Positions 1-64,000 of a stretch of DNA of 64,000 bases are shown here, one piece after another. The stretch's first letter is position 1, and each line of letters starts with the position of its first letter. Source of the DNA: Astropecten irregularis (lineage: Eukaryota > Echinodermata > Asteroidea > Paxillosida > Astropectinidae); contig OZ020246.1 of assembly GCA_963971285.1 (NCBI GenBank), positions 11,515,217 through 11,579,216 on the forward strand. The letters are read 5' to 3'. The position numbers and the translations under genes are program-made. The notes under the pieces were generated by a model. That model was not told the DNA's origin, did not search any database, and saw only the letters and a program-made list of their open reading frames with translations.

Positions 1-840
1 GGGCGGTGGTACGCGGCTTGGTGTATCTGGCTTGGTGTATCTGGCAGTTGTCAAGTGATTGATATATAGACCGAAGCGATGGACGAAGTTGCGCTGGGAT
101 GAGATGTGGAGACAAGCTTTTAGTTTGTTTGTCTTGGTAATTGTTTGCATCCGTGTGATTCAGCTCCTTCATCTTAAGGAGTCCACGACGGTTGTCTTCT
201 TCGATGGCTCATTTTGTTGATTGTTGCCGTTTTGTGCGTTTTGTCGCAAAGACAGTGTTGCCGCTATGTAAAGGCCATGAACTCATCACTTGAGCAATGC
301 TCACGCCACGCCTCAAAGTCAACTTCAGGTGTTCACTTTGAAATCTTAATAGTTAAACTGTGTATATGCTAAGCAATTTCTTGAATTGTTTCTGTAACCA
401 GTGCCCGTCCATTAAGATAAGACATTGCGTGCAACTTAATTGTTAAGGGCCTAATGATGTAAAGGTACATAACCTGCTTGGAGTTAGAAGGGCCTTCGAT
501 ACTAGCAGGACCTTTAAATTTCAGGTCATTATTTTGGCTGATGAACAGTTTGCAGTAGTTTATTGCTTGTATTGATGTAATTATTATAGTGGTTTGATCT
601 CAACAAATTTATGTGATAGTGCAGATTGCTACAGTCTTTCGCAAGACACATTGCTGGCGATTGTTTTCCCTGTACCTAGGGGTGCAATGGGTACCCGTGT
701 ACATGGGATAGGATTGTGCGTTATAGGCCTATTTGACTTTGCTGCCGGGTGGCATGTGTGTGTGCACTGTGCATCATCTTCATGTGACGTATAGGTATAG
801 GAATTTCCAATTTCTTCCTCCATGACTAGTAATATCAAAT
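1..840. other. no gene recognised
   Basis: Short open frames only, none with a domain, splice logic or family resemblance. The left end may be intron or 3' region of the minus-strand CUB gene. No repeat structure stands out. Confidence 0.5.
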
Positions 841-865
841 GTCTGTATGTGTTCAATTTTCTTAC

Positions 866-965
866 CGCAGCATCATACCAAGCACTAGATTCTGATTCAA
901 AATCCACAGATCCCTGCACCTCGTCAATATTTAGATTTGCAATTAAGTCCGGTGTCAGCATCGTA
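866..965 (-). CDS. possible minus-strand exon of unknown gene
   Basis: An open stretch on the minus strand, framed by a C-rich tract ending CCAG and by a good GTAAGA donor, would encode about 33 residues including SVDFESESSAWYDAA. Composition is protein-like and acidic. It could be a later exon of the CUB gene, which lies upstream on the same strand. Its phase (one leading base) does not fit the proposed end of CUB exon 3 (phase 1), so at least one unseen exon would be needed between them. The coding call is weak. Confidence 0.2.
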
Positions 966-1689
966 CTGGCACGGGGGGTGTACCGTATACCGGTGGCGTG
1001 CATGCTCGGGCCGCTCGCCCGTCTGGATCAGGGGGCATTCTCGCAGTATACTGGCTGGTCATGTCAAGAGCATTACTCAAGGTTGCTAGCTTTGAAAATG
1101 TCACGGTGTCAGCCCTTCCAGGGATGACGACTGCTATGCCTTATGTATCTATAGTGTATCACCCCATCCCCCATTGTGGCCCTGAGTATATGCTATGAAC
1201 CAGCCTGTGAATAATACCTCCTTCCCCCATACAGTTAATGCTCAATTTAACACGAGTTACGGTCGAGTTGACGAGGTTTTAAGCCCTCGCTGTCAAGATG
1301 ATATACCTAATGTTATTTTGCTGACTGGAAATTTACACTTTTTATTGCATTTTGAATTGTATTGACTTGTATGCACGTCTCCGCCCCCGAAGGACACATC
1401 CATATGCTCCTGAGGGGAGAACGGCAAGTTTGGAGTTTAATGTTGTCGTCAAGGAAACAGGTGCATAAGTGCTTTCTTCCGAAGGCCTGTAACCTTTTCT
1501 CCTCCCCCCATCCAAGTTACAATATGTCAGCCGTACTTACAAAGTGCATGTACCCACGTTCACCCAATGCCGTGACAACGTGAGAGTCTTTAAAGACTCA
1601 TCCCATGTGAAACTTGTATGACGCACTAACATTGCATGGTGATATTTATTTCAGTTGCGCCGCCCACTTCGAGTATCACGCATCAGTCG

Positions 1690-2070
1690 TCCAATCATAT
1701 TGAAGCTACCAATAGTCCCGCCCACCTTGGCTATATTCCACACCAATCATATTGAATCTACCAATAGTCTCCGCCCACCTTGGCTTTATTCCACACCATC
1801 ATATTGAATCTACCAATAGTCCCTGCCCACCTTTGCTATATTCCTCACCCATCATATTTAATCTACCAACAGTCCCGCCCACCTTGGCTATACCGCACCA
1901 AGGCATATCGAATCTACCAATAGTCCCCGCCCACCTTGGCTATATTCCGCACCAAGCATACTGAATCTATACCAACAGTCCCGCCCACCTTGGCTTTATT
2001 CCTCACCAATCATATTGAATCTACAAATAGTCCCCGCCCACCTCGACTATCCTACACCAATCAAATTGCA
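1690..2070. repeat. minisatellite, about 52-bp unit, about 7 copies
   Basis: The motif TTGAATCTACCAATAGTCCC followed by CGCCCACCTTGGCTATATTC recurs about seven times with small indels. The last unit grades into the sequence just downstream of CUB exon 3, so the array lies in the intron, or 3' region, immediately after that exon. Each unit holds an ACCAAT/ATTGGT and a GGGCGGG element on the minus strand; no function is claimed. Confidence 0.85.
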
Positions 2071-2109
2071 ATTTACAATCTGTAACCACGCCCTTCCCTC
2101 GATACCAAC

Positions 2110-5100
2110 CTGTTCTTGTCTCATCAGGCACGAAGGAGGTATAGACCACGGAGAATCCCTTGTTGGCAGACAGGACATTGTCCGTGATGAACCGCACGGT
2201 CAGCACATTACCAGACGTCTCAAGTTCACGGTAGCGGGGCTCCAAGTCCACTCCGCACAGACCGTAAGGTGCACCGCTCAGCATTAAACTGGTGAATTGT
2301 TGACCGTCGTACACAATCACCTGCAAGAAGATAATAAGACGTACTAGTGTGTTTTCTTGGAGTGATTTCTTTCTTCGACAGTTATCCGTGCTCTGGATTG
2401 GACTTTGCAATTGCTGCATTGAGTCAAAGGGATTTCACTTGACATGATTTGTGGGATTGGATGTTTGGCTAAGCATGTTGGATGTTTGGCTTAGCATGAG
2501 GCTGGTGGATGTTGGATGTTTGGCTTAGCATTAGGCTGTTGGATGTTGGATGTTTTGCTTAGCATTAGGCTGCTGGATGTTGGATGTTTGGCTTAGCATT
2601 AGGCTGATGGATGTTGGATGTTTGGCTTTATAGCATTTGGCTGATGTATGTTTGGCTTAGCATTAGGCTGGTGAATGTTGGATGTTGGATGAAGTTTGGC
2701 TTAGCATTAGGTTGGTGAATTGTTGACCGTCGTACACGATCACCTGCAAGAAGTTATGACGTTTTCATAATGTGTTTTCTTGGAGTGATTTCTTTCTTCA
2801 ACATTATCGGTGCTCTGGATTAGACTTTGCAATTGCAACTTGATTTGATTTGATAGGATTTGTGGAATTGGATGTTTGGCTGGATTGGAAAAGACATGAA
2901 TCAATAGAATGGGCTTGTGTATCGGATTGTAACATTTCAACATTGATCCACAACTTCCAGTCACTTATATCCAGTCACTCTCCTGTGGACGAACAGAGCA
3001 CACTGTTCGGACGTTCGGAACGTTCAGATAATACCAACGGTTCTCCTCAGAACCACACACTCTCACAGAAGAGATTGCATGGTGTCACCGCAAACCACCG
3101 CACTTCATTTTGATCCACAACTTGATTGTGTCTGCTTAGTACATGTGCTTATAGTTTGACATCTGAGTCCTAGCCTTTGATTGGGAAGTCAGACTTCTCA
3201 AGTTCTCATTCACAGGGGCGCCTAAGAGTCCAAACATCGCCCTCACCTCATCCTGGTAGCAGTTGACAGACTCGGTCACATCAAAGCTCTCAAAGACGGC
3301 GTGGATCCGTCGACCAGGTTCGGCGATGACCGTCACTTTGCAGTCGGTGTTATCAGCATAGCGGCCATGGCCGGCATGGGAGAAGATCTTACCTCCTTTA
3401 TGGGTAACATACTGCCAACACTCACCATTGGTATCTTGTTGTACAAAGGCTGTAGAAATATAAAGACAAAATGTACATGAATATTGGTTATGTAGTGCTA
3501 ATTCCATACCCGGTATTTTAGCCATTGCTATAACTAGTACAATCGTGGAGCAGTTGTGTGTTTAATAGCTGCACGGTACAACTATACAGCTGTAATATAG
3601 CTATAGGGTTTGTGACACTTCCTATATGTTATTTCCCGATCTGTGTTAACTTCTGGGAGTAATAACATGCGACTTTAATCGACACATTTTATTACCCTAA
3701 ATAGGCTAATCCTCTTCTTATTGACCTTTTACCGATTGGTAAAAGTTCTGAATGAAATAATATATGCAAATTATTTAACTCCAAACACCTTTTTTACGAG
3801 CTTTGCTAGTATTTTAAAGCGCCTTGTAATTCCCCAAATCTTTTGCCCAATGGAAATCTATACGTCACTCATGCTTTTAGACACGAGCGTTTTATTGTTG
3901 AATGATTTACGTGGGAACAAATTAAGAACAATAGAGTCTGCTGCCACCTAGCGGTATTGTCAAGCAATTGTCAGATATGGTCTAAATAAGGCTCCATGCA
4001 TTATAGGACAAACACTGTGCTTTTCCCGTACATCTTTGGCCAGTACAGCTAGCCATCATCATAACGTATTTCAGTCAACAACGTTCACCCTAAAATCAGA
4101 TCAGTATGTCTGAGGATCGGACCGTTAATCCACACTCAATAGCTCCATGACTTGAGCAATGTGATACACGGGGATGAAGAAGCCATGTCCGCTGTCTGTA
4201 GACCTCAAGGACTGCCAGACTACTATAAAAGCTGCATAGCATTATATAGGCCTATAACCTCAGCAGGACGATCATTGTAATACCGTCACTTCTGGTTTTG
4301 AAAGAGCTCCGTTTTGCAAGAGCTACCTGAGTGTATGTAAGTCTAACTCTAAGCCTGCTCGGGTTTCCTTGATAAACTCATCATGGATTCCCATCCTCTG
4401 CCCAACAAACGGACGTTGCAGAGATCAATCCATCCACGTACCCACGCACCCTGCTGGGGCTGTACCCCTTGCTGCTGGCCCGTTGCATGTCGGCCAGCTT
4501 GCCTCCCTGACAATGCAGAGGTCTTTCATCCCTTGATGAGCAGTGACAGGTGAACAATGGGGAAGGAGTTGAGATGGACAGACAAGGAGTGACTGATTTT
4601 CACTTGTCTTATTTTCCTTCCTCTCTCTCCGTATCGTGACTGTTCAGGTTGCACCCTGTGCCTTCTACCTCTTTGGCTTCCGTATCCCGCATGGCACGAT
4701 CAATATGTGGGTTGATTGACAGTATACTGGGCCCAGATTCATTGTACAAGGCGCCATGTATTCAGCTTTGCTAAACAAACATGGGTAACCAAGTAAAATA
4801 TCTGCTAGCGACTGGTTTGTTGACATATTTTGTGGGAAAATGCCCACCAAAAGTTCTATAAGCTAAGTGGTCGTTTATGTATTGATAAAGAAGATTCAAA
4901 TACTACTCTTATTAGTAAATTATAGGTCGTCTATGAGAATACATAATCCTGGACGTTATCATTCCAACAGCATTGCACGAAACCGTTATCTGAACCCGTT
5001 AGCTTGTAGAATTTGTATTTTGTTAGCTTGCCCTGGGAGATATGTACCTATGTTTCTCCAGAATTTTATTGACTTTTGATTTGACTTACTTGACAAAACG

Positions 5101-8022
5101 TGGCCATGATGTCATTTTGTTAACACTCTCATCTCTCATCAAAAATACAAAAAGCTGAAGCCAGCATGAAAATATGGTTGCTGATTGCTAATAATAATTA
5201 TAGTAGACACAACATCCAATGATGTGGATATAATTATAATAGCTGCCAACCATTCCTATTTTGGTAATCATTTTTTACAAGCTCTTGACATCAGATTCCG
5301 ATTTTTGGCTTGGAAATACGCATGTATATTTCTATGTAGTTTGCTCTGTGATTCCTCTTTTTAGCAGAAGTATTCCTATAATTTAGTGTTGACAGCTATG
5401 TAACTGATGTATTTCGTTGTTAAGATTGTATGGAAGCGTATGTCCCGCTGGGAGTGCATTCTTATGATTTATCAGGTCCACTGACTTGAAACTTGAATTG
5501 GACAAAATTGACTTTATTGACTTGTGAGAAAAAATTGTTTTGGTATTAATGGAACAAAATTGCTCGTGAGTTCACATAGGATTATTTTACAGGTGATTTG
5601 AAATTATTTAGGTACGAGTTTGGACTACATTGTCGTGGATGTCGTCACATAAACCACAAGACTCCACTTAATAGATCACTGATATCGACATGGCGTGAAC
5701 TTGACGTATGCGTCTCACCACGCGTAGCCGTCATTATTGGTTGATCGAAATCAGAAAAAGTGAAATTGATATTGCTTAGAAACATAGAGTAACGTAGAAG
5801 CTTGCTTCTTATAACTTCATGATTATTATTAATCCCAATTCCTTTGACCTGCCAATCAGGAGCTTGTGTTATAAGCAAAATCATTTGATGGGCTTTGTTT
5901 TCCCTTAAAACGCCTCTGTGTACTTATTAGCAGCTCGTGCAAATTAATTGGCCCTTAGTCTTCCATAGGCCTGCTTTGAAAAGCACAGAAGGTAACGTCA
6001 TTTTCCCTGTTACCAATTTCAACATTTCCTCATGTTCAAAATGACAAGCATTTGCTATAGCAATATGAAGACACCGTATTCCCATATGTCAGTTGTCACA
6101 TTTTAACTCTGGCATACTGCAGTGTTTTGTAATTCCTTTGCGGATTACGCTACCCCTAATCCCCTTCTCTGAAGAGGCACAATCGCTTAATGAGGGATCA
6201 GTGGTAATCCCTGATTGACTTAGACAAGGGTGGATTAAGCGACCGATCAGTGTCAACATAACCATAGAGAAATGTCACATAACGGACTGCCTCTCTCATG
6301 TTTGAAGAAAGATTTTTCCGGTTTTCTTTTTAAGCCAAGTTTCTTCTACATTAAGAGATAGTCATGTGATGTGTACATTGTGGTGGTACTGGTAAAGTTC
6401 AGTCCCATACGGTGCCCATTTTTTGAGAAAATCGTGAAAAACGGCCACATTATTTCTTTCGTCTTTTCTCTTTTACTTTTGATCTTTTAAAAGATCGAAA
6501 ATGATTTTGGTCATTGGTTTTACTCTTTTCTGGACAGCATTTCAGGCAGAAATATTTTAACAGTATATATGTTTCTACCATCACCATCTTTAATATTCTT
6601 TATACCCTGTAAGTTCTAGGTAAATCTGTGAAGATTTCTGTTTCGGTAAATGCTACCAAAGAATGATACTACCTGTAAAAGTAACCCGACATTGTAATTC
6701 GTAAGTTTGACAGTTTGCTTGGTGATACGAAATTAAATTTTTCGAGCTTCTTCTGCAAGTGGTTGTAAGGATAGCCCAGTCCAGAATGCATTAGTATCCA
6801 TGCAGTTGGTCTATATTTGAACCGAATATTGTTTGAAAGTGTTCGTTTCATCGTCTTTGCTATGGTAAAACGTTATATACTCCGCCCACGTCACCCCACC
6901 CTATGGGCCACACGAATGACATGACTGATTCTAATTCATCTATTCATTTTAAAATGAATAGATGAATTAACTTCGGTTTGGTTGAAGAAAGTGACTTCTA
7001 AGGTAAAACCTGATCATTCCCAAGAAAGCTAAGTGAAATGATTGGTACATGTACACGTATATTTATTGTACTTAGACCTACAATACTTACGTTTTGAACA
7101 AATTTCTGGGAATTGCCATCACTTTTTATAATATCATGCCCATATTTCACGTCTCATGCAACATAAAATGGTACAAATTGAGTTGCAGGATTTATGATGT
7201 CTTGTTTATTCGCTTTTGTTTGCGTTTGTCATTTAAAAATTCATATGAATCACTGGTACTGAAAGTCTAATTCTTGGGACTAAAGTGGACACTGTAAACC
7301 GAATAGTAACCCTGACTTGCCGCCTTTTCGGCTCACAACGTGAACACGTGCGTGCTCCTTTGTGACATTCTGGGTTTGGTGTTTAGATTTATGATTGCGT
7401 CTATGATTGCTCGTCTTTTGTGGCGTCCGTGGAATATCGTAATAATATTAACAAATGCAGGAAGATTGATACTTGTCATTCTTGTTAACAATTGAGCTTA
7501 CATAATGAGGGAGGCAGTGTTTGAATGAGTCAAGTTACCTCAAAAAGTGTCGATTGCAATGTCTGTGATGATTTCTACAAGGCCATATGATTTGTACACG
7601 CGATGCGATCGAACTGAGAATCTTTACCCAATGATGTAGTAGCTCCGTGTGGCCACTGTGTGTCAGCATTATGAGACTGACCGTTCAATGAAATATCCCA
7701 TAGCTCAATACTGCCACGACCAATTAGTCTGGATAAACGAAGTACCTGAAAATGGGTTCTGTCATGCAGTAAGCCGCTACTAATGAGGACCACAAGCCAC
7801 CCATCCCATTCACAAAAAACGGAGAGGAGTGGTGTATAAGGCCACACAGTATAATGACGAGTTGGTATAAGGGAGACTGTACTCACTGGTATTGTACGCC
7901 GATGCTTGGGGAAGAACTGTGGTGATGAGTAGGAGGAGTACCAATACCGGAGTCTGCTTCGTTGGCAGCGAGGAGATGCCGTGGTAGACCCGGGAGGCTT
8001 CGGCGCGCGTCCTGATCAACAT
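2110..8022 (-). CDS. CUB-domain secreted or membrane protein, 5' part (3 exons seen)
   Basis: Three minus-strand exons join in phase. Exon 1 (8022-7887) encodes MLIRTRAEAS and a signal peptide with hydrophobic core at about residues 25-36 and a likely cut after Ala42; it ends on a GTGAGT donor in phase 1. Exon 2 (3449-3247) follows a TTTCTACAG acceptor with two bases completing Thr46 and ends at GAG|GTGAGG. Exon 3 (2320-2110) starts GTGATTGTGTACGAC after CTTCTTGCAG; its 3' border (AACAG|GTTGGT) is uncertain. Exons 2 and 3 form one CUB domain, about residues 55-180, with the four usual cysteines at C56, C82, C109 and C135, the FESFDV segment, C-x2-D and the final SGNVLTVRF...GFSVVY strands. 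CUB domains bind proteins or glycans outside the cell. FDVT replaces the FDxE of calcium-binding CUBs, so calcium binding is doubtful. An upstream in-frame ATG at 8049 could also be used. No stop is seen after exon 3, so the gene probably runs on leftwards; the full protein is unidentified. Confidence 0.72.
2465..2716. repeat. minisatellite related to the CUB exon
   Basis: Around eight degenerate copies of a 30-35 bp unit built from GGATGTTTGGCTTAGCATTA and GGCTGGTGGATGTT. The core GCTTAGCATTAGGTTGGTGA matches CUB exon 3 (GCTCAGCATTAAACTGGTGA at 2277-2296), the reverse complement of codons for FTSLMLS. The array lies between two direct copies of the exon border, so it probably grew from a duplicated exon fragment. 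Confidence 0.8.
2713..2890 (-). pseudogene. truncated duplicate of CUB exon 3 start plus flanking intron
   Basis: 2713-2890 repeats 2290-2480 at an offset of about 423 bp. It keeps the acceptor CTTCTTGCAG-like tract (here AACTTCTTGCAG) at 2744-2753 and about 15 codons reading VIVYDGQQFTNLMLS from 2743, then runs into the minisatellite. The rest of the exon is missing, so using this acceptor would yield a broken CUB domain. Confidence 0.75.
2985..3105. repeat. dispersed hairpin repeat, copy 1
   Basis: Contains GGTTCTCCTCAGAACC (a short palindrome) followed by ACACACTCTCACAGAAGAGA and a GGTGTCACCGCAAA end. The same blocks occur at 46065-46265 and, degraded and in the opposite orientation, at 21185-21340. 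It lies in the intron just 3' of CUB exon 2. Family not identified. Confidence 0.65.
4383..4719 (+). other. GC-rich island with splice-like borders, coding status unclear
   Basis: Within the CUB intron, on the plus strand, an ATG-started open stretch (4383-4549) ends at GACAG|GTGAAC. A long pyrimidine tract ending TGTTCAG at 4647 precedes a second open stretch. Read without regard to the first block, the second encodes VAPCAFYLFGFRIPHGTINM and stops at 4717-4719; spliced from the ATG frame it enters another frame. The minus strand is also open over part of 4383-4510. No family is recognised. It could be a short nested gene, decayed exons or chance. Confidence 0.2.
6392..6679. mobile_element. 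TTAA-ended foldback element, left-truncated copy
   Basis: Shares the block CCCATACGGTGCCCATTTTT, the palindromic core GATCTTTTAAAAGATC and the right end GATACTACCTGTAAAA with the other family members (see 14351-14717). The left terminal repeat is missing. Confidence 0.75.
6932..6969. repeat. perfect 38-bp palindrome without spacer
   Basis: Nineteen bases (TAATTCATCTATTCATTTT) are followed at once by their exact reverse complement. It lies in CUB intron 1. It could form a cruciform or be the remnant of a foldback element; no flanking duplication was seen. Confidence 0.9.
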
Positions 8023-8618
8023 CCTTGCCGAGTGTCCGCACGAGTACATGATCCGTGTGCTTGCATATCTTTCCCTGGACTGTGATGATGTGACCGGGAC
8101 ATCGGGGTTATGGAGCAGGCATAGCATGAGAGAAGGCGTTATTCATGGTCCTGTAGCTGCCCCCAAAAGGTTTTTTTCTCCTCCCTGGCATGCATGTGGG
8201 CATCTCTGCTTGGTGCCTTTGGCCTGGCCGTGCTTCATGCTGGGCCGAGGACACTGGTCTAAAGAGCCACCTCGCATTGTTGAGACTTCAACCTGAGCTG
8301 GACAATGAGACCATCAGTGATGACAGATGATGGGTGGATCGATGCAACCTACCCCCTCCGGAGCATGTTCACCGCTTAATATTTTGATTGGTTCACGGAT
8401 CAGTTTTGCTCATGACGTAATGCATTTATAGCACATTCAAACATTGTACAATGTACCAGCCAATGGGTCTGCAGAAATATCATAGGTTGAACCTTGATTG
8501 ACTCGGCATGTTCCACGTGCTGTGTGATAAGTTCGTAACTGTGTATATGCTGAACCAGTCACAGTTTGTTCTGTTCGAGCCCGACTTATGTATTTTTCTT
8601 TGATGATTGCTTCCTTAA

Positions 8619-8962
8619 TTAAAGGTAGTATCATACTTTTAAGAAATGTGCACAGATTTACGTATAACTTACAGGGTATGGTGCTGGTAGAATCATACCG
8701 TAAAATTTGTTTCGCCTGAAATGGTGTATTTATCCAGAAATGAGTAAAACAACGACCGAAAATCTATTTGATCTTTTAAAAGTTCAAAAACAAAAGAGAA
8801 AAGACTTAAGAAATACTGTGGCCGTTTTTCACTGTTTTCTCAAAAAGTGTGCACCGTAATGGGACTGAATTTTTCACAGATGACTGTTATTGTATCTCTG
8901 TCTGATATTTTTGCTCATGAATCTGTATTTCTTTGACAAAAGAAGTATGATACTACCTTTAA
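8619..8962. mobile_element. TTAA-ended foldback element, copy
   Basis: Bounded by TTAAAGGTAGTATCATACTT on the left and AGTATGATACTACCTTTAA on the right. The interior has a related but less perfect core (GATCTTTTAAAAGTTCAAAA). Coding capacity is absent. Confidence 0.85.
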
Positions 8963-9156
8963 ACTTGTCTCTAGTGCCCTTAGAAAAAAGTGCATGCATC
9001 ATGCGTTTGCGTGTGTGCTCCTTCAGAGATTCGACCCCATATTCACTGCATAAGCTTATACAACTGCTCTGGCAAAGAACCTAAGAGATTGCATCTCATA
9101 ATGTTATAAACAGTTTTTCTGACATTCTCGGCTGCATCCATATCCCACAAATTTGA
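8963..9156. other. no gene recognised
   Basis: Short spacer between the TTAA-ended element and the 35-bp minisatellite; nothing identifiable. Confidence 0.5.
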
Positions 9157-9583
9157 TAGATCTATGTTTCTGATCAGTTTTCTTTGGCTTATGGATCTAT
9201 GTTTCTGATCAGTTTTCTTTGGCTTATGGATCTATGTTTCTGATCAGTTTTCTTTGGCTTATGGATCTATGTTTCTGATCAGTTTTCTTTGGCTTATGGA
9301 TCTATGTTTCTGATCAGTTTTCTTTGGCTTATGGATCTATGTTTCTGATCAGTTTTCTTTGGCTTATGGATCTATGTTTCTGATCAGTTTTCTTTGGCTT
9401 ATGGATCTATGTTTGTGATCAGTTTTCTTTGGCTTATAGATCTATGTTTCTGACATAGAGCTATATTAACATTTTAATATAGCTCTATGGTTTCTGATCA
9501 CTTTTCTTTGGCTTATGAATCCATGTTTCTGATCACTTTTCTTTGGCTTATGGATCTATGTTTCTGATCAGTTTTCTTTGGCC
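9157..9583. repeat. 35-bp minisatellite, about 12 copies, interrupted by a hairpin
   Basis: The unit CTATGTTTCTGATCAGTTTT + CTTTGGCTTATGGAT is repeated about eight times almost perfectly from 9157. It is broken at 9454-9489 by a 14-bp inverted repeat (CATAGAGCTATATT, 8-base loop AACATTTT), then resumes for about three more diverged copies that carry CACTTTT in place of CAGTTTT. Confidence 0.92.
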
Positions 9584-10166
9584 TATACTAATTCTGGAGT
9601 CTTTTTGTTATGAATGTCTTGTTTTCTTCTAGCTCGTTCTCACCAAGAGTGATTGTCTTTGTGGGTTTTTTTTTTCAATAAAATCATTTCAGATTCCTGT
9701 CTTCATGTCTGTTGTTGGCAGTCTGGTCATAATCCTGATTGATAATTGATTGACAAGCAAAGTGGAATTAAAAGAGAGAGGGCGTCTATTGTTATGTGCA
9801 TGTCCGTTCGGTCATTCACCATGTATTAATGAAAAAGACTATTGCTATAGTATACCGTACATCATTATTTGGTGTGTCAGTGAACTGATTCTTCCCCCAC
9901 ATCTGAGGGCCGATCTGATATAGCCAGTAGACTTGCACAAGTCCTGTGTCTATTGGTGGTCCATTGGAAGATAACAACTGAATGAGCTGATGTGAATCAG
10001 GTCGCGGCAGTGCTAGAGACTTGGGGTGTGTCAGTTAGGTTAACGGGTGTGGCACTAAACGACATTTCATTATGGTCTGTTTGTGAATTGGGCCCTCTTG
10101 TGTTGTTCTGACAAGATTTGGTTCAAGCGTGAAGCAATCCCATCAACAAATATCATTCCTAGGGGG
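9584..10166. other. no gene recognised
   Basis: AT-rich intergenic sequence without supported open frames, splice logic or clear repeats. Confidence 0.5.
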
Positions 10167-10402
10167 TTTATGAAACGGAGGCTTAGGCTCCGTTTCAGGC
10201 TCCGGCTCCATTTCGTGAATCCATTTTAAAATAACTGCATGGTATGAAAATAGAGGCTTTTGGCTGCGGTTCTGAAGTAGATTCTCTGGTTTGAAAATGA
10301 AAACAGAGTTTCGGCTTCAGTGAAAACCACAACCTATATTTTTTTAGCATATCGATATCAGAGCTGGAGCATGAGCCCGAGCCTAAGCCTCCGTTTCGTA
10401 AA
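10167..10402. mobile_element. foldback element with 24-bp terminal inverted repeats
   Basis: Left arm TTTATGAAACGGAGGCTTAG-GCTC (10167-10190) and right arm GAGCCTAAGCCTCCGTTTCG-TAAA (10379-10402) are near-perfect inverted copies around 188 bp of non-coding sequence. Superfamily not assigned; no clear target duplication. Confidence 0.8.
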
Positions 10403-10579
10403 CGTCCTTAGTGTCTTCATGTGTCATTGAGATGTCAGAGGTTTGAGGCAAGTTTATTCATCTGCAACGTATTATATTTTACTTGCATCATGAAGCAGCG
10501 ACTTGCATGGTGTCATGGACTCATCAAGGAAGAGAGATAACCTTGCTTCTCTGCGTGTCTTCCTCTTCCATATACCCAG

Positions 10580-10728
10580 CCATACCGAGAAGGATTTACC
10601 CCCCAAATCCCCTACGAGTTCCTGTATGCCACAGCGGGGCATCCAGGGGCCGGACAGGGCCCCAACCGGGTCTGGGCTGATGGTGTCGATTTCACCATAG
10701 ACCAACTGGAGGAAAACCTTTCCCCCAG
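10580..10728 (+). CDS. orphan exon candidate, unknown protein
   Basis: A strong acceptor (long C/T-rich tract ending TATACCCAG at 10571-10579) opens a 49-codon frame beginning PYREGFTPQIPYEFLYATAG and containing GPNRVWADGVDFTIDQLEEN. It ends at CCCAG|GTCTAT in phase 2. The amino-acid mix looks like folded protein and the block is GC-richer than its surroundings. No partner exon on the plus strand was found within 5 kb either side, and a foldback element starts right after it. The minus strand is also open here, so orientation is not certain. It may belong to a gene with distant exons or be a relic. Confidence 0.3.
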
Positions 10729-10730
10729 GT

Positions 10731-11008
10731 CTATGATTATTTTCACCAAGCTCTTCGTAACTTACTATCAATCGTAGGACTTATGATACATTGAATCCCT
10801 ATGTAGGATACGATGGGCTATCCTTTGTAACTCGAGTTACGATCGATCGTAGGGCTTCGTGAAATTCGACCTTGGGGTCGGTTTCATCAAACTCTTCCTA
10901 ACTTACGATCAATCGTAGGAGTTATGATAATTGCAGCCTGTGATATGATGCGATGGGTTATCCTACGTAACTCGAGTTACGATCGATCGTAGGGATTCGT
11001 GAACTTAT
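10731..11008. mobile_element. two adjacent copies of a foldback element
   Basis: Two copies of about 135 bp stand head to tail. Each runs from TTTCA(C/T)CAA(A/G)CTCTTC, through AATCGTAGGA and a middle block, to TAACTCGAGTTACGATCGAT and CGTAGGG(A/C)TTCGTGAA. The two halves of each copy are approximate inverted repeats. A third copy lies at 55163-55439. Confidence 0.75.
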
Positions 11009-11029
11009 CGACCCCCTGACCTATACCCT

Positions 11030-11264
11030 GGTCCCAATTTCATAGAGATGCTTAGCTAAAAAAAATGCTTAGCACAAAAATGGCTTGCCCAATAAAACAA
11101 ACCACCATTGAAAATTCGATTTGATATTCATGGTTAGCGAACAACAGCCAAAGAACAATCACAAGTGATACACAACACGTGGAAATTTGGTTGTTAACCC
11201 TGTTTTTATTAAGGCAGAAATGTCATGCTTACTTAACTTTTGTGCTAAGCAGCTCTATGAAATT
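11030..11264. mobile_element. foldback element (GCTTAGCACAAAA family), copy 1
   Basis: Begins CCCAATTTCATAGAGATGCT-TAGC and ends TTTTGTGCTAAGCAGCTCTA-TGAAATTGG, giving inverted ends. It shares the inner blocks AACAGCCAAAGAACAAT and AACAAACCACCATT, in reverse orientation, with 56549-56776. Confidence 0.8.
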
Positions 11265-14200
11265 GGCCACATGGCCTTGTTTTACAATGTGCAATCAGGA
11301 ATTGTACCGTAGTACAGGAATTGTACTAATCACCATCATCATAAATCGATCGGTGATAATTTTAGAAACGTGCTTGAAATACATGACAGAGAGAATAATG
11401 CTCGATATAGGAATGTCAGTTTCAAGGTCAAGACGGAGTTGCTGTTTCTTCGTCTGTAAATGATTTGTAAAATATGATATAACAATTTAACCGCTGTACG
11501 TCATCAGCAGCCTGACGTTTCGATCGTATATTGACGAACCTTCATCTGCGAGGACAGGTCGTGTTTATTTTTTACAGGAAATATCCAAGCCTCACAAAAA
11601 TATTTAAAGGCACTGAGCTAAATGTAGTCTGCTGTAACATGGAATGAATCCTACTTTGTTCATGTTTCTTTATTTTGGCAAAACAGAACATGATGTTGCC
11701 ATGATAACAATTAGTCGGTGTGGACCTAATTGCTCGACGTATTCAGTATACTCCGAGCTCAGCACAATTCTGATAAATTTTCACTGTGATTCAGAAATTA
11801 AGATGAAATTGCTTTCTAGGGATATCTTACCGAATTGATAATTTTCATAATTGAACATTCCCACTTTTTAAGGGCCATTACAAAATAGGCTAAAAGCAGT
11901 AACCAACTTTAATGATTCTACAATATTAGGGAGTCTTGCATTTCCTCAAACCAGAGGATTGCATTATAGGCTAAGCACTTACAGTCATAACACTTATCCT
12001 TATTCACAGTATTGCGTTCTGACTTTGATCCAGACTGAGTTTACACCCATACTTAACAGCGCGTGCGTGCACATGCGCTTTTCAACTTCGAGAAGATGTG
12101 ACAACCAATCGTGTGCATGCTTGAAGTGTAAATGATCACGGTATACTTAAGAAACTAGAGCATGGAGGGGACTGGTAAATCCAATCCCGTGACCTAACCG
12201 GAACTGTCTGATAATTCTAACGGTACAGACCAGAACAGAGAAATTGAAAAGGCACATTTTGAAGATCATACCATTATAATACATGCCATAATAACAGTAA
12301 GTGACGAGATTAGAAAGACAACGCTACCATTATTTTGGCGGCTTATCTCTCAAAGCTCAGGGTATTACACGCTGTTCTGGAGGGGATCTGTGTTGCTGAA
12401 ATCGAGCGTGAATTGACGGACATCCGAAGGGTAGACTCTCGGGCGAAAAGTCAATGTTTGTCCAGGCTCACGCTGTGCACGTCATCATTCTATCAGTATC
12501 AGCTCTTACCACACTGAGAATGTTTTAATACCGATGATGACTGCATGGGCAGAATTTGACATGACTGACAGCCCTATGCAGTATCCTTACAATCACACAA
12601 GTCCTTCATTCGATCGTCGAACTCCTTATCATTCCTATAGTCAAAGTTCTGAAAACCCTCTTATTAAGGAGTTAGCTCAACACCCACCACATATAGGCCT
12701 ATATATGGTTTGACTTCATAAAATGGAAGTTTATACCATTAACAGCTTTGCTAGGTAGTAATAATTTATGTGGCTTCAAATTGTGGTATCACGTTTGAGA
12801 AAATGTGGTATCATTATTTTGAGGATCAACAAAACACAAGATTCACTTTCCTACAATGCAACTGAAAAAGGGGCGCGGTCGTATTTTCTGCCCCCCCCCC
12901 AAGTCCTTGACATGTATTTCGGTGAATGATTATGTGATTATATAATTCATTATCCATTCACAGAGAAACAACATTTACAACAACAAAAAGTCAGAAGCAA
13001 GAGCTTAAACCCATTTGTTGAATTTTCTTATTTTTTTTATTTTTTTTTTGGGGGGGGGGGGGAATATTACAATAATTTTGGGGATATTACACAAAAGTGC
13101 TACCACAATTGGAGGCCACATAGTACCTAGAAATGTTCCCTAAGGTCTGCTCCATCAATCAAGTCAGACCTTAGATGTGGTCGGAGAACTCTAATGTGTC
13201 CATGGTCAATGCTCCTTGTCTATACTATCATGGAGCAAGGAAAGCCTACCCATCATTTCTCTATGGCCTAACCAGAGGAAATTATCCATTGTTACACAAC
13301 ATACTGGAATACATACCCACATACAAGTCGATATATTTGTTTTTCTCTCAAACTCTCATAACCCTTCGCGAAAATTAAAAACGCTACATTTTAATAATCC
13401 GATTACATAACATTGAGCTTAATGGGGATTTGATTAATGGCGAGACTGGAGCTGTCAGAATCAATCAAGCCCACTTAACTGTCTTCCTTTCTCCGTGTAC
13501 TTTGTACCCCAACCCTAATCCGATGAATCACCGTTTAGTATACGTAAAGACAGTGGATTTTAATTGAAGTTAATGTGTCAATATTTTGTCAGATGCTTAC
13601 ATGTAATATGGAGTGTTTTGTTTTGGCGCGTAGGCGCAGCTAGCACGATATATTAATCATTGACCACGGCGAGCCATCCGTCACTGCAGCAGAATAATTT
13701 CCTTGCTAAAATTGTAACATGAGGGCGCTGTTCGTGTAAGGTGCATTCCACTAGGGTGCACCACACTGAATAGTGTCCCATTGACTTTAGTGTAAAATAC
13801 CTCAACTTCACAGTTCAAAACATCTCATCCAGAAGTCTCTCAGTTTTTGTTGCAATAATGCAAAACGTAGTTCGGACCCTCATCTAAATGATTCTTTTCA
13901 ATTTTTGGTTAGGTAACCGATCAGATTTTTGCTAATTGCCCCTTAAACGGTTAAGCCAACATTTCTCAAGTCTCCACAACAGGCTGAAGCACTGAACCCC
14001 CAGGTTGTAATAACCCGTCATAATTACACAATTGCACGACCCCAAATTGCATAATTAAAAAACATTTGATGGTACACACATTATGATAATCAGCTCGGCG
14101 CATTGATTTTTGAGCTATTTAGTGTGGTGCACCCACTAGTTTGTGGCATGATTACAGCGCGATGCCGATGTTGTGCCTGCCAAATTCAAGTATATAACTG

Positions 14201-14350
14201 CACATTATACTTAACGAAAGGTGTACATTCAGATTAAAATGTGTTTTATTTGATGATTAAAATATGCTTTATTTGGGTTTGATACAAAATCGGATTCTTT
14301 CAAAATGCATCTGCAATAAGCAAACTCAATTTCAGGTCAATGACCGATGT
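11265..14350. other. no gene recognised; low-complexity tracts
   Basis: No supported exon. A weak open stretch at 12335-12517 on the plus strand lacks an ATG and family resemblance. A run of 10 C near 12891 and T/G-rich homopolymer tracts at 13028-13063 are the only marked structures. Confidence 0.5.
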
Positions 14351-14717
14351 TTATAGGTAATATCATACTTTGGTTTTTGTCAAAGAAGTACAGATTCATG
14401 GGCAAAAATATAAAGGAAGATACAGTCACAGTCATCTGTGAAAATTTCAGTCCCGTACGGTGTGCCCACTTTTTGAGAAAATCGTGAAAAACGGCCGCAG
14501 TATTTCTTAAGTCTTTTCTCTTTTATTTTTGATCTTTTAAAAGATCAAAAAGATGTTCGGTCGTTGTTTTACTAATTTCTTGATAAGTACACCATTTCAG
14601 GTGGAAAAAAATTAACGGTATGTTTCTACCATCATCATCTTCATACCCTGAAAGTTATAGGTAAATCTGTGAACATTTCTGTTTTGGTGTCTTACCAAAG
14701 TATGATACTACCTTTAA
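14351..14717. mobile_element. TTAA-ended foldback element, best full-length copy
   Basis: Ends GGTAATATCATACTTTGG and CCAAAGTATGATACTACC-TTTAA form terminal inverted repeats; the centre holds the palindrome TTGATCTTTTAAAAGATCAA. Length about 367 bp, no coding capacity. Several copies have TTAA at both extremities, as for piggyBac-type target sites, but this could also be part of the terminal repeat. Confidence 0.85.
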
Positions 14718-15717
14718 ACATTTTTACTATACTCTCTATAGAAACCCTGATTGTTTACAGTATTTCTTTTCTCCACGAACGATTTCTTATATATTACTTT
14801 ACACGAATGCGCATGTTTTATTTCACTCCATAATTTTTAAATAAAGTGATTCTTAAAAAAAAAACCGAAACCTTGCCAATGAGTCGGCTTCTATATTTCA
14901 GGGAATTATACTGCGCCTCGGAGCAAGGGTAATTGATTGCTAGAATTACTTATGCACATGCATTCTAGCAGGGGTGGCATATCAAACACTGCGTATCAAG
15001 CTTCACCCATGTTCCTGCATAGCATGCATAATATAATAGTTTTGAATCAATCAGGCGCTGCATGCTTGCATGCATGCTCTGCAAAAGAGCCGCAGCTCAA
15101 CTCAGACGAACTTCGCTTTGCATGGACAAAATCAGAAACTTCCTAACAAATTTGTAGAAATATTTCTCGGTCCACAATTCAATTTTATGCGCAGTTCAGA
15201 TTAAACAAATATGCCAATATTTGATACTTGCGAAGGTATTAATCAAGCTCATGCTTTGGAAATAAAATGGTTTTACTTTTTGGCTTCGGAATTAAATTCC
15301 TTTTTCGGCAGAAAATACATGTAAACTGAAGCAGTTTAATTTTTATGCACCATTCTTTCTCTGCTTTTGTGAAATAATGAGGATTTGGGAAAGTTGCTAT
15401 TTTTCCATTTGAGTTATGTCACTCTTATTTTATTTGATTTTTATATTAATTTTCTTTTTACGGAAAGTGAAATTGACGGCCCGTGACAGTAAAAAATTTA
15501 AACTGATCGAAAATGCAGTCCATCTGCCTGAGTGGCCTGTCACCGTAAACTCTCTATTTCATTTCTGATCGACCGTAAAAGTGGTAGTGCGCCCTCACGA
15601 GTCGATGGTGCGCGAATTCGTTCACAAGCCAACCGGGAGTTTCTTCCGTCAACAATCAATTTTGAGCAGACGCTCAAACAACTTCTGAAAAGTGTCAGAA
15701 AATGTAGTTTTAGCAAA

Positions 15718-18700
15718 ATGGCCGACATAGACTTTGACCCGTTGGCATTAGAAGTTACCAACGAACTGAATAATGAATTGAGAAGCAAAACAGGAACCTG
15801 GGAACATGAAGATTTAGCTCAGGTAGGTTCGTGTACGTGTGCAGACGATTTCGTGAAAGTTGCAAAGTAACTTTGTAGAACGGCGCCATGTTTTTTATTT
15901 ACATGCTTGCCGACTCGCCATGCTTGCGTACTGTTTCGGAAAGAATTCCACTGATGACCATAATTTGTGCACAACTCTGTGGAACCAACAGTGGGCGTTT
16001 TGAGCAAAATGACTGCCGCTGTATTGGAAGTGTACAATTTGTAGGTAAAAAACCCCTGTAAAACTCACTTTTCAGATATCCTACCCAAGTTTTCCACACC
16101 TGAGATTGAAGTTCATCATAATTTGTATCCAATAAGTTAACTCTTGAGTCTTGGAGGATTATAATCCTTTTTCCGTAATGGTCATCAGTGGAATTCTTTC
16201 CGACAAGTACGCTAAGCATACTTACAATACTGCGATTGGCATTGTCAGTTGGTGGTTTACAATCACTGACAATAACATCAAATTCCACTTTCTTGTTACT
16301 TGTCTAAACTCATTTTCATTGTTTGTTTTTTGGTAATGGTGTACATACTGTCAGGTATGATACCTATAAAGGGAATAAAAACAACTTAGGTTTCTACTGT
16401 TCCAAAATGATATTTTTGACTTTCAGCAAATGTTCCTGAGTCCTTAAAACCCCAGATAGAAGAATTTTGTGAAACATTTTAGACTAAAAAAACAATTTTT
16501 CTTACACGCTTGTTGCGAACTTGAAAACAGTCCGTCGGCCATTTTGTCTGGTCTGGCTAGTCTAGTTTAGTCTGGTATCTCAGGTCTCGAATTGAACGAC
16601 GGCCAGTGCCTCCGTGGCCCTTCTAACTGGACGAGGTGGCCCACAAACGATCCCCTTGTTTACGGCCAGGTTTGCCTTGCCCTTTATTTACCTTGGCCGT
16701 CATGCCCTTTTGCAAAAAAAAACTAACTCACTAACTATGTACTTCAATGTCATCTCAAATTTATGGACCGGTTGTTTTAAAGTTTTGTGGGAACTGATAA
16801 CACAAGCACTTGCACTTTGCAGCTGACCTCTGCTGCAGACACAACATCATCCTACTACCATACTAGTGTTTTTAAACATGAGGCCGAATTCACACTTATG
16901 CACTGTACACTGCACATTTCGATGGTCAAACACGTGGGAGGTGTACATTGTATGTGGTGGAAGCACAACATAATTCATTAGGGCCTATAGTTAAAGTACT
17001 ATTAACTTCAACACCTGAAATATTATATTCACATTAGACCCAGTAACTGGGGCGCTGAACTCCCTTTTTTGACTTTTGGGGTTGACGGTCGGTCTAGCGC
17101 CCCAGTGAATCCTATAGGGCAAAATGTGTCGTACACAGGAAAAAAAAATTTCACAGCACTTTCGCCGAAAATGTCCCCAAATGACAACAAAAACATCGCA
17201 AATCAGCTTGAAAATCGCTCCATCTCTTCTCCGATTGTCAGGGATGAATTGCAGCCTATTCATTTGTACTCACAATCATTCCGTGTGATGAAAATCGATG
17301 TTTTCCGATGAACAACCAAAAGTCAAAAAAGGGAGTTCAGCGCCCCAGTTACTGGATCTATATTCACATTTGGTCTCCGTGCCCTTTCTGCATTTGGCCT
17401 TGGTGCCCTACCGACTGGCCGTGGTGCCCTCTGTAATTTTACTCCATCCAAGGCCAAAGTGGCCTTGCCCTAAAAATGTCAAAATTCAAGGCCTGGTACC
17501 TACAACCAACGACAACGTATCAAAAGTCCACACAATGTGAGCAGACTGTGAGACACTAGACTGGATTCTCGTCTGCGACCGTTCTGTGCGTTAGTGAAAA
17601 GTCGCGTCTTCATTTATACCGTTTTTACTCCATAATTTCCCTAAAAAATCAAAGCCCTGCCCTCTTTCCACAAATTTAACCTTGCTAATGATATTGAAGA
17701 GAACACCACAAACGTATATTTAAGGAAGTCTCTTTACAGAAAGTTGTTTTTATCTAGGAAGTGTAACTTTAATGCTGGATACAATTTATAATGAACTTCA
17801 GTCCGAGCTCTATAACACTGGGGTAGCATACATATGAAGAGCGAGCTTTACATGTATGTTTATGGGTTACTTTTACCTACAATAATACACTTTGAATGCA
17901 GAGGCAGCCATTATCTCAAAATGTCCTCTGTTGGTTCCATAGAGTTGTGCACACGTGTGCACAAGTGATGGCCATTTCTGGGTGCCATTTCTGGGTGCAT
18001 GTACCATACTGTAATGTATACAACTCTTAGGTCCACTCCATGTGTTTCACCATGACAGACAAAGGCTTTATAACTAGTACCACACACATTAAAATTCACA
18101 TTTTGAAGTCACATTAAAAGAGAAAATAAATACGGTGAACAAATTTATAACATCCATGCTTTTTGTTTGAATTCTGTTAGACAAAACTACAAATTACCAC
18201 AGTCCGTGTGATCTTCGTGCAGCAAATTTAAGAGATCATTTTGAAAATGTGACCTATGATTTCATTAATTGCCGGCTTTCAATTTAAACTTTGACCTTTA
18301 GTGGCCTTTACATTGTTTTGTTTTTTTTGTCAGGTGCGGTACAAAGTTCTAAGAGGCCACAAGGAAGGTATAAACTCCTGCCAATTCTGTGTAAATGACA
18401 CTCGCATCTTGACTGCATCAGATGATAAGACCTGCTCAGTTTGGGTAAGAGTTTCTAGCAACCACAGACCTCCCAACCTTTCAGCTTTTGGTGGAAAATT
18501 TCCACATTTTTTTTAGTTAATTACGATTTTCCGCTCTTGTCCATTATTTTCCGAAAAATTTAATTTTTACCCTGGAGGCACATGACATAATGAATGTTGC
18601 ATGCACAAGTTTACAAAAAACCAAAAAAAACTAGATTGGAGTGGCACTCAAACCTGTGACCCCCGAAATACCATACCAGTGCTCTACCTTCCAAAATTAT

Positions 18701-21700
18701 GGAATTTTGTTGTATTGTTTTCAGGATTCTTTTAATACTGTAACAATCACAGCCTTGTCAATAAGTTGGGCTCTAGAGCTCAAATTTTGAAATGTGACAC
18801 CATTTTGTTTCTGTGTGTTATTATTGTACAGAATGTCCAGACAGGTGATAGAGAGCACAAGTATGAGGGTCATCCAACCTGCATTACTCAATGTCACATG
18901 AGTCCTGATAATACCAAGTTTGTTACCTCATGCTGGGACAAGAGAATCCGTTTATGGGATGTAGAAACCGGACAAGTCATTGTGAGTATACCGAAGCCAG
19001 GGCCTAATACACCGATCCAGTAGGCAATGCCCCCTGACAAATTGACCAATCACAACGCGATATTTAAGGTCCGACAAATTGCCGCCATTTTGTCCGACAA
19101 AATGTTTTAAATTGTGTATTCTTTACTACACACTTTTCGTTGAGTTTACTTTTGTTTCGTATGTACAAGGCAATTCTATGACAAATCCGAGTTTTATTCT
19201 GAACCATGGTCAAGCGGTGTTTATATTTTCATTATATGTCTGACTCTCGATGCCCTGGCTGAGAGGAAATGTACATTTTTGGCCTTTTGCAAAACCAAAG
19301 TCCAACAGAGATAGGTGGCCGATCGTGACACGTTATGTGCGTGCGCGTGTGCGTTGTTGCTTGGACGTTGCTATGAATTCTCAATGCATTACCATGAAAA
19401 CCACACTGTGGTATATTGTGGTATTCAGGATACCACACTTACTACAGGAAAATTGAGTGGTAAATTGTGGTATGCAGGTAGGTTAGGGTTAATAAAATTT
19501 GAGTCGGGGGAAGTCACTTGACATCTCTGCCGTCCGGAACATCTTTAACCCTTACCCTCATTCATAGCACACGTGTGTGATATCCTGAATACCACAATAT
19601 ACCACAACGTAGTTTTCATGGCAATACTTGGTTTATCAGTGATCCAGTTCTCCCTGTGGAGACTGTGGTAGTGTGAGGTAAGCAGCTCTTATCTTGTATG
19701 TAAATGTAGCGGGTTAGGGTTAATATGCTTATTTTCTCTGCATTATTTGCACAGTGGACTAGCTTACAGGGAGGCATAGGAACGTGCTGTCAGTTTTCAC
19801 ATGATGGGAAGACCATAGCCTCTGGCACTGACCTAGACAACAGTTTGAACATATGGGATGCTGAGAATGGTACTATTATCCAGTCTAAGAAAAGTAAGTA
19901 CTCACATTATCAAACCCCTTCTTCCATACTACCTTTAAGCAGCTTTATGAAATGGTCCCAGATTGTAGTCTTGACGAATAGGACTGAGACTGGACTGAGA
20001 CTTGAGCAGAGAGACCTGTAATTTGACCCTAGGAACTCGACACAGACAGCTCTGAGTCTTATCCCAATGTCCTCAGGATGAGTTGAGACCCCTTCATCTT
20101 CAACCTGATTCTTTCTGTTTCATTGGCAGAGCTTCACGGCAGTAGCCTCACCAGCTGCAAGTTCTCCCCTGACGATTCAAGAGTTTGCACAACCTCCATG
20201 GATATGACAACCAAACTGTGGGACGTCGCCACGCAGACTGTAACCATTAAACTGGGGTGAGACTTGACATTTAGGATGAGAAACTTTTATGACGTGTGTA
20301 AAATTCATGGAAAATAACTTTGGAGTGAGGATTTCACTGTGCATTGCATATGTATTACAGGAATTTTGTATTCAGTAAAAGGGGAACAAAGACAAATTTA
20401 CTGTTGCACGATTCGAACCAATAATGATCCAGCCCTGTGTTGGTAGTGTCCCAAGTAGTCAACTATCTTTGTCCGTTTACCAGTCAAAATCCATGCAATC
20501 ACACATTCCATTAATTACAGTGGAATGTCTATAACGAACACGGCGGGTTGCACAGATATTTTCCCTTATAGTGGTTGTCCGTTATAGTGATTTAAAGAAC
20601 CATATTCGATATGTATTATTGTACACAAAAATTGAGAGTCAAGGATGGTGTTCGGTAAAGCCAAATGTTCATTAGACCGAAAAAAAAAAATGGTTGTGTT
20701 GCCCTCAAGTGGAAAAATTAAAATTTTGGGTCAGTCGGTCGATTTAAAAAATTTTTTTTTGCCGACTTTCAAACATGATTTTATCGTGAATACCAAGCAG
20801 GATGTATGGTCACCAGGGCTTATAAATTAACGGTCTTGGGTCGTTTTGAGGAGACACGCTTTTTTACTGCTAAATCTTACATTTTCTGTCAAAAATGGTG
20901 AGTTTTTATACTTTAGGACTCAAACGAAAAATAAATAAATAAAATCCCGACCCAAAGTTTTGGCATTTTACGGTTGGTCGCTGAGGGCAACACAACAATT
21001 TTTTTTTTTCGGCCTTATTGTGGCGTTCCACTGTGTATCCCATGGATCATTTCAAATGCACCCAACATTAGCTATGCAGCAAACCTGAGAAACAGTATTT
21101 GCGGGATCACTCAATTGATGCTCAAAGAGGATGCAGCTTTTTTAATCAATATAATCATTAAGTAGGATTTGAAGCTTTGCATGGTGGAAGTAACATAATA
21201 AGGAAAGGTTTGCGGAGACACCATGTATAATCTCTTTATAGATGTGTGGTTCTGAAAAGAAGCGGTGAGAAGTTGTTATCTCGACGTTCCGGCCAGTGTA
21301 CTCTGGCCGTCCTCAGGAGAGTGTGTGAAAGTATAATCATGAAATAACCACAAGGGAAACTGACTGGATTCATTGGAACGCTGTATTTTGTTTTATTTCA
21401 CAGCGGTCATATCAACATAATATCCTGCTGCTGTTTCAATAAAGATGAGCGACGCCTATGCACGGGATCCTGGGATAAACAGCTGCAAGTTTGGGACGTA
21501 TCTACGGGGATGTACCGATCAGAGGGACCGGTCACCTTCAGCAAAGGTCATGAAGGCTCTATCAGTTCCTGCAGATTCAGTGAAGATGGTGAGTAACAAT
21601 AGATGATTTTCAGCTTAAAGGTACAGTACAGGATTGGTAAACATACCCAAACAGAAATGCTCACAGATTTACGTACAACTTTCAGGGTATGAAGATGGTG

Positions 21701-24700
21701 CTGGTAGAAACATACTGTTAAAACATTTCCGGCTGAATGCTGTATTTATACAGAAATTAGTAATTCAAAGACCAAAAAAAAAACAGTTTTGATCTCAGGG
21801 TAAGATCAAAACCACTCTTTATGTTTTATAAGAAAAATTTGAGTCCGGTTTACACTATTTTCTTGTGACTCAGATGTCAAATTTTCACAGGTTTATTATT
21901 TCATGTACATGCTGAATCAGACAAAGTGTGAGTGCTGTTTCTTTGACCTTTACCAATCATGTATTTTACCTTTAACCTTAAAAACTAGAGATTATATCTT
22001 TGAAATGTGAATAGAGACAAAGGGACTTGAGTGGGATTCGAACCTGCGAATATCGCACTGATTCTCAAGAAAGAACGAAACAAAAATGAGTTTGGGAGCC
22101 CTGGAAATGTGATACCTTTGGGGCAGCTTCACAGAATCCAGAGTTGTTGACTCGAGTCAGTGACTTGGACTCAAGTCCGACTCGAGTCACCAATTTTTGT
22201 GACTTGCGACTTGACTTGACTTGGAACAAAATGACTCGAGACTTGACTTGACTTGTGAAAATTTGACTTGGTTACAACTCTGACAGAATCTGTCAAAATG
22301 GTTGCCATGGAATCTCCTCTCTGTTGTCATGCAAACACATAATCTTCACGTGTTATTAGCTCATTGTGATCACATAAAGTACGTTTAGGGAACATTTTGG
22401 AATGGCTGTGTGGTTGTCTGTTGAAGACGGTATTGCTCAGGTTTCGGAGGCATTTGTTGCTCAATGAGTACTGGGGCATGTTATAGGTCTTAGGGATACT
22501 ATGAAGATGCTGTCTAGGGCTGTCTTAAACAGGTGTCTTACTTTGAAGTAATTTTTCCATCATGATGAAAATAAATAACAACGTACAGGGCTCGAATTTC
22601 GTGAAAAAGGGCACTGGACAGCAGGTCTAGTAACTGAAGTGCTCATTTTACTAGCCCTGAACTTTTTAACTAGACCTGTGGCATTCATGTACATAGGAAA
22701 ACTGTAATTGTATGCAATTGTGTCAAAAAATCATCAATTTAGGAACCATTTCAATTGTGCAAGGAAAACAAAATCACTAGACAGCCGGACTAGTGCAGAA
22801 CACACTTTACTAGACCGACACTGAAATTACTAGACTCGGTCCACGGCCTAGTGGATATTTCGAGCCCTGACATACTATTTGATACCATTTATTAACTAAA
22901 TATTGTACAATACCAGAAAGGCTAATTCTAAAGCACCCCAGACATCCATACATCTTCTATGTGTACATTCTGTGCTGATCTGACCAACAACAATTTCAGA
23001 TATTCACTGGTACCACTGACCTTTTACAACAGGGAAATCTCTCAGCCAGGATTTTCTTAGCTGTTTGGCGGTAGTTCTGGTTAAACAAACAGTAAATGAA
23101 CACATTGCAAGCGCTGTTACACATGACTAACTGTGTAACTAGGAATTTTACCCACCCAGGGCTCTCTGTATGAGTCAAATTTTGCACGAAATCGTTCACA
23201 TTGTAAGGTACGTAACAAACAATAAAAGCCACAGTGACCATAACAAATGTTTTCAGAGCTTTGTTGTTCTGAATATTGCCTGCCTGATTTTCGTTGTTTC
23301 GAAGTTGATGCGCTCGACTGATTTTGATCAGGCGATAATATATTAATGTTATTATCAGTGTGGGAAATACATTTCCTAAAAAGAGAGTTGTTGTGCTGGA
23401 TAAAATGTTGGTTACTGGCATACAATAACCAGTTTCTGTTTTGTAAATGGCTGAGGTACCAGTGAATAAAAATACAGTAATTAAAACATTGACTGATGCT
23501 ACAAGTACAAGTATGATGGCACGCCTTCTGGTACACCATACTGGGAATTTGTAGGGTCGAGTGACGGCAATGTATCTCTCAATATTTAAAAAGATAATAC
23601 AATTCATAGACATGATGCAACTTAGTCCAAACGGAAGTGCTAACAAATAGCAGGTCAAATCACCAAATGGCCATCTGTCTAAGGCTGAAGAGATGACACT
23701 AACCAACGTGGATATACCAACAATGAGGTCATACACAGCCAGTGTAGTCATGAGAACTTTGGTGCTGTCCGCCAAGTTTGATACCCGACGAGTCACAGCA
23801 ATGCAGAGAATATTTCCAGATATGATCAGCAATCCCAGGATGGTATTGAAGCAAGTACGGAGGGCGATGAGGGGTGGGGACAGACCTGAAACTTCCATGG
23901 ATGTATTGGCCATTATCCAGCTGGATAGAAATCCTCTCCAATGTTCCTTGTAATGACTCGGTAATGTCTACATTGGATGTTGGTACATGCAAGGAGGACT
24001 GTCAATCTCACTGTCTACACTGTCTGCTTGTTATCAAGAACCATAAATTACCATCACTGGTCAGTTGGACTTGAGAGTGGCTATGGTATGTAAAGAAACG
24101 ATGAGTCCAGTACACTGATGTCCACTGAGTGGCTGAAGAATCCTTGAAATGTTTGCCACTAGTGCAGATGTGGTCAATTTTACCTCACGGCGTTTGACAG
24201 TTCAGTCACAATCCAGCATTGATGCTAGTCTTAGTATGGTTCCTACTAGAAGTCAAACATACCAGTGTAAATATTCTAGCTGAGTGTTTAGTAGGACATG
24301 TATGACTCCGTCAGTTTAAGCATACACCGGTATTAAAGGAGTATTATGTTCCTCTTGTAGTTACCAAACCGCTGTTGTGTTATCCCAATGAGGCAGACTG
24401 ATCATTCAAATTGATGTCAGTGCTTGATGGTAAATTCTCATCCCACAAACACTTGGTTTCATCTGTTCACTTTATACTGAACTTGTAATGCTACTACATG
24501 CTTCCTACATGCAGGTAGATGTAACACTGGTGTGTAAATCATATATGCCCTACCTTATCACTGCCTGTAATAAAAACAACTGACATTGATACTAATTGAG
24601 TGATCTGTTTATTACAAGTCCATTATTGAGCCGGGTCCATTTAGGAGTGCTGAATCTGTACATTTTGCATAATTGCAATCAGATGTAAGCAGTAGACACT

Positions 24701-27700
24701 GCACTTGTAAGTCATTGTCAGTTATCATCAAGTGTCTCTGCTTATGACTGCATTTCCAATATGAAGATCCATAGTGTTTCATGTAGATTTATTAACTGAC
24801 TATCATCATATTATACCACATCAACCAGCTGACAGGATCTCTGTTTGTAAGACTGGTTTTCCTAAGAATCTCCATCTTTCCATTTTGCCAACTTGATCAC
24901 GAATGGCTTACATGTACAATGAAAACCAGATGAGTTTGTTGTCATTGATGAAGTACAGAAAGAGTTGGCTGAGTTATTGACTAAATGAGTGGATGGTATT
25001 CTATGGATGGGAGATGATATTATTACATCAGTATTAGAGCATGTTACAGGACCAGGGAATGTGTAACAGTGTGACATCTTAATTGCCTGCCTTACATTAA
25101 CTTATAATTACACATATTCCCATCTCATAAAGGACAGCTTTACCCCCCTTTCAGACAGGCGTGCCAGGGTCGCGCCGAACTAAATAGATAAGAAGTGACC
25201 CTAGGTCGACCCAATTCAGATTTTGGTTTCAGACAGGTGAACTTAATACATTGGAGTAGCCCTAAAACTGGGCCTACAAACAAACGGACAACTTGGGGCC
25301 ATAGCAACAGCTCCGTAGAAAACTTTTCGGGCAGTGTTGTTTACGATTCAGACCGTACGTTGTCGACTTGGTTGTTGCGAGGAGGAAATTGACAAAAGCA
25401 TAATTTTGATTTTGACTGTTGTTGTCGTCGTATATACACAACCGACACGACTGGCATTGTGGCCGTCATATTTTGTTTTTTACTATAAGGCCAACTTCAT
25501 CTTTGACTTTGCCTTCAAAATAATTAATTTTGATGTTTTTGTATAGCCTACCTTGGCAAAGGTCTATTGAAAAATACACCAAATGATGTACGACCGGCAG
25601 ACGATTTCCATGCCAAAAAGTTTTGTATGTATGCATTGTGGGATATCACTGCAGTTTTCTGCTCATTTGCATATTTGCATTGAGTTCGGCTCATGACTAG
25701 AGCGACGTCTGAAACGATGTCGCTCTAGCGCCGTTCTGAACGACCCAGACCGTCGATCTTTCGGCATCAGGCGCGCCTGGTCGCTCCTAATTGTTTCAGA
25801 CGTCAAACTTTCTATGTACTTAATTCATATCTTGACTTTTAATTGGTTCGGCGCGACGCTAGAACGCCTGTCTGAAACGGGGGTTATATACCGGTAATAA
25901 ACCCCAATACATGTATATGGTACAATTGCAGATGACCATTATAATGAAAGTAAATTGCCTATAAAGACTGATAACACTCTTTCCAGTACGTACATTTGGT
26001 ATCATTTATTAGCTAAATATTGTACAACGACAGAAAGGCTAATTCTAAAGCACCCCAGACATCCATACATCTTCTATGAGTACATTCTGTGCTGATCTGA
26101 CCAACAACAATTTCAGATATTCACTGGTACCACTGACCTTTTACAACAGGGAAATCTCTCAGCCAGGATTTTCTTAGCTGTTTGGCGGTAGTTCTGGTTA
26201 AACAAACAGTAAATGAACACATTGCAAGCGCTGTTACACATGACTAACTGTGTAACTAGGAATTTTACCCACCTAGGGCTCTCTGTATGAGTCAAAATTT
26301 GCACGAAATCGTTCACATTGTAAGGTACGTAACAAACAATAAAAGCTACAGTGACCATAACAAATGTTTTCAGAGCTTTGTTGTTCTGAATGTTGCCTGC
26401 CTGATTTTCATGGTTTCGAAGTTGATGCTCTCGACTGATTTTGATCATGCGACAATATGCCAATGTTATTATTATTGTGGGAAATACATTTCCTAAAAAG
26501 AGAGTTGTGGCACTGGTTAAAATGTTGGTAACCTGTATACAATGACCAGTTGCTGTATTGTAAATGGCTGAGGTAGGCCTGCCAGTGCATAAAAGTACAA
26601 CAATTAAAAGACTGACTGATGTTGCAAGTACAAGTATGATGGCACGCCTTCTGGTACACCATACCGGGAATTTGTAGGGTCGAGTGACGGCAATGTATCG
26701 CTCAATGTTTAAAAATACAATACAATTCATAGACATGGTGCAACTTAGTCCAAATGTAAGTGCTAACAAATAGCAGGTCAAATCACCAAATGGCCATCTG
26801 TCTAAGGCTGAAGAGATGACACTAACCAACGTGGATATACCAACAATCAGGTCATACACAGCCAGTGTAGTCATGAGAACTTTGGTGCTGTCGGCCAAGT
26901 TTGATACCCGACGAGTCACAGCAATGCAGAGAATATTTCCAGATATGATCAGCAATCCCAGGATGGTATTGAAGCAAGTACGGAGGGCGATGAGGGGTGG
27001 GGACAGACCTGAAACTTCCATGGATGTATTGGCCATTATCCAGCTGGATAGAAATCCTCTCCAATGTTCCTTGTAATGACTCGGTAATGTCTACATTGGA
27101 TGTTGGTACATGCAAGGAGGACTGTCAATCTCACTGTCTACACTGTCTGCTTGTTATCAAGAATCATTAATTACCATCACTGGTCAGTTGGACTTGAGAG
27201 TGGCTATGGTATGTAGAGAAACAATGAGTCCAGTACACTGATGACCACTGAGTGGTTCAAGAATCCTTGAAATGTTTGTCACTAGTGCAGATGTGGTCAA
27301 TTTTACCTCACGGCGTGGGACAGTTCAGTCACAATCCAGCATTGATGCTAGTCTTAGTATGGTTCCTACTAGAAGTCAAACATACTAGTGTAAATATTCT
27401 AGCTGAGTGTTCAGTAGAACATGTATCACTCCGTCAGTTTAAGCATACACCGGTATTAAAGGAGTATTATGTTCCTCTTGTAGTGACCAAACTACTGTTG
27501 TATTATCCCAATGAGGCAGTCTGATCATTCAAATTGATGTCAGTGCTTGATGGTAAATTCTCATCCCACAAACACTTGGTTTCATCTGTTCACTTTATAC
27601 TGAACTTGTAATGCTACTACATGCTTCATAGATGCAGGTAGATGTAACACTGGTGTGTAAATCATATATGCCCTACCTTATCACTGCCTGTAATTAAAAC

Positions 27701-30700
27701 AACTGACATTGATACTAATTGAGTGATCTGTTTATTACAAGTCCATTATTGAGCCTGGTCCATTTAGGAGTGCTGCATCTGTACATTGCATAATTGCAAT
27801 CAGATGTAAGCAGTAGACACTGCACTTGTAAGTCATTGTCAGTTATCATCAAGTGTCTCTGCTTATGACTGCATTTCCAATATGAAGATCCATAGTGTTT
27901 CATGTAGATTTATTAACTGACTATCATCATATTATACCACATCAACCAGCTGACAGGATCTCTGTTTGTAAGACTGGTTTTCCTAAGAATCTCCATCTTT
28001 CCATTTTGCCAACTTGATCACGAATGGCTTACATGTACAATGAAAACCAGATGAGTTTGTTGGCATTGATGAAGTACAGAAAGAGTTGGCTGAGTTATTG
28101 ACTAAATGAGTGGATGGTATTCTATGGATGGGAGATGATATTATTACATCAGTATTAGAGCATGTTACAGGACCAAGGGATGTGTAACAGTGTAACATCT
28201 AAATTGTCTGCCTTACATTAACTTATTTACAGATATTCCCATCTCATAAAGGACAGCTTTAGATCTACCGGTAATAAACCCAATATATGGTACAATTGCA
28301 GATGACCATTATTATGAAATTAAATTGCCTATAAAGGCTGATAACACTCTTTCCTGTTATAACCACAAATCATGGATGAAGGAATCAAAAAGATATTTCT
28401 GGTACGTACATTTGGTATAGTTTATATTAGGTAAATATTGTACAATGACAGAAAGGCTAATTCTAAAGCACCCCAGACATCCATACATCTTCTATGAGTA
28501 CATTCTTTGCTGATCTGACCAACAACAATTTCAGATATTCACTGGTACCACTGACCTTTTACAACAGGGAAATCTCTCAGCCAGGATTTTCTTAGCTGTT
28601 TGGCGATAGTTCTGGTTAAACAAACTGTAAATGAACACATTGCAAGCGCTGTTACACATGACTAACTGTGTAGCTAGGAATTTTACCCACCCAGGGCTCT
28701 CTGTATGAGTCAAAATGTTCACCAAATTGTTCACATTGTAAGGTACGTAACAAACAGTAAAAGCTACGGTGACCATAACAAATGTTTTCAGAGCTTTGTT
28801 GTTCTGAATATTGCCTTCCTGATTTTCATGGTTTCGAAGTTGATGCTCTCGACTGATTTTGATCATGCGACAATATGCCAATGTTATTATCATTGTGGGA
28901 AATAGATTTCCTAAAAAGAGAGTTGTGGCACTGGTTAAAATGTTGGAAACCGGTATACAATGACCAGTTGCTGTATTGTAAATGGCTGAGGTAGGCCTGC
29001 CACTGCATAAAAGTACAACAATTAAAAGACTGACTGATGTTGCAAGTACAAGTATGATGGCACGCCTTCTGGTACACCATACCGGGAATTTGTAGGGTCG
29101 AGTGACGGCAATGTATCGCTCAATGTTTAAAAATACAATACAATTCATAGACATGGTGCAACTTAGTCCAAATGTAAGTGCTAACAAATAGCAGGTCAAA
29201 TCACCAAATGGCCATCTGTCTAAGGCTGAAGAGATGACACTAACCAACGTGGATATACCAACAATCAGGTCATACACGGCCAGTGTAGTCATGAGAACTT
29301 TGGTGCTGTCGGCCAAGTTTGATACCCGACGAGTCACAGCAATGCAGAGAATATTTCCAGATATGATCAGCAATCCCAGGATGGTATTGAAGCAAGTACG
29401 GAGGGCGATGAGGGGTGGGGACAGACCTGAAACTTCCATGGATGTATTGGCCATTATCCAGCTGGATAGAAATCCTCTCCAATGTTCCTTGTAATGACTC
29501 GGTAATGTCTACATTGGATGTTGGTACATGCAAGGAGGACTGTCAATCTCACTGTCTACACTGTCTGCTTGTTATCAAGAACCATAAATTACCATCACTG
29601 GTCAGTTGGACTTGAGAGTGGCTATGGTATGTAAAGAAACGATGAGTCCAGTACACTGATGTCCACTGAGTGGCTCAAGAATCCTTGAAATGTTTGTCAC
29701 TAGTGCAGATGTGGTCAATTTTACCTCACGGCGTGGGACAGTTCAGTCACAATCCAGCATTGATGCTAGTCTTAGTATGGTACGTACTAGAAGTCATACA
29801 TACCAGTGTAAATATTCTAGCTGAGTGTTCAGTAGAACATGTATCACTCCGTCAGTTTAAGCATACACCGGTATTAAAGGAGTATTATGTTCCTCTTGTA
29901 GTGACCAAACCGCTGTTGTATTATCCCAATGAGGCAGACTGATCATTCAAATTGATGTCAGTGCTTGACGGTAAATTCTCATCTCACAAACACTTGGTTT
30001 CATCTGTTCACTTTATACTGAACTTGTAATGCTACTGCATGCTTCCTACATGCAGGTAGATGTAACACTGGTGTGTAAATCATATATGCCCTACCTTATC
30101 ACTGCCTGTAATTAAAACAACTGACATTGATACTAATTGAGCGATCTGTTTATTACAAGTCCATTATTGAGCCTGGTCCATTTAGGAGTGCTGCATCTGT
30201 ACATTGCATAGTTGCAATCAGATGTAAGTAGTAGACACTGCACTTGTAAGTCATTGTCAGTTATCATCAAGTGTATCTGCTTATGACTGCATTTCCAATA
30301 TGAAGATCCATAGTGTTTCATGTAGATTTATTAACTGACTATCATCTTTATACCACATCAACCAGCTGACAGGACTCTCTGTTTGTAAGACTGGTTTTTC
30401 TAAGAATCTCCATCTTTCCATTTTGCCAAGTTGATCACGAATGGCTTACATGTACAATGGCAACCAGATGAGTTTGTTGGCATTGATGAAGTACGGAAAG
30501 AGTTGGCTGAGTTATTGACTAAATGAGTGGATGGTATTCTATGGATGGGAGATGATATTATTACATCAGTATTAGAGCATGTTACAGGACCAAGGGATGT
30601 GTAACAGTGTAACATCTTAATTGCCTGCCTTACATTAACTTATTTACAGATATTCCCATCTCATAAAGGACAGCTTTAGATCTACCGGTAATAAACCCAA

Positions 30701-33700
30701 TATATGGTACAATTGCAGATGACCATTATAATGAAAGTAAATAGCCTATAAAGGCTGATAACACTCTTTCCTGTTATAACCACAAATCATGGATGAAGGA
30801 ATCAAAAAGAAGCCTGAGTAGCCTCTACATTAAGATGTCTAATTTGTTCTCACAACTATAATTAATACATGTACTTGAAACTAATCACTGAAATCATTGA
30901 ACCAATGGACCCTTCCGGCCTATCAATCAAACCTTTCACTCTTACCAATTGGAGGACGTCTTTTACTCAGGTGACCAGAAAAGCCTCAGTCAAACTCAGT
31001 CACATCCATAGAAACACACATGTGGGCGGGGCTTAAGAGCAAAGCCAGAACGGTCTATTAGTGTCAAACTGTACAGTATTCACACCCTAAAAATCAACAG
31101 CGTACATTTGGTACAGTTTATATTAGGTAAATATTGTACAAAAGAGAAAGGCTAATTCTAAAGCACCCCAGACATCCATACATCTTCTATGGGTACATTC
31201 TGTGCTGATCTGACCAACAACAATTTCAGATATTCACTGGTACCACTGACCTTTTACAACAGGGAAATCTCTCAGCCAGGATTTTCTTAGCTGTTTGGCG
31301 GTAGTTCTGGTTAAACAAACAGTAAATGAACACATTGCAAGCGCTGTTACATATGACTAACTGTGTAACCAGGAATTTTACCCACCCAGGGCTCTCTGTA
31401 TGAGTCAAAATGTTCACCAAATCGTTCACATTGTAAGGTACGTAACAAACAGTAAAAGCTACGGTGACCATAACAAATGTTTTCAGAGCTTTGTTGTTCT
31501 GAATATTGCCTGCCTGATTTTCGTTGTTTCGAAGTTGATGCGCTCGACTGATTTTGATCATGCGACAATATATTAATGTTATTATCATTGTGGGAAATAG
31601 ATTTCCAAAAAAGAGAGTTGTTGTGCTGGATAAAATGTTGGTAACCGGCATACAATAACCAGTTTCTGTTTTGTAAATGGCTGAGGTACCAGTGAATAAA
31701 AATACGGTTATTAAAACATTGACTGATGTTATAAGTACAAGTATGATGGCACGCCTTCTGGTACACCATACCGGGAATTTGTAGGGTCGAGTGACGGCAA
31801 TGTATCTCTCAATATTTAAAAAGATAATACAATTCATAGACATGATGCAACTTAGTCCAAACGGAAGTGCTAACAAATAGCAGGTCAAATCACCAAATGG
31901 CCATCTGTCTAAGGCTGAAGAGATGACACTAACCAACGTGGATATACCAACAATCAGGTCATACACGGCCAGTGTAGTCATGAGAACTTTGGTGCTGTCG
32001 GCCAAGTTTGATACCCGACGAGTCACAGCAATGCAGAGAATATTTCCAGATATGATCAGCAATCCCAGGATGGTATTGAAGCAAGTACGGAGGGCGATGA
32101 GGGGTGGGGACAGACCTGAAACTTCCATGGATGTATTGGCCATTATCCAGCTGGATAGAAATCCTCTCCAATGTTCCTTGTAATGACTCGGTAATGTCTA
32201 CATTGGATGTTGGTACATGCAAGGAGGACTGTCAATCTCACTGTCTACACTGTCTGCTTGTTATCAAGAATCATTAATTACCATCACTGGTCAGTTGGAC
32301 TTGAGAGTGGCTATGGTATGTAAAGAAACGATGAGTCCAGTACATTGATGTCCACTGAGTGGCTCAAGAATCCTTGAAATGTTTGTCACTAGTGCAGATA
32401 TGGTCAATTTTACCTCACGGCGTGGGACACTTCAGTCATAATCCAGCATTGATGCTAGTCTTAGTATGGTTCATACTAGAAGTCATACATACCAGTGTAA
32501 ATATTCTAGCTGAGTGTTCAGTAGAACATGTATCACTCCGTCAGTTTAAGCATACACCGGTATTAAAGGAGTATTATGTTCCTCTTGTAGTGACCAAACT
32601 ACTGTTGTATTATCCCAATGAGGCAGTCTGATCATTCAAATTGATGTCAGTGCTTGATGGTAAATTCTCATCCCACAAACACTTGGTTTCATCTGTTCAC
32701 TTTATACTGAACTTGTAATGCTACTACATGCTTCCTAGATGTAGGTAGATGTAACACTGGTGTGTAAATCATATATGCCCTACCTTATCACTGCCTGTAA
32801 TTAAAACAACTGACATTGATCCTAATTGAGTGATCTGTTTATTACAAGTCCATTATTGAGCCTGGTCCATTTAGGAGTGCTGAATCTGTACATTGCATAA
32901 TTGCAATCAGATGTAAGCAGTAGACACTGCACTTGTAAGTCATTGTCAGTTATCATCAAGTGTCTCTGCTTATGACTGCATTTCCAATATGAAGATCCAT
33001 TTAGTGTTTCATGTAGATTTATTAACTGACTATCATCATTATACCACATCAACCAGCTGACAGGACTCTCTGTTTGTAAGACTGGTTTTCCTAAGAATCC
33101 CCATCTTTCCATTTTGCCAACTTGATCATGAATGGCTTACATGTACAATGGCAACCAGATGAGTTTGTTGGCATTGATGAAGTACGGAAAGAGTTGGCTG
33201 AGTTATTGACTAAATGAGTTGATGGTATTCTATGGATGGGAGATGATATTATTACATCAGTATTAGAGCATGTTAGGCCCGCTTCAAACGTCGAACTTCT
33301 GCCGTGTTTAATGCAATACATTGCAATCGACATAAACGCGGTGGAAGTTCGGCAGTTGCTTCAAACGCCGGTTTTCTGTTAACCTTAATGCAAATTCGAA
33401 CATGGCGGACCAAGAGAGAGTTATGGTATTGCTATGTATTCTTCCACGAGAAGGCGGCGCTCTCTCTTTTAAAATGGTACGAGATGGAACTCCAATTTTG
33501 GACGTTTCAATTGAATTAGACACGGCAAAAAAACGACGTTTGAAACCGTGCCGCTCTTCTGCCGTTAAAAGCGGCAAGCCCTGTCGATCTTTCGGCAGAA
33601 AACCGGCAGTTGCTTCAAACGTCGAATTTCTGCCGCGTCTAATTCAAACTTGGGCCAATATTTGAATTAGACACGGCAGAAGTTCGACGTTTGAAGCGGG

Positions 33701-36700
33701 CCTTACAGGACCAGGGAATGTGTAACAGTGTAACATCTTAATTGCCTGCCTTACATTAACTTATTTACAGATATTCCAATCGCATAAAGGACAGCTTTAG
33801 ATCTACCGGTAATAAACCCAATATATGGTACAATTGCAGATGATCATTATAATGAAAGTAAATTGCCTATAAAGGCTGATAACACTCTTTCCTGTTATAA
33901 CCACAAATCATGGATGAAGGAATCAAAAAGAAGCCTGAGTAGCCTCTACATTAAGATGTCTAATTTGTTCTCACAACTATAATTAATACATGTACTTGAA
34001 ACTAATCACTGAAATCATTGAACCAATGGACCCTTCCGGCCTATCAATCAAACCTTTCACTTTTACCAATTGGAGGACGTCTTTTACTCAGGTGACCAGA
34101 AAAGCCTCAGTCAAACTCAGTCACATCCATAGAAACACACATGTGGGCGGGGCTTAAGAACAAAGCCGGAACAGTCCATTAGTGTCAAACTGTACATATC
34201 CACACCCTTAAAATCAACAGCGTACGTTTGGTACAGTTTATATTAATTAGCTAAATATTGTACAATGACAGAAAGGCTAATTCTAAAGCACCCCAGACAT
34301 CCATACATCTATGAGTACATTCTGTGCTGATCTGACCAACAACAATATCAGATATTCACTGGTACCACTGACCTTTTACAACAGGGAAATCTTTCAGCCA
34401 GGATTTTCTTAGCTGTTTGGCGGTAGTTCTGGTTAAACAAACAGTAAATGAACACATTGCAAGCGCTGTTACACATGACTAACTCTGTAGCTAGGAATTT
34501 TACCCACCTAGGGCTCTCTGTATGAGTCAACATTTGCACGAAATCGTTCACATTGTAAGGTACGTAACAAACAATAAAAGCTACGGTGACCATAACAAAT
34601 GTTTTCAGAGCGTTGTTGTTCTGAATATTGCCTTCCTGATTTTCATGGTTTCGAAGTTGATGCTCTCGACTGATTTTGATCAGGCGATAATATGCTAATG
34701 TTATTATCATTGTGGGAAACAGATTTCCTAAAAAGAGAGTTGTGGCACTGGTTAAAATGTTGGAAACCGGTATACAATGACCAGTTGCTGTATTGTAAAT
34801 GGCTGAGGTAGGCCTGCCAGTGCATAAAAGTACAACAATTAAAAGACTGACTGATGTTGCAAGTACAAGTATGATGGCACGCCTTCTGGTACACCATACC
34901 GGGAATTTGTAGGGTCGAGTGACGGCAATGTATCGCTCAATGTTTAAAAATACAATACAATTCATAGACATGGTGCAACTTAGTCCAAATGTAAGTGCTA
35001 ATAAATAGCAGGTCAAATCACCAAATGGCCATCTGTCTAAGGCTGAAGAGATGACACTAACCAACGTGGATATACCAACAATGAGGTCATACACAGCCAG
35101 TGAAGTCATGAGAACTTTGGTGCTGTCCGCCAAGTTTGATACCCGACGAGTCACAGCAATGCAGAGAATATTTCCAGATATGATCAGCAATCCCAGGATG
35201 GTATTGAAGCAAGTACGGAGGGCGATGAGGGGTGGGGACAGACCTGAAACTTCCATGGATGTATTGGCCATTATCCAGCTGGATAGAAATCCTCTCCAAT
35301 GTTCCTTGTAATGACTCGGTAATGTCTACATTGGATGTTGGTACATGCAAGGAGGACTGTCAATCTCACTGTCTACACTGTCTGCTTGTTATCAAGAACC
35401 ATAAATTACCATCACTGGTCAGTTGGACTTGAGAGTGGCTATGGTATGTACAGACAGGATGAGTCCAGTACACTGATGACCACTGATGAGTGGCTCAAGA
35501 ATCCTTGAAATGTTTGTCACTAGTGCAGATGTGGTCAATTTTACCTCACGGCGTGGGACAGTTCAGTCACAATCCAGCATTGATGCTAGTCTTAGTATGT
35601 TTCATACTAGAAGTCAAACATACCAGTGTAAATATTCTAGCTGAGTGTTCAGTAGAACATGTATCACTCCGTCAGTTTAAGCATACACCGGTATTAAAGG
35701 AGTATTATGTTCCTCTTGTAGTGACCAAACTACTGTTGTATTATCCCAATGAGGCAGTCTGATCATTCAAATTGATGTCAGTGCTTGATGGTAAATTCTC
35801 ATCCCACAAACACTTGGTTTCATCTGTTCACTTTATACTGAACTTGTAATGCTACTACATGCTTCCTAGATGCAGGTAGATGTAACACTGGTGTGTAAAT
35901 CATATATGCCCTACCTTATCACTGCCTGTAATTAAAACAACTGACATTGATACTAATTGAGTGATCTGTTTATTACAAGTCCATTATTGAGCCTGGTCCA
36001 TTTAGGAGTGCTGCATCTGTGCATTGCATAATTGCAATCAGATGTAAGCAGTAGACACTGCACTTGTAAGTCATTGCCAGTTATCATCAAGTGTCTCTGT
36101 GTATGACTGCATTTCCAATATGAAGATCCGTAGTGTTTAATGTAGCTTTATTAACTGACTATCATCATTATACCTCATCAACCAGCTGACAGGACTCTCT
36201 GTTTGTAAGACTGGTTTTCCTAAGAATCTCCATCTTTCCAAGTTGCCAACTTAATCATGAATGGCTTACATGTACAATGACAACCAAATGAGTTTGTTGG
36301 CATTGATGAAGTACGGAAAGAGTTGGCTGAGTTATTGACTAAATGAGTGGATGGTATTCTATGGATGGGAGATGATATTATTACATCAGTATTAGAGCAT
36401 GTTACAGGACCAAGGGATGTGTAACAGTGTAACATCTTAATTGCCTGCCTTACATTAACTTATAATTACAGATATTCCCATCTCATGAAGGACAGCTTTA
36501 TATACCGGTAATAAACCCCAATATATGGTACAATTGCAGATGACCATTATAATGAAAGTAAATTGCCTATAAAGGCTGATAACACTCTTTCCTGTTATAA
36601 CCACAAATCATGGATGAAGGAATCAAAAAGGTACTTCTGGTACGTACATTTGGTACAGTTTATATTAGCTAAATATTGTACAATAAGAGAAAGGCTAATT

Positions 36701-39700
36701 CTAAAGCACCCCAGACATCCATACATCTTCTATGAGTACATTCTGTGCTGATCTGACCAACAACAATTTCAGATATTCACTGGTACCACTGACCTTTTAC
36801 AACAGGGAAATCTCTCAGCCAGGATTTTCTTAGCTGTTTGGCGGTAGTTCTGGTTAAACAAACAGTATATGAACATGTGCATTGCAAGCGCTGTTACACA
36901 TGACTAACTGTGTAACTAGGAAGTTTACCCACCCAGGGCTCTCTGTATGAGTCAAAATTTGCACGAAATCGTTCACATTGTAAGGCACGTAACAAACAAT
37001 AAAAGCTACGGTGACCATAACAAATGTTTTCAGAGCTTTGTTGTTCTGAATATTGCCTTCCTGATTTTCGTTGTTTCGAAGTTGATGCTCTCGACTGATT
37101 TTGATCATGCGACAATATGCCAATGTTATTATTATTGTGGGAAATAGATTTCCGGAAAGGAGAATTATTGCACAGGTAAAAATGTTGGTAGTCGGCATAC
37201 AATAACCAGTTTCTGTATTATATATGGCTGGGGTACCAGTGCCTAATAATATGGCACCTAAATTACCCGCTGATGCTACAAGTACAAGTATGATGGCACG
37301 CCTTCTGGTACACCATACCGGGAATTTGTAGGGTCGAGTAACGGCAATGTATCGCTCAATGTTTAAAAAGACAATACAAGTCATTGACATGGTGCAACTT
37401 TGTCCAAATGTAAGTGCTAACAAATAGCAGGTCAAATCACCAAATGGCCATCTGTCTAAGGCTGAAGAGATGACACTAACCAACATGGATATACCAACAA
37501 TCAGGTCATACACGGCCAGTGTAGTCATGAGAACTTTGGTGCTGTCGGCCAAGTTTGATACCCGACGAGTCACAGCAATGCAGAGAATATTTCCAGATAT
37601 GATCAGCAATCCCAGGATGGTATTGAAGCAAGTACGGAGGGCGATGAGGGGTGGGGACAGACCTGAAACTTCCATGGATGTATTGGCCATTATCCAGCTG
37701 GATAGAAATCCTCTCCAATGTTCCTTGTAATGACTTGGTAATGTCTACATTGGATGTTGGTACATGCAAGGAGGACTGTCAATCTCACTGTCTACACTGT
37801 CTGCTTGTTATCAAGAACCATAAATTACCATCACTGGTCAGTTGGACTTGAGAGTGGCTATGGTATGTACAGACAGGATGAGTCCAGTACACTGATGACC
37901 ACTGATGAGTGGCTCAAGAATCCTTGAAATGTTTGTCACTAGTGCAGATGTGGTCAATTTTACCTCACGGCGTGGGACAGTTCAGTCACAATCCAGCATT
38001 GATGCTAGTCTTAGTATGTTTCATACTAGAAGTCAAACATACCAGTGTAAATATTCTAGCTGAGTGTTCAGTAGAACATGTATCACTCCGTCAGTTTAAG
38101 CATACACCGGTATTAAAGGAGTATTATGTTCCTCTTGTAGTGACCAAACTACTGTTGTATTATCCCAATGAGGCAGTCTGATCATTCAAATTGATGTCAG
38201 TGCTTGATGGTAAATTCTCATCCCACAAACACTTGGTTTCATCTGTTCACTTTATACTGAACTTGTAATGCTACTACATGCTTCCTAGATGCAGGTAGAT
38301 GTAACACTGGTGTGTAAATCATATATGCCCTACCTTATCACTGCCTGTAATTAAAACAACTGACATTGATACTAATTGAGTGATCTGTTTATTACAAGTC
38401 CATTATTGAGCCTGGTCCATTTAGGAGTGCTGCATCTGTGCATTGCATAATTGCAATCAGATGTAAGCAGTAGACACTGCACTTGTAAGTCATTGCCAGT
38501 TATCATCAAGTGTCTCTGTGTATGACTGCATTTCCAATATGAAGATCCGTAGTGTTTAATGTAGCTTTATTAACTGACTATCATCATTACACCTCATCAA
38601 CCAGCTGACAGGACTCTCTGTTTGTAAGACTGGTTTTCCTAAGAATCTCCATCTTTCCAAGTTGCCAACTTAATCATGAATGGCTTACATGTACAATGAC
38701 AACCAAATGAGTTTGTTGGCATTGATGAAGTACGGAAAGAGTTGGCTGAGTTATTGACTAAATGAGTGGATGGTATTCTATGGATGGGAGATGATATTAT
38801 TACATCAGTATTAGAGCATGTTACAGGACCAAGGGATGTGTAACAGTGTAACATCTTAATTGCCTGCCTTACATTAACTTATAATTACAGATATTCCCAT
38901 CTCATGAAGGACAGCTTTATATACCGGTAATAAACCCCAATATATGGTACAATTGCAGATGACCATTATAATGAAAGTAAATTGCCTATAAAGGCTGATA
39001 ACACTCTTTCCTGTTATAACCACAAATCATGGATGAAGGAATCAAAAAGGTACTTCTGGTACGTACATTTGGTACAGTTTATATTAGCTAAATATTGTAC
39101 AATAAGAGAAAGGCTAATTCTAAAGCACCCCAGACATCCATACATCTTCTATGAGTACATTCTGTGCTGATCTGACCAACAACAATTTCAGATATTCACT
39201 GGTACCACTGACCTTTTACAACAGGGAAATCTCTCAGCCAGGATTTTCTTAGCTGTTTGGCGGTAGTTCTGGTTAAACAAACAGTATATGAACATGTGCA
39301 TTGCAAGCGCTGTTACACATGACTAACTGTGTAACTAGGAAGTTTACCCACCCAGGGCTCTCTGTATGAGTCAAAATTTGCACGAAATCGTTCACATTGT
39401 AAGGCACGTAACAAACAATAAAAGCTACGGTGACCATAACAAATGTTTTCAGAGCTTTGTTGTTCTGAATATTGCCTTCCTGATTTTCGTTGTTTCGAAG
39501 TTGATGCTCTCGACTGATTTTGATCATGCGACAATATGCCAATGTTATTATTATTGTGGGAAATAGATTTCCGGAAAGGAGAATTATTGCACAGGTAAAA
39601 ATGTTGGTAGTCGGCATACAATAACCAGTTTCTGTATTATATATGGCTGGGGTACCAGTGCCTAATAATATGGCACCTAAATTACCCGCTGATGCTACAA

Positions 39701-42700
39701 GTACAAGTATGATGGCACGCCTTCTGGTACACCATACCGGGAATTTGTAGGGTCGAGTAACGGCAATGTATCGCTCAATGTTTAAAAAGACAATACAAGT
39801 CATTGACATGGTGCAACTTTGTCCAAATGTAAGTGCTAACAAATAGCAGGTCAAATCACCAAATGGCCATCTGTCTAAGGCTGAAGAGATGACACTAACC
39901 AACGTGGATATACCAACAATGAGGTCATACACGGCCAGTGTAGTCATGAGAACTTTGGTGCTGTCGGCCAAGTTTGATACCCGACGAGTCACAGCAATGC
40001 AGAGAATATTTCCAGATATGATCAGCAATCCCAGGATGGTATTGAAGCAAGTACGGAGGGCGATGAGGGGTGGGGACAGACCTGAAACTTCCATGGATGT
40101 ATTGGCCATTATCCAGCTGGATAGAAATCCTCTCCAATGTTCCTTGTAAAGACTCGGTAATGTCTACATTGGATGTTGGTACATGCAAGGAGGACTGTCA
40201 ATCTCACTGTCTACACTGTCTGCTTGTTATCAAGAACCATAAATTACCATCACTGGTCAGTTGGACTTGAGAGTGGCTATGGTATGTACAGACAGGATGA
40301 GTCCAGTACACTAATGTCCTTTGATGAGTGGCTCAAGAATCCTTGAAATGTTTGTCACTAGTGCAGATGTGGTCAATTTTACCTCACGGAGTGGGACAGT
40401 TCAGTCACAATCCAGCATTGATGCTAGTCTTAGTATGGTTCATACTAGAAGTCAAACATACCAGTGTAAATATTCTAGCTGAGTGTTCAGTAGAACATGT
40501 ATCACTCCGTCAGTTTAAGCATACACCGGTATTAAAGGAGTATTATGTTCCTCTTGTAGTGACCAAACTGCTGTTGTATTATCCCAATGAGGCAGTCTGA
40601 TCATTCAAATTTGATGTCAGTGCTTGATGGTAAATTCTAATCCCACAAACACTTGGTTTCATCTGTTCACTTTATACTGAACTTGTAATGCTACTACATG
40701 CTTCCTAGATGCAGGTAGATGTAACACTGGTGTGTAAATCATATATGCCCTACCTTATCACTGCCTGTAATTAAAACAACTGACACTGATACTAATTGAG
40801 TGATCTGTTTATTACAAGTCCATTATTGAGCCTGGTCCATTTAGGAGTGCTGAATCTGTACATTGCATAATTGCAATCAGATGTAAGCAGTAGACACTGC
40901 ACTTGTAAGTCGTTGTCAGTTATCATCAAGTGTCTCTGCTTATGACTGCATTTCCAATATGAAGATCCATAGTGTTTCATGTAGATTTATTAACTGACTA
41001 TCATCATATTATACCACATCAACCAGCTGACAGGATCTCTGTTTGTAAGACTGGTTTTCCTAAGAATCTCCATCTTTCCATTTTGCCATCTTGATCACGA
41101 ATGGCTTACATGTACAATGACAACCAGATGAGTTTGTTGGCATTGATGAAGTACGGAAAGAGTTGGCTGAGTTATTGACTAAATGAGTGGATGGTATTCT
41201 ATGGATGGGAGATGATATTATTACATCAGTATTAGAGCATGTTACAGGACCAGTGGATGTGTAACAGTGTAACATCTTAATTGCCTGCCTTACATTAACT
41301 TATAATTACAGATATTCCCATCTCATAAAGGACAGCTTTAGATACCGGTAATAAACCCAATATGTGGTACAATTGCAGATGACCATTATAATGAAAGTAA
41401 ATTGCCTATAAAGGCTGATAACACTCTTTCCTGTTATAACTACAAATCATGGATGAAGGAATCAAAAAGGTACTTCTGGTACGTACATTTGGTATAGTTT
41501 ATATTAGGTAAATATTGTACAATGACAGAAAGGCTAATTGTAAAGCACCCCAGACATCCATACATCTATGAGTACATTCTGTGCTGATCTGACCAACAAC
41601 AATATCAGATATTCACTGGTACCACTGACCTTTTACAACAGGGAAATCTCTCAGCCAGGATTTTCTTAGCTGTTTGGCGGTAGTTCTGGTTAAACAAACA
41701 GTAAATGAACACATTGCAAGCGCTGTTACACATGACTAACTGTGTAACCAGGAATTTTACCCACCCAGGGCTCTCTGTATGAGTCAACATTTGCACGAAA
41801 TTGTTCACATTGTAAGGTACGTAACAAACAATAAAAGCTACGGTGACCATAACAAATGTTTTCAGAGCTTTGTTGTTCTGAATATTGCCTTCCTGATTTT
41901 CATGGTTTCGAAGTTGATGCTCTCGACTGATTTTGATCATGCGACAATATGCCAATGTTATTATCATTGTGGGAAATAGATTTCCTAAAAAGAGAGTTGT
42001 GGCACTGGTTAAAATGTTGGAAACCGGTATACAATGACCAGTTGCTGTATTGTAAATGGCTGAGGTAGGCCTGCCAGTGCATAAAAGTACAACAATTAAA
42101 AGACTGACTGATGTTGCAAGTACAAGTATGATGGCACGCCTTCTGGTACACCATACCGGGAATTTGTAGGGTCGAGTGACGGCAATGTATCGCTCAATGT
42201 TTAAAAATACAATACAATTCATAGACATGGTGCAACTTAGTCCAAATGTAAGTGCAAACAAATAGCAGGTCAGATCACCAAATGGCCATCTGTCTAAGGC
42301 TGAAGAGATGACACTAACCAACGTGGATATACCAACAATCAGGTCATACACGGCCAGTGTAGTCATGAGAACTTTGGTGCTGTCGGCCAAGTTTGATACC
42401 CGACGAGTCACAGCAATGCAGAGAATATTTCCAGATATGATCAGCAATCCCAGGATGGTATTGAAGCAAGTACGGAGGGCGATGAGGGGTGGGGACAGAC
42501 CTGAAACTTCCATGGATGTATTGGCCATTATCCAGCTGGATAGAAATCCTCTCCAATGTTCCTTGTAATGACTTGGTAATGTCTACATTGGATGTTGGTA
42601 CATGCAAGGAGGACTGTCAATCTCACTGTCTACACTGTCTGCTTGTTATCAAGAACCATAAATTACCATCACTGGTCAGTTGGACTTGAGAGTGGCTATG

Positions 42701-45700
42701 GTATGTAAAGAAACGATGAGTCCAGTACACTGATGTCCTTTAATGAGTGGCTCAAGAATCCTTGAAATGTTTGTCACTAGTGCAGATGTGGTCAATTTTA
42801 CCTCATGGCGTAGGACAGTTCAGTCACAATCCAGCATTGATGCTAGTCTTAGTATGGTTCCTACTAGAAGTCAAACATACTAGTGTAAATATTCTAGCTG
42901 AGTGTTCAGTACAACATGTATCACTCCGTCAGTTTAAGCATACACCGGTATTAAAGGAGTATTATGTTCCTCTTGTAGTGACCAAACCGCTGTTGTATTA
43001 TCCCAATGAGGCAGTCTGATCATTCAAATTGATGTCAGTGCTTGATGGTAAATTCTCATCCCACAAACATTTGGTTTCATCTGTTCACTTTATACTGAAC
43101 TTGTAATGCTACTACATGCTTCCTAGATGCAGGTAGATGTAACACTGGTGTGTAAATCATATATGCCCTACCTTATCACTGCCTGTAATTAAAACAACTG
43201 ACATTGATACTAATTGAGTGATCTGTTTATTACAAGTCCATTATTGAGTCTGGTCCATTTAGGAGTGCTGAATCTGTACATTGCATAATTGCAATCAGAT
43301 GTAAGCAGTAGACACTGCACTTGTAAGTCATTGTCAGTTATCATCAAGTGTCTCTGCTTATGACTGCATTTCCAATATGAAGATCCATAGTGTTTTATGT
43401 AGATTTATTAACTGACTATCATCATTATACCACGTCAACCAGCTGACAGGACTCTCTGTTTGTAAGACTGGTTTTCCTAAGAATCTCCATCTTTCCAATT
43501 TGCCAACTTGATCACGAATGGCTTACATGTACAATGGCAACCAGATGAGTTTGTTGGCATTGATGAAGTACAGGAAGAGTTGGCTGAGTTATTGACTAAA
43601 TGAGTGGATGGTATTCTATGGATGGGAGATGATATTATTACATCAGTATTAGAGCATGTTACAGGACCAAGGGATGTGTAACAGTGTAACATCTTAATTG
43701 CCTGCCTTACATTAACTTATTTACAGATATTCCCATCTCATGAAGGACAGCTTCAGATACCGGTAATAAACCTCAATATATGGTATAATTGCAGATGACC
43801 ATTATAATGAAAGTAAATTGCCTATAAAGGCTGATAACACTCTTTCCTGTTATAACCACAAATCATGGATGAAGGAATCAAAAAGAAGCCTGAGTAGCCT
43901 CTACATTAAGATGTCTAATTTGTTCTCACAACTATAATTAATACATGTACTTGAAACTAATCACTGAAATCATTGAACCAATGGACCCTTCCGGCCTATC
44001 AATCAAACCTTTCACTTTTACCAATTGGAGGACGTCTTTTACTCAGGTGACCAGAAAAGCCTCAGTCAAACTCAGTCACATCCATAGAAACACACATGTG
44101 GGCGGGGCTTAAGAACAAAGCCGGAACAGTCCATTAGTGTCAAACTGTACATATCCACACCCTTAAAATCAACAGCGTACGTTTGGTACAGTTTATATTA
44201 ATTAGCTAAATATTGTACAATGACAGAAAGGCTAATTCTAAAGCACCCCAGACATCCATACATCTATGAGTACATTCTGTGCTGATCTGACCAACAACAA
44301 TATCAGATATTCACTGGTACCACTGACCTTTTACAACAGGGAAATCTTTCAGCCAGGATTTTCTTAGCTGTTTGGCGGTAGTTCTGGTTAAACAAACAGT
44401 AAATGAACACATTGCAAGCGCTGTTACACATGACTAACTCTGTAGCTAGAAATTTTACCCACCTAGGGCTCTCTGTATGAGTCAACATTTGCACGAAATC
44501 GTTCACATTGTAAGGTACGTAACAAACAATAATTCAAGGAGGACTGTCAATCTCACTGTCTACACTGTCTGCTTGTTATCAAGAACCATAAATTACCATC
44601 ACTGGTCAGTTGGACTTAAAAGTGGCTATGGTATGTAAAGAAACGATGAGTCCAGTACACTGATGTCCACTGAGTGGCTCAAGAATCCTTGAAATGTTTG
44701 TCACTAGTGCAGATGTGGTCAATTTTACCTCACGGCGTGGGACAGTTCAGTCATAATCCAGCATTGATGCTAGTCTTAGTATGGTTCCTACTAGAAGTCA
44801 AACATACCAGTGTAAATATTCTAGCTGAGTGTTTAGTAGAACATGTATCACTCCGTCAGTTTAAGCATACACCGGTATTAAAGGAGTATTATGTTCCTCT
44901 TGTAGTGACCAAACTGCTGTTGTATTATCCCAATGAGGCAGTCTGATCATTCAAATTGATGTCAGTGCTTGATGGTAAATTCTCATCCCACAAACACTTG
45001 GTTTCATCTGTTCACTTTATACTGAACTTGTAATGCTACTACATGCTTCCTAGATGCAGGTAGATGTAACACTGGTGTGTAAATCATATATGCCCTACCT
45101 TATCACTGCCTAGGAAGCAACTGACTGTGATACTAATTGAGTGATCTGTTTACTGTTAACAAGTCCATTATCATGCCCAGTCCATTTAGAAGTGTTGCAT
45201 CTGTACATTGCATATGGTACATGTAATTGCAATAAGATGTAAGCAGTAGACACTGCACCTGTATTAAGTCATTGTCAGTTATCATCAAGTGTCTCTGCTT
45301 ATGACTGCATTTCCAATATGAAGATCCATAGTGTTTCATGTAGATTTATTAACTGACTATCATCATTATGCCTGACCATTGACTGACCATTGACATGTGC
45401 AAGAACAAACACCATAACCTATGAAATGTTGCTTTCAACAAATAACTTGTACTCCTGTTTGTTTTTGTTCATCAGGTAGTATGTTGGTGTCCGGCTCCTA
45501 TGACCAGACTGTAGTGGTGTGGGACGCTGAAAACTGTGGACCAAAGTTAACTCTGAAGGTGAGGCAATGATCTTGTGTTGATCATTCTCAATGTTATGCA
45601 TTTACCATACACCCTTATCACAGATAGCTTACCCGTTTGTTTTTTCGTCCATAGTGCTGTGAATTGTTTTCCTTAATACATAGATGCTTACTTAATACTA

Positions 45701-46858
45701 TAATATTATTTCAGGGACACACAGACTGGGTGACTGATGTGGACTTCAGCAAGGACATGAAGTGGATTCTGTCCAGCTCCAGGGATCAAACCATAAGACT
45801 CTGGAACATTGAGAACAGCGACAGTATCCCTGTAGTCCTTGAAAACAAGAAGAACATGGGCCTCAAAATAGTCAAGGTTAGTGAGGTTTATAACCCTAAC
45901 CCGCATGCATACCACAGCTTACCACAAAGGTTTGTCCTGTGGTAAGTGTGGTATCCTGAATACCACAGTACCAGAGTGTGTTTTTCGCGGTAATACATGG
46001 TTTATGATTTAGTGGGGACTGTGGTAGTGTGTGGTAAGCAGCTCTTGTCTTGTCTTGTCTTCTGTAAAGAGTGTGTGGTTCTGAGAAGAACCAATGATAT
46101 TAGCTCTCAACATTGCAAACAGTGTGCTCTGTTCGCCTTCAGGAGGGTGATAGTGTGCTCCGAATAGAGCACACTCTTCGGAACATCAAGAGATAATAGT
46201 ACCACCGGTTCTCCTCAGAACCACACACTCTCACAGAAGAGATTACATGGTATCACCGCAAGCCTCGTTTTAGTCTGTCACTCTCAGTTCTGTTTACGGC
46301 AATGCAGAGTGTTATGATCATAGACTAGTCATCCTTATTTTGGAGATATTCAAACAAACTTAGTAATTTGTATCTTTGCTCACAAGTTCCTGTCCTCATG
46401 TCATTAGCCTTTGAGAAAGATCCTGCTAGGATCCTGCTAGGATCGTATCGATCTATGTCTATCTATTTTCAAGGTTTAACCTCGCATCCAGACATGGCTC
46501 TCCATACTAATCAGTCTTCTGCTCACGCTAGTACATGTCACATGTCACGTTCAACTTGAAGCCCTGTGTCTTTCTTTAGCTGGTCTATGTAGGTTTTGAA
46601 TGGCCTGCCTTGAGATCGCTGTTCTCTTGTCGGTGTCAGGAGCTAGGATCCTGCTAGGATTGAAACATCAGGCCGTCCTAACTCTCCCACATTATGTCCA
46701 TGTCCCTTTTGCAGTGCAATGACTGTGGCAAGCCGTTCTCCATCTCTCAACTGGACGATCCACAAGAGCTCAAGATGTGCGTCTTCTGCCGTCTCCAAGC
46801 CAGCCGTCCCCTGCCTAGTCTCGGCATGGGCGAGGATCTCACCATGCCCGAGTTTTGA
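15718..46858 (+). CDS. WDR88: seven-WD-repeat protein with C-terminal CxxC pairs, WDR88-like
   Basis: Nine exons join in consistent phase: 15718-15822, 18334-18444, 18832-18981, 19755-19893, 20130-20256, 21404-21588, 45476-45558, 45715-45876 and 46715-46858 (1206 nt, 401 residues plus TGA). All introns are GT-AG. The product has a short acidic N-terminus (MADIDFDPLALEVTNELNNE), then seven WD repeats whose closing dipeptides are VW, LW, IW, LW, VW, VW and LW, with GH openings in repeats 1, 2, 5, 6 and 7. That is enough for one closed beta-propeller, a protein-binding scaffold. The last exon adds a 47-residue tail with CNDC and CVFC, probably a small zinc-binding knuckle. Length, repeat number and tail suggest WDR88 (PQWD); other seven-repeat proteins cannot be excluded without a search. 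Intron 6 is 23.9 kb and holds the antisense receptor array; the other introns are 2.5 kb or less. Confidence 0.8.
16332..17770. mobile_element. composite of dispersed repeats in WD-gene intron 1
   Basis: Starts with GGTAATGGTGTACATACTGT and ATACCTATAAAGGGAATAAA, the end of the hAT-like element at 63298-63547. It continues with GACTTTCAGCAAATGTTCCT and GACGGCCATTTTGTCTGGTC-like blocks shared, inverted, with 62190-62703, and near 17630-17760 with ATAATTTCCCTAAAAAATCA and AACCTTGCTAATGATATTGA blocks also seen near 62270-62350 and 63395-63425. The 314-bp element at 17041-17354 is nested inside. Confidence 0.65.
17041..17354. mobile_element. 314-bp element with perfect 39-bp terminal inverted repeats
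   Basis: CAGTAACTGGGGCGCTGAAC through GACTTTTGG (17041-17079) is repeated exactly in inverted orientation at 17316-17354. The 12-mer TATATTCACATT lies just outside on both sides (17024-17035 and 17359-17370), five and four bases from the arms; it may be the target duplication or a chance match. The perfect arms imply a recent insertion. Interior is non-coding. Confidence 0.92.
19386..19626. mobile_element. ATACCACA foldback element, copy 1
   Basis: Left arm CATTACCATGAAAACCACAC...GTGGTATTCAGGATACCAC (19386-19437) pairs with right arm GATATCCTGAATACCACAAT...GTAGTTTTCATGGCAATAC (19574-19626). Lies in WD-gene intron 3. A related partial copy is at 45905-46040 in intron 8. Confidence 0.8.
20518..21040. 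mobile_element. nested foldback elements in WD-gene intron 5
   Basis: An outer element begins ACAGTGGAATGTCTATAACG (20518) and ends GTGGCGTTCCACTGTG (about 21038). Inside it, an inner element has arms GACCGAAAAAAAAAATGGTT-GTGTTGCCCTCAAG (from about 20675) and CTGAGGGCAACACAACAA-TTTTTTTTTTCGGCC (to 21014). Both are non-coding. Confidence 0.75.
21185..21340. repeat. dispersed hairpin repeat, degraded copy 2
   Basis: Contains GCGGAGACACCATGTATAAT, GTGTGGTTCTGAAAAGAAGC and TCGACGTTCCGGCCAGTGTA, the reverse-orientation counterpart of blocks at 2985-3105 and 46065-46265. Lies just before exon 6 of the WD gene. Confidence 0.6.
21615..21975. mobile_element. TTAA-ended foldback element, diverged copy
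   Basis: Starts TTAAAGGTACAGTACAGGAT and ends CATGTATTTTACCTTTAA. Keeps the ACAGAAATGCTCACAGATTT and GGGTATGAAGATGGTGCTGG blocks of the family but the palindromic core is broken up. Placed at the 5' end of WD-gene intron 6. Confidence 0.7.
22140..22275. repeat. (GACTCGAGT / GACTTG)n simple repeat
   Basis: Imperfect short-period repeats such as GACTCGAGTCAGTGACTTGG and TTGCGACTTGACTTGACTTG. A related GTACTCG-rich stretch is at 48895-49025. No coding potential. Confidence 0.8.
22586..22869. mobile_element. CAGGGCTCGAA foldback element at the left edge of the receptor array
   Basis: Left end CAGGGCTCGAATTTCGTG and right end ATATTTCGAGCCCTG are inverted repeats around 284 bp containing repeated CTAGAC/TCTAG motifs. 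The form resembles hAT-type miniature elements. The possible 8-bp flanks (ACAACGTA and ACATACTA) match only in part. It ends 19 bases before the AATAAA of receptor copy 1. Confidence 0.75.
22888..22893 (-). terminator. poly(A) signal AATAAA, receptor copy 1
   Basis: TTTATT on the plus strand reads AATAAA about 105 nt after the stop codon of receptor copy 1. Copy 2 has the same signal at 26005-26010. Later copies carry AATATAAAC variants at this place. Confidence 0.6.
22996..23913 (-). CDS. class A (rhodopsin-like) GPCR, array copy 1, subtype I
   Basis: Single-exon, 305 residues from ATG, seven hydrophobic segments at about 20-42, 53-76, 88-111, 131-152, 170-194, 220-241 and 254-276. Family marks: N34 (1.50), LAVYD with D62 (2.50), C88 (3.25) and C164 in loop 2 for the disulphide, ERY 112-114, P184 and Y192 in TM5, P236 in TM6, and a CC pair at 295-296 for possible palmitoylation. 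NTS at 3-5 is a glycosylation site. Deviations: CYVP replaces CWxP, NVFIY (270-274) replaces NPxxY, TM4 lacks its tryptophan, and position 3.32 is Phe, so it is not an amine receptor. The ligand is unknown; lineage-specific receptors of this form in echinoderms are often thought chemosensory. Subtype I has a two-residue-shorter loop 2 (TGTSAIYKTETGYCMPVTNI). Confidence 0.95.
   Translation of the reverse strand: MANTSMEVSGLSPPLIALRTCFNTILGLLIISGNILCIAVTRRVSNLADSTKVLMTTLAVYDLIVGISTLVSVISSALDRWPFGDLTCYLLALPFGLSCIMSMNCIIFLNIERYIAVTRPYKFPVWCTRRRAIILVLVASVNVLITVFLFTGTSAIYKTETGYCMPVTNILSSTTTLFLGNVFPTLIITLIYYRLIKISRAHQLRNNENQAGNIQNNKALKTFVMVTVAFIVCYVPYNVNDFVQNLTHTESPGWVKFLVTQLVMCNSACNVFIYCLFNQNYRQTAKKILAERFPCCKRSVVPVNI
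25143..25883. mobile_element. PIF/Harbinger-like non-autonomous element in the copy 1/2 spacer
   Basis: 741 bp with inverted ends CCCCCCTTTCAGACAGGCGT... and ...CGCCTGTCTGAAACGGGGG, extending to GCGCCGAAC about 38 bp in. It is flanked by TTA on both sides (25140-25142, 25884-25886). Uninterrupted spacers read CAGCTTTATATACCGG, so the empty site is visible and the 3-bp duplication is certain. TTA/TAA duplications are typical of PIF/Harbinger. No transposase frame is intact. Found in this spacer only, so it arrived after unit duplication. Confidence 0.88.
26113..27036 (-). CDS. class A GPCR, array copy 2, subtype II
   Basis: 307 residues, intact. Differs from copy 1 at about three positions before TM4 and three after residue 205, but at about 20 positions plus a two-residue insertion between. 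The loop 2 region reads GRPTSAIYNTATGHCIQVTN; Gln after the loop cysteine is unique to this copy (others have Pro). Loop 3 start has SPRWVKF rather than SPGWVKF. AATAAA lies at 26005-26010. Its 3' flank lacks the TGTTATAACCACAAATCATG block present in most units. Confidence 0.95.
   Translation of the reverse strand: MANTSMEVSGLSPPLIALRTCFNTILGLLIISGNILCIAVTRRVSNLADSTKVLMTTLAVYDLIVGISTLVSVISSALDRWPFGDLTCYLLALTFGLSCTMSMNCIVFLNIERYIAVTRPYKFPVWCTRRRAIILVLATSVSLLIVVLLCTGRPTSAIYNTATGHCIQVTNILTSATTLFLGNVFPTIIITLAYCRMIKISREHQLRNHENQAGNIQNNKALKTFVMVTVAFIVCYVPYNVNDFVQILTHTESPRWVKFLVTQLVMCNSACNVFIYCLFNQNYRQTAKKILAERFPCCKRSVVPVNI
28531..29454 (-). CDS. class A GPCR, array copy 3, subtype II
   Basis: 307 residues, intact. 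Loop 2 reads SGRPTSAIYNTATGHCIPVS. The TM6-TM7 segment carries VNNLVNILTHTESPGWVKFL and a unique FIYSLFNQ (Ser in place of Cys after the NVFIY motif). TM6 has AFTVCYVP. The neighbouring unit spacing is 2418 bp from copy 2. Confidence 0.95.
   Translation of the reverse strand: MANTSMEVSGLSPPLIALRTCFNTILGLLIISGNILCIAVTRRVSNLADSTKVLMTTLAVYDLIVGISTLVSVISSALDRWPFGDLTCYLLALTFGLSCTMSMNCIVFLNIERYIAVTRPYKFPVWCTRRRAIILVLATSVSLLIVVLLCSGRPTSAIYNTATGHCIPVSNILTSATTLFLGNLFPTMIITLAYCRMIKISREHQLRNHENQEGNIQNNKALKTFVMVTVAFTVCYVPYNVNNLVNILTHTESPGWVKFLATQLVMCNSACNVFIYSLFNQNYRQTAKKILAERFPCCKRSVVPVNI
30806..31100. repeat. 285-bp spacer segment, class B (3' of copy 4)
   Basis: Begins AAGCCTGAGTAGCCTCTACA and ends near AAAATCAACAGCG. 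It occurs 3' of copies 4, 5 (33926-34222) and 9 (43885-44180). In other units it is replaced by about 14 bp (GTACTTCTGGTACG). It contains GTGGGCGGGGCTTAAG. Whether it was gained or lost is not clear. Confidence 0.8.
31226..32143 (-). CDS. class A GPCR, array copy 4, subtype I (mosaic)
   Basis: 305 residues, intact. TM4-loop 2 is of the copy 1 type (TGTSAIYKTETGYCMPVTNI). TM5 ends IYCRMIK as in subtypes II and III, and TM6-TM7 carries AFTVCYVPYNVNDLVNIL, like copy 3. Unique VICNSACN at TM7. The switch between block types inside one gene suggests gene conversion or unequal crossing-over between units. The 3' flank has the 285-bp spacer segment. Confidence 0.95.
   Translation of the reverse strand: MANTSMEVSGLSPPLIALRTCFNTILGLLIISGNILCIAVTRRVSNLADSTKVLMTTLAVYDLIVGISTLVSVISSALDRWPFGDLTCYLLALPFGLSCIMSMNCIIFLNIERYIAVTRPYKFPVWCTRRRAIILVLITSVNVLITVFLFTGTSAIYKTETGYCMPVTNILSSTTTLFFGNLFPTMIITLIYCRMIKISRAHQLRNNENQAGNIQNNKALKTFVMVTVAFTVCYVPYNVNDLVNILTHTESPGWVKFLVTQLVICNSACNVFIYCLFNQNYRQTAKKILAERFPCCKRSVVPVNI
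33276..33702. mobile_element. PIF/Harbinger-like element in the copy 4/5 spacer
   Basis: 427 bp, ends GGCCCGCTTCAAACGTCGAA-CTTCTGCCGTGT and its inverted copy ACACGGCAGAAGTTCGACGT-TTGAAGCGGGCC. TTA flanks at 33273-33275 and 33703-33705; intact spacers show GCATGTTACAGG at this point. Internal subrepeats of the same motif (CGGCAGTTGCTTCAAACG) form a second inverted pair. A short open frame (33402-33665) has no recognisable transposase motif. Confidence 0.9.
34348..35271 (-). CDS. class A GPCR, array copy 5, subtype II
   Basis: 307 residues, intact. Distinctive MTSLAVYD in TM2 (Ser for Thr), QNNNALKT before TM6, TM5 ending AYYRLIK as in copy 1, and QMLTHTESPRWVKFLATELV before TM7. The last feature and the 3' flank are shared almost exactly with the fragment copy 9, so these two units are close relatives although four units apart. 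Confidence 0.95.
   Translation of the reverse strand: MANTSMEVSGLSPPLIALRTCFNTILGLLIISGNILCIAVTRRVSNLADSTKVLMTSLAVYDLIVGISTLVSVISSALDRWPFGDLTCYLLALTFGLSCTMSMNCIVFLNIERYIAVTRPYKFPVWCTRRRAIILVLATSVSLLIVVLLCTGRPTSAIYNTATGHCIPVSNILTSATTLFLGNLFPTMIITLAYYRLIKISREHQLRNHENQEGNIQNNNALKTFVMVTVAFIVCYVPYNVNDFVQMLTHTESPRWVKFLATELVMCNSACNVFIYCLFNQNYRQTAKKILAERFPCCKRSVVPVNI
36854..37690 (-). pseudogene. class A GPCR, array copy 6, subtype III, frameshifted in TM7
   Basis: Open for 278 codons. Compared with intact copies (GAACACATTGCAAGC), the plus strand has GAACATGTGCATTGCAAGC near 36871-36885, a net gain of 4 bases. The reading becomes NSACNAHVHILFV then stops, so the NVFIY motif, helix 8 and the CC tail are lost. 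Subtype III loop 2 reads GTGTPAIYNTETGYCMPTTN with NIFTCAIILLSGN following. TM2 has ISMLVS, the one residue before TM4 that differs from copy 7. Probably non-functional as a signalling receptor; a truncated product is possible. Confidence 0.85.
39273..40109 (-). pseudogene. class A GPCR, array copy 7, subtype III, same frameshift
   Basis: Near-identical to copy 6, exactly 2419 bp away, with the same 4-base gain (about 39290-39302) and the same NAHVHILFV ending. The spacers 5' of copies 5 and 6 are also almost base-for-base equal. The frameshift therefore predates this duplication, or was spread by conversion. Confidence 0.85.
41605..42528 (-). CDS. class A GPCR, array copy 8, subtype II
   Basis: 307 residues, intact. 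Unique CYLFALTFG at the top of TM3 (Phe for Leu) and the combination VNNFVQMLTHTESPGWVKFL before TM7. Loop 2 matches copy 5. The 3' flank has the CATCTATGAGT and AATATCAG variants also seen in copies 5 and 9. Confidence 0.95.
   Translation of the reverse strand: MANTSMEVSGLSPPLIALRTCFNTILGLLIISGNILCIAVTRRVSNLADSTKVLMTTLAVYDLIVGISTLVSVISSALDRWPFGDLTCYLFALTFGLSCTMSMNCIVFLNIERYIAVTRPYKFPVWCTRRRAIILVLATSVSLLIVVLLCTGRPTSAIYNTATGHCIPVSNILTSATTLFLGNLFPTMIITLAYCRMIKISREHQLRNHENQEGNIQNNKALKTFVMVTVAFIVCYVPYNVNNFVQMLTHTESPGWVKFLVTQLVMCNSACNVFIYCLFNQNYRQTAKKILAERFPCCKRSVVPVNI
44303..44532 (-). pseudogene. class A GPCR, array copy 9, 3' fragment
   Basis: Only the TM6-TM7 and tail region remains (about 75 codons, ending in the usual CCKRSVVPVNI and stop). 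At AACAAACAATAA|TT|CAAGGAGGACTG the sequence jumps into what is 5' flank in other units. Aligned with copy 5, about 770 bp are missing, including the start codon and TM1 to TM5. Two extra T residues sit at the join. QMLTHTESPRWVKFLATELV links it to copy 5. Confidence 0.9.
45905..46040. mobile_element. ATACCACA element, partial copy 2
   Basis: CATACCACAGCTTACCACAA, GTGTGGTATCCTGAATACCA and GCGGTAATACATGGTTTATG match arm sequences of the element at 19386-19626. In WD-gene intron 8. Confidence 0.65.
46065..46265. repeat. dispersed hairpin repeat, copy 3
   Basis: GTGTGTGGTTCTGAGAAGAA-CC at the left and GGTTCTCCTCAGAACCACAC at the right are inverted repeats; AACAGTGTGCTCTGTTCG and CGAATAGAGCACACT form an inner pair. 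Related to 2985-3105 and 21185-21340. Confidence 0.7.
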
Positions 46859-48320
46859 TCCACGGCGCTTCCCAAGCGATGTCTCTCCCGTCAAGGTTTG
46901 CATAGGTCTGCCTGCCTGCCTGCCACCACCTTCTTGCCTGGACTTAGTCCTGGCAAGGATCTTACAACCAAGTTCACAGGTTGAGATCATTCCTACATTA
47001 CAGACCAGGAACCTAACTGGTTCCAATAGGGCTCAGCGTTCGTGACGTCACATTCAGAAGTTCGGACAAACAAGTCGCATGTGGCCCTAACGTAAACGTT
47101 GTGATGTTTGTCCAAACATCCGGGTAACTATAGCTGTCGATAACAAAGGGCATATTCTATAAATAGCTCGAGCATGGAGTCCTATTGCAGAAAGTTTGCT
47201 TAAAGTTACTTGAGCATTCATCCCCCACCCCCAGCCGTTTTCTCAACAAATGCCTTAATACTCTAAACGACACCAAATCAGTTTGGGGTTCCCCTTTAAA
47301 ATCTGTCCGACAGGATGATTATAGTGCTTGGGCTTGAAGTTCAAGTCTAAAGTGCAAGCCCAATCTTTACAATGCCCTAATATTAAAGGTACTATCATAC
47401 TTAAGTAGCATACAGAAACAGAAATCTTAACAGATTTACATATAACTTACAGGTTGTAAAGATGGTGATGGAAGAAATATACCGTTAACATTTTTATGCC
47501 TGAAATACTGTATTTATCCAAAAAAGAGTAAAACCAATGACCAAAAACAATTTTGATCTTTTAAAAGATCAAAAACAATGGTGAAAAGATTTCAAAAATA
47601 CTGTGGGAATTTTTCACTGTTTTCTCAAAAAGTGGGCAACGTATGGGACCGAAAATTTCACAGATGACTGTTACTGTATCTTTCTTGATATTTTTGCCCA
47701 CAAATTTGCATTCCTTGGACAAAAGCCAAAGTATGATATTACCTTTAAGTACTGGGGATTGAAGTGGCCACTTAACTACCAATTTTATGGAAGTATCTAT
47801 AGCACCATTTGTCCACTTCTCAACAAGCAAAGGCTCGCTGATCTTGTTGCTTGACTCCTACTAGTGGACATCCATAACCTCCTCTCATTGTTCATATTAC
47901 TTGCTAGTATAAGGTCAAGGAACCAGCTGAATGTAGCAGCTGTGTCATCGTTTCTTACAAATTGGTTAGGAAAACCACTCTTTGAACAGATACATTTTTG
48001 TTTTGTTTTGTTTTGTTTACTTTGTTTTTATTTTTGTTTACAAATTTGGATGATTGTAAGCTGGAGTATATACATCTAGTGCTCGTGTGTAATGCATTTC
48101 AAGGGTTGATTGGGTATTGTCATCAATTCCAAGATGGAGATTCTTTGAAATTATCCCACTTCAGTCAAACGATGGCCGCTAAACAATGTGTAGCCCAGCC
48201 TCATGGCGGAATAATAATAATAACATCTACTTACTATGTATGGCTTAATAATCGAAAGATTCTCTATGCGCTTTACCTTATTATCATCCCTGGTCATCAG
48301 GCCCATGATTTACATTCCTG
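46859..48320. other. region 3' of the WD gene
   Basis: No further exon is supported. Apart from the TTAA-ended element at 47383-47748 no structure stands out, and no AATAAA was found close to the stop codon, so the 3' end of the transcript is not placed. Confidence 0.45.
47383..47748. mobile_element. TTAA-ended foldback element, copy
   Basis: TTAAAGGTACTATCATACTT at the left, AAGTATGATATTACCTTTAA at the right, palindromic core TTTGATCTTTTAAAAGATCA at about 47550. Confidence 0.88.
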
Positions 48321-48329
48321 AAACCATCT

Positions 48330-48570
48330 CACCTCCCTGGGGAGTATACAGCCCTGGTTACCGGAAGGCGCACAGAGGCTAATCAAATCACAAAGCCATC
48401 TGTACCCTCACAGGTACCCATTTACTCTTGAATGAAGAGGAGCAATATGTGACAAAGCGTCTTGCCCAAGGATGCAAGCACCACTAGCCCATGGCTGGAT
48501 TCAAACCCACAATCTGTACATTGACCACAAGATCTTAAGTTCATTACCCAGACTACCATGCCACAGCACC
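48330..48570 (-). mobile_element. tRNA-derived SINE
   Basis: Read on the minus strand it opens with a tRNA-like head: GTGGCATGGTAGTCTGGGTA holds an A-box-like TGGTAGTCTGGG (near 48547-48563) and GGTTTGAATCC is a B box (48497-48507), at tRNA-like spacing. The body continues with CCTTGGGCAAGACGCTTTGT and ATGGGTACCTGTGAGGG, a tail type common to many deuterostome SINEs. Shorter B-box-like scraps occur near 18640, 20410 and 22028. Not a functional tRNA: no cloverleaf can be drawn. Confidence 0.75.
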
Positions 48571-48894
48571 CTACATCAGTTCTGTCCATCCACTGTAAAT
48601 TACTTGTTGGCCAAAACCTAAGTACATTATATGATGCTTCCGTCCATAGCAGAGTCTTTTTTGGCATTCAACATTCCGTGTAAATAGGCCTTCACATTTT
48701 TATCAAATTTATGTTTATATTTGATTTATTTTTTGTTGAATTTATGTTCTTTGTGTTTGTGTTTTTTATTCGGTACATACCAAATATAAAAATATTTTGA
48801 ATGCATAATTATTTGCTTTCGATGTTTCTGTTCATACGTGTGTCATTATGAGGTTTGCTTTTCAATATTTACAAAAGGGAAGATAGACAGTGTT

Positions 48895-49025
48895 AAGCAG
48901 TGTTGGAGTACTCGTACTCGAACTCGAGTACAACTCGAGTACCAATAAGTACTTGGCCCGTACGCGGTCGTAAGTACTCGGCCCGTACTCGTAATTTCGT
49001 ACTCGGACTCGTCCCCGAACTCGAC
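48895..49025. repeat. (GTACTCG)n low-complexity repeat
   Basis: Irregular runs of TACTCG, CTCGAGTAC and CCCGTACTCG over about 130 bp, including the palindromic ACTCGAGT. Open frames here are a by-product of the repeat. Confidence 0.85.
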
Positions 49026-49457
49026 ATATTGTATTTGGTGAGCGCGATCCCAGTTGCAAGTACTCAAAATAAAAGTCAGGTTTTTATATGTTACTTTTAC
49101 GATACTAAACTTAAAAAAATAATGGTGAATGTATTGCATTATCGACTCCATGCAGGACATTTCATTTCTAGGGAACACTACAGAAATACCAGCGAAAATA
49201 ATTGCAACCTTCTTTCCATGGACTGCATTCATCACATGTGGGGGATGCAAATTTTATGCAATGCGGCACATCAGCCAATCAGATCTGTGTTGAGGATCGT
49301 GACGGAGGATGTTGATTGGCCAATTCCGTGCATTGCGCAGCAGCCAGCTAGTCTATACTCGCCATTCGGTACGATAGTAGAGGCCTCTTGATTGGTCCAA
49401 ACTTAGAGAGGTCAGTGCTGGGTTGACTTGCATAATTAATCAGGAAATCTGCACGCA

Positions 49458-49497
49458 TGTGATAGACGCTCGCTGTATGGCGAGTGCGTCTATCACA
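49458..49497. repeat. hairpin, 16-18 bp arms
   Basis: TGTGATAGACGCTCGC pairs with GCGAGTGCGTCTATCACA around the loop TGTATG, with two bases bulged. Could be a structured RNA or a foldback relic; nothing nearby decides. Confidence 0.8.
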
Positions 49498-49499
49498 TA

Positions 49500-51786
49500 G
49501 ACTAGGGGCTTCCTGCGATAATATGGAAAAGGCATGGTGTTTGCTAAGATATTGAGCTTTTCTGCATAGTTGCAGAAAAGACATTACATTGAATTGAAGA
49601 AATTGAAAATTCCCATCACCGCAACTAATATACTTGTGCATTCTTCTCTCCCTGTGCATTTTATAAGTATCGCCCTGTCCCGGAACAACAAACAGCACAT
49701 CGTGTACATCTCTTATAAAACAGAGGATAATCACACTGAGAATTGGTACACTCATCCACAACTCAGCCATTGCATTTTAATAAACACTCCATTGGAAAAT
49801 CATGGGTCACACTGCCATATGACACAAAATACATGTAGAACCAAAAAAATGACATCAACAACTGTGTGAGATTTTATGATTAATGACATTGACTGTCTAT
49901 GCTTTTGGATAGCATTACGGCTGAAAAATATAAGATGTAATGGAAAATTTGCAGACTTCTAAAGTGAATAATAACATGTCTGGCTTTCTCCTGTTGACCA
50001 ATTTTTCAACTTAATTTTACATTTTTAAGTAGAAAACCTGGGAAAGCCTACTAGCAAAAGATCAATTTTATCATTTTATGAAATTTCTCCATACTTGAAG
50101 TTTTCAACACAGGTCGACCACTCCCAAACCACCCCATGAGTAGGGTTAGTTTCATCATGGGTTAAGTGCTTTACACGGGGTCAATGCAGTGTTAAACTCT
50201 TTATACAGCGTGACTGTGTGAAAAGCACGTCGGATCCACGTGCGACCTAGAAATTGTTTTGCAGTGTGAAAAGTCCTTCAGCGTTATTGCTGGGTGTAAG
50301 TCACAAGCCATAACATGTTTAATACTGCCCCATGGCCATGAGGGGGCCATAAATTACACACACAATCCTTCATAGGTTAAGGCCTCACATTAACTAAGAT
50401 ATATCTGACAACAACAACTGTTGAATACGGTAGCTTGAATTATAGTCCCCAAAGCATGCTGGCCATGTTAGGTTTCAGGTTTGATAAAATTCACACTGCC
50501 GACCCGGAAAATCTATCCAAAAAAAGGACATGCACAATACACTGATTCTCATCAAATATTAAAATTAATATGACATCATGTTGGGGCAGTATGTAAGTTG
50601 GCAAACATATACAATTAAGTAGTAAGTACTGTACAATGTTATTACTCCTGACTAATACTTAGTACTTCCATCATGAAAAATATAGTCAGCAACAATACAA
50701 TTAAAAAGTTAAGGTTCACACTTTTTGTCAATTTGGGGTGAAACTAGACTTAAGCAGGACATTGTGCAATGCTCCATCCCTCAAAATACTTAAAGGGGGC
50801 ATATAGGATTTGCAAAGGTTTTGGCAGAATTTGGTACTTAAACAGAAGTGAAGGTCTTAAACTTCCTTACAGACATTGTTTCATGTACCTTTTTACGCGT
50901 TGTTCATCTGCAGAAATACGGCCGAAATAATCTTGCCCCCTCCGAATCTTTCACGGTTACACCACACTTTCGAAATGTTACTAAATCTTTCGGACGAACA
51001 ATCTTTTTAAAAGACACTAAATCTTGATTTCCTTGAAAAATCCAGCATCTGATGAACCAAGATTTCTCATGGTGACTGTTTGCACTGTTTACGAACTGTC
51101 AAGTCCATTTTCTGTCTCAAACTGAATACTATTTTTTTGGAGGCCTTGCAAATCCTGTACGCTGCCTTTAAGTTCTTATTTAACATAGCTTTGAACATGT
51201 TCAGTATTAGCACAACATAGTTTATTTGAGATCTTGTGGTATGGTTGAGAACCCGTTATATACCATACAACTAAAGCAATGGATGATATATTAGCATATT
51301 CATGCAATTTTTGAATTATTGCCACTTGACAATAACCAGTAATTACTCCTCAGTAACTTTTAGTTTTGTATGATACACTACTCGAAAGCTCTCGCCCTTT
51401 GTGAATCCCAGGATAAAAATGTAAACATCCATTGAAATTATTCACCACCTGAAAAGCTGATATACGCGCGGGCATCAGTAGTAGACCTTTGATCCTAACA
51501 CCTCGGGCATTTTTGTTTCGCAGTTTCCTCAAACGTTTTAAGTGTCACACATTCACACTGTGTATACATGCAATATTGTTATGGCATATGCTGATAGACT
51601 GCAAACTTACAGTGCTATTGCTCTGCTGCCCCAAGTCATTCCAAATACATGAATACTGAAATGAATTTATGTCTGTTCACCCCTGTACAAAAATCCTATC
51701 CCCTCTGCATCAATAATTAGGCCTATACAGTCATCCAATCACATTCATCTGTATGCAACTAATTATATGCACCATCAAAGCCAGGT
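49500..51786. other. no gene recognised
   Basis: AT-rich intergenic sequence between the WD and SNX genes without supported exons or clear repeats. Confidence 0.5.
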
Positions 51787-52150
51787 TTAAAGTTAGTATC
51801 ATACTTTGGTAAGAAATCAAAATAGAAATGTTCACAAATTTACCTATAACTTACAGGGTATGAAGACGGTGGTGGTGGAAACACACCGTTAGAAATATTC
51901 TGCCTGAAATGGTGTATTTATCCAGAAATTAGTACAACAATGACCGAAAATCTTTTTGATCTTCTAAAAGATCAAAAATATAAGAGAAAAGACTTAAGAA
52001 ATACTGTGGCCGTTTTTCACTGTTTTCTCAAAAAGTGGGCACCGTATGGGACTGAAATTTTCACAGATGAATGTGAATGTATATGTCTTGATATTTTTGC
52101 CCATGAATCTGTATTTCTTTGATAAAAACCCAAGTATGATACTACCTATA
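51787..52150. mobile_element. TTAA-ended foldback element, copy
   Basis: TTAAAGTTAGTATCATACTT at the left, CAAGTATGATACTACCTATA at the right, core TTGATCTTCTAAAAGATCAA near 51957. Confidence 0.85.
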
Positions 52151-55100
52151 ACCCATGATGTGATGGCACAATAACTGAATGAAAAATTCCCACATGTAGT
52201 TAGTAGCAGTATTAACAAACAAAACAAAGATATACACCTAATTTCTCTAATTATTCACGCAAATTAAATCCTAGGCAATTTACTGAAAGTGCACCCCCCT
52301 TATCATATTCAAAACTGTAAACATACAAAAATAAAAATATGAAATATAATATAATGAGATCGGAGGAAATGGCAAGTAACAAAACTAAATTTACATGACA
52401 AAAAAAAATAGCAATCTTAACCAATCTGAATAATATAAACTTCCACACTATGTAATATTAACAAAATTAGAAAATTCTGAAAGAAGCCATCACAAAAGAA
52501 ATAGAAAATTAAATATGTACTTACAAAAAATTAAAAAACACTTCATTGTACATAATAATACTGTGAACAGGAACTATTAATTAAGAAATATAAATGCATA
52601 ATCTGTAAGGCTAAACAAAATAACAGCTGTGTTTCCGGTTACCCCACCCAGCTAGAAAATCATGCTGAACCTAGCCTTCTTATTGTAAAACAAAGGTACG
52701 AAGAAGAAGATTGCAGTCTAATCCTAGACCCTAATATTTTTGCCAGCCGTGATAGATTTTTAAATTATATCTTCTTCTTTTTTAAAATACATGTATATTT
52801 TTGTGGGTGTTTAAAATGTATGTTTCAGGGATGAGATTTCTCAGATTAAAATCTGATTTCAGATTTTTTTGTTTTGGATTTCAGATTTGTTTCCTCACAG
52901 GCTATGTACAAAAGTACAGGAGATTTTCAGAGTTCAGACTTGTTATGCTCCCTGTCCGCTGTTTTCAGACATTTTTATCATTGGTCAATCTCATCCCTGA
53001 TGTTTGTCAACTCCATCAAAAATACATCCCTCCATTCCCAAGAACAATACCCACAAGTCTGCGATTGTTGTGTTCAATTGTTTAAATAAAAAGAGAGAAG
53101 CCATGCAATGATTTCAAGGCAAAAATATGGTTTCAATAAAAATTATTGCGTCAAAATCAGTAGTGCATGTGAAAAGAAAATACAAACCACATGCCCACCC
53201 TATTTTTGGGGAAAATGAAAAAATTAGTAATAAAAAAAGGCATTTCCCATCCTCCAACCCTATGTTTTTTTTCCAATGTAATAGGAAACACATCTATTTT
53301 TTTGTGTGGCCTAATGTCAGTCTATCATTCATGTAAGTGCATACATGTAAACAGATTATTTAATTGAAGGGCTTTTCAATCAACAATTTGATACATGTAT
53401 ACACTTTAATATAAATACTGCCTAATGATTAACCAAGTGCATACTGAAACATTAGAAAAGATACATAAATTAGGGGCTGGTTTGCTCATTTGCCCATTGC
53501 AATATAAAGTCAAAGGGAGCTGCATTTTACTTAACTTACTCGATTTTGTCTTAAGGACTTAAACGAGTTCATCAACAGATTGCACGGCATCACACTTAAA
53601 AATAGGAAATTTGCATTTCATTTGTTCATAATGGCAACATGTACATGTAGTCAGCATGAGTCTTTATCATATTGGTAAATTAAATTACATGCATGCGTGT
53701 TATACACACAGGGCAAAAACAACATTAAGTTCAGCACATAAAGTGCTCAGTCAATAGACCACAGACATGCTAAAACATCTTGTCTATGGGTGGTTGAAGC
53801 TGGTTTCCCTTGACTGGTAAGCGCTTTTAATTGTGACAACCACCCAGTTTTAAAAAGTGAAATATAATAAGTCACATAATAGCAACTGTAGACACAGTCG
53901 TGTTTGTGCCAATCAATAATTTAACTAATAATAAATTCAGTCAGTTTCCCTTGCGGTTATTTCATGATTTATATATAATAATAATAATTTCATTAATATG
54001 AGAATCAATTTTTTTCCTCGGGGGAAAGTAGACCAAACAGCACAACATACCCATGCTCCCTTTAAAATCGTGGGGAATTTTCTCACACAAAATCTGCATG
54101 CTATTAGCTAAAGTATCTGTTAGACATATAAACATTCCCTTCCACTTACAGGTATACAGCCACTGAATTTCCCTTTAAAAATATGTACTTTATCAGGAAA
54201 AATATGTACTTTATCAGGAAAAAAACCGATTGACTTTTAGCCGTGTGGAAACAACAGTTTTAATTCCTTAACGGTAAGTATTATTACACTCCCACTGACT
54301 AAAAATGGACGTACGTGCAAAATTCTGCCACGGATTTTGTTGATAACCATAAAAAAGTTTCAGCATTTGTTTGGACTATAGTATTCTCATGAAGAACTGG
54401 TTATCATTACAGATCTTTTCATTTAGTATACACATTATAGTAATATACTATAATATACATGTTGTAGTATATTAGCTTCTGAAACCGAATTTAGTTTCAA
54501 AAGGGCACTTTGTTCCTGTTGTCCAGTTTATGTTAGATAGATTGTCTATTTCTCCATTTGGCTTTATTAGGGATGTGAATGGTGGAATAATGTAATACTT
54601 CAACGATTTTGTGCTAGGGCAAAGCAATCCTTATTTAATAATATGAGTTAACACCTTTGTCAAGGAATTTACACCCCACAATAGTCATGGAATTGTCTGA
54701 TTGTCCTGCAAACACAGACAATATGCCCTCATTTTAAAAACTGTTTGGCTACCTACGTGTGTGGGACAAATTACTCCATTTAGCAGAAAACTATATGCAT
54801 GCATAGGCTCACCAAATTTTGAGAAATCACAGATTTGTGGAATTAATCTACACACATTACAAATATCAGCACCATGATCATTCAAATTAATTAAACGATG
54901 TCAAAATTATTACTCATTAGACACAAAATCACAAGTACAGTACACAATCATGAATTTATAGTTTTATCTTTTTTTTTAAACAGGTAGAAAAGTATCAAAC
55001 ATTATTTTGTGTGATATCATGCATTCATAAATATATATAACACCAGAAATATGAACATTTTAGTAATTTAAGTATTTAACATCAGAAGACTACTTCATGT

Positions 55101-55160
55101 CTACCATGTACGTACATGTACATGTACGTGTGTATCCTTCCGTCACATTCTAAGTAACCA
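52151..55160. other. no gene recognised
   Basis: AT-rich; short open frames without ATG or family marks. The only structures are short TATAGTAATATACTATA-type palindromes near 54430-54470. Confidence 0.5.
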
Positions 55161-55162
55161 GG

Positions 55163-55439
55163 GGTGGATTTCACGAAGCCCTACGATCGATCGTAATTTG
55201 AGTTACAAAGGATAACCCATCGTATCCTATGTAGGGCTGCAATGCATCATAAGTCCTACGATTGATATTAAGGACGTGTTCCAAATCTCTGGCTGCGGCT
55301 GCAAATTACACACGTACCTATGGCAGCCACTAGCCAGTGACTGCAGCCATTTCCGTAAACTTGTGTGTTATTTGCGGTCGCAGCCAGAGAATTGGGACAC
55401 GGCCTAAGTTACGATGAGCTTGGTGAAATCGACCCCGTG
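55163..55439. mobile_element. foldback element (copy 3) interrupted by a smaller element
   Basis: Flanks GGATTTCACGAAGCCCTACG-ATCGATCGTAA and TAAGTTACGATGAGCTTGGT-GAAATCGACCCC match the pair at 10731-11008. The inserted element at 55272-55404 splits this copy. Confidence 0.75.
55272..55404. mobile_element. 133-bp PIF/Harbinger-like miniature element
   Basis: Ends GGACGTGTTCCAAATCTCTG-GCTGCGG and CCAGAGAATTGGGACACGGCC are inverted repeats. TAA stands on both sides (55269-55271 and 55405-55407), and removing the element restores the host foldback element. GG-rich ends plus a 3-bp TAA duplication fit PIF/Harbinger. Confidence 0.85.
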
Positions 55440-56034
55440 TCCCAGGAAAAGTGAGAAAAAAAACAATCTTTTCATGTCTACTGCTTTATGGTAGACCCAA
55501 CACAGCACATTTCAAAACAAACTGTAGTAATTGAAAAAGCTTCAAATTACTACTGAGGTGGAGGGGGTGGGGTGTAGCCATGCAAATGAACGTCACAGGC
55601 ACTAGTTTTCCATGCATACAATTCATGCACTTCAATAAATATTTAATCTTGATACACAAGCTTCAAACTTGTTTAGGGGTGGGGGAAGGGGTGTCATTAT
55701 CAGTGACATAACTAGGGTGGGGCAACAGGGGCACGTGCCCCGCGTGCCACTTTTCAGGGGGCACCAAAAAACGCAACTTAGGCAAAAAAAGGAGCAGTTA
55801 TGTTATTGGAAATCTAATCCGATTAGATTGTTTGAACAAAGAAAGACACATTTCAATTTCAAATTGTCTGATTTTCTTTTGCCATTGGCATCAGAAGCCG
55901 GAATAAGGGGTGCAATTTTACCACTTGCACTGGGCGCCATTTTCTCTACATGTAGTTACACCACTGGTCAACTTACGACAACTTGAAACTGTCAGCAAGC
56001 CACAATGCAAAATGAATTGTCATTTGTGTCGAAA

Positions 56035-56202
56035 CCAAGCCTTGAATTTAACGGAGGCCACGGTGGCCATGGCTTTCGTTGCCCTGGTTCTTTGCCTTCG
56101 TGCCCCCTACAAATGCTTCCATAGACATTATGATTTTCCAATGGAAGTGCCCCTTTCAATGGAAAAGTGGCCTTGCCCTTTTCAGAACCAAATTCAAGGC
56201 CT
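56035..56202. mobile_element. foldback element with CCTTGAATTT ends
   Basis: Begins AAGCCTTGAATTTAACGG and ends AACCAAATTCAAGGCCT. The interior is rich in GGCC/TGCCC motifs resembling the stretches at 16590-16700 and 17370-17490 in the WD-gene intron 1. Confidence 0.65.
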
Positions 56203-56548
56203 GCTAAACTGTTCATTTTCTAAATTGTAAGACAGCCATTCAGTATAAATTAATTCATTAGTACATGTAACTCACATGTAACATCTTTGGCAGTACAGTT
56301 TTTAATGTGACATGGATGTTAGTACACGCACAGCAATAATTTTTAATCTGATGGCGCCATGCAAAAAAACTTCATCTTAGACTGGACTGTAAGATCAACA
56401 GAACTGAAAAAGACATGCATTGTTAAGTTGGTACATGTACATGCCTTTTTGTATTGAAAAAGAATTATGTTTTGGACTTAAGTATCATTCCGCACTAAAA
56501 CAGCAATATTATGACTTCACAGGCCAACCTGTGTAATGTAAGCAATCA

Positions 56549-56776
56549 GGGGCCAATTTCACGGCGCTGCTTAGCACAAAAAGTTGCTAAGTATGACATT
56601 TCTGTCTAATAACAACCAAATGTCCATGTGTCGTGCATCACATCTCATTGTTCTTTGGCTGTTGTTCGCTGACTATGAATATCAAATGGAATTTTTAATG
56701 GTGGTTTGTTTTATTGGGCAAGACATTTTTGTGCTAAGCAATTTTTTGTACTAAGCAGCTCCATGAAATTAGCCCC
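56549..56776. mobile_element. foldback element (GCTTAGCACAAAA family), copy 2
   Basis: GGGGCCAATTTCACGGCGCT-GCTTAGCACAAAA at the left and TTGTACTAAGCAGCTCCATG-AAATTAGCCCC at the right. Inner blocks are shared in reverse orientation with 11030-11264. It ends just beyond the SNX gene 3' end. Confidence 0.8.
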
Positions 56777-56797
56777 AGTTGTTCAGAAAGTGAATGA

Positions 56798-56803
56798 TTT
56801 ATT
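56798..56803 (-). terminator. poly(A) signal AATAAA of the SNX gene
   Basis: TTTATT on the plus strand gives AATAAA 58 nt after the TAG of the sorting nexin gene. Confidence 0.65.
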
Positions 56804-56860
56804 AAATCGAAGTGAGTGAAGTACATATTGCAAATTATTAGGTAAAGGTATGTACACATA

Positions 56861-59750
56861 CTACATGTGTGACAAGCATTGCATGACTAGATCCTCTAAT
56901 GTTGGCATATTGACAGGTCCAACCATGTCCTGCTTGACATAGCGTGTCAATCGACTCTCCAAGTCCCTCTTGTCCAGTCTCAGTCGCCAGCGTATACCTA
57001 TGAGTATCTGCAGCAGTGGTATGAGGAAGGGATTGGTCTCGTCCTTACCGATGCTCTCCCAGGCTGACTCTGCATAGCCGTGGACGTGTGCCTCACCTTC
57101 CTCCAGCGACATATAAGCCACGATGAGTGCGCACTGAGTCCGGGCGATGTCCGGATGATCAGCAGCCAGCATCTTCTCCTGGAGGTGTAGCGTGTTCTGC
57201 AGGAACGGCACAGCCTCCTGGAAGCCGCCTCTCAACATATAACGGTAGGCAATCCTCAGGTCGTGATTATAAAAGAAGTTCTGAAACTCGGCCGATACTC
57301 GGATGACCTCGTACTTGTATATATGGGTCAGGAACACCTCAAAGGCTCGACTCCGCTCGGCGATGAAGTCGTGCTTGAAGTTTCCCGTCAAGGTTTTCCT
57401 GGGAAACTCGACAGTGTCCATGATCTTGGGGAATCTCTTGCGTAGATCACTGTTCAGTTTGTGGAAATCTGAATACCTCCTTTCCACAGTGGCCTGCGAC
57501 GTGTCGTTCTTTATTGTTCTAAGTACAGCAACAGTGTACAGCTGTAAACACAAAGATTATGAAAATAATGTTAACCTCGGAATACTGAAAATTTGCACAT
57601 TAAGCATTTTTGTTTTTGTACTTCATCATGAGTCTATCATAAAAGCCCAAATTCTTACTGTTGATATGTAATTTTAAAGCCATGGCCGGGGAACTGGCTT
57701 GTATTAATTTGAGACATTCATTGTTGAAATTTCCCCCCCCCCAAAAACAAAACCCCCAAAAACAAACAAATGTGAGAATTTCTGTCAGAGACACCATAAC
57801 TTTTATTCTAGCAACATCACAAATTTGCATCAAATGTTTAGTCTCTGAGCACAAGCACTTAAAATAGTCCAAAAAAATTGCCTTCCAGAGCTATTTATAA
57901 TATTGTTAGATTATTTCTATGCCTTTGCAATGAGCAAAGACCTAGACCTAGTTTTAGACGACTGGTTTCGGATGCAGCTTTATCATAGCTTTTTAATATT
58001 GGAAGTGTATATTTTGCCGGCACTGTCATTTCCTCTGTTTGGCCAATCCTCAATACATCATACTTGCCTTCTTTCTCTTAAGGTTACTATGCCGAAGGCA
58101 CTTTCTAATAGTAATACCACAAATTGGCTAGAGACGGCAAAATAATGTTTGCAGTAACGTTGGTTTGTTTTTTTTGGACATTATGTGACACACACACAGT
58201 GATCAATGACAAGCCCTACTTACAACAAATCTCTTGTTGCCATCTTTCATGGTTTTGGCCGAAACAACCTCAAAGTGGGTTCTCCCGGGGAGAAACTTGG
58301 TGATATTGGAGCCCAGACTGTGCACACTGCCAATGCTACCTGCATCCGATGCTAATTGCATTAACGTTATTGACAAACAAAGACAAAAACAAACAGTTAA
58401 TAATACACTCAAAGCACATTGTGAACTGGGATTAAAAATGTGGAAGAAATACCTACCACAGCAATAATTATATACAATGTATGCCATTAGGAAAGTACAT
58501 GTACGGGAAGTTAAGCAATGCACAATGCACATGAACACATTTAAGGAACTGACCTCAATAAAAGCGCTTTATTATCTTTTTTGAAACGGAACACTTGTAG
58601 CCCAACCCAAACATAAAACAGGCTTTGTGTGTATTGTGTAATTCTGTGGGCAGTGTAAACTGTGTTTTTACTGTTTCAAGATTTAGTTTCATTTTAAATG
58701 ATTTGACAGCCTAACTGCCAAGGCCATTTAGACAAGCAAGTGCAAAGACCAGGAATGTACAGAGGACTTCCTTGTTATTTTTATAACAATAATTTGGGTA
58801 GTTTGGGGGCACAAAGACGAAGTGAAACAGGAACAGGAATTTCACCTAAGACCTGTGGACTAAATCAACTTTCCAATTCTCTACCATTTGAAATGACAAA
58901 TGTCAAACTCAGTTTAATCATGGTCTAACGTTACAGTGTGAATTGAACGTGTCACTGTAATGATACATTAACTAGACGCCCATCAATTATTATGGCTAGC
59001 ACCAAAGCCTAAACAACCAGACTGCTGAAAAAGTGTGCAATTTCGCATCCATTTTAAGCTATGTTTTCTCCCTCGTTGAACCCGTGTACAGATATGTCGT
59101 TGTTCTTGGCCCCTCATATGTTTATGCAAAGGGTTTTTCAGTGGCGGGGTATTCTGCAATTACTCCAAAACTGCAAAAGCACAAACTAGGACTCTTTTTG
59201 TGTTCTTTTTTTTTTTTTCAAAGAGCAGATTGCTAAGTTAAAGTTGTGATGTGGACAGTTTAAAACTGGGCAATTTTGGAATGGTAAACAATGCATTATA
59301 GCCTAATTACAAGTCAATAGAATAGGCCTATGTAGTATGTATGACATCACAGCACAATCTGTTCTGATAGGTCTAAATTCAATAAATAAATAGCCTAAAT
59401 GTTTGTTTACAACTAGTAATTTACAATATTCAATAACTTATAAAGACACAATTTAGGTGTTGCTGTGAACAACAGCCAGTTAATCTGCCTGCATTTCTTG
59501 AATGCAATATACCTTTACGACGGCACAAATTGCTAGCGGCACCGCGTCGTAGCATCCCATCACTGTCCTCATCATCGGCCGACAAATCCCCATCACCATC
59601 CCCATTACCAAGCGCTGCCGAGCTACGGAACGACAGACGACCGCTGAACTGCAAGTCGATATCTTCACTCCCAAGTTCACTCTCGTCCGTCGAACTGACG
59701 GGATCGTCGATGCTCACGTCACAAGAGATCTTCTTCAGCTTGGAAGCCAT
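56861..59750 (-). CDS. sorting nexin, SNX20/SNX21 type
   Basis: Three exons in phase: 59750-59513 (ATG, 79 codons plus 1 nt), 58351-58224 and 57541-56861 (ends TAG), 348 residues in all. Introns are GT-AG. The N-terminus is acidic and Ser-rich (DDPVSSTDESELGSEDIDLQ; later GDGDGDLSADDEDSDG), probably disordered. A PX domain spans about residues 104-215: HFEVVSAKT opens it, RRYSDF at 143-148 supplies the phosphate-contacting arginine, PRKTLTGNF is the proline-containing loop, and FIAERSRAFEVFL closes it. The remaining 130 residues are a helical TPR-like domain (YRYMLRGGFQEAVPFLQNTL; HPDIARTQCALIVAYMSLEE), the PX-associated B domain found in SNX20 and SNX21. The length lies between the human SNX20 and SNX21 proteins. 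The expected role is binding phosphoinositides on endosomes and recruiting cargo or partners. SNX20 versus SNX21 cannot be told; it may be the single pre-duplication gene. Confidence 0.9.
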
Positions 59751-60732
59751 GATTTCAGAGTGGCCGATCCTTCTAAAATGCCAAGAAATATTGCTCTTGA
59801 TTTGTGACTGTGATGACTATCCATTCGTCACAGTCTGTCGCCATTTTTTTGACAAGTGTACTGGCGATATCTTACCGTTGGTGGCGCTCTTGTTCATTGA
59901 ATCCGGCTTTGCAAGTGGGCGTGTCACATCACAGTGCTTCAGCTGGGTTGGTCGTTGGGCGGATTAATGTTCATTTCGCGGCTTCGATCTAACGCTTCGG
60001 CTGCGGCTAGTTTTCTAATTAAGAGGGGAGTTGTTGTGGTATTTTGTTTGTCTGATAGAACATCTAGAACAACACGAACATTTAACAACTTGTAGCCGAA
60101 CAACAAGTTGAGTTCTGGCCCTGCAACTCAGTTACACAAGCTTGGCGACTCCATAACTTTGAAACAAGTACATTTCACTCAGTTCGGGTCAACTATTAAT
60201 TTTGTCTTCTGCACCCATGAAATAAAAGACAAATTCCAAAATATCGGAAGGGCTTCCTTTCTCCATTCATCCCCCTTTCCTCCTCAACAAACCCCCACCC
60301 CACCACACCCCTCATCCCAACCACCTGATAAACCACTTTCAGTTAGAACTATGCACTCACCTCTTCACGTTTTTGAGCTCGCTATATACTACACTGATAA
60401 AAGCTTCTTAAAACTTTTGGAGCGCATCCCGGTCCTTCTAATTTTTTGTCACTACAAATATTAATAGGCAAAAACTGAGATGTCTCTCTTTCTTCTTCAT
60501 CAAATTGTTTGTTTTATGGTCAGACGATTGGGTCTTCTCTCTCTTTTTTTGCTTTCCACTCTTCAATTTCACACACTAACATTGTTGTGTCAATACCGGG
60601 TACATGCAGATGGTACTCAGGACAATAATAAAGATAGCAACTCGAATTTGTTTTTTTTCTTCAGGTGGCCCTTATATTCTTCCGTACGTGTGCGCTCGCC
60701 GACTGAACGATAACAATAATAAAACGAAACCT
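59751..60732. other. region upstream of the SNX gene
   Basis: Contains the presumed promoter of the minus-strand SNX gene. No TATA box or conserved element could be assigned. No supported exon. Confidence 0.45.
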
Positions 60733-61474
60733 TTAAAGGTAATTTTATGATACTTTGTTTTGTGTTTTTTTTTTCTGGATAAATACAGCATTTCAAGCAG
60801 AAACATTTTAACAGTATGTTTCTACCAACACCTTCTGTATACCCTGTAAGTTATACGTAAATCGGTGAAGATTTCTGTCTGTTTCGGTATGTTACCGTAT
60901 GATATAACCTTTAAAGGTAATATCATACTTTGGTTTTTATCAAAGAAATACAGATTAATGGGCAAAATTACAGTATACAGAAACAGTTATGTATGAAAAT
61001 TTCAGTCCCATACGGTGCCCATTTTTTTGAGAAAACAGTGAAAAACAGCCACAGTATTTTTTCTTTTATTTTTGATCTTTTAAAAGATCAAGTCGTTGAT
61101 TTTACAAATATTTGCATAAATACACCATTTCAGACGGGAAAATTGTAACGGTATGTTTATAAAAGCAACATCATACCAAGTAAGTTAAACCTAAATCTGT
61201 GAACATTTCTGAGTGGTGTCTTTCCAAAGTATGATACTACCTTTAAGTTCAGAGATGATAATCCTGTTAAATCTGTTTGATCTTTTAAAAGATCAAAAAT
61301 AAAAGAGACAAACATTAAGAAATACTGTGGCCGTTTTTCACTGTTTTCTAAAAAAGAGTGGGCACCGTATGGGACTGAAATTGTCACCGATGACTGTTAC
61401 TGTATCTGTCTCGATATTTTTGCCCATGAGTCTGTATTTCTTTGATAAAAACCAAAGTATGATATTACCTTTAA
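60733..61474. mobile_element. cluster of TTAA-ended foldback elements
   Basis: At least three pieces are joined. 60733-60912 is a half element. An inverted partner begins at about 60910 (CCTTTAAAGGTAATATCATA) and ends near 61241 (TACCTTTAAGTTC). A third piece ends at 61474 (GATATTACCTTTAA). Palindromic core GATCTTTTAAAAGATCAA occurs twice (about 61075 and 61281). Confidence 0.85.
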
Positions 61475-61783
61475 TAAAGTTAGTGAGTCAATTCGTGAGC
61501 ACACAGGTAGAGAGTTTATTTCATCCAATGTTCTTTTAGAGGCACCGTACTACCCCCTTCACTTTTGATAAACAAGTCAGACATGATATACACGTGCGTG
61601 CAAATCTTGTAGTCGTCGTCATTTTCTGACAAATTTCCGCTGTCGTTTTAAACCCTTGAATATCCTTAATTATACAGACACCCAGTCTGAGAAGGACCGA
61701 CGAGGAACAGCGGATAGTTGGAGCTCTACCAGGAAGGATACTGGGGGATAATTTGCGACCATGTCTGAGGAGTATGTGGGCAG

Positions 61784-61978
61784 ATGTCGCCTGCAGTCGT
61801 CAGGTTTAAATACCCCGGGGCCATTAATTGCGAGTTGGGACGTACCTGGAGTTTGGCAGACGCACACAGCAAGGACTCCCACTTCGTGGACTGTAACGGT
61901 ACTGAAAACTGCCTGATTACTGACAAGGAAACCGGTCTCCTGGCTGTGTTGGATATAATTTTCAAGAAATTGGCTGAG
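61784..61978 (+). CDS. possible first coding exon of an unidentified gene
   Basis: ATG-started frame of 65 codons beginning MSPAVVRFKYPGAINCELGR and ending TGLLAVLDIIFKKLAE at a good donor, GAG|GTGAGA. It lies in a GC-richer block from about 61680, which itself follows a possible acceptor (ATTATACAG at 61679) and could be a 5' untranslated exon. No family recognised. The opposite strand is also open here, so the call is tentative. The gene would continue beyond the right edge, possibly through 63520-63576. Confidence 0.35.
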
Positions 61979-62026
61979 GTGAGATTTTAATTGCTCTATC
62001 ATAAAGTTAAAACGGGGTTAGGCCTA

Positions 62027-63119
62027 GTTTACGCCACCCATTATTATTTTCAGTATTTATTTACCTTCTTCTATTCCAAAATGAGATTCGTTACTTAAAG
62101 GCATTGCATACGTTTGGTAATGACTCTGAAAATTTATGGCAATAAAAACTTACTTGGTGAGAAGTACAGCTGCTTTGGATAGTATAATGGGGGATTGTGG
62201 GTTAACGGGTCCTAAAACTATAAAGGAAAGGAAACTACTATTTGAAAAGTAACTTACCTACATATACTTTGTTGGTCTCCTCCTATTACCAAGCTTAAAT
62301 TTTTGGAAAGAGGGCAGGGCTTTGATTTTTGAGGGAAATTATGGGGTAAAAACGGTAACCAAGATTGTAACATTTCACCGCCGCACGGACGGCCGCAGAC
62401 GAGAATAGTCTGGTTTCCACTCTGACATTTTGAGGACTCTTGGTCTGTTGGGTCTGGGCACTAGACTAACCAGACCAGACAAAATGGCCTCACGCGATCA
62501 GACGGTCTGTTTTAAAGTTTACAAGAAGCGCGTAAAGAAAATTGAATTTTAACCCTGAAATGTTTAACAAATTTCTTCAATGTAGGCTTTTAAGGACCCA
62601 GGAACATTTGCTGAAAGTCAAAAGTATCATTTTTGAGGAGTAGAAGTTAGTTCAGAGCCAAAAAAATCAATGTGTTTTGGGATCCCGTTAACCCACAATC
62701 GCCGTATAATGCATATTGAGAAACGTTCAATTCGAAGTACCGCGGTTATGGAAAAATATGTCACTTTTTATCTCCAAAAATTATGAATCTGAAAAGCGTT
62801 ATGGCCGTAACGCTTCTCAGCTATTGACTAACTGTTCTCTGGCGTGAAATAACCGCTCTAGTTTGTCGCCAAAATCTCACAAACGCTACCACCTTTTGAA
62901 TTGAAACTTTCACAGGTTAGTTTTATGGTATATATATACAATTATATTGGTTTGAAACAAACAAAAGGCTCAAATTACCAAACGTATGCAATCCCTTTAA
63001 AGCAAATTTATTCATGGGTCCTGAAAACCCTAAAATGAACTTATTTCGGCAATATTTCAGTGAAAACAAAACAGTTTCTTACCCAAATAAATACTGAAAA
63101 CAATATGGGTGGCGTAAAC
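62027..63119. mobile_element. three elements nested one in another
   Basis: Outer arms GTTTACGCCACCCATTATTA... (62027) and ...AATATGGGTGGCGTAAAC (63119). Middle arms TTAAAGGCATTGCATACGTT-TGGTAA (62095-62120) and TTACCAAACGTATGCAATCC-CTTTAA (62975-63000). The inner element is 62190-62703. None has coding capacity. The whole nest lies within the intron after the possible exon at 61784. Confidence 0.82.
62190..62703. mobile_element. hAT-like miniature element with 8-bp target duplication
   Basis: Ends GGGGATTGTGGGTTAACGGG and CCCGTTAACCCACAATCGCC are inverted repeats. GTATAATG flanks both sides exactly (62182-62189 and 62704-62711). An 8-bp duplication is the hAT mark. The inner sequence includes AGACCAGACAAAATGGCC and TTGCTGAAAGTCAAAAGTAT, also present inverted in WD-gene intron 1. 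Confidence 0.88.
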
Positions 63120-63297
63120 TACACAAATGCCGTTAAAACCAGACGTGGTTCTAGAGCCAATACTTGTTAGTTGTTTGTTTGTTGTTGTTGTTGTGTTTTT
63201 TTTTTTGGGGGGGGGATTAGAACTAGAAGAGTAATTTAATGGCTCTTATTTTGTTTTGTTTTAGCTAGAATTATGGTGCCTAACATAAAGGTTTGTG

Positions 63298-63547
63298 GGT
63301 AATGGTGTACAAGCAGATCCGATACCTATAAAGGGAATAAAACAACTTTTTATAAAGAGACTTACCTAAATATTATAAGTTTGTGGTGTCCTCTTCAATA
63401 TTATTAGCAAGGTTAAATTTGTGGAAAGTGGGACATTTGCTGAAAGTGAAAAACATCATTTTGGAACAGTAATGTTAGAAACTATTCAGTTGTTTTTATT
63501 CCCTTTATCATGTTTATAGGTATCGGACCTGATTGTACACCGTTACC
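63298..63547. mobile_element. 250-bp hAT-like miniature element
   Basis: Ends GGTAATGGTGTACA and TGTACACCGTTACC are inverted, extending through CCGATACCTATAAA. The 8-bp GGTTTGTG is exactly duplicated at 63290-63297 and 63548-63555. Same family as the start of the composite at 16332. Confidence 0.9.
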
Positions 63548-63576
63548 GGTTTGTGGCTGTACTTGAAAAGGTGAAG
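63520..63576 (+). CDS. possible exon formed partly from a mobile-element end
   Basis: TTTATCATGTTTATAG then 57 nt open in phase 0 (VSDLIVHRYRFVAVLEKVK) and a very good donor AAG|GTAAGT. The phase fits the end of the possible exon at 61784-61978. However, the acceptor and first 28 nt are the right end of the element 63298-63547; without it the same frame would meet TAA just upstream. Either an exonised element or coincidence. Confidence 0.22.
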
Positions 63577-63784
63577 GTAAGTAGCCTAATTATAGCACCT
63601 CACCCCCTACTCTCATACTACAAGTTATATTGCTTTAATTAATTGTTTTATTGTATTATTATACTTAGATTCCAAAAAGAACACAAACAGGGACAATTAA
63701 TTTGATTGAAGGCCACAGCCTTGAACATTTTTTATTTGACTTGTGCCGGATACCAAATTGTCTGGGCAAACCGGACACACCCAC

Positions 63785-63900
63785 CAATAAAGGGATACAC
63801 CTGATCCCAACCATTTTTTCAAAGGGATACACCTGATCCCAACCATTTTCACAGGGATACACCTGATCCCAACCCTTTTTTTCAAAGGGATACACCTGAT
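63785..63900. repeat. about 30-bp tandem repeat, 4 copies
   Basis: AGGGATACACCTGATCCCAA followed by CCATTTTTTC recurs four times with small length changes. The inner GGGAT...ATCCC is a short inverted repeat. Confidence 0.9.
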
Positions 63901-64000
63901 CAAATTGATGCTTTGTTTTCATCGGCTCCAAGGTCGGTGAGTTGGAATGACGTCACTCCGCGCGGATCTATACTGACAGATAATGAATTAATGCTGGGGG

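Follow-up and report, generated by a model that had tools for sequence, protein, structure and literature searches.

The window, by which we mean the whole analysed stretch of 64,000 nucleotides from Astropecten irregularis, contains a nine-exon WD-repeat gene on the forward strand and, on the opposite strand, a tandem array of receptor genes located in its sixth intron. The components of the host gene are listed below.

15718..15822, plus strand: host exon 1, with the start codon (MADIDFDPL...), an in-frame join and a GT donor
18334..18444, plus strand: host exon 2, joined in frame
18832..18981, plus strand: host exon 3, joined in frame
19755..19893, plus strand: host exon 4, joined in frame
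20130..20256, plus strand: host exon 5, joined in frame
21404..21588, plus strand: host exon 6, WD repeat 5 and the first half of repeat 6, ending in phase 1
21589..45475, plus strand: host intron 6, 23,887 bp
45476..45558, plus strand: host exon 7, encoding the remaining half of WD repeat 6
45715..45876, plus strand: host exon 8, WD repeat 7
46715..46858, plus strand: host exon 9, Cys-rich C-terminal tail and stop

Together, the nine exons form a single frame of 401 amino acids, and all eight introns have a GT donor and an AG acceptor. The seven other introns measure 156-2,511 bp, against the 23,887 bp of intron 6. The protein contains seven WD40 stretches (PF00400), the sixth of which is split by intron 6 and becomes whole only once exons 6 and 7 are joined. 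More specifically, the joined repeat scores 44.7 bits against the WD40 profile (cut-off 27 bits), while the separate halves score 19.6 and 19.7 bits and a join that skips exon 7 falls below the cut-off at 16.7 bits. Since exon 7 completes the repeat from position 45476, no extra exon is needed and a hidden exon between exons 6 and 7 was rejected; the end of exon 6 and the start of exon 7 set intron 6 at exactly 21589-45475. Among the 34 matches listed for the 475.7-Mb genome, the window is the sole place that matches all nine exons. The remaining 25 places are WD pieces of 23-42% identity, and no second intact host was found among the best matches listed; a decayed exon 6 near C9:18.0677 Mb comes in addition to these matches. 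The frame, the repeat 6 scores and the single place among the listed matches bear out the original prediction of a single gene made up of exons 1-6 and 7-9, joined in phase over 23.9 kb. WDR88 is a plausible candidate name. The host has the seven WD40 repeats of that protein, which are common to other WD40 families as well, and a phmmer comparison with the PDB returned general WD40 similarity. No Rfam match was found within the 64-kb window.

The receptor units are arranged head-to-tail, all on the minus strand.

22887..45369, minus strand: receptor array with a basic period of about 2,419 bp, comprising eight units that contain a receptor frame and one deleted unit
22996..23913, minus strand: receptor g1, intact, 305 aa, middle type A
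26113..27036, minus strand: receptor g2, intact, 307 aa, type B
28531..29454, minus strand: receptor g3, intact, 307 aa, type B
31226..32143, minus strand: receptor g4, intact, 305 aa, type A
34348..35271, minus strand: receptor g5, intact, 307 aa, type B
36854..37690, minus strand: receptor g6, 4-nt insertion in TM7, frame stops at 278 aa, type C
39273..40109, minus strand: receptor g7, 4-nt insertion as in g6, 99.8% identical to g6
41605..42528, minus strand: receptor g8, intact, 307 aa, type B, the reference copy
44306..44530, minus strand: remnant of the ninth copy, TM6-TM7 and tail, residues 233-307
35129..37893, no strand assigned: youngest duplication; a second copy of these 2,765 bp follows at an offset of +2,419 bp and differs by 7 mismatches

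Homology at 22887-45369 lies entirely inside the intron, so that the guests are flanked on both sides by coding exons of a single host and run antisense to it, as had been predicted. The count of nine whole-unit duplicates stands in part: this is a tandem receptor array, but only eight units hold a frame, six of them intact (305-307 aa) and two (g6 and g7) with a shared frameshift. In the ninth unit (44173-45372), a deletion of about 768 bp has taken away roughly the first 231 codons, start codon included, together with about 75 bp upstream. Given this deleted unit and the subfamily members found outside the array, calling the array complete was too strong. Short-word BLAST with host exons 6-9 and the flanks of the intron (E<=0.01) detected no host exon pieces within the units.

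The copies are 93-99.8% identical over 0.94 kb, and the spacers between them are uneven. An assembly error, in which the array was misplaced into the intron or its copy number inflated, appears extremely unlikely. The 2,765-bp repeat with its 7 mismatches could come from haplotype stitching, but individual units carry private landmarks: two of them each contain an inserted element whose ends are inverted, three of the eight have a segment of about 290 bp, and the ninth has its large deletion. Furthermore, the window contains no N and is located in a 28.8-Mb contig, and exons 6 and 7 have no other intact place in the genome among the listed matches.

The receptors match the class A profile PF00001 over positions 1-260 of 260 (E=1.6e-33), and their best solved relatives are the beta-1 adrenergic, histamine H2 and somatostatin receptors. 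The class A assignment thus holds, and so does the description as intronless for the coding region; an intron in the 5'-UTR could still be present. In the array copies, the D/E-R-Y motif reads E112-R113-Y114, with C88 located 25 residues before R113. R113 is invariant in a 22-row alignment, where C88 and C166 are kept at at least 90%; we take R113 to be Arg 3.50 and C88 to be Cys 3.25, paired with the Cys of the second extracellular loop. TM7 carries N272-V-F-I-Y276 (NVFIY) and not NPxxY, TM6 carries C235-Y-V-P238 and not CWxP, and TM4 has no Trp (Trp 4.50 is absent). Variants of these motifs are known in real class A receptors. The products are likely to be lineage-specific class A receptors, probably chemosensory, which may differ in ligand preference. 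Among viral contigs, 11 pattern matches to receptor relatives yielded no confirmed one. A structure model built from the array-only alignment reached a mean pLDDT of 36 and was unusable for pocket mapping.

The nearest receptor copies are a pair, 75-78% identical to the array, located between genes 6.5 Mb away (C9:18.06). The g8 unit and these two copies share alignments of 1.67 and 1.89 kb at 81-82%, which reach past the start codon by 0.66 and 0.9 kb on the upstream side. Beyond the 3' end of the pair, on the opposite strand, lies a relic of host exon 6 (C9:18067624-18067803), in the same arrangement as in the window. The relic matches over 59 bp at 83% (E=7e-13) and 47 bp at 79% (E=8e-6), with 15 of 20 residues alike and a similar donor-site region; a control search of six stretches (60 kb) gave a best E of 0.10. 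Exons 5, 7, 8 and 9 have no convincing match next to the pair, and no exon-6 relic was found at three other loci (60 kb searched). The position of the relic indicates that the pair arose from the nested locus by DNA-level copying, and on this ground we rejected the candidate that the pair had never been nested. Together with the upstream homology, the relic also led us to reject a retrocopy origin, for the pair and not for the first arrival in the WD-repeat gene. Copying along with exon 6 would make the nesting older than the array expansion, an order of events that we infer from the relic. The recurrence of exon 6 beside receptors further counts against a misplaced array.

The array copies have near-identical ends and a variable middle, which spans TM3-TM5. 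Two features of g8 delimit this pattern.

41974..42123, minus strand: variable block of g8, codons 136-185, comprising TM4, the second extracellular loop and the start of TM5
42403..42655, minus strand: 5' module of g8, 127 bp upstream and the first 42 codons

Among the eight array copies, the 5' module is 99-100% alike, and in the distant pair it still reaches 96-97%. Between the two loci, pS is 0.046 in codons 1-40 and 0.068 in codons 279-307, against 0.14-0.39 in between. Among array copies, 2,376 of 6,441 informative site pairs are incompatible, and neighbouring sites are more compatible than in 2,000 of 2,000 shuffles. This pattern suggests that exchange between copies (conversion) has kept the ends alike, though constraint could be the cause instead. 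Polymorphic columns make up 47 of 144 in the variable block compared with 112 of 1,418 in the spacers. Variable codons in the block comprise 28 replacement and 2 silent ones, and 27 and 19 elsewhere (p=0.0013). The block reaches a pN/pS of 1.29, with a bootstrap range of 0.80-2.45 that includes 1, and between the two distant copies themselves pN is 0.159 and pS 0.160. The range leaves room for relaxed constraint in the middle, but codons 1-93 (TM1-TM3) of the same genes are strongly constrained, with a pN/pS of 0.14. Selection may have driven the differences in the block, which is not proven by these ratios. Codons 186-215 (0.76) and 216-265 (0.91) are also raised, so the effect is not sharply confined to the block. 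A deep age of the block was unsupported: none of its 10 usable fourfold sites varies, contrary to what an old protected block would show.

The receptor clade, with support of 100/99, has three other loci, all antisense within host genes.

Around C9:13.461, antisense: clade locus in a dynein heavy-chain gene, DHC_N2 collinear
Around C12:17.407-17.411, antisense: clade locus in a dynein heavy-chain gene, DHC_N1 collinear
Around C22:6.796, antisense: clade locus in an acetyl-CoA-synthetase gene, with acetyl-CoA-synthetase exons

Since the distant pair derives from a nested locus, all four independent settlements of the clade are antisense-nested, and one gene outside the clade is probably antisense-nested as well, in a coiled-coil gene. 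As fourth powers, the corresponding p is 0.004 at an assumed rate of 0.25 and 0.06 at 0.5, counted after the pattern had been seen. The original prediction had called an array in one intron of an unrelated gene unusual; the array is there, but gene clusters in introns have been published and this clade nests antisense three more times. Such nesting might arise by chance, with a duplicating intronless family scattering through a genome in which introns hold a large share, no link between receptors and hosts, and relaxed constraint in the receptor middle. Nested genes are frequent in animals and account, across seven vertebrates, for 4.3-8.7% of protein-coding genes (PMC8467205), and the distant pair sits between genes. 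Set against the consistent antisense settlement and the uneven constraint described above, we regard this combination as possible but unlikely.

Mutual regulation has also been considered, whereby host pre-mRNA might silence the receptors wherever the host gene is expressed, or transcription of the receptors might affect the host. About 22 kb of host pre-mRNA is antisense to the receptors and all nine copies are so placed, which is a matter of geometry only, and the effects of opposite-strand nested genes on their C. elegans hosts are the topic of PMC12274878. The distant pair, in contrast, keeps its 5' module without a working host, and we consider such regulation quite improbable. The persistence of this pair also means that nesting is not required for survival.

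We favour, with moderate confidence, a history in which old antisense nesting was followed by a DNA copy to the distant site, unequal crossing-over, ends kept alike by exchange, and recurrent intronic settlement. In this account, a receptor gene, together with the region upstream of it, lies antisense in intron 6 of the WD-repeat gene and has long done so. Later, a DNA copy of exon 6 and the adjoining receptors would have been placed 6.5 Mb off, where the exon decayed and two receptors survive. Within the intron, where no host exon is harmed, unequal crossing-over would then have produced the young head-to-tail array, as its period, its units and the very recent 2.77-kb duplication suggest. 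Exchange may then hold both ends similar within the array and across the two loci, the 5' module plus TM1 on one side and the C-terminal tail on the other, while the TM3-TM5 sector, chiefly codons 136-185, would be free or driven to diverge. Transcription of the receptors presumably starts in the 5' module of each copy and runs opposite to that of the host. With antisense settlement at four independent hosts, such introns appear to be places where the clade is favoured or tolerated. A more far-reaching reading, which we consider doubtful, is that the clade has settled repeatedly, always antisense, in unrelated genes whose transcribed introns offer open chromatin or shelter, and that the array acts as a diversification engine. 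Exchange would then fix the promoter, TM1 and the tail but leave the ligand sector of TM3-TM5 variable, and the array would seed free copies that bear a scar of the host exon.

Studies of nested genes usually take them singly; here one clade is antisense-nested at every independent place found. With a young high-identity array and a free-standing pair that carries a host-exon relic, it can now be asked whether introns are preferred sites of landing or survival, and how host genes deal with introns enlarged by unequal crossing-over. The constant ends and variable middle furthermore provide a testable guess of the residues that set ligand specificity.

In the open-licence literature, we found no precedent for a receptor array inside an intron. 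Human bitter-receptor genes provide a related case, as their cluster is overlapped by PRH1 transcripts and intronless receptor genes thus lie within the span of another gene. Among echinoderms, starfish ApORs are rhodopsin-like receptors in tandem arrays with best matches such as the alpha-1A adrenergic receptor (PMC5442662), and the olfactory-receptor-like genes of sea cucumbers are likewise rhodopsin-like, tandem and mostly single-exon (PMC7042368). The receptors described here resemble both in being rhodopsin-like and tandem, a comparison by description and not by sequence; intronic nesting does not appear in those descriptions, as far as they go. The LRRTM genes of vertebrates lie antisense in alpha-catenin introns (PMC3933685) and share the single coding exon, the large intron and the several hosts, with nesting later lost in places. 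There, each host holds one gene, and genome duplication presumably multiplied host and guest jointly, whereas here an array is nested and the hosts are mostly unrelated. In insects, the last intron of CG18675 houses a cluster of TipE-like sodium-channel subunits, and an intron of Flo-2 contains GMC oxidoreductases (PMC3240667). Like the present array, these are several related genes together in one intron of an unrelated host, which makes the nested array a variant of a known arrangement. The TipE members lie on both strands and are conserved across insects, according to the same source, while the receptors are all antisense; they form a head-to-tail array of 93-99.8% identity that is still turning over, from a family nested in several hosts.

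The host of the receptor array is a plus-strand WD-repeat gene, and its originally predicted exons are borne out: all nine (15718-46858) join into a single 401-aa frame, the eight introns all have GT donors and AG acceptors, and Pfam recognizes seven WD40 stretches in the protein. The last base of exon 6 (21588) is the first of a codon whose other two bases open exon 7 at 45476. Intron 6 therefore spans 21589-45475 and measures 23,887 bp, the remaining seven introns ranging from 156 to 2,511 bp. The proposed in-phase join across it (1 then 2) was confirmed, as the intron splits WD repeat 6, which exceeds the cut-off of 27 bits only when exons 6 and 7 are joined (44.7 bits versus 19.6 and 19.7 for the halves). 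A join skipping exon 7 scores 16.7 bits. Among the best candidates of a search through the 475.7-Mb genome, in which the window occupies C9:11515217-11579216, the nine exons match at this locus only, and the other 25 of 34 matched places are WD pieces of 23-42% identity. Inverted copies (83%) at 19384-19496 and 45887-45998, in host introns 3 and 8, flank exons 4-8 together with the array and, if paired in the pre-mRNA, could loop out exons 4-8.

Array homology, determined by BLAST with one unit, covers 22887-45369, or 94% of intron 6. The intron has a further 1,298 bp at its left end and 106 bp at its right end, and would thus measure 1,404 bp if array-free. The original prediction of nine whole-unit duplicates holds for the tandem, antisense arrangement inside the intron, but not for the completeness of the units. 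Eight contain a minus-strand receptor frame, which is intact in six (305-307 aa); units g6 and g7 have a common 4-nt insertion in TM7 that stops the frame at 278 aa, and the ninth unit lost its start codon and ~231 codons to a ~768-bp deletion but kept TM6-TM7. Elements with inverted ends lengthen two single units (25142-25884 and 33271-33707, the latter with the target duplication TTA), and a ~290-bp segment lengthens three of the eight. The 2,765-bp stretch 35129-37893 is repeated 2,419 bp further with 7 mismatches and is the most recent duplication of the array, which may have grown by unequal crossing-over. By eye, an element with inverted GGGCTCGAA-like ends (22588-22872) adjoins the left array edge. 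All eight copies also have a 100-residue plus-strand frame without stops across from the conserved receptor start (e.g. 42266-42565), which most likely just mirrors the conservation of the coding strand.

The receptor matches PF00001 over the full profile length (E=1.6e-33), and its solved relatives include beta-1 adrenergic, histamine H2, and somatostatin receptors (E down to 3e-26). E112-R113-Y114, C88, and C166 are consistent with class A, with departures in TM7 (NVFIY), TM6 (CYVP), and TM4 (lacking Trp). Positions written as 3.50 or 5.50 follow the usual numbering conventions, anchored on R113 and P186. The receptors may have a chemosensory role.

Variation was compared among the eight copies in ungapped columns. 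In a block of codons 136-185, comprising TM4, the second extracellular loop, and the start of TM5, 47 of 144 columns are polymorphic versus 112 of 1,418 in the spacers (p=3e-15); the counts are 28/240 for codons 186-265 and 8/279 for codons 1-93, and no variation occurs along 183 bp around the start codon. Variable codons comprise 28 replacement and 2 silent ones in the block versus 27 and 19 outside (p=0.0013), and the block's 10 usable fourfold sites are all invariant. With g7 left out as a near-duplicate of g6, the seven remaining copies give the block a pN/pS of 1.29 (bootstrap 0.80-2.45), compared with 0.19 for codons 1-135 and 0.67 (0.32-1.62) for codons 186-307. Replacement is thus fast in the receptor middle, but a ratio above 1 in the block is not proven; diversifying selection may act on the receptors. 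The variable TM3 residues past position 90 (91, 94, 97, 100, 104, and 107) lie along one side and those of TM5 include 5.37-5.42, which together could mark the ligand sector.

The middles fall into three types (A: g1, g4; B: g2, g3, g5, g8; C: g6, g7) that are discordant with the spacers. Furthermore, incompatibility affects 2,376 of the 6,441 informative site pairs, and compatibility of neighbouring sites lies above all 2,000 shuffles. Pieces have therefore been exchanged between copies, possibly by conversion.

In a genome receptor search, 129 of 613 candidates were scored. Among these, the closest copies are C9:18066072 (78%) and C9:18063779 (75%), a pair 6.5 Mb from the array, followed by C12:17407226 (50%), C12:17409776 (47%), C9:13460811 (47%), and C22:6795633 (40%); the remaining scored matches outside the array reach at most 36%. 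In a tree of 22 receptors, with the array represented by three of its eight frames, the array and these six relatives form one clade (support 100/99), within which the array and the C9:18.06 pair form a subclade (99/98). Other runs of adjacent class A receptor matches occur at C16:10351126-10366662, C16:3.80-3.83 Mb, C20:14.40-14.44 Mb, and C17:14.76-14.79 Mb.

Array and pair diverge by 0-7% at -180 to +119 and 2% at +840-899, and by 8-31% across the middle, but only 5-7% at +600-659. Silent sites give 0.046 (codons 1-40), 0.068 (279-307), and 0.14-0.39 in between. Inter-locus conversion or constraint would each suffice to explain the alike ends. Between the loci, pN/pS exceeds 1 in the block only (1.49, a point value without an interval). 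A 253-bp 5' module, made up of upstream region and first receptor codons, is present at ten copies (eight in the array and the pair), and 54 bp of it in the ninth unit give 11 matches altogether. This module may contain the receptors' own promoter.

Unit 8 aligns with both copies of the pair over the gene and 0.66-0.9 kb upstream. Host exon 6 has a decayed copy past the receptor 3' end (C9:18067624-18067803), on the opposite strand to the receptors, in orientation and relative place as in the window. The relic matches over 59 bp at 83% (E=7e-13) and 47 bp at 79% (E=8e-6), keeps 15 of 20 residues of GYINIISCC..., and is also alike in a stretch across the former donor site. The best exon-6 match in six control stretches (60 kb) reached only E=0.10, and beside the pair no convincing match to host exons 5, 7, 8, or 9 turned up. 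From the upstream homology and the relic, the pair therefore arose by DNA-level copying of the nested locus and left the host, and the nesting itself appears to predate the young array.

The pair sits between two genes, the ends of both judged by eye. The left-hand gene, which we take to be leucine-aminopeptidase-like, runs away from the pair and has recognized M17 exons at 18055098 and 18052220 and an N-terminal domain match slightly under cut-off. On the right is a presumably kinesin-like coiled-coil gene, one piece of which matches HMMR_C below cut-off. An RVT_1 reverse-transcriptase fragment (C9:18060592-18061110, E=1.7e-14) lies ~3 kb from the pair. A dispersed repeat of the window (up to ~370 bp, ~78-92% alike), which has left a remnant in intron 6 to the left of the array, also occurs near the pair.

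Repeats and further genes in the window
1691-2076: minisatellite, period 52 bp
2024-2434, minus strand: open frame resembling the CUB exon 3139-3561 by eye, no Pfam match
2475-2686: minisatellite, period 34 bp
3139-3561, minus strand: CUB-domain exon (E=1e-7)
6394-6679: dispersed repeat
8642-8964: dispersed repeat
9159-9586: minisatellite, period 35 bp
14350-14719: dispersed repeat
21634-21779: dispersed repeat
47383-47748: dispersed repeat
51785-52151: dispersed repeat
56861-57556, minus strand: sorting-nexin-like gene (PX domain, E=7e-18; weak TPR match)
59433-59816, minus strand: possible N-terminal piece of that gene, a guess by eye
60772-61474: dispersed repeat

Receptors of the clade are nested antisense in three further hosts. 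At C9:13.46, a plus-strand receptor is flanked on both sides by collinear minus-strand dynein heavy chain exons, in the order DHC_N2 2-51 (below cut-off), 50-137, 133-197, receptor, 303-374; a fifth exon piece is without match. C12:17.41 holds two plus-strand receptors, enclosed by the DHC_N1 segments 113-166 and 210-284 of a different minus-strand dynein heavy chain. Because different parts of the dynein heavy chain protein are involved, these two do not represent one inherited nesting. At C22:6.796, a minus-strand receptor lies between acetyl-CoA synthetase exons.

Acetyl-CoA synthetase matches around the C22 receptor
C22:6778164, plus strand: ACAS_N domain match
C22:6786825, plus strand: weak exon match (E=8e-4)
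C22:6803938, plus strand: exon (E=2e-7)
C22:6804646, plus strand: exon with AMP-binding domain (E=4e-30)

Four of the five clade loci are antisense-nested now and the fifth, C9:18.06, derives from one of those four, so that independent settlements are antisense-nested in 4/4 cases. Calculated by hand, this gives p=0.004 for an assumed chance rate of 1/4 and 0.06 for an assumed 1/2. Since both rates are assumptions and the count was made after the pattern was noticed, recurrence beyond chance is a strong lead rather than a result. Residence in an intron may bring some benefit. Outside the clade, a receptor at C29:11.722 lies between minus-strand coiled-coil pieces. Of six pieces tested, two gave ordered DUF4686 matches under the cut-off, at 240-290 (E=9e-7) and 355-380 (E=0.0065), and the receptor's antisense nesting in a coiled-coil gene is only probable.

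Like this array, TipE-like genes in the last CG18675 intron and GMC oxidoreductases in a Flo-2 intron form clusters of related genes within a single intron of an unrelated host, according to PMC3240667, which also describes TipE genes that are no longer nested in silk moth and flour beetle. The LRRTM/alpha-catenin system (PMC3933685) resembles this clade in that single-exon guests lie antisense within several hosts. Tandem arrays of rhodopsin-like receptors are described for starfish (PMC5442662) and sea cucumbers (PMC7042368). With nested clusters, multi-host antisense guests, and echinoderm receptor arrays already known, the nested receptor array is therefore a variant of known phenomena.
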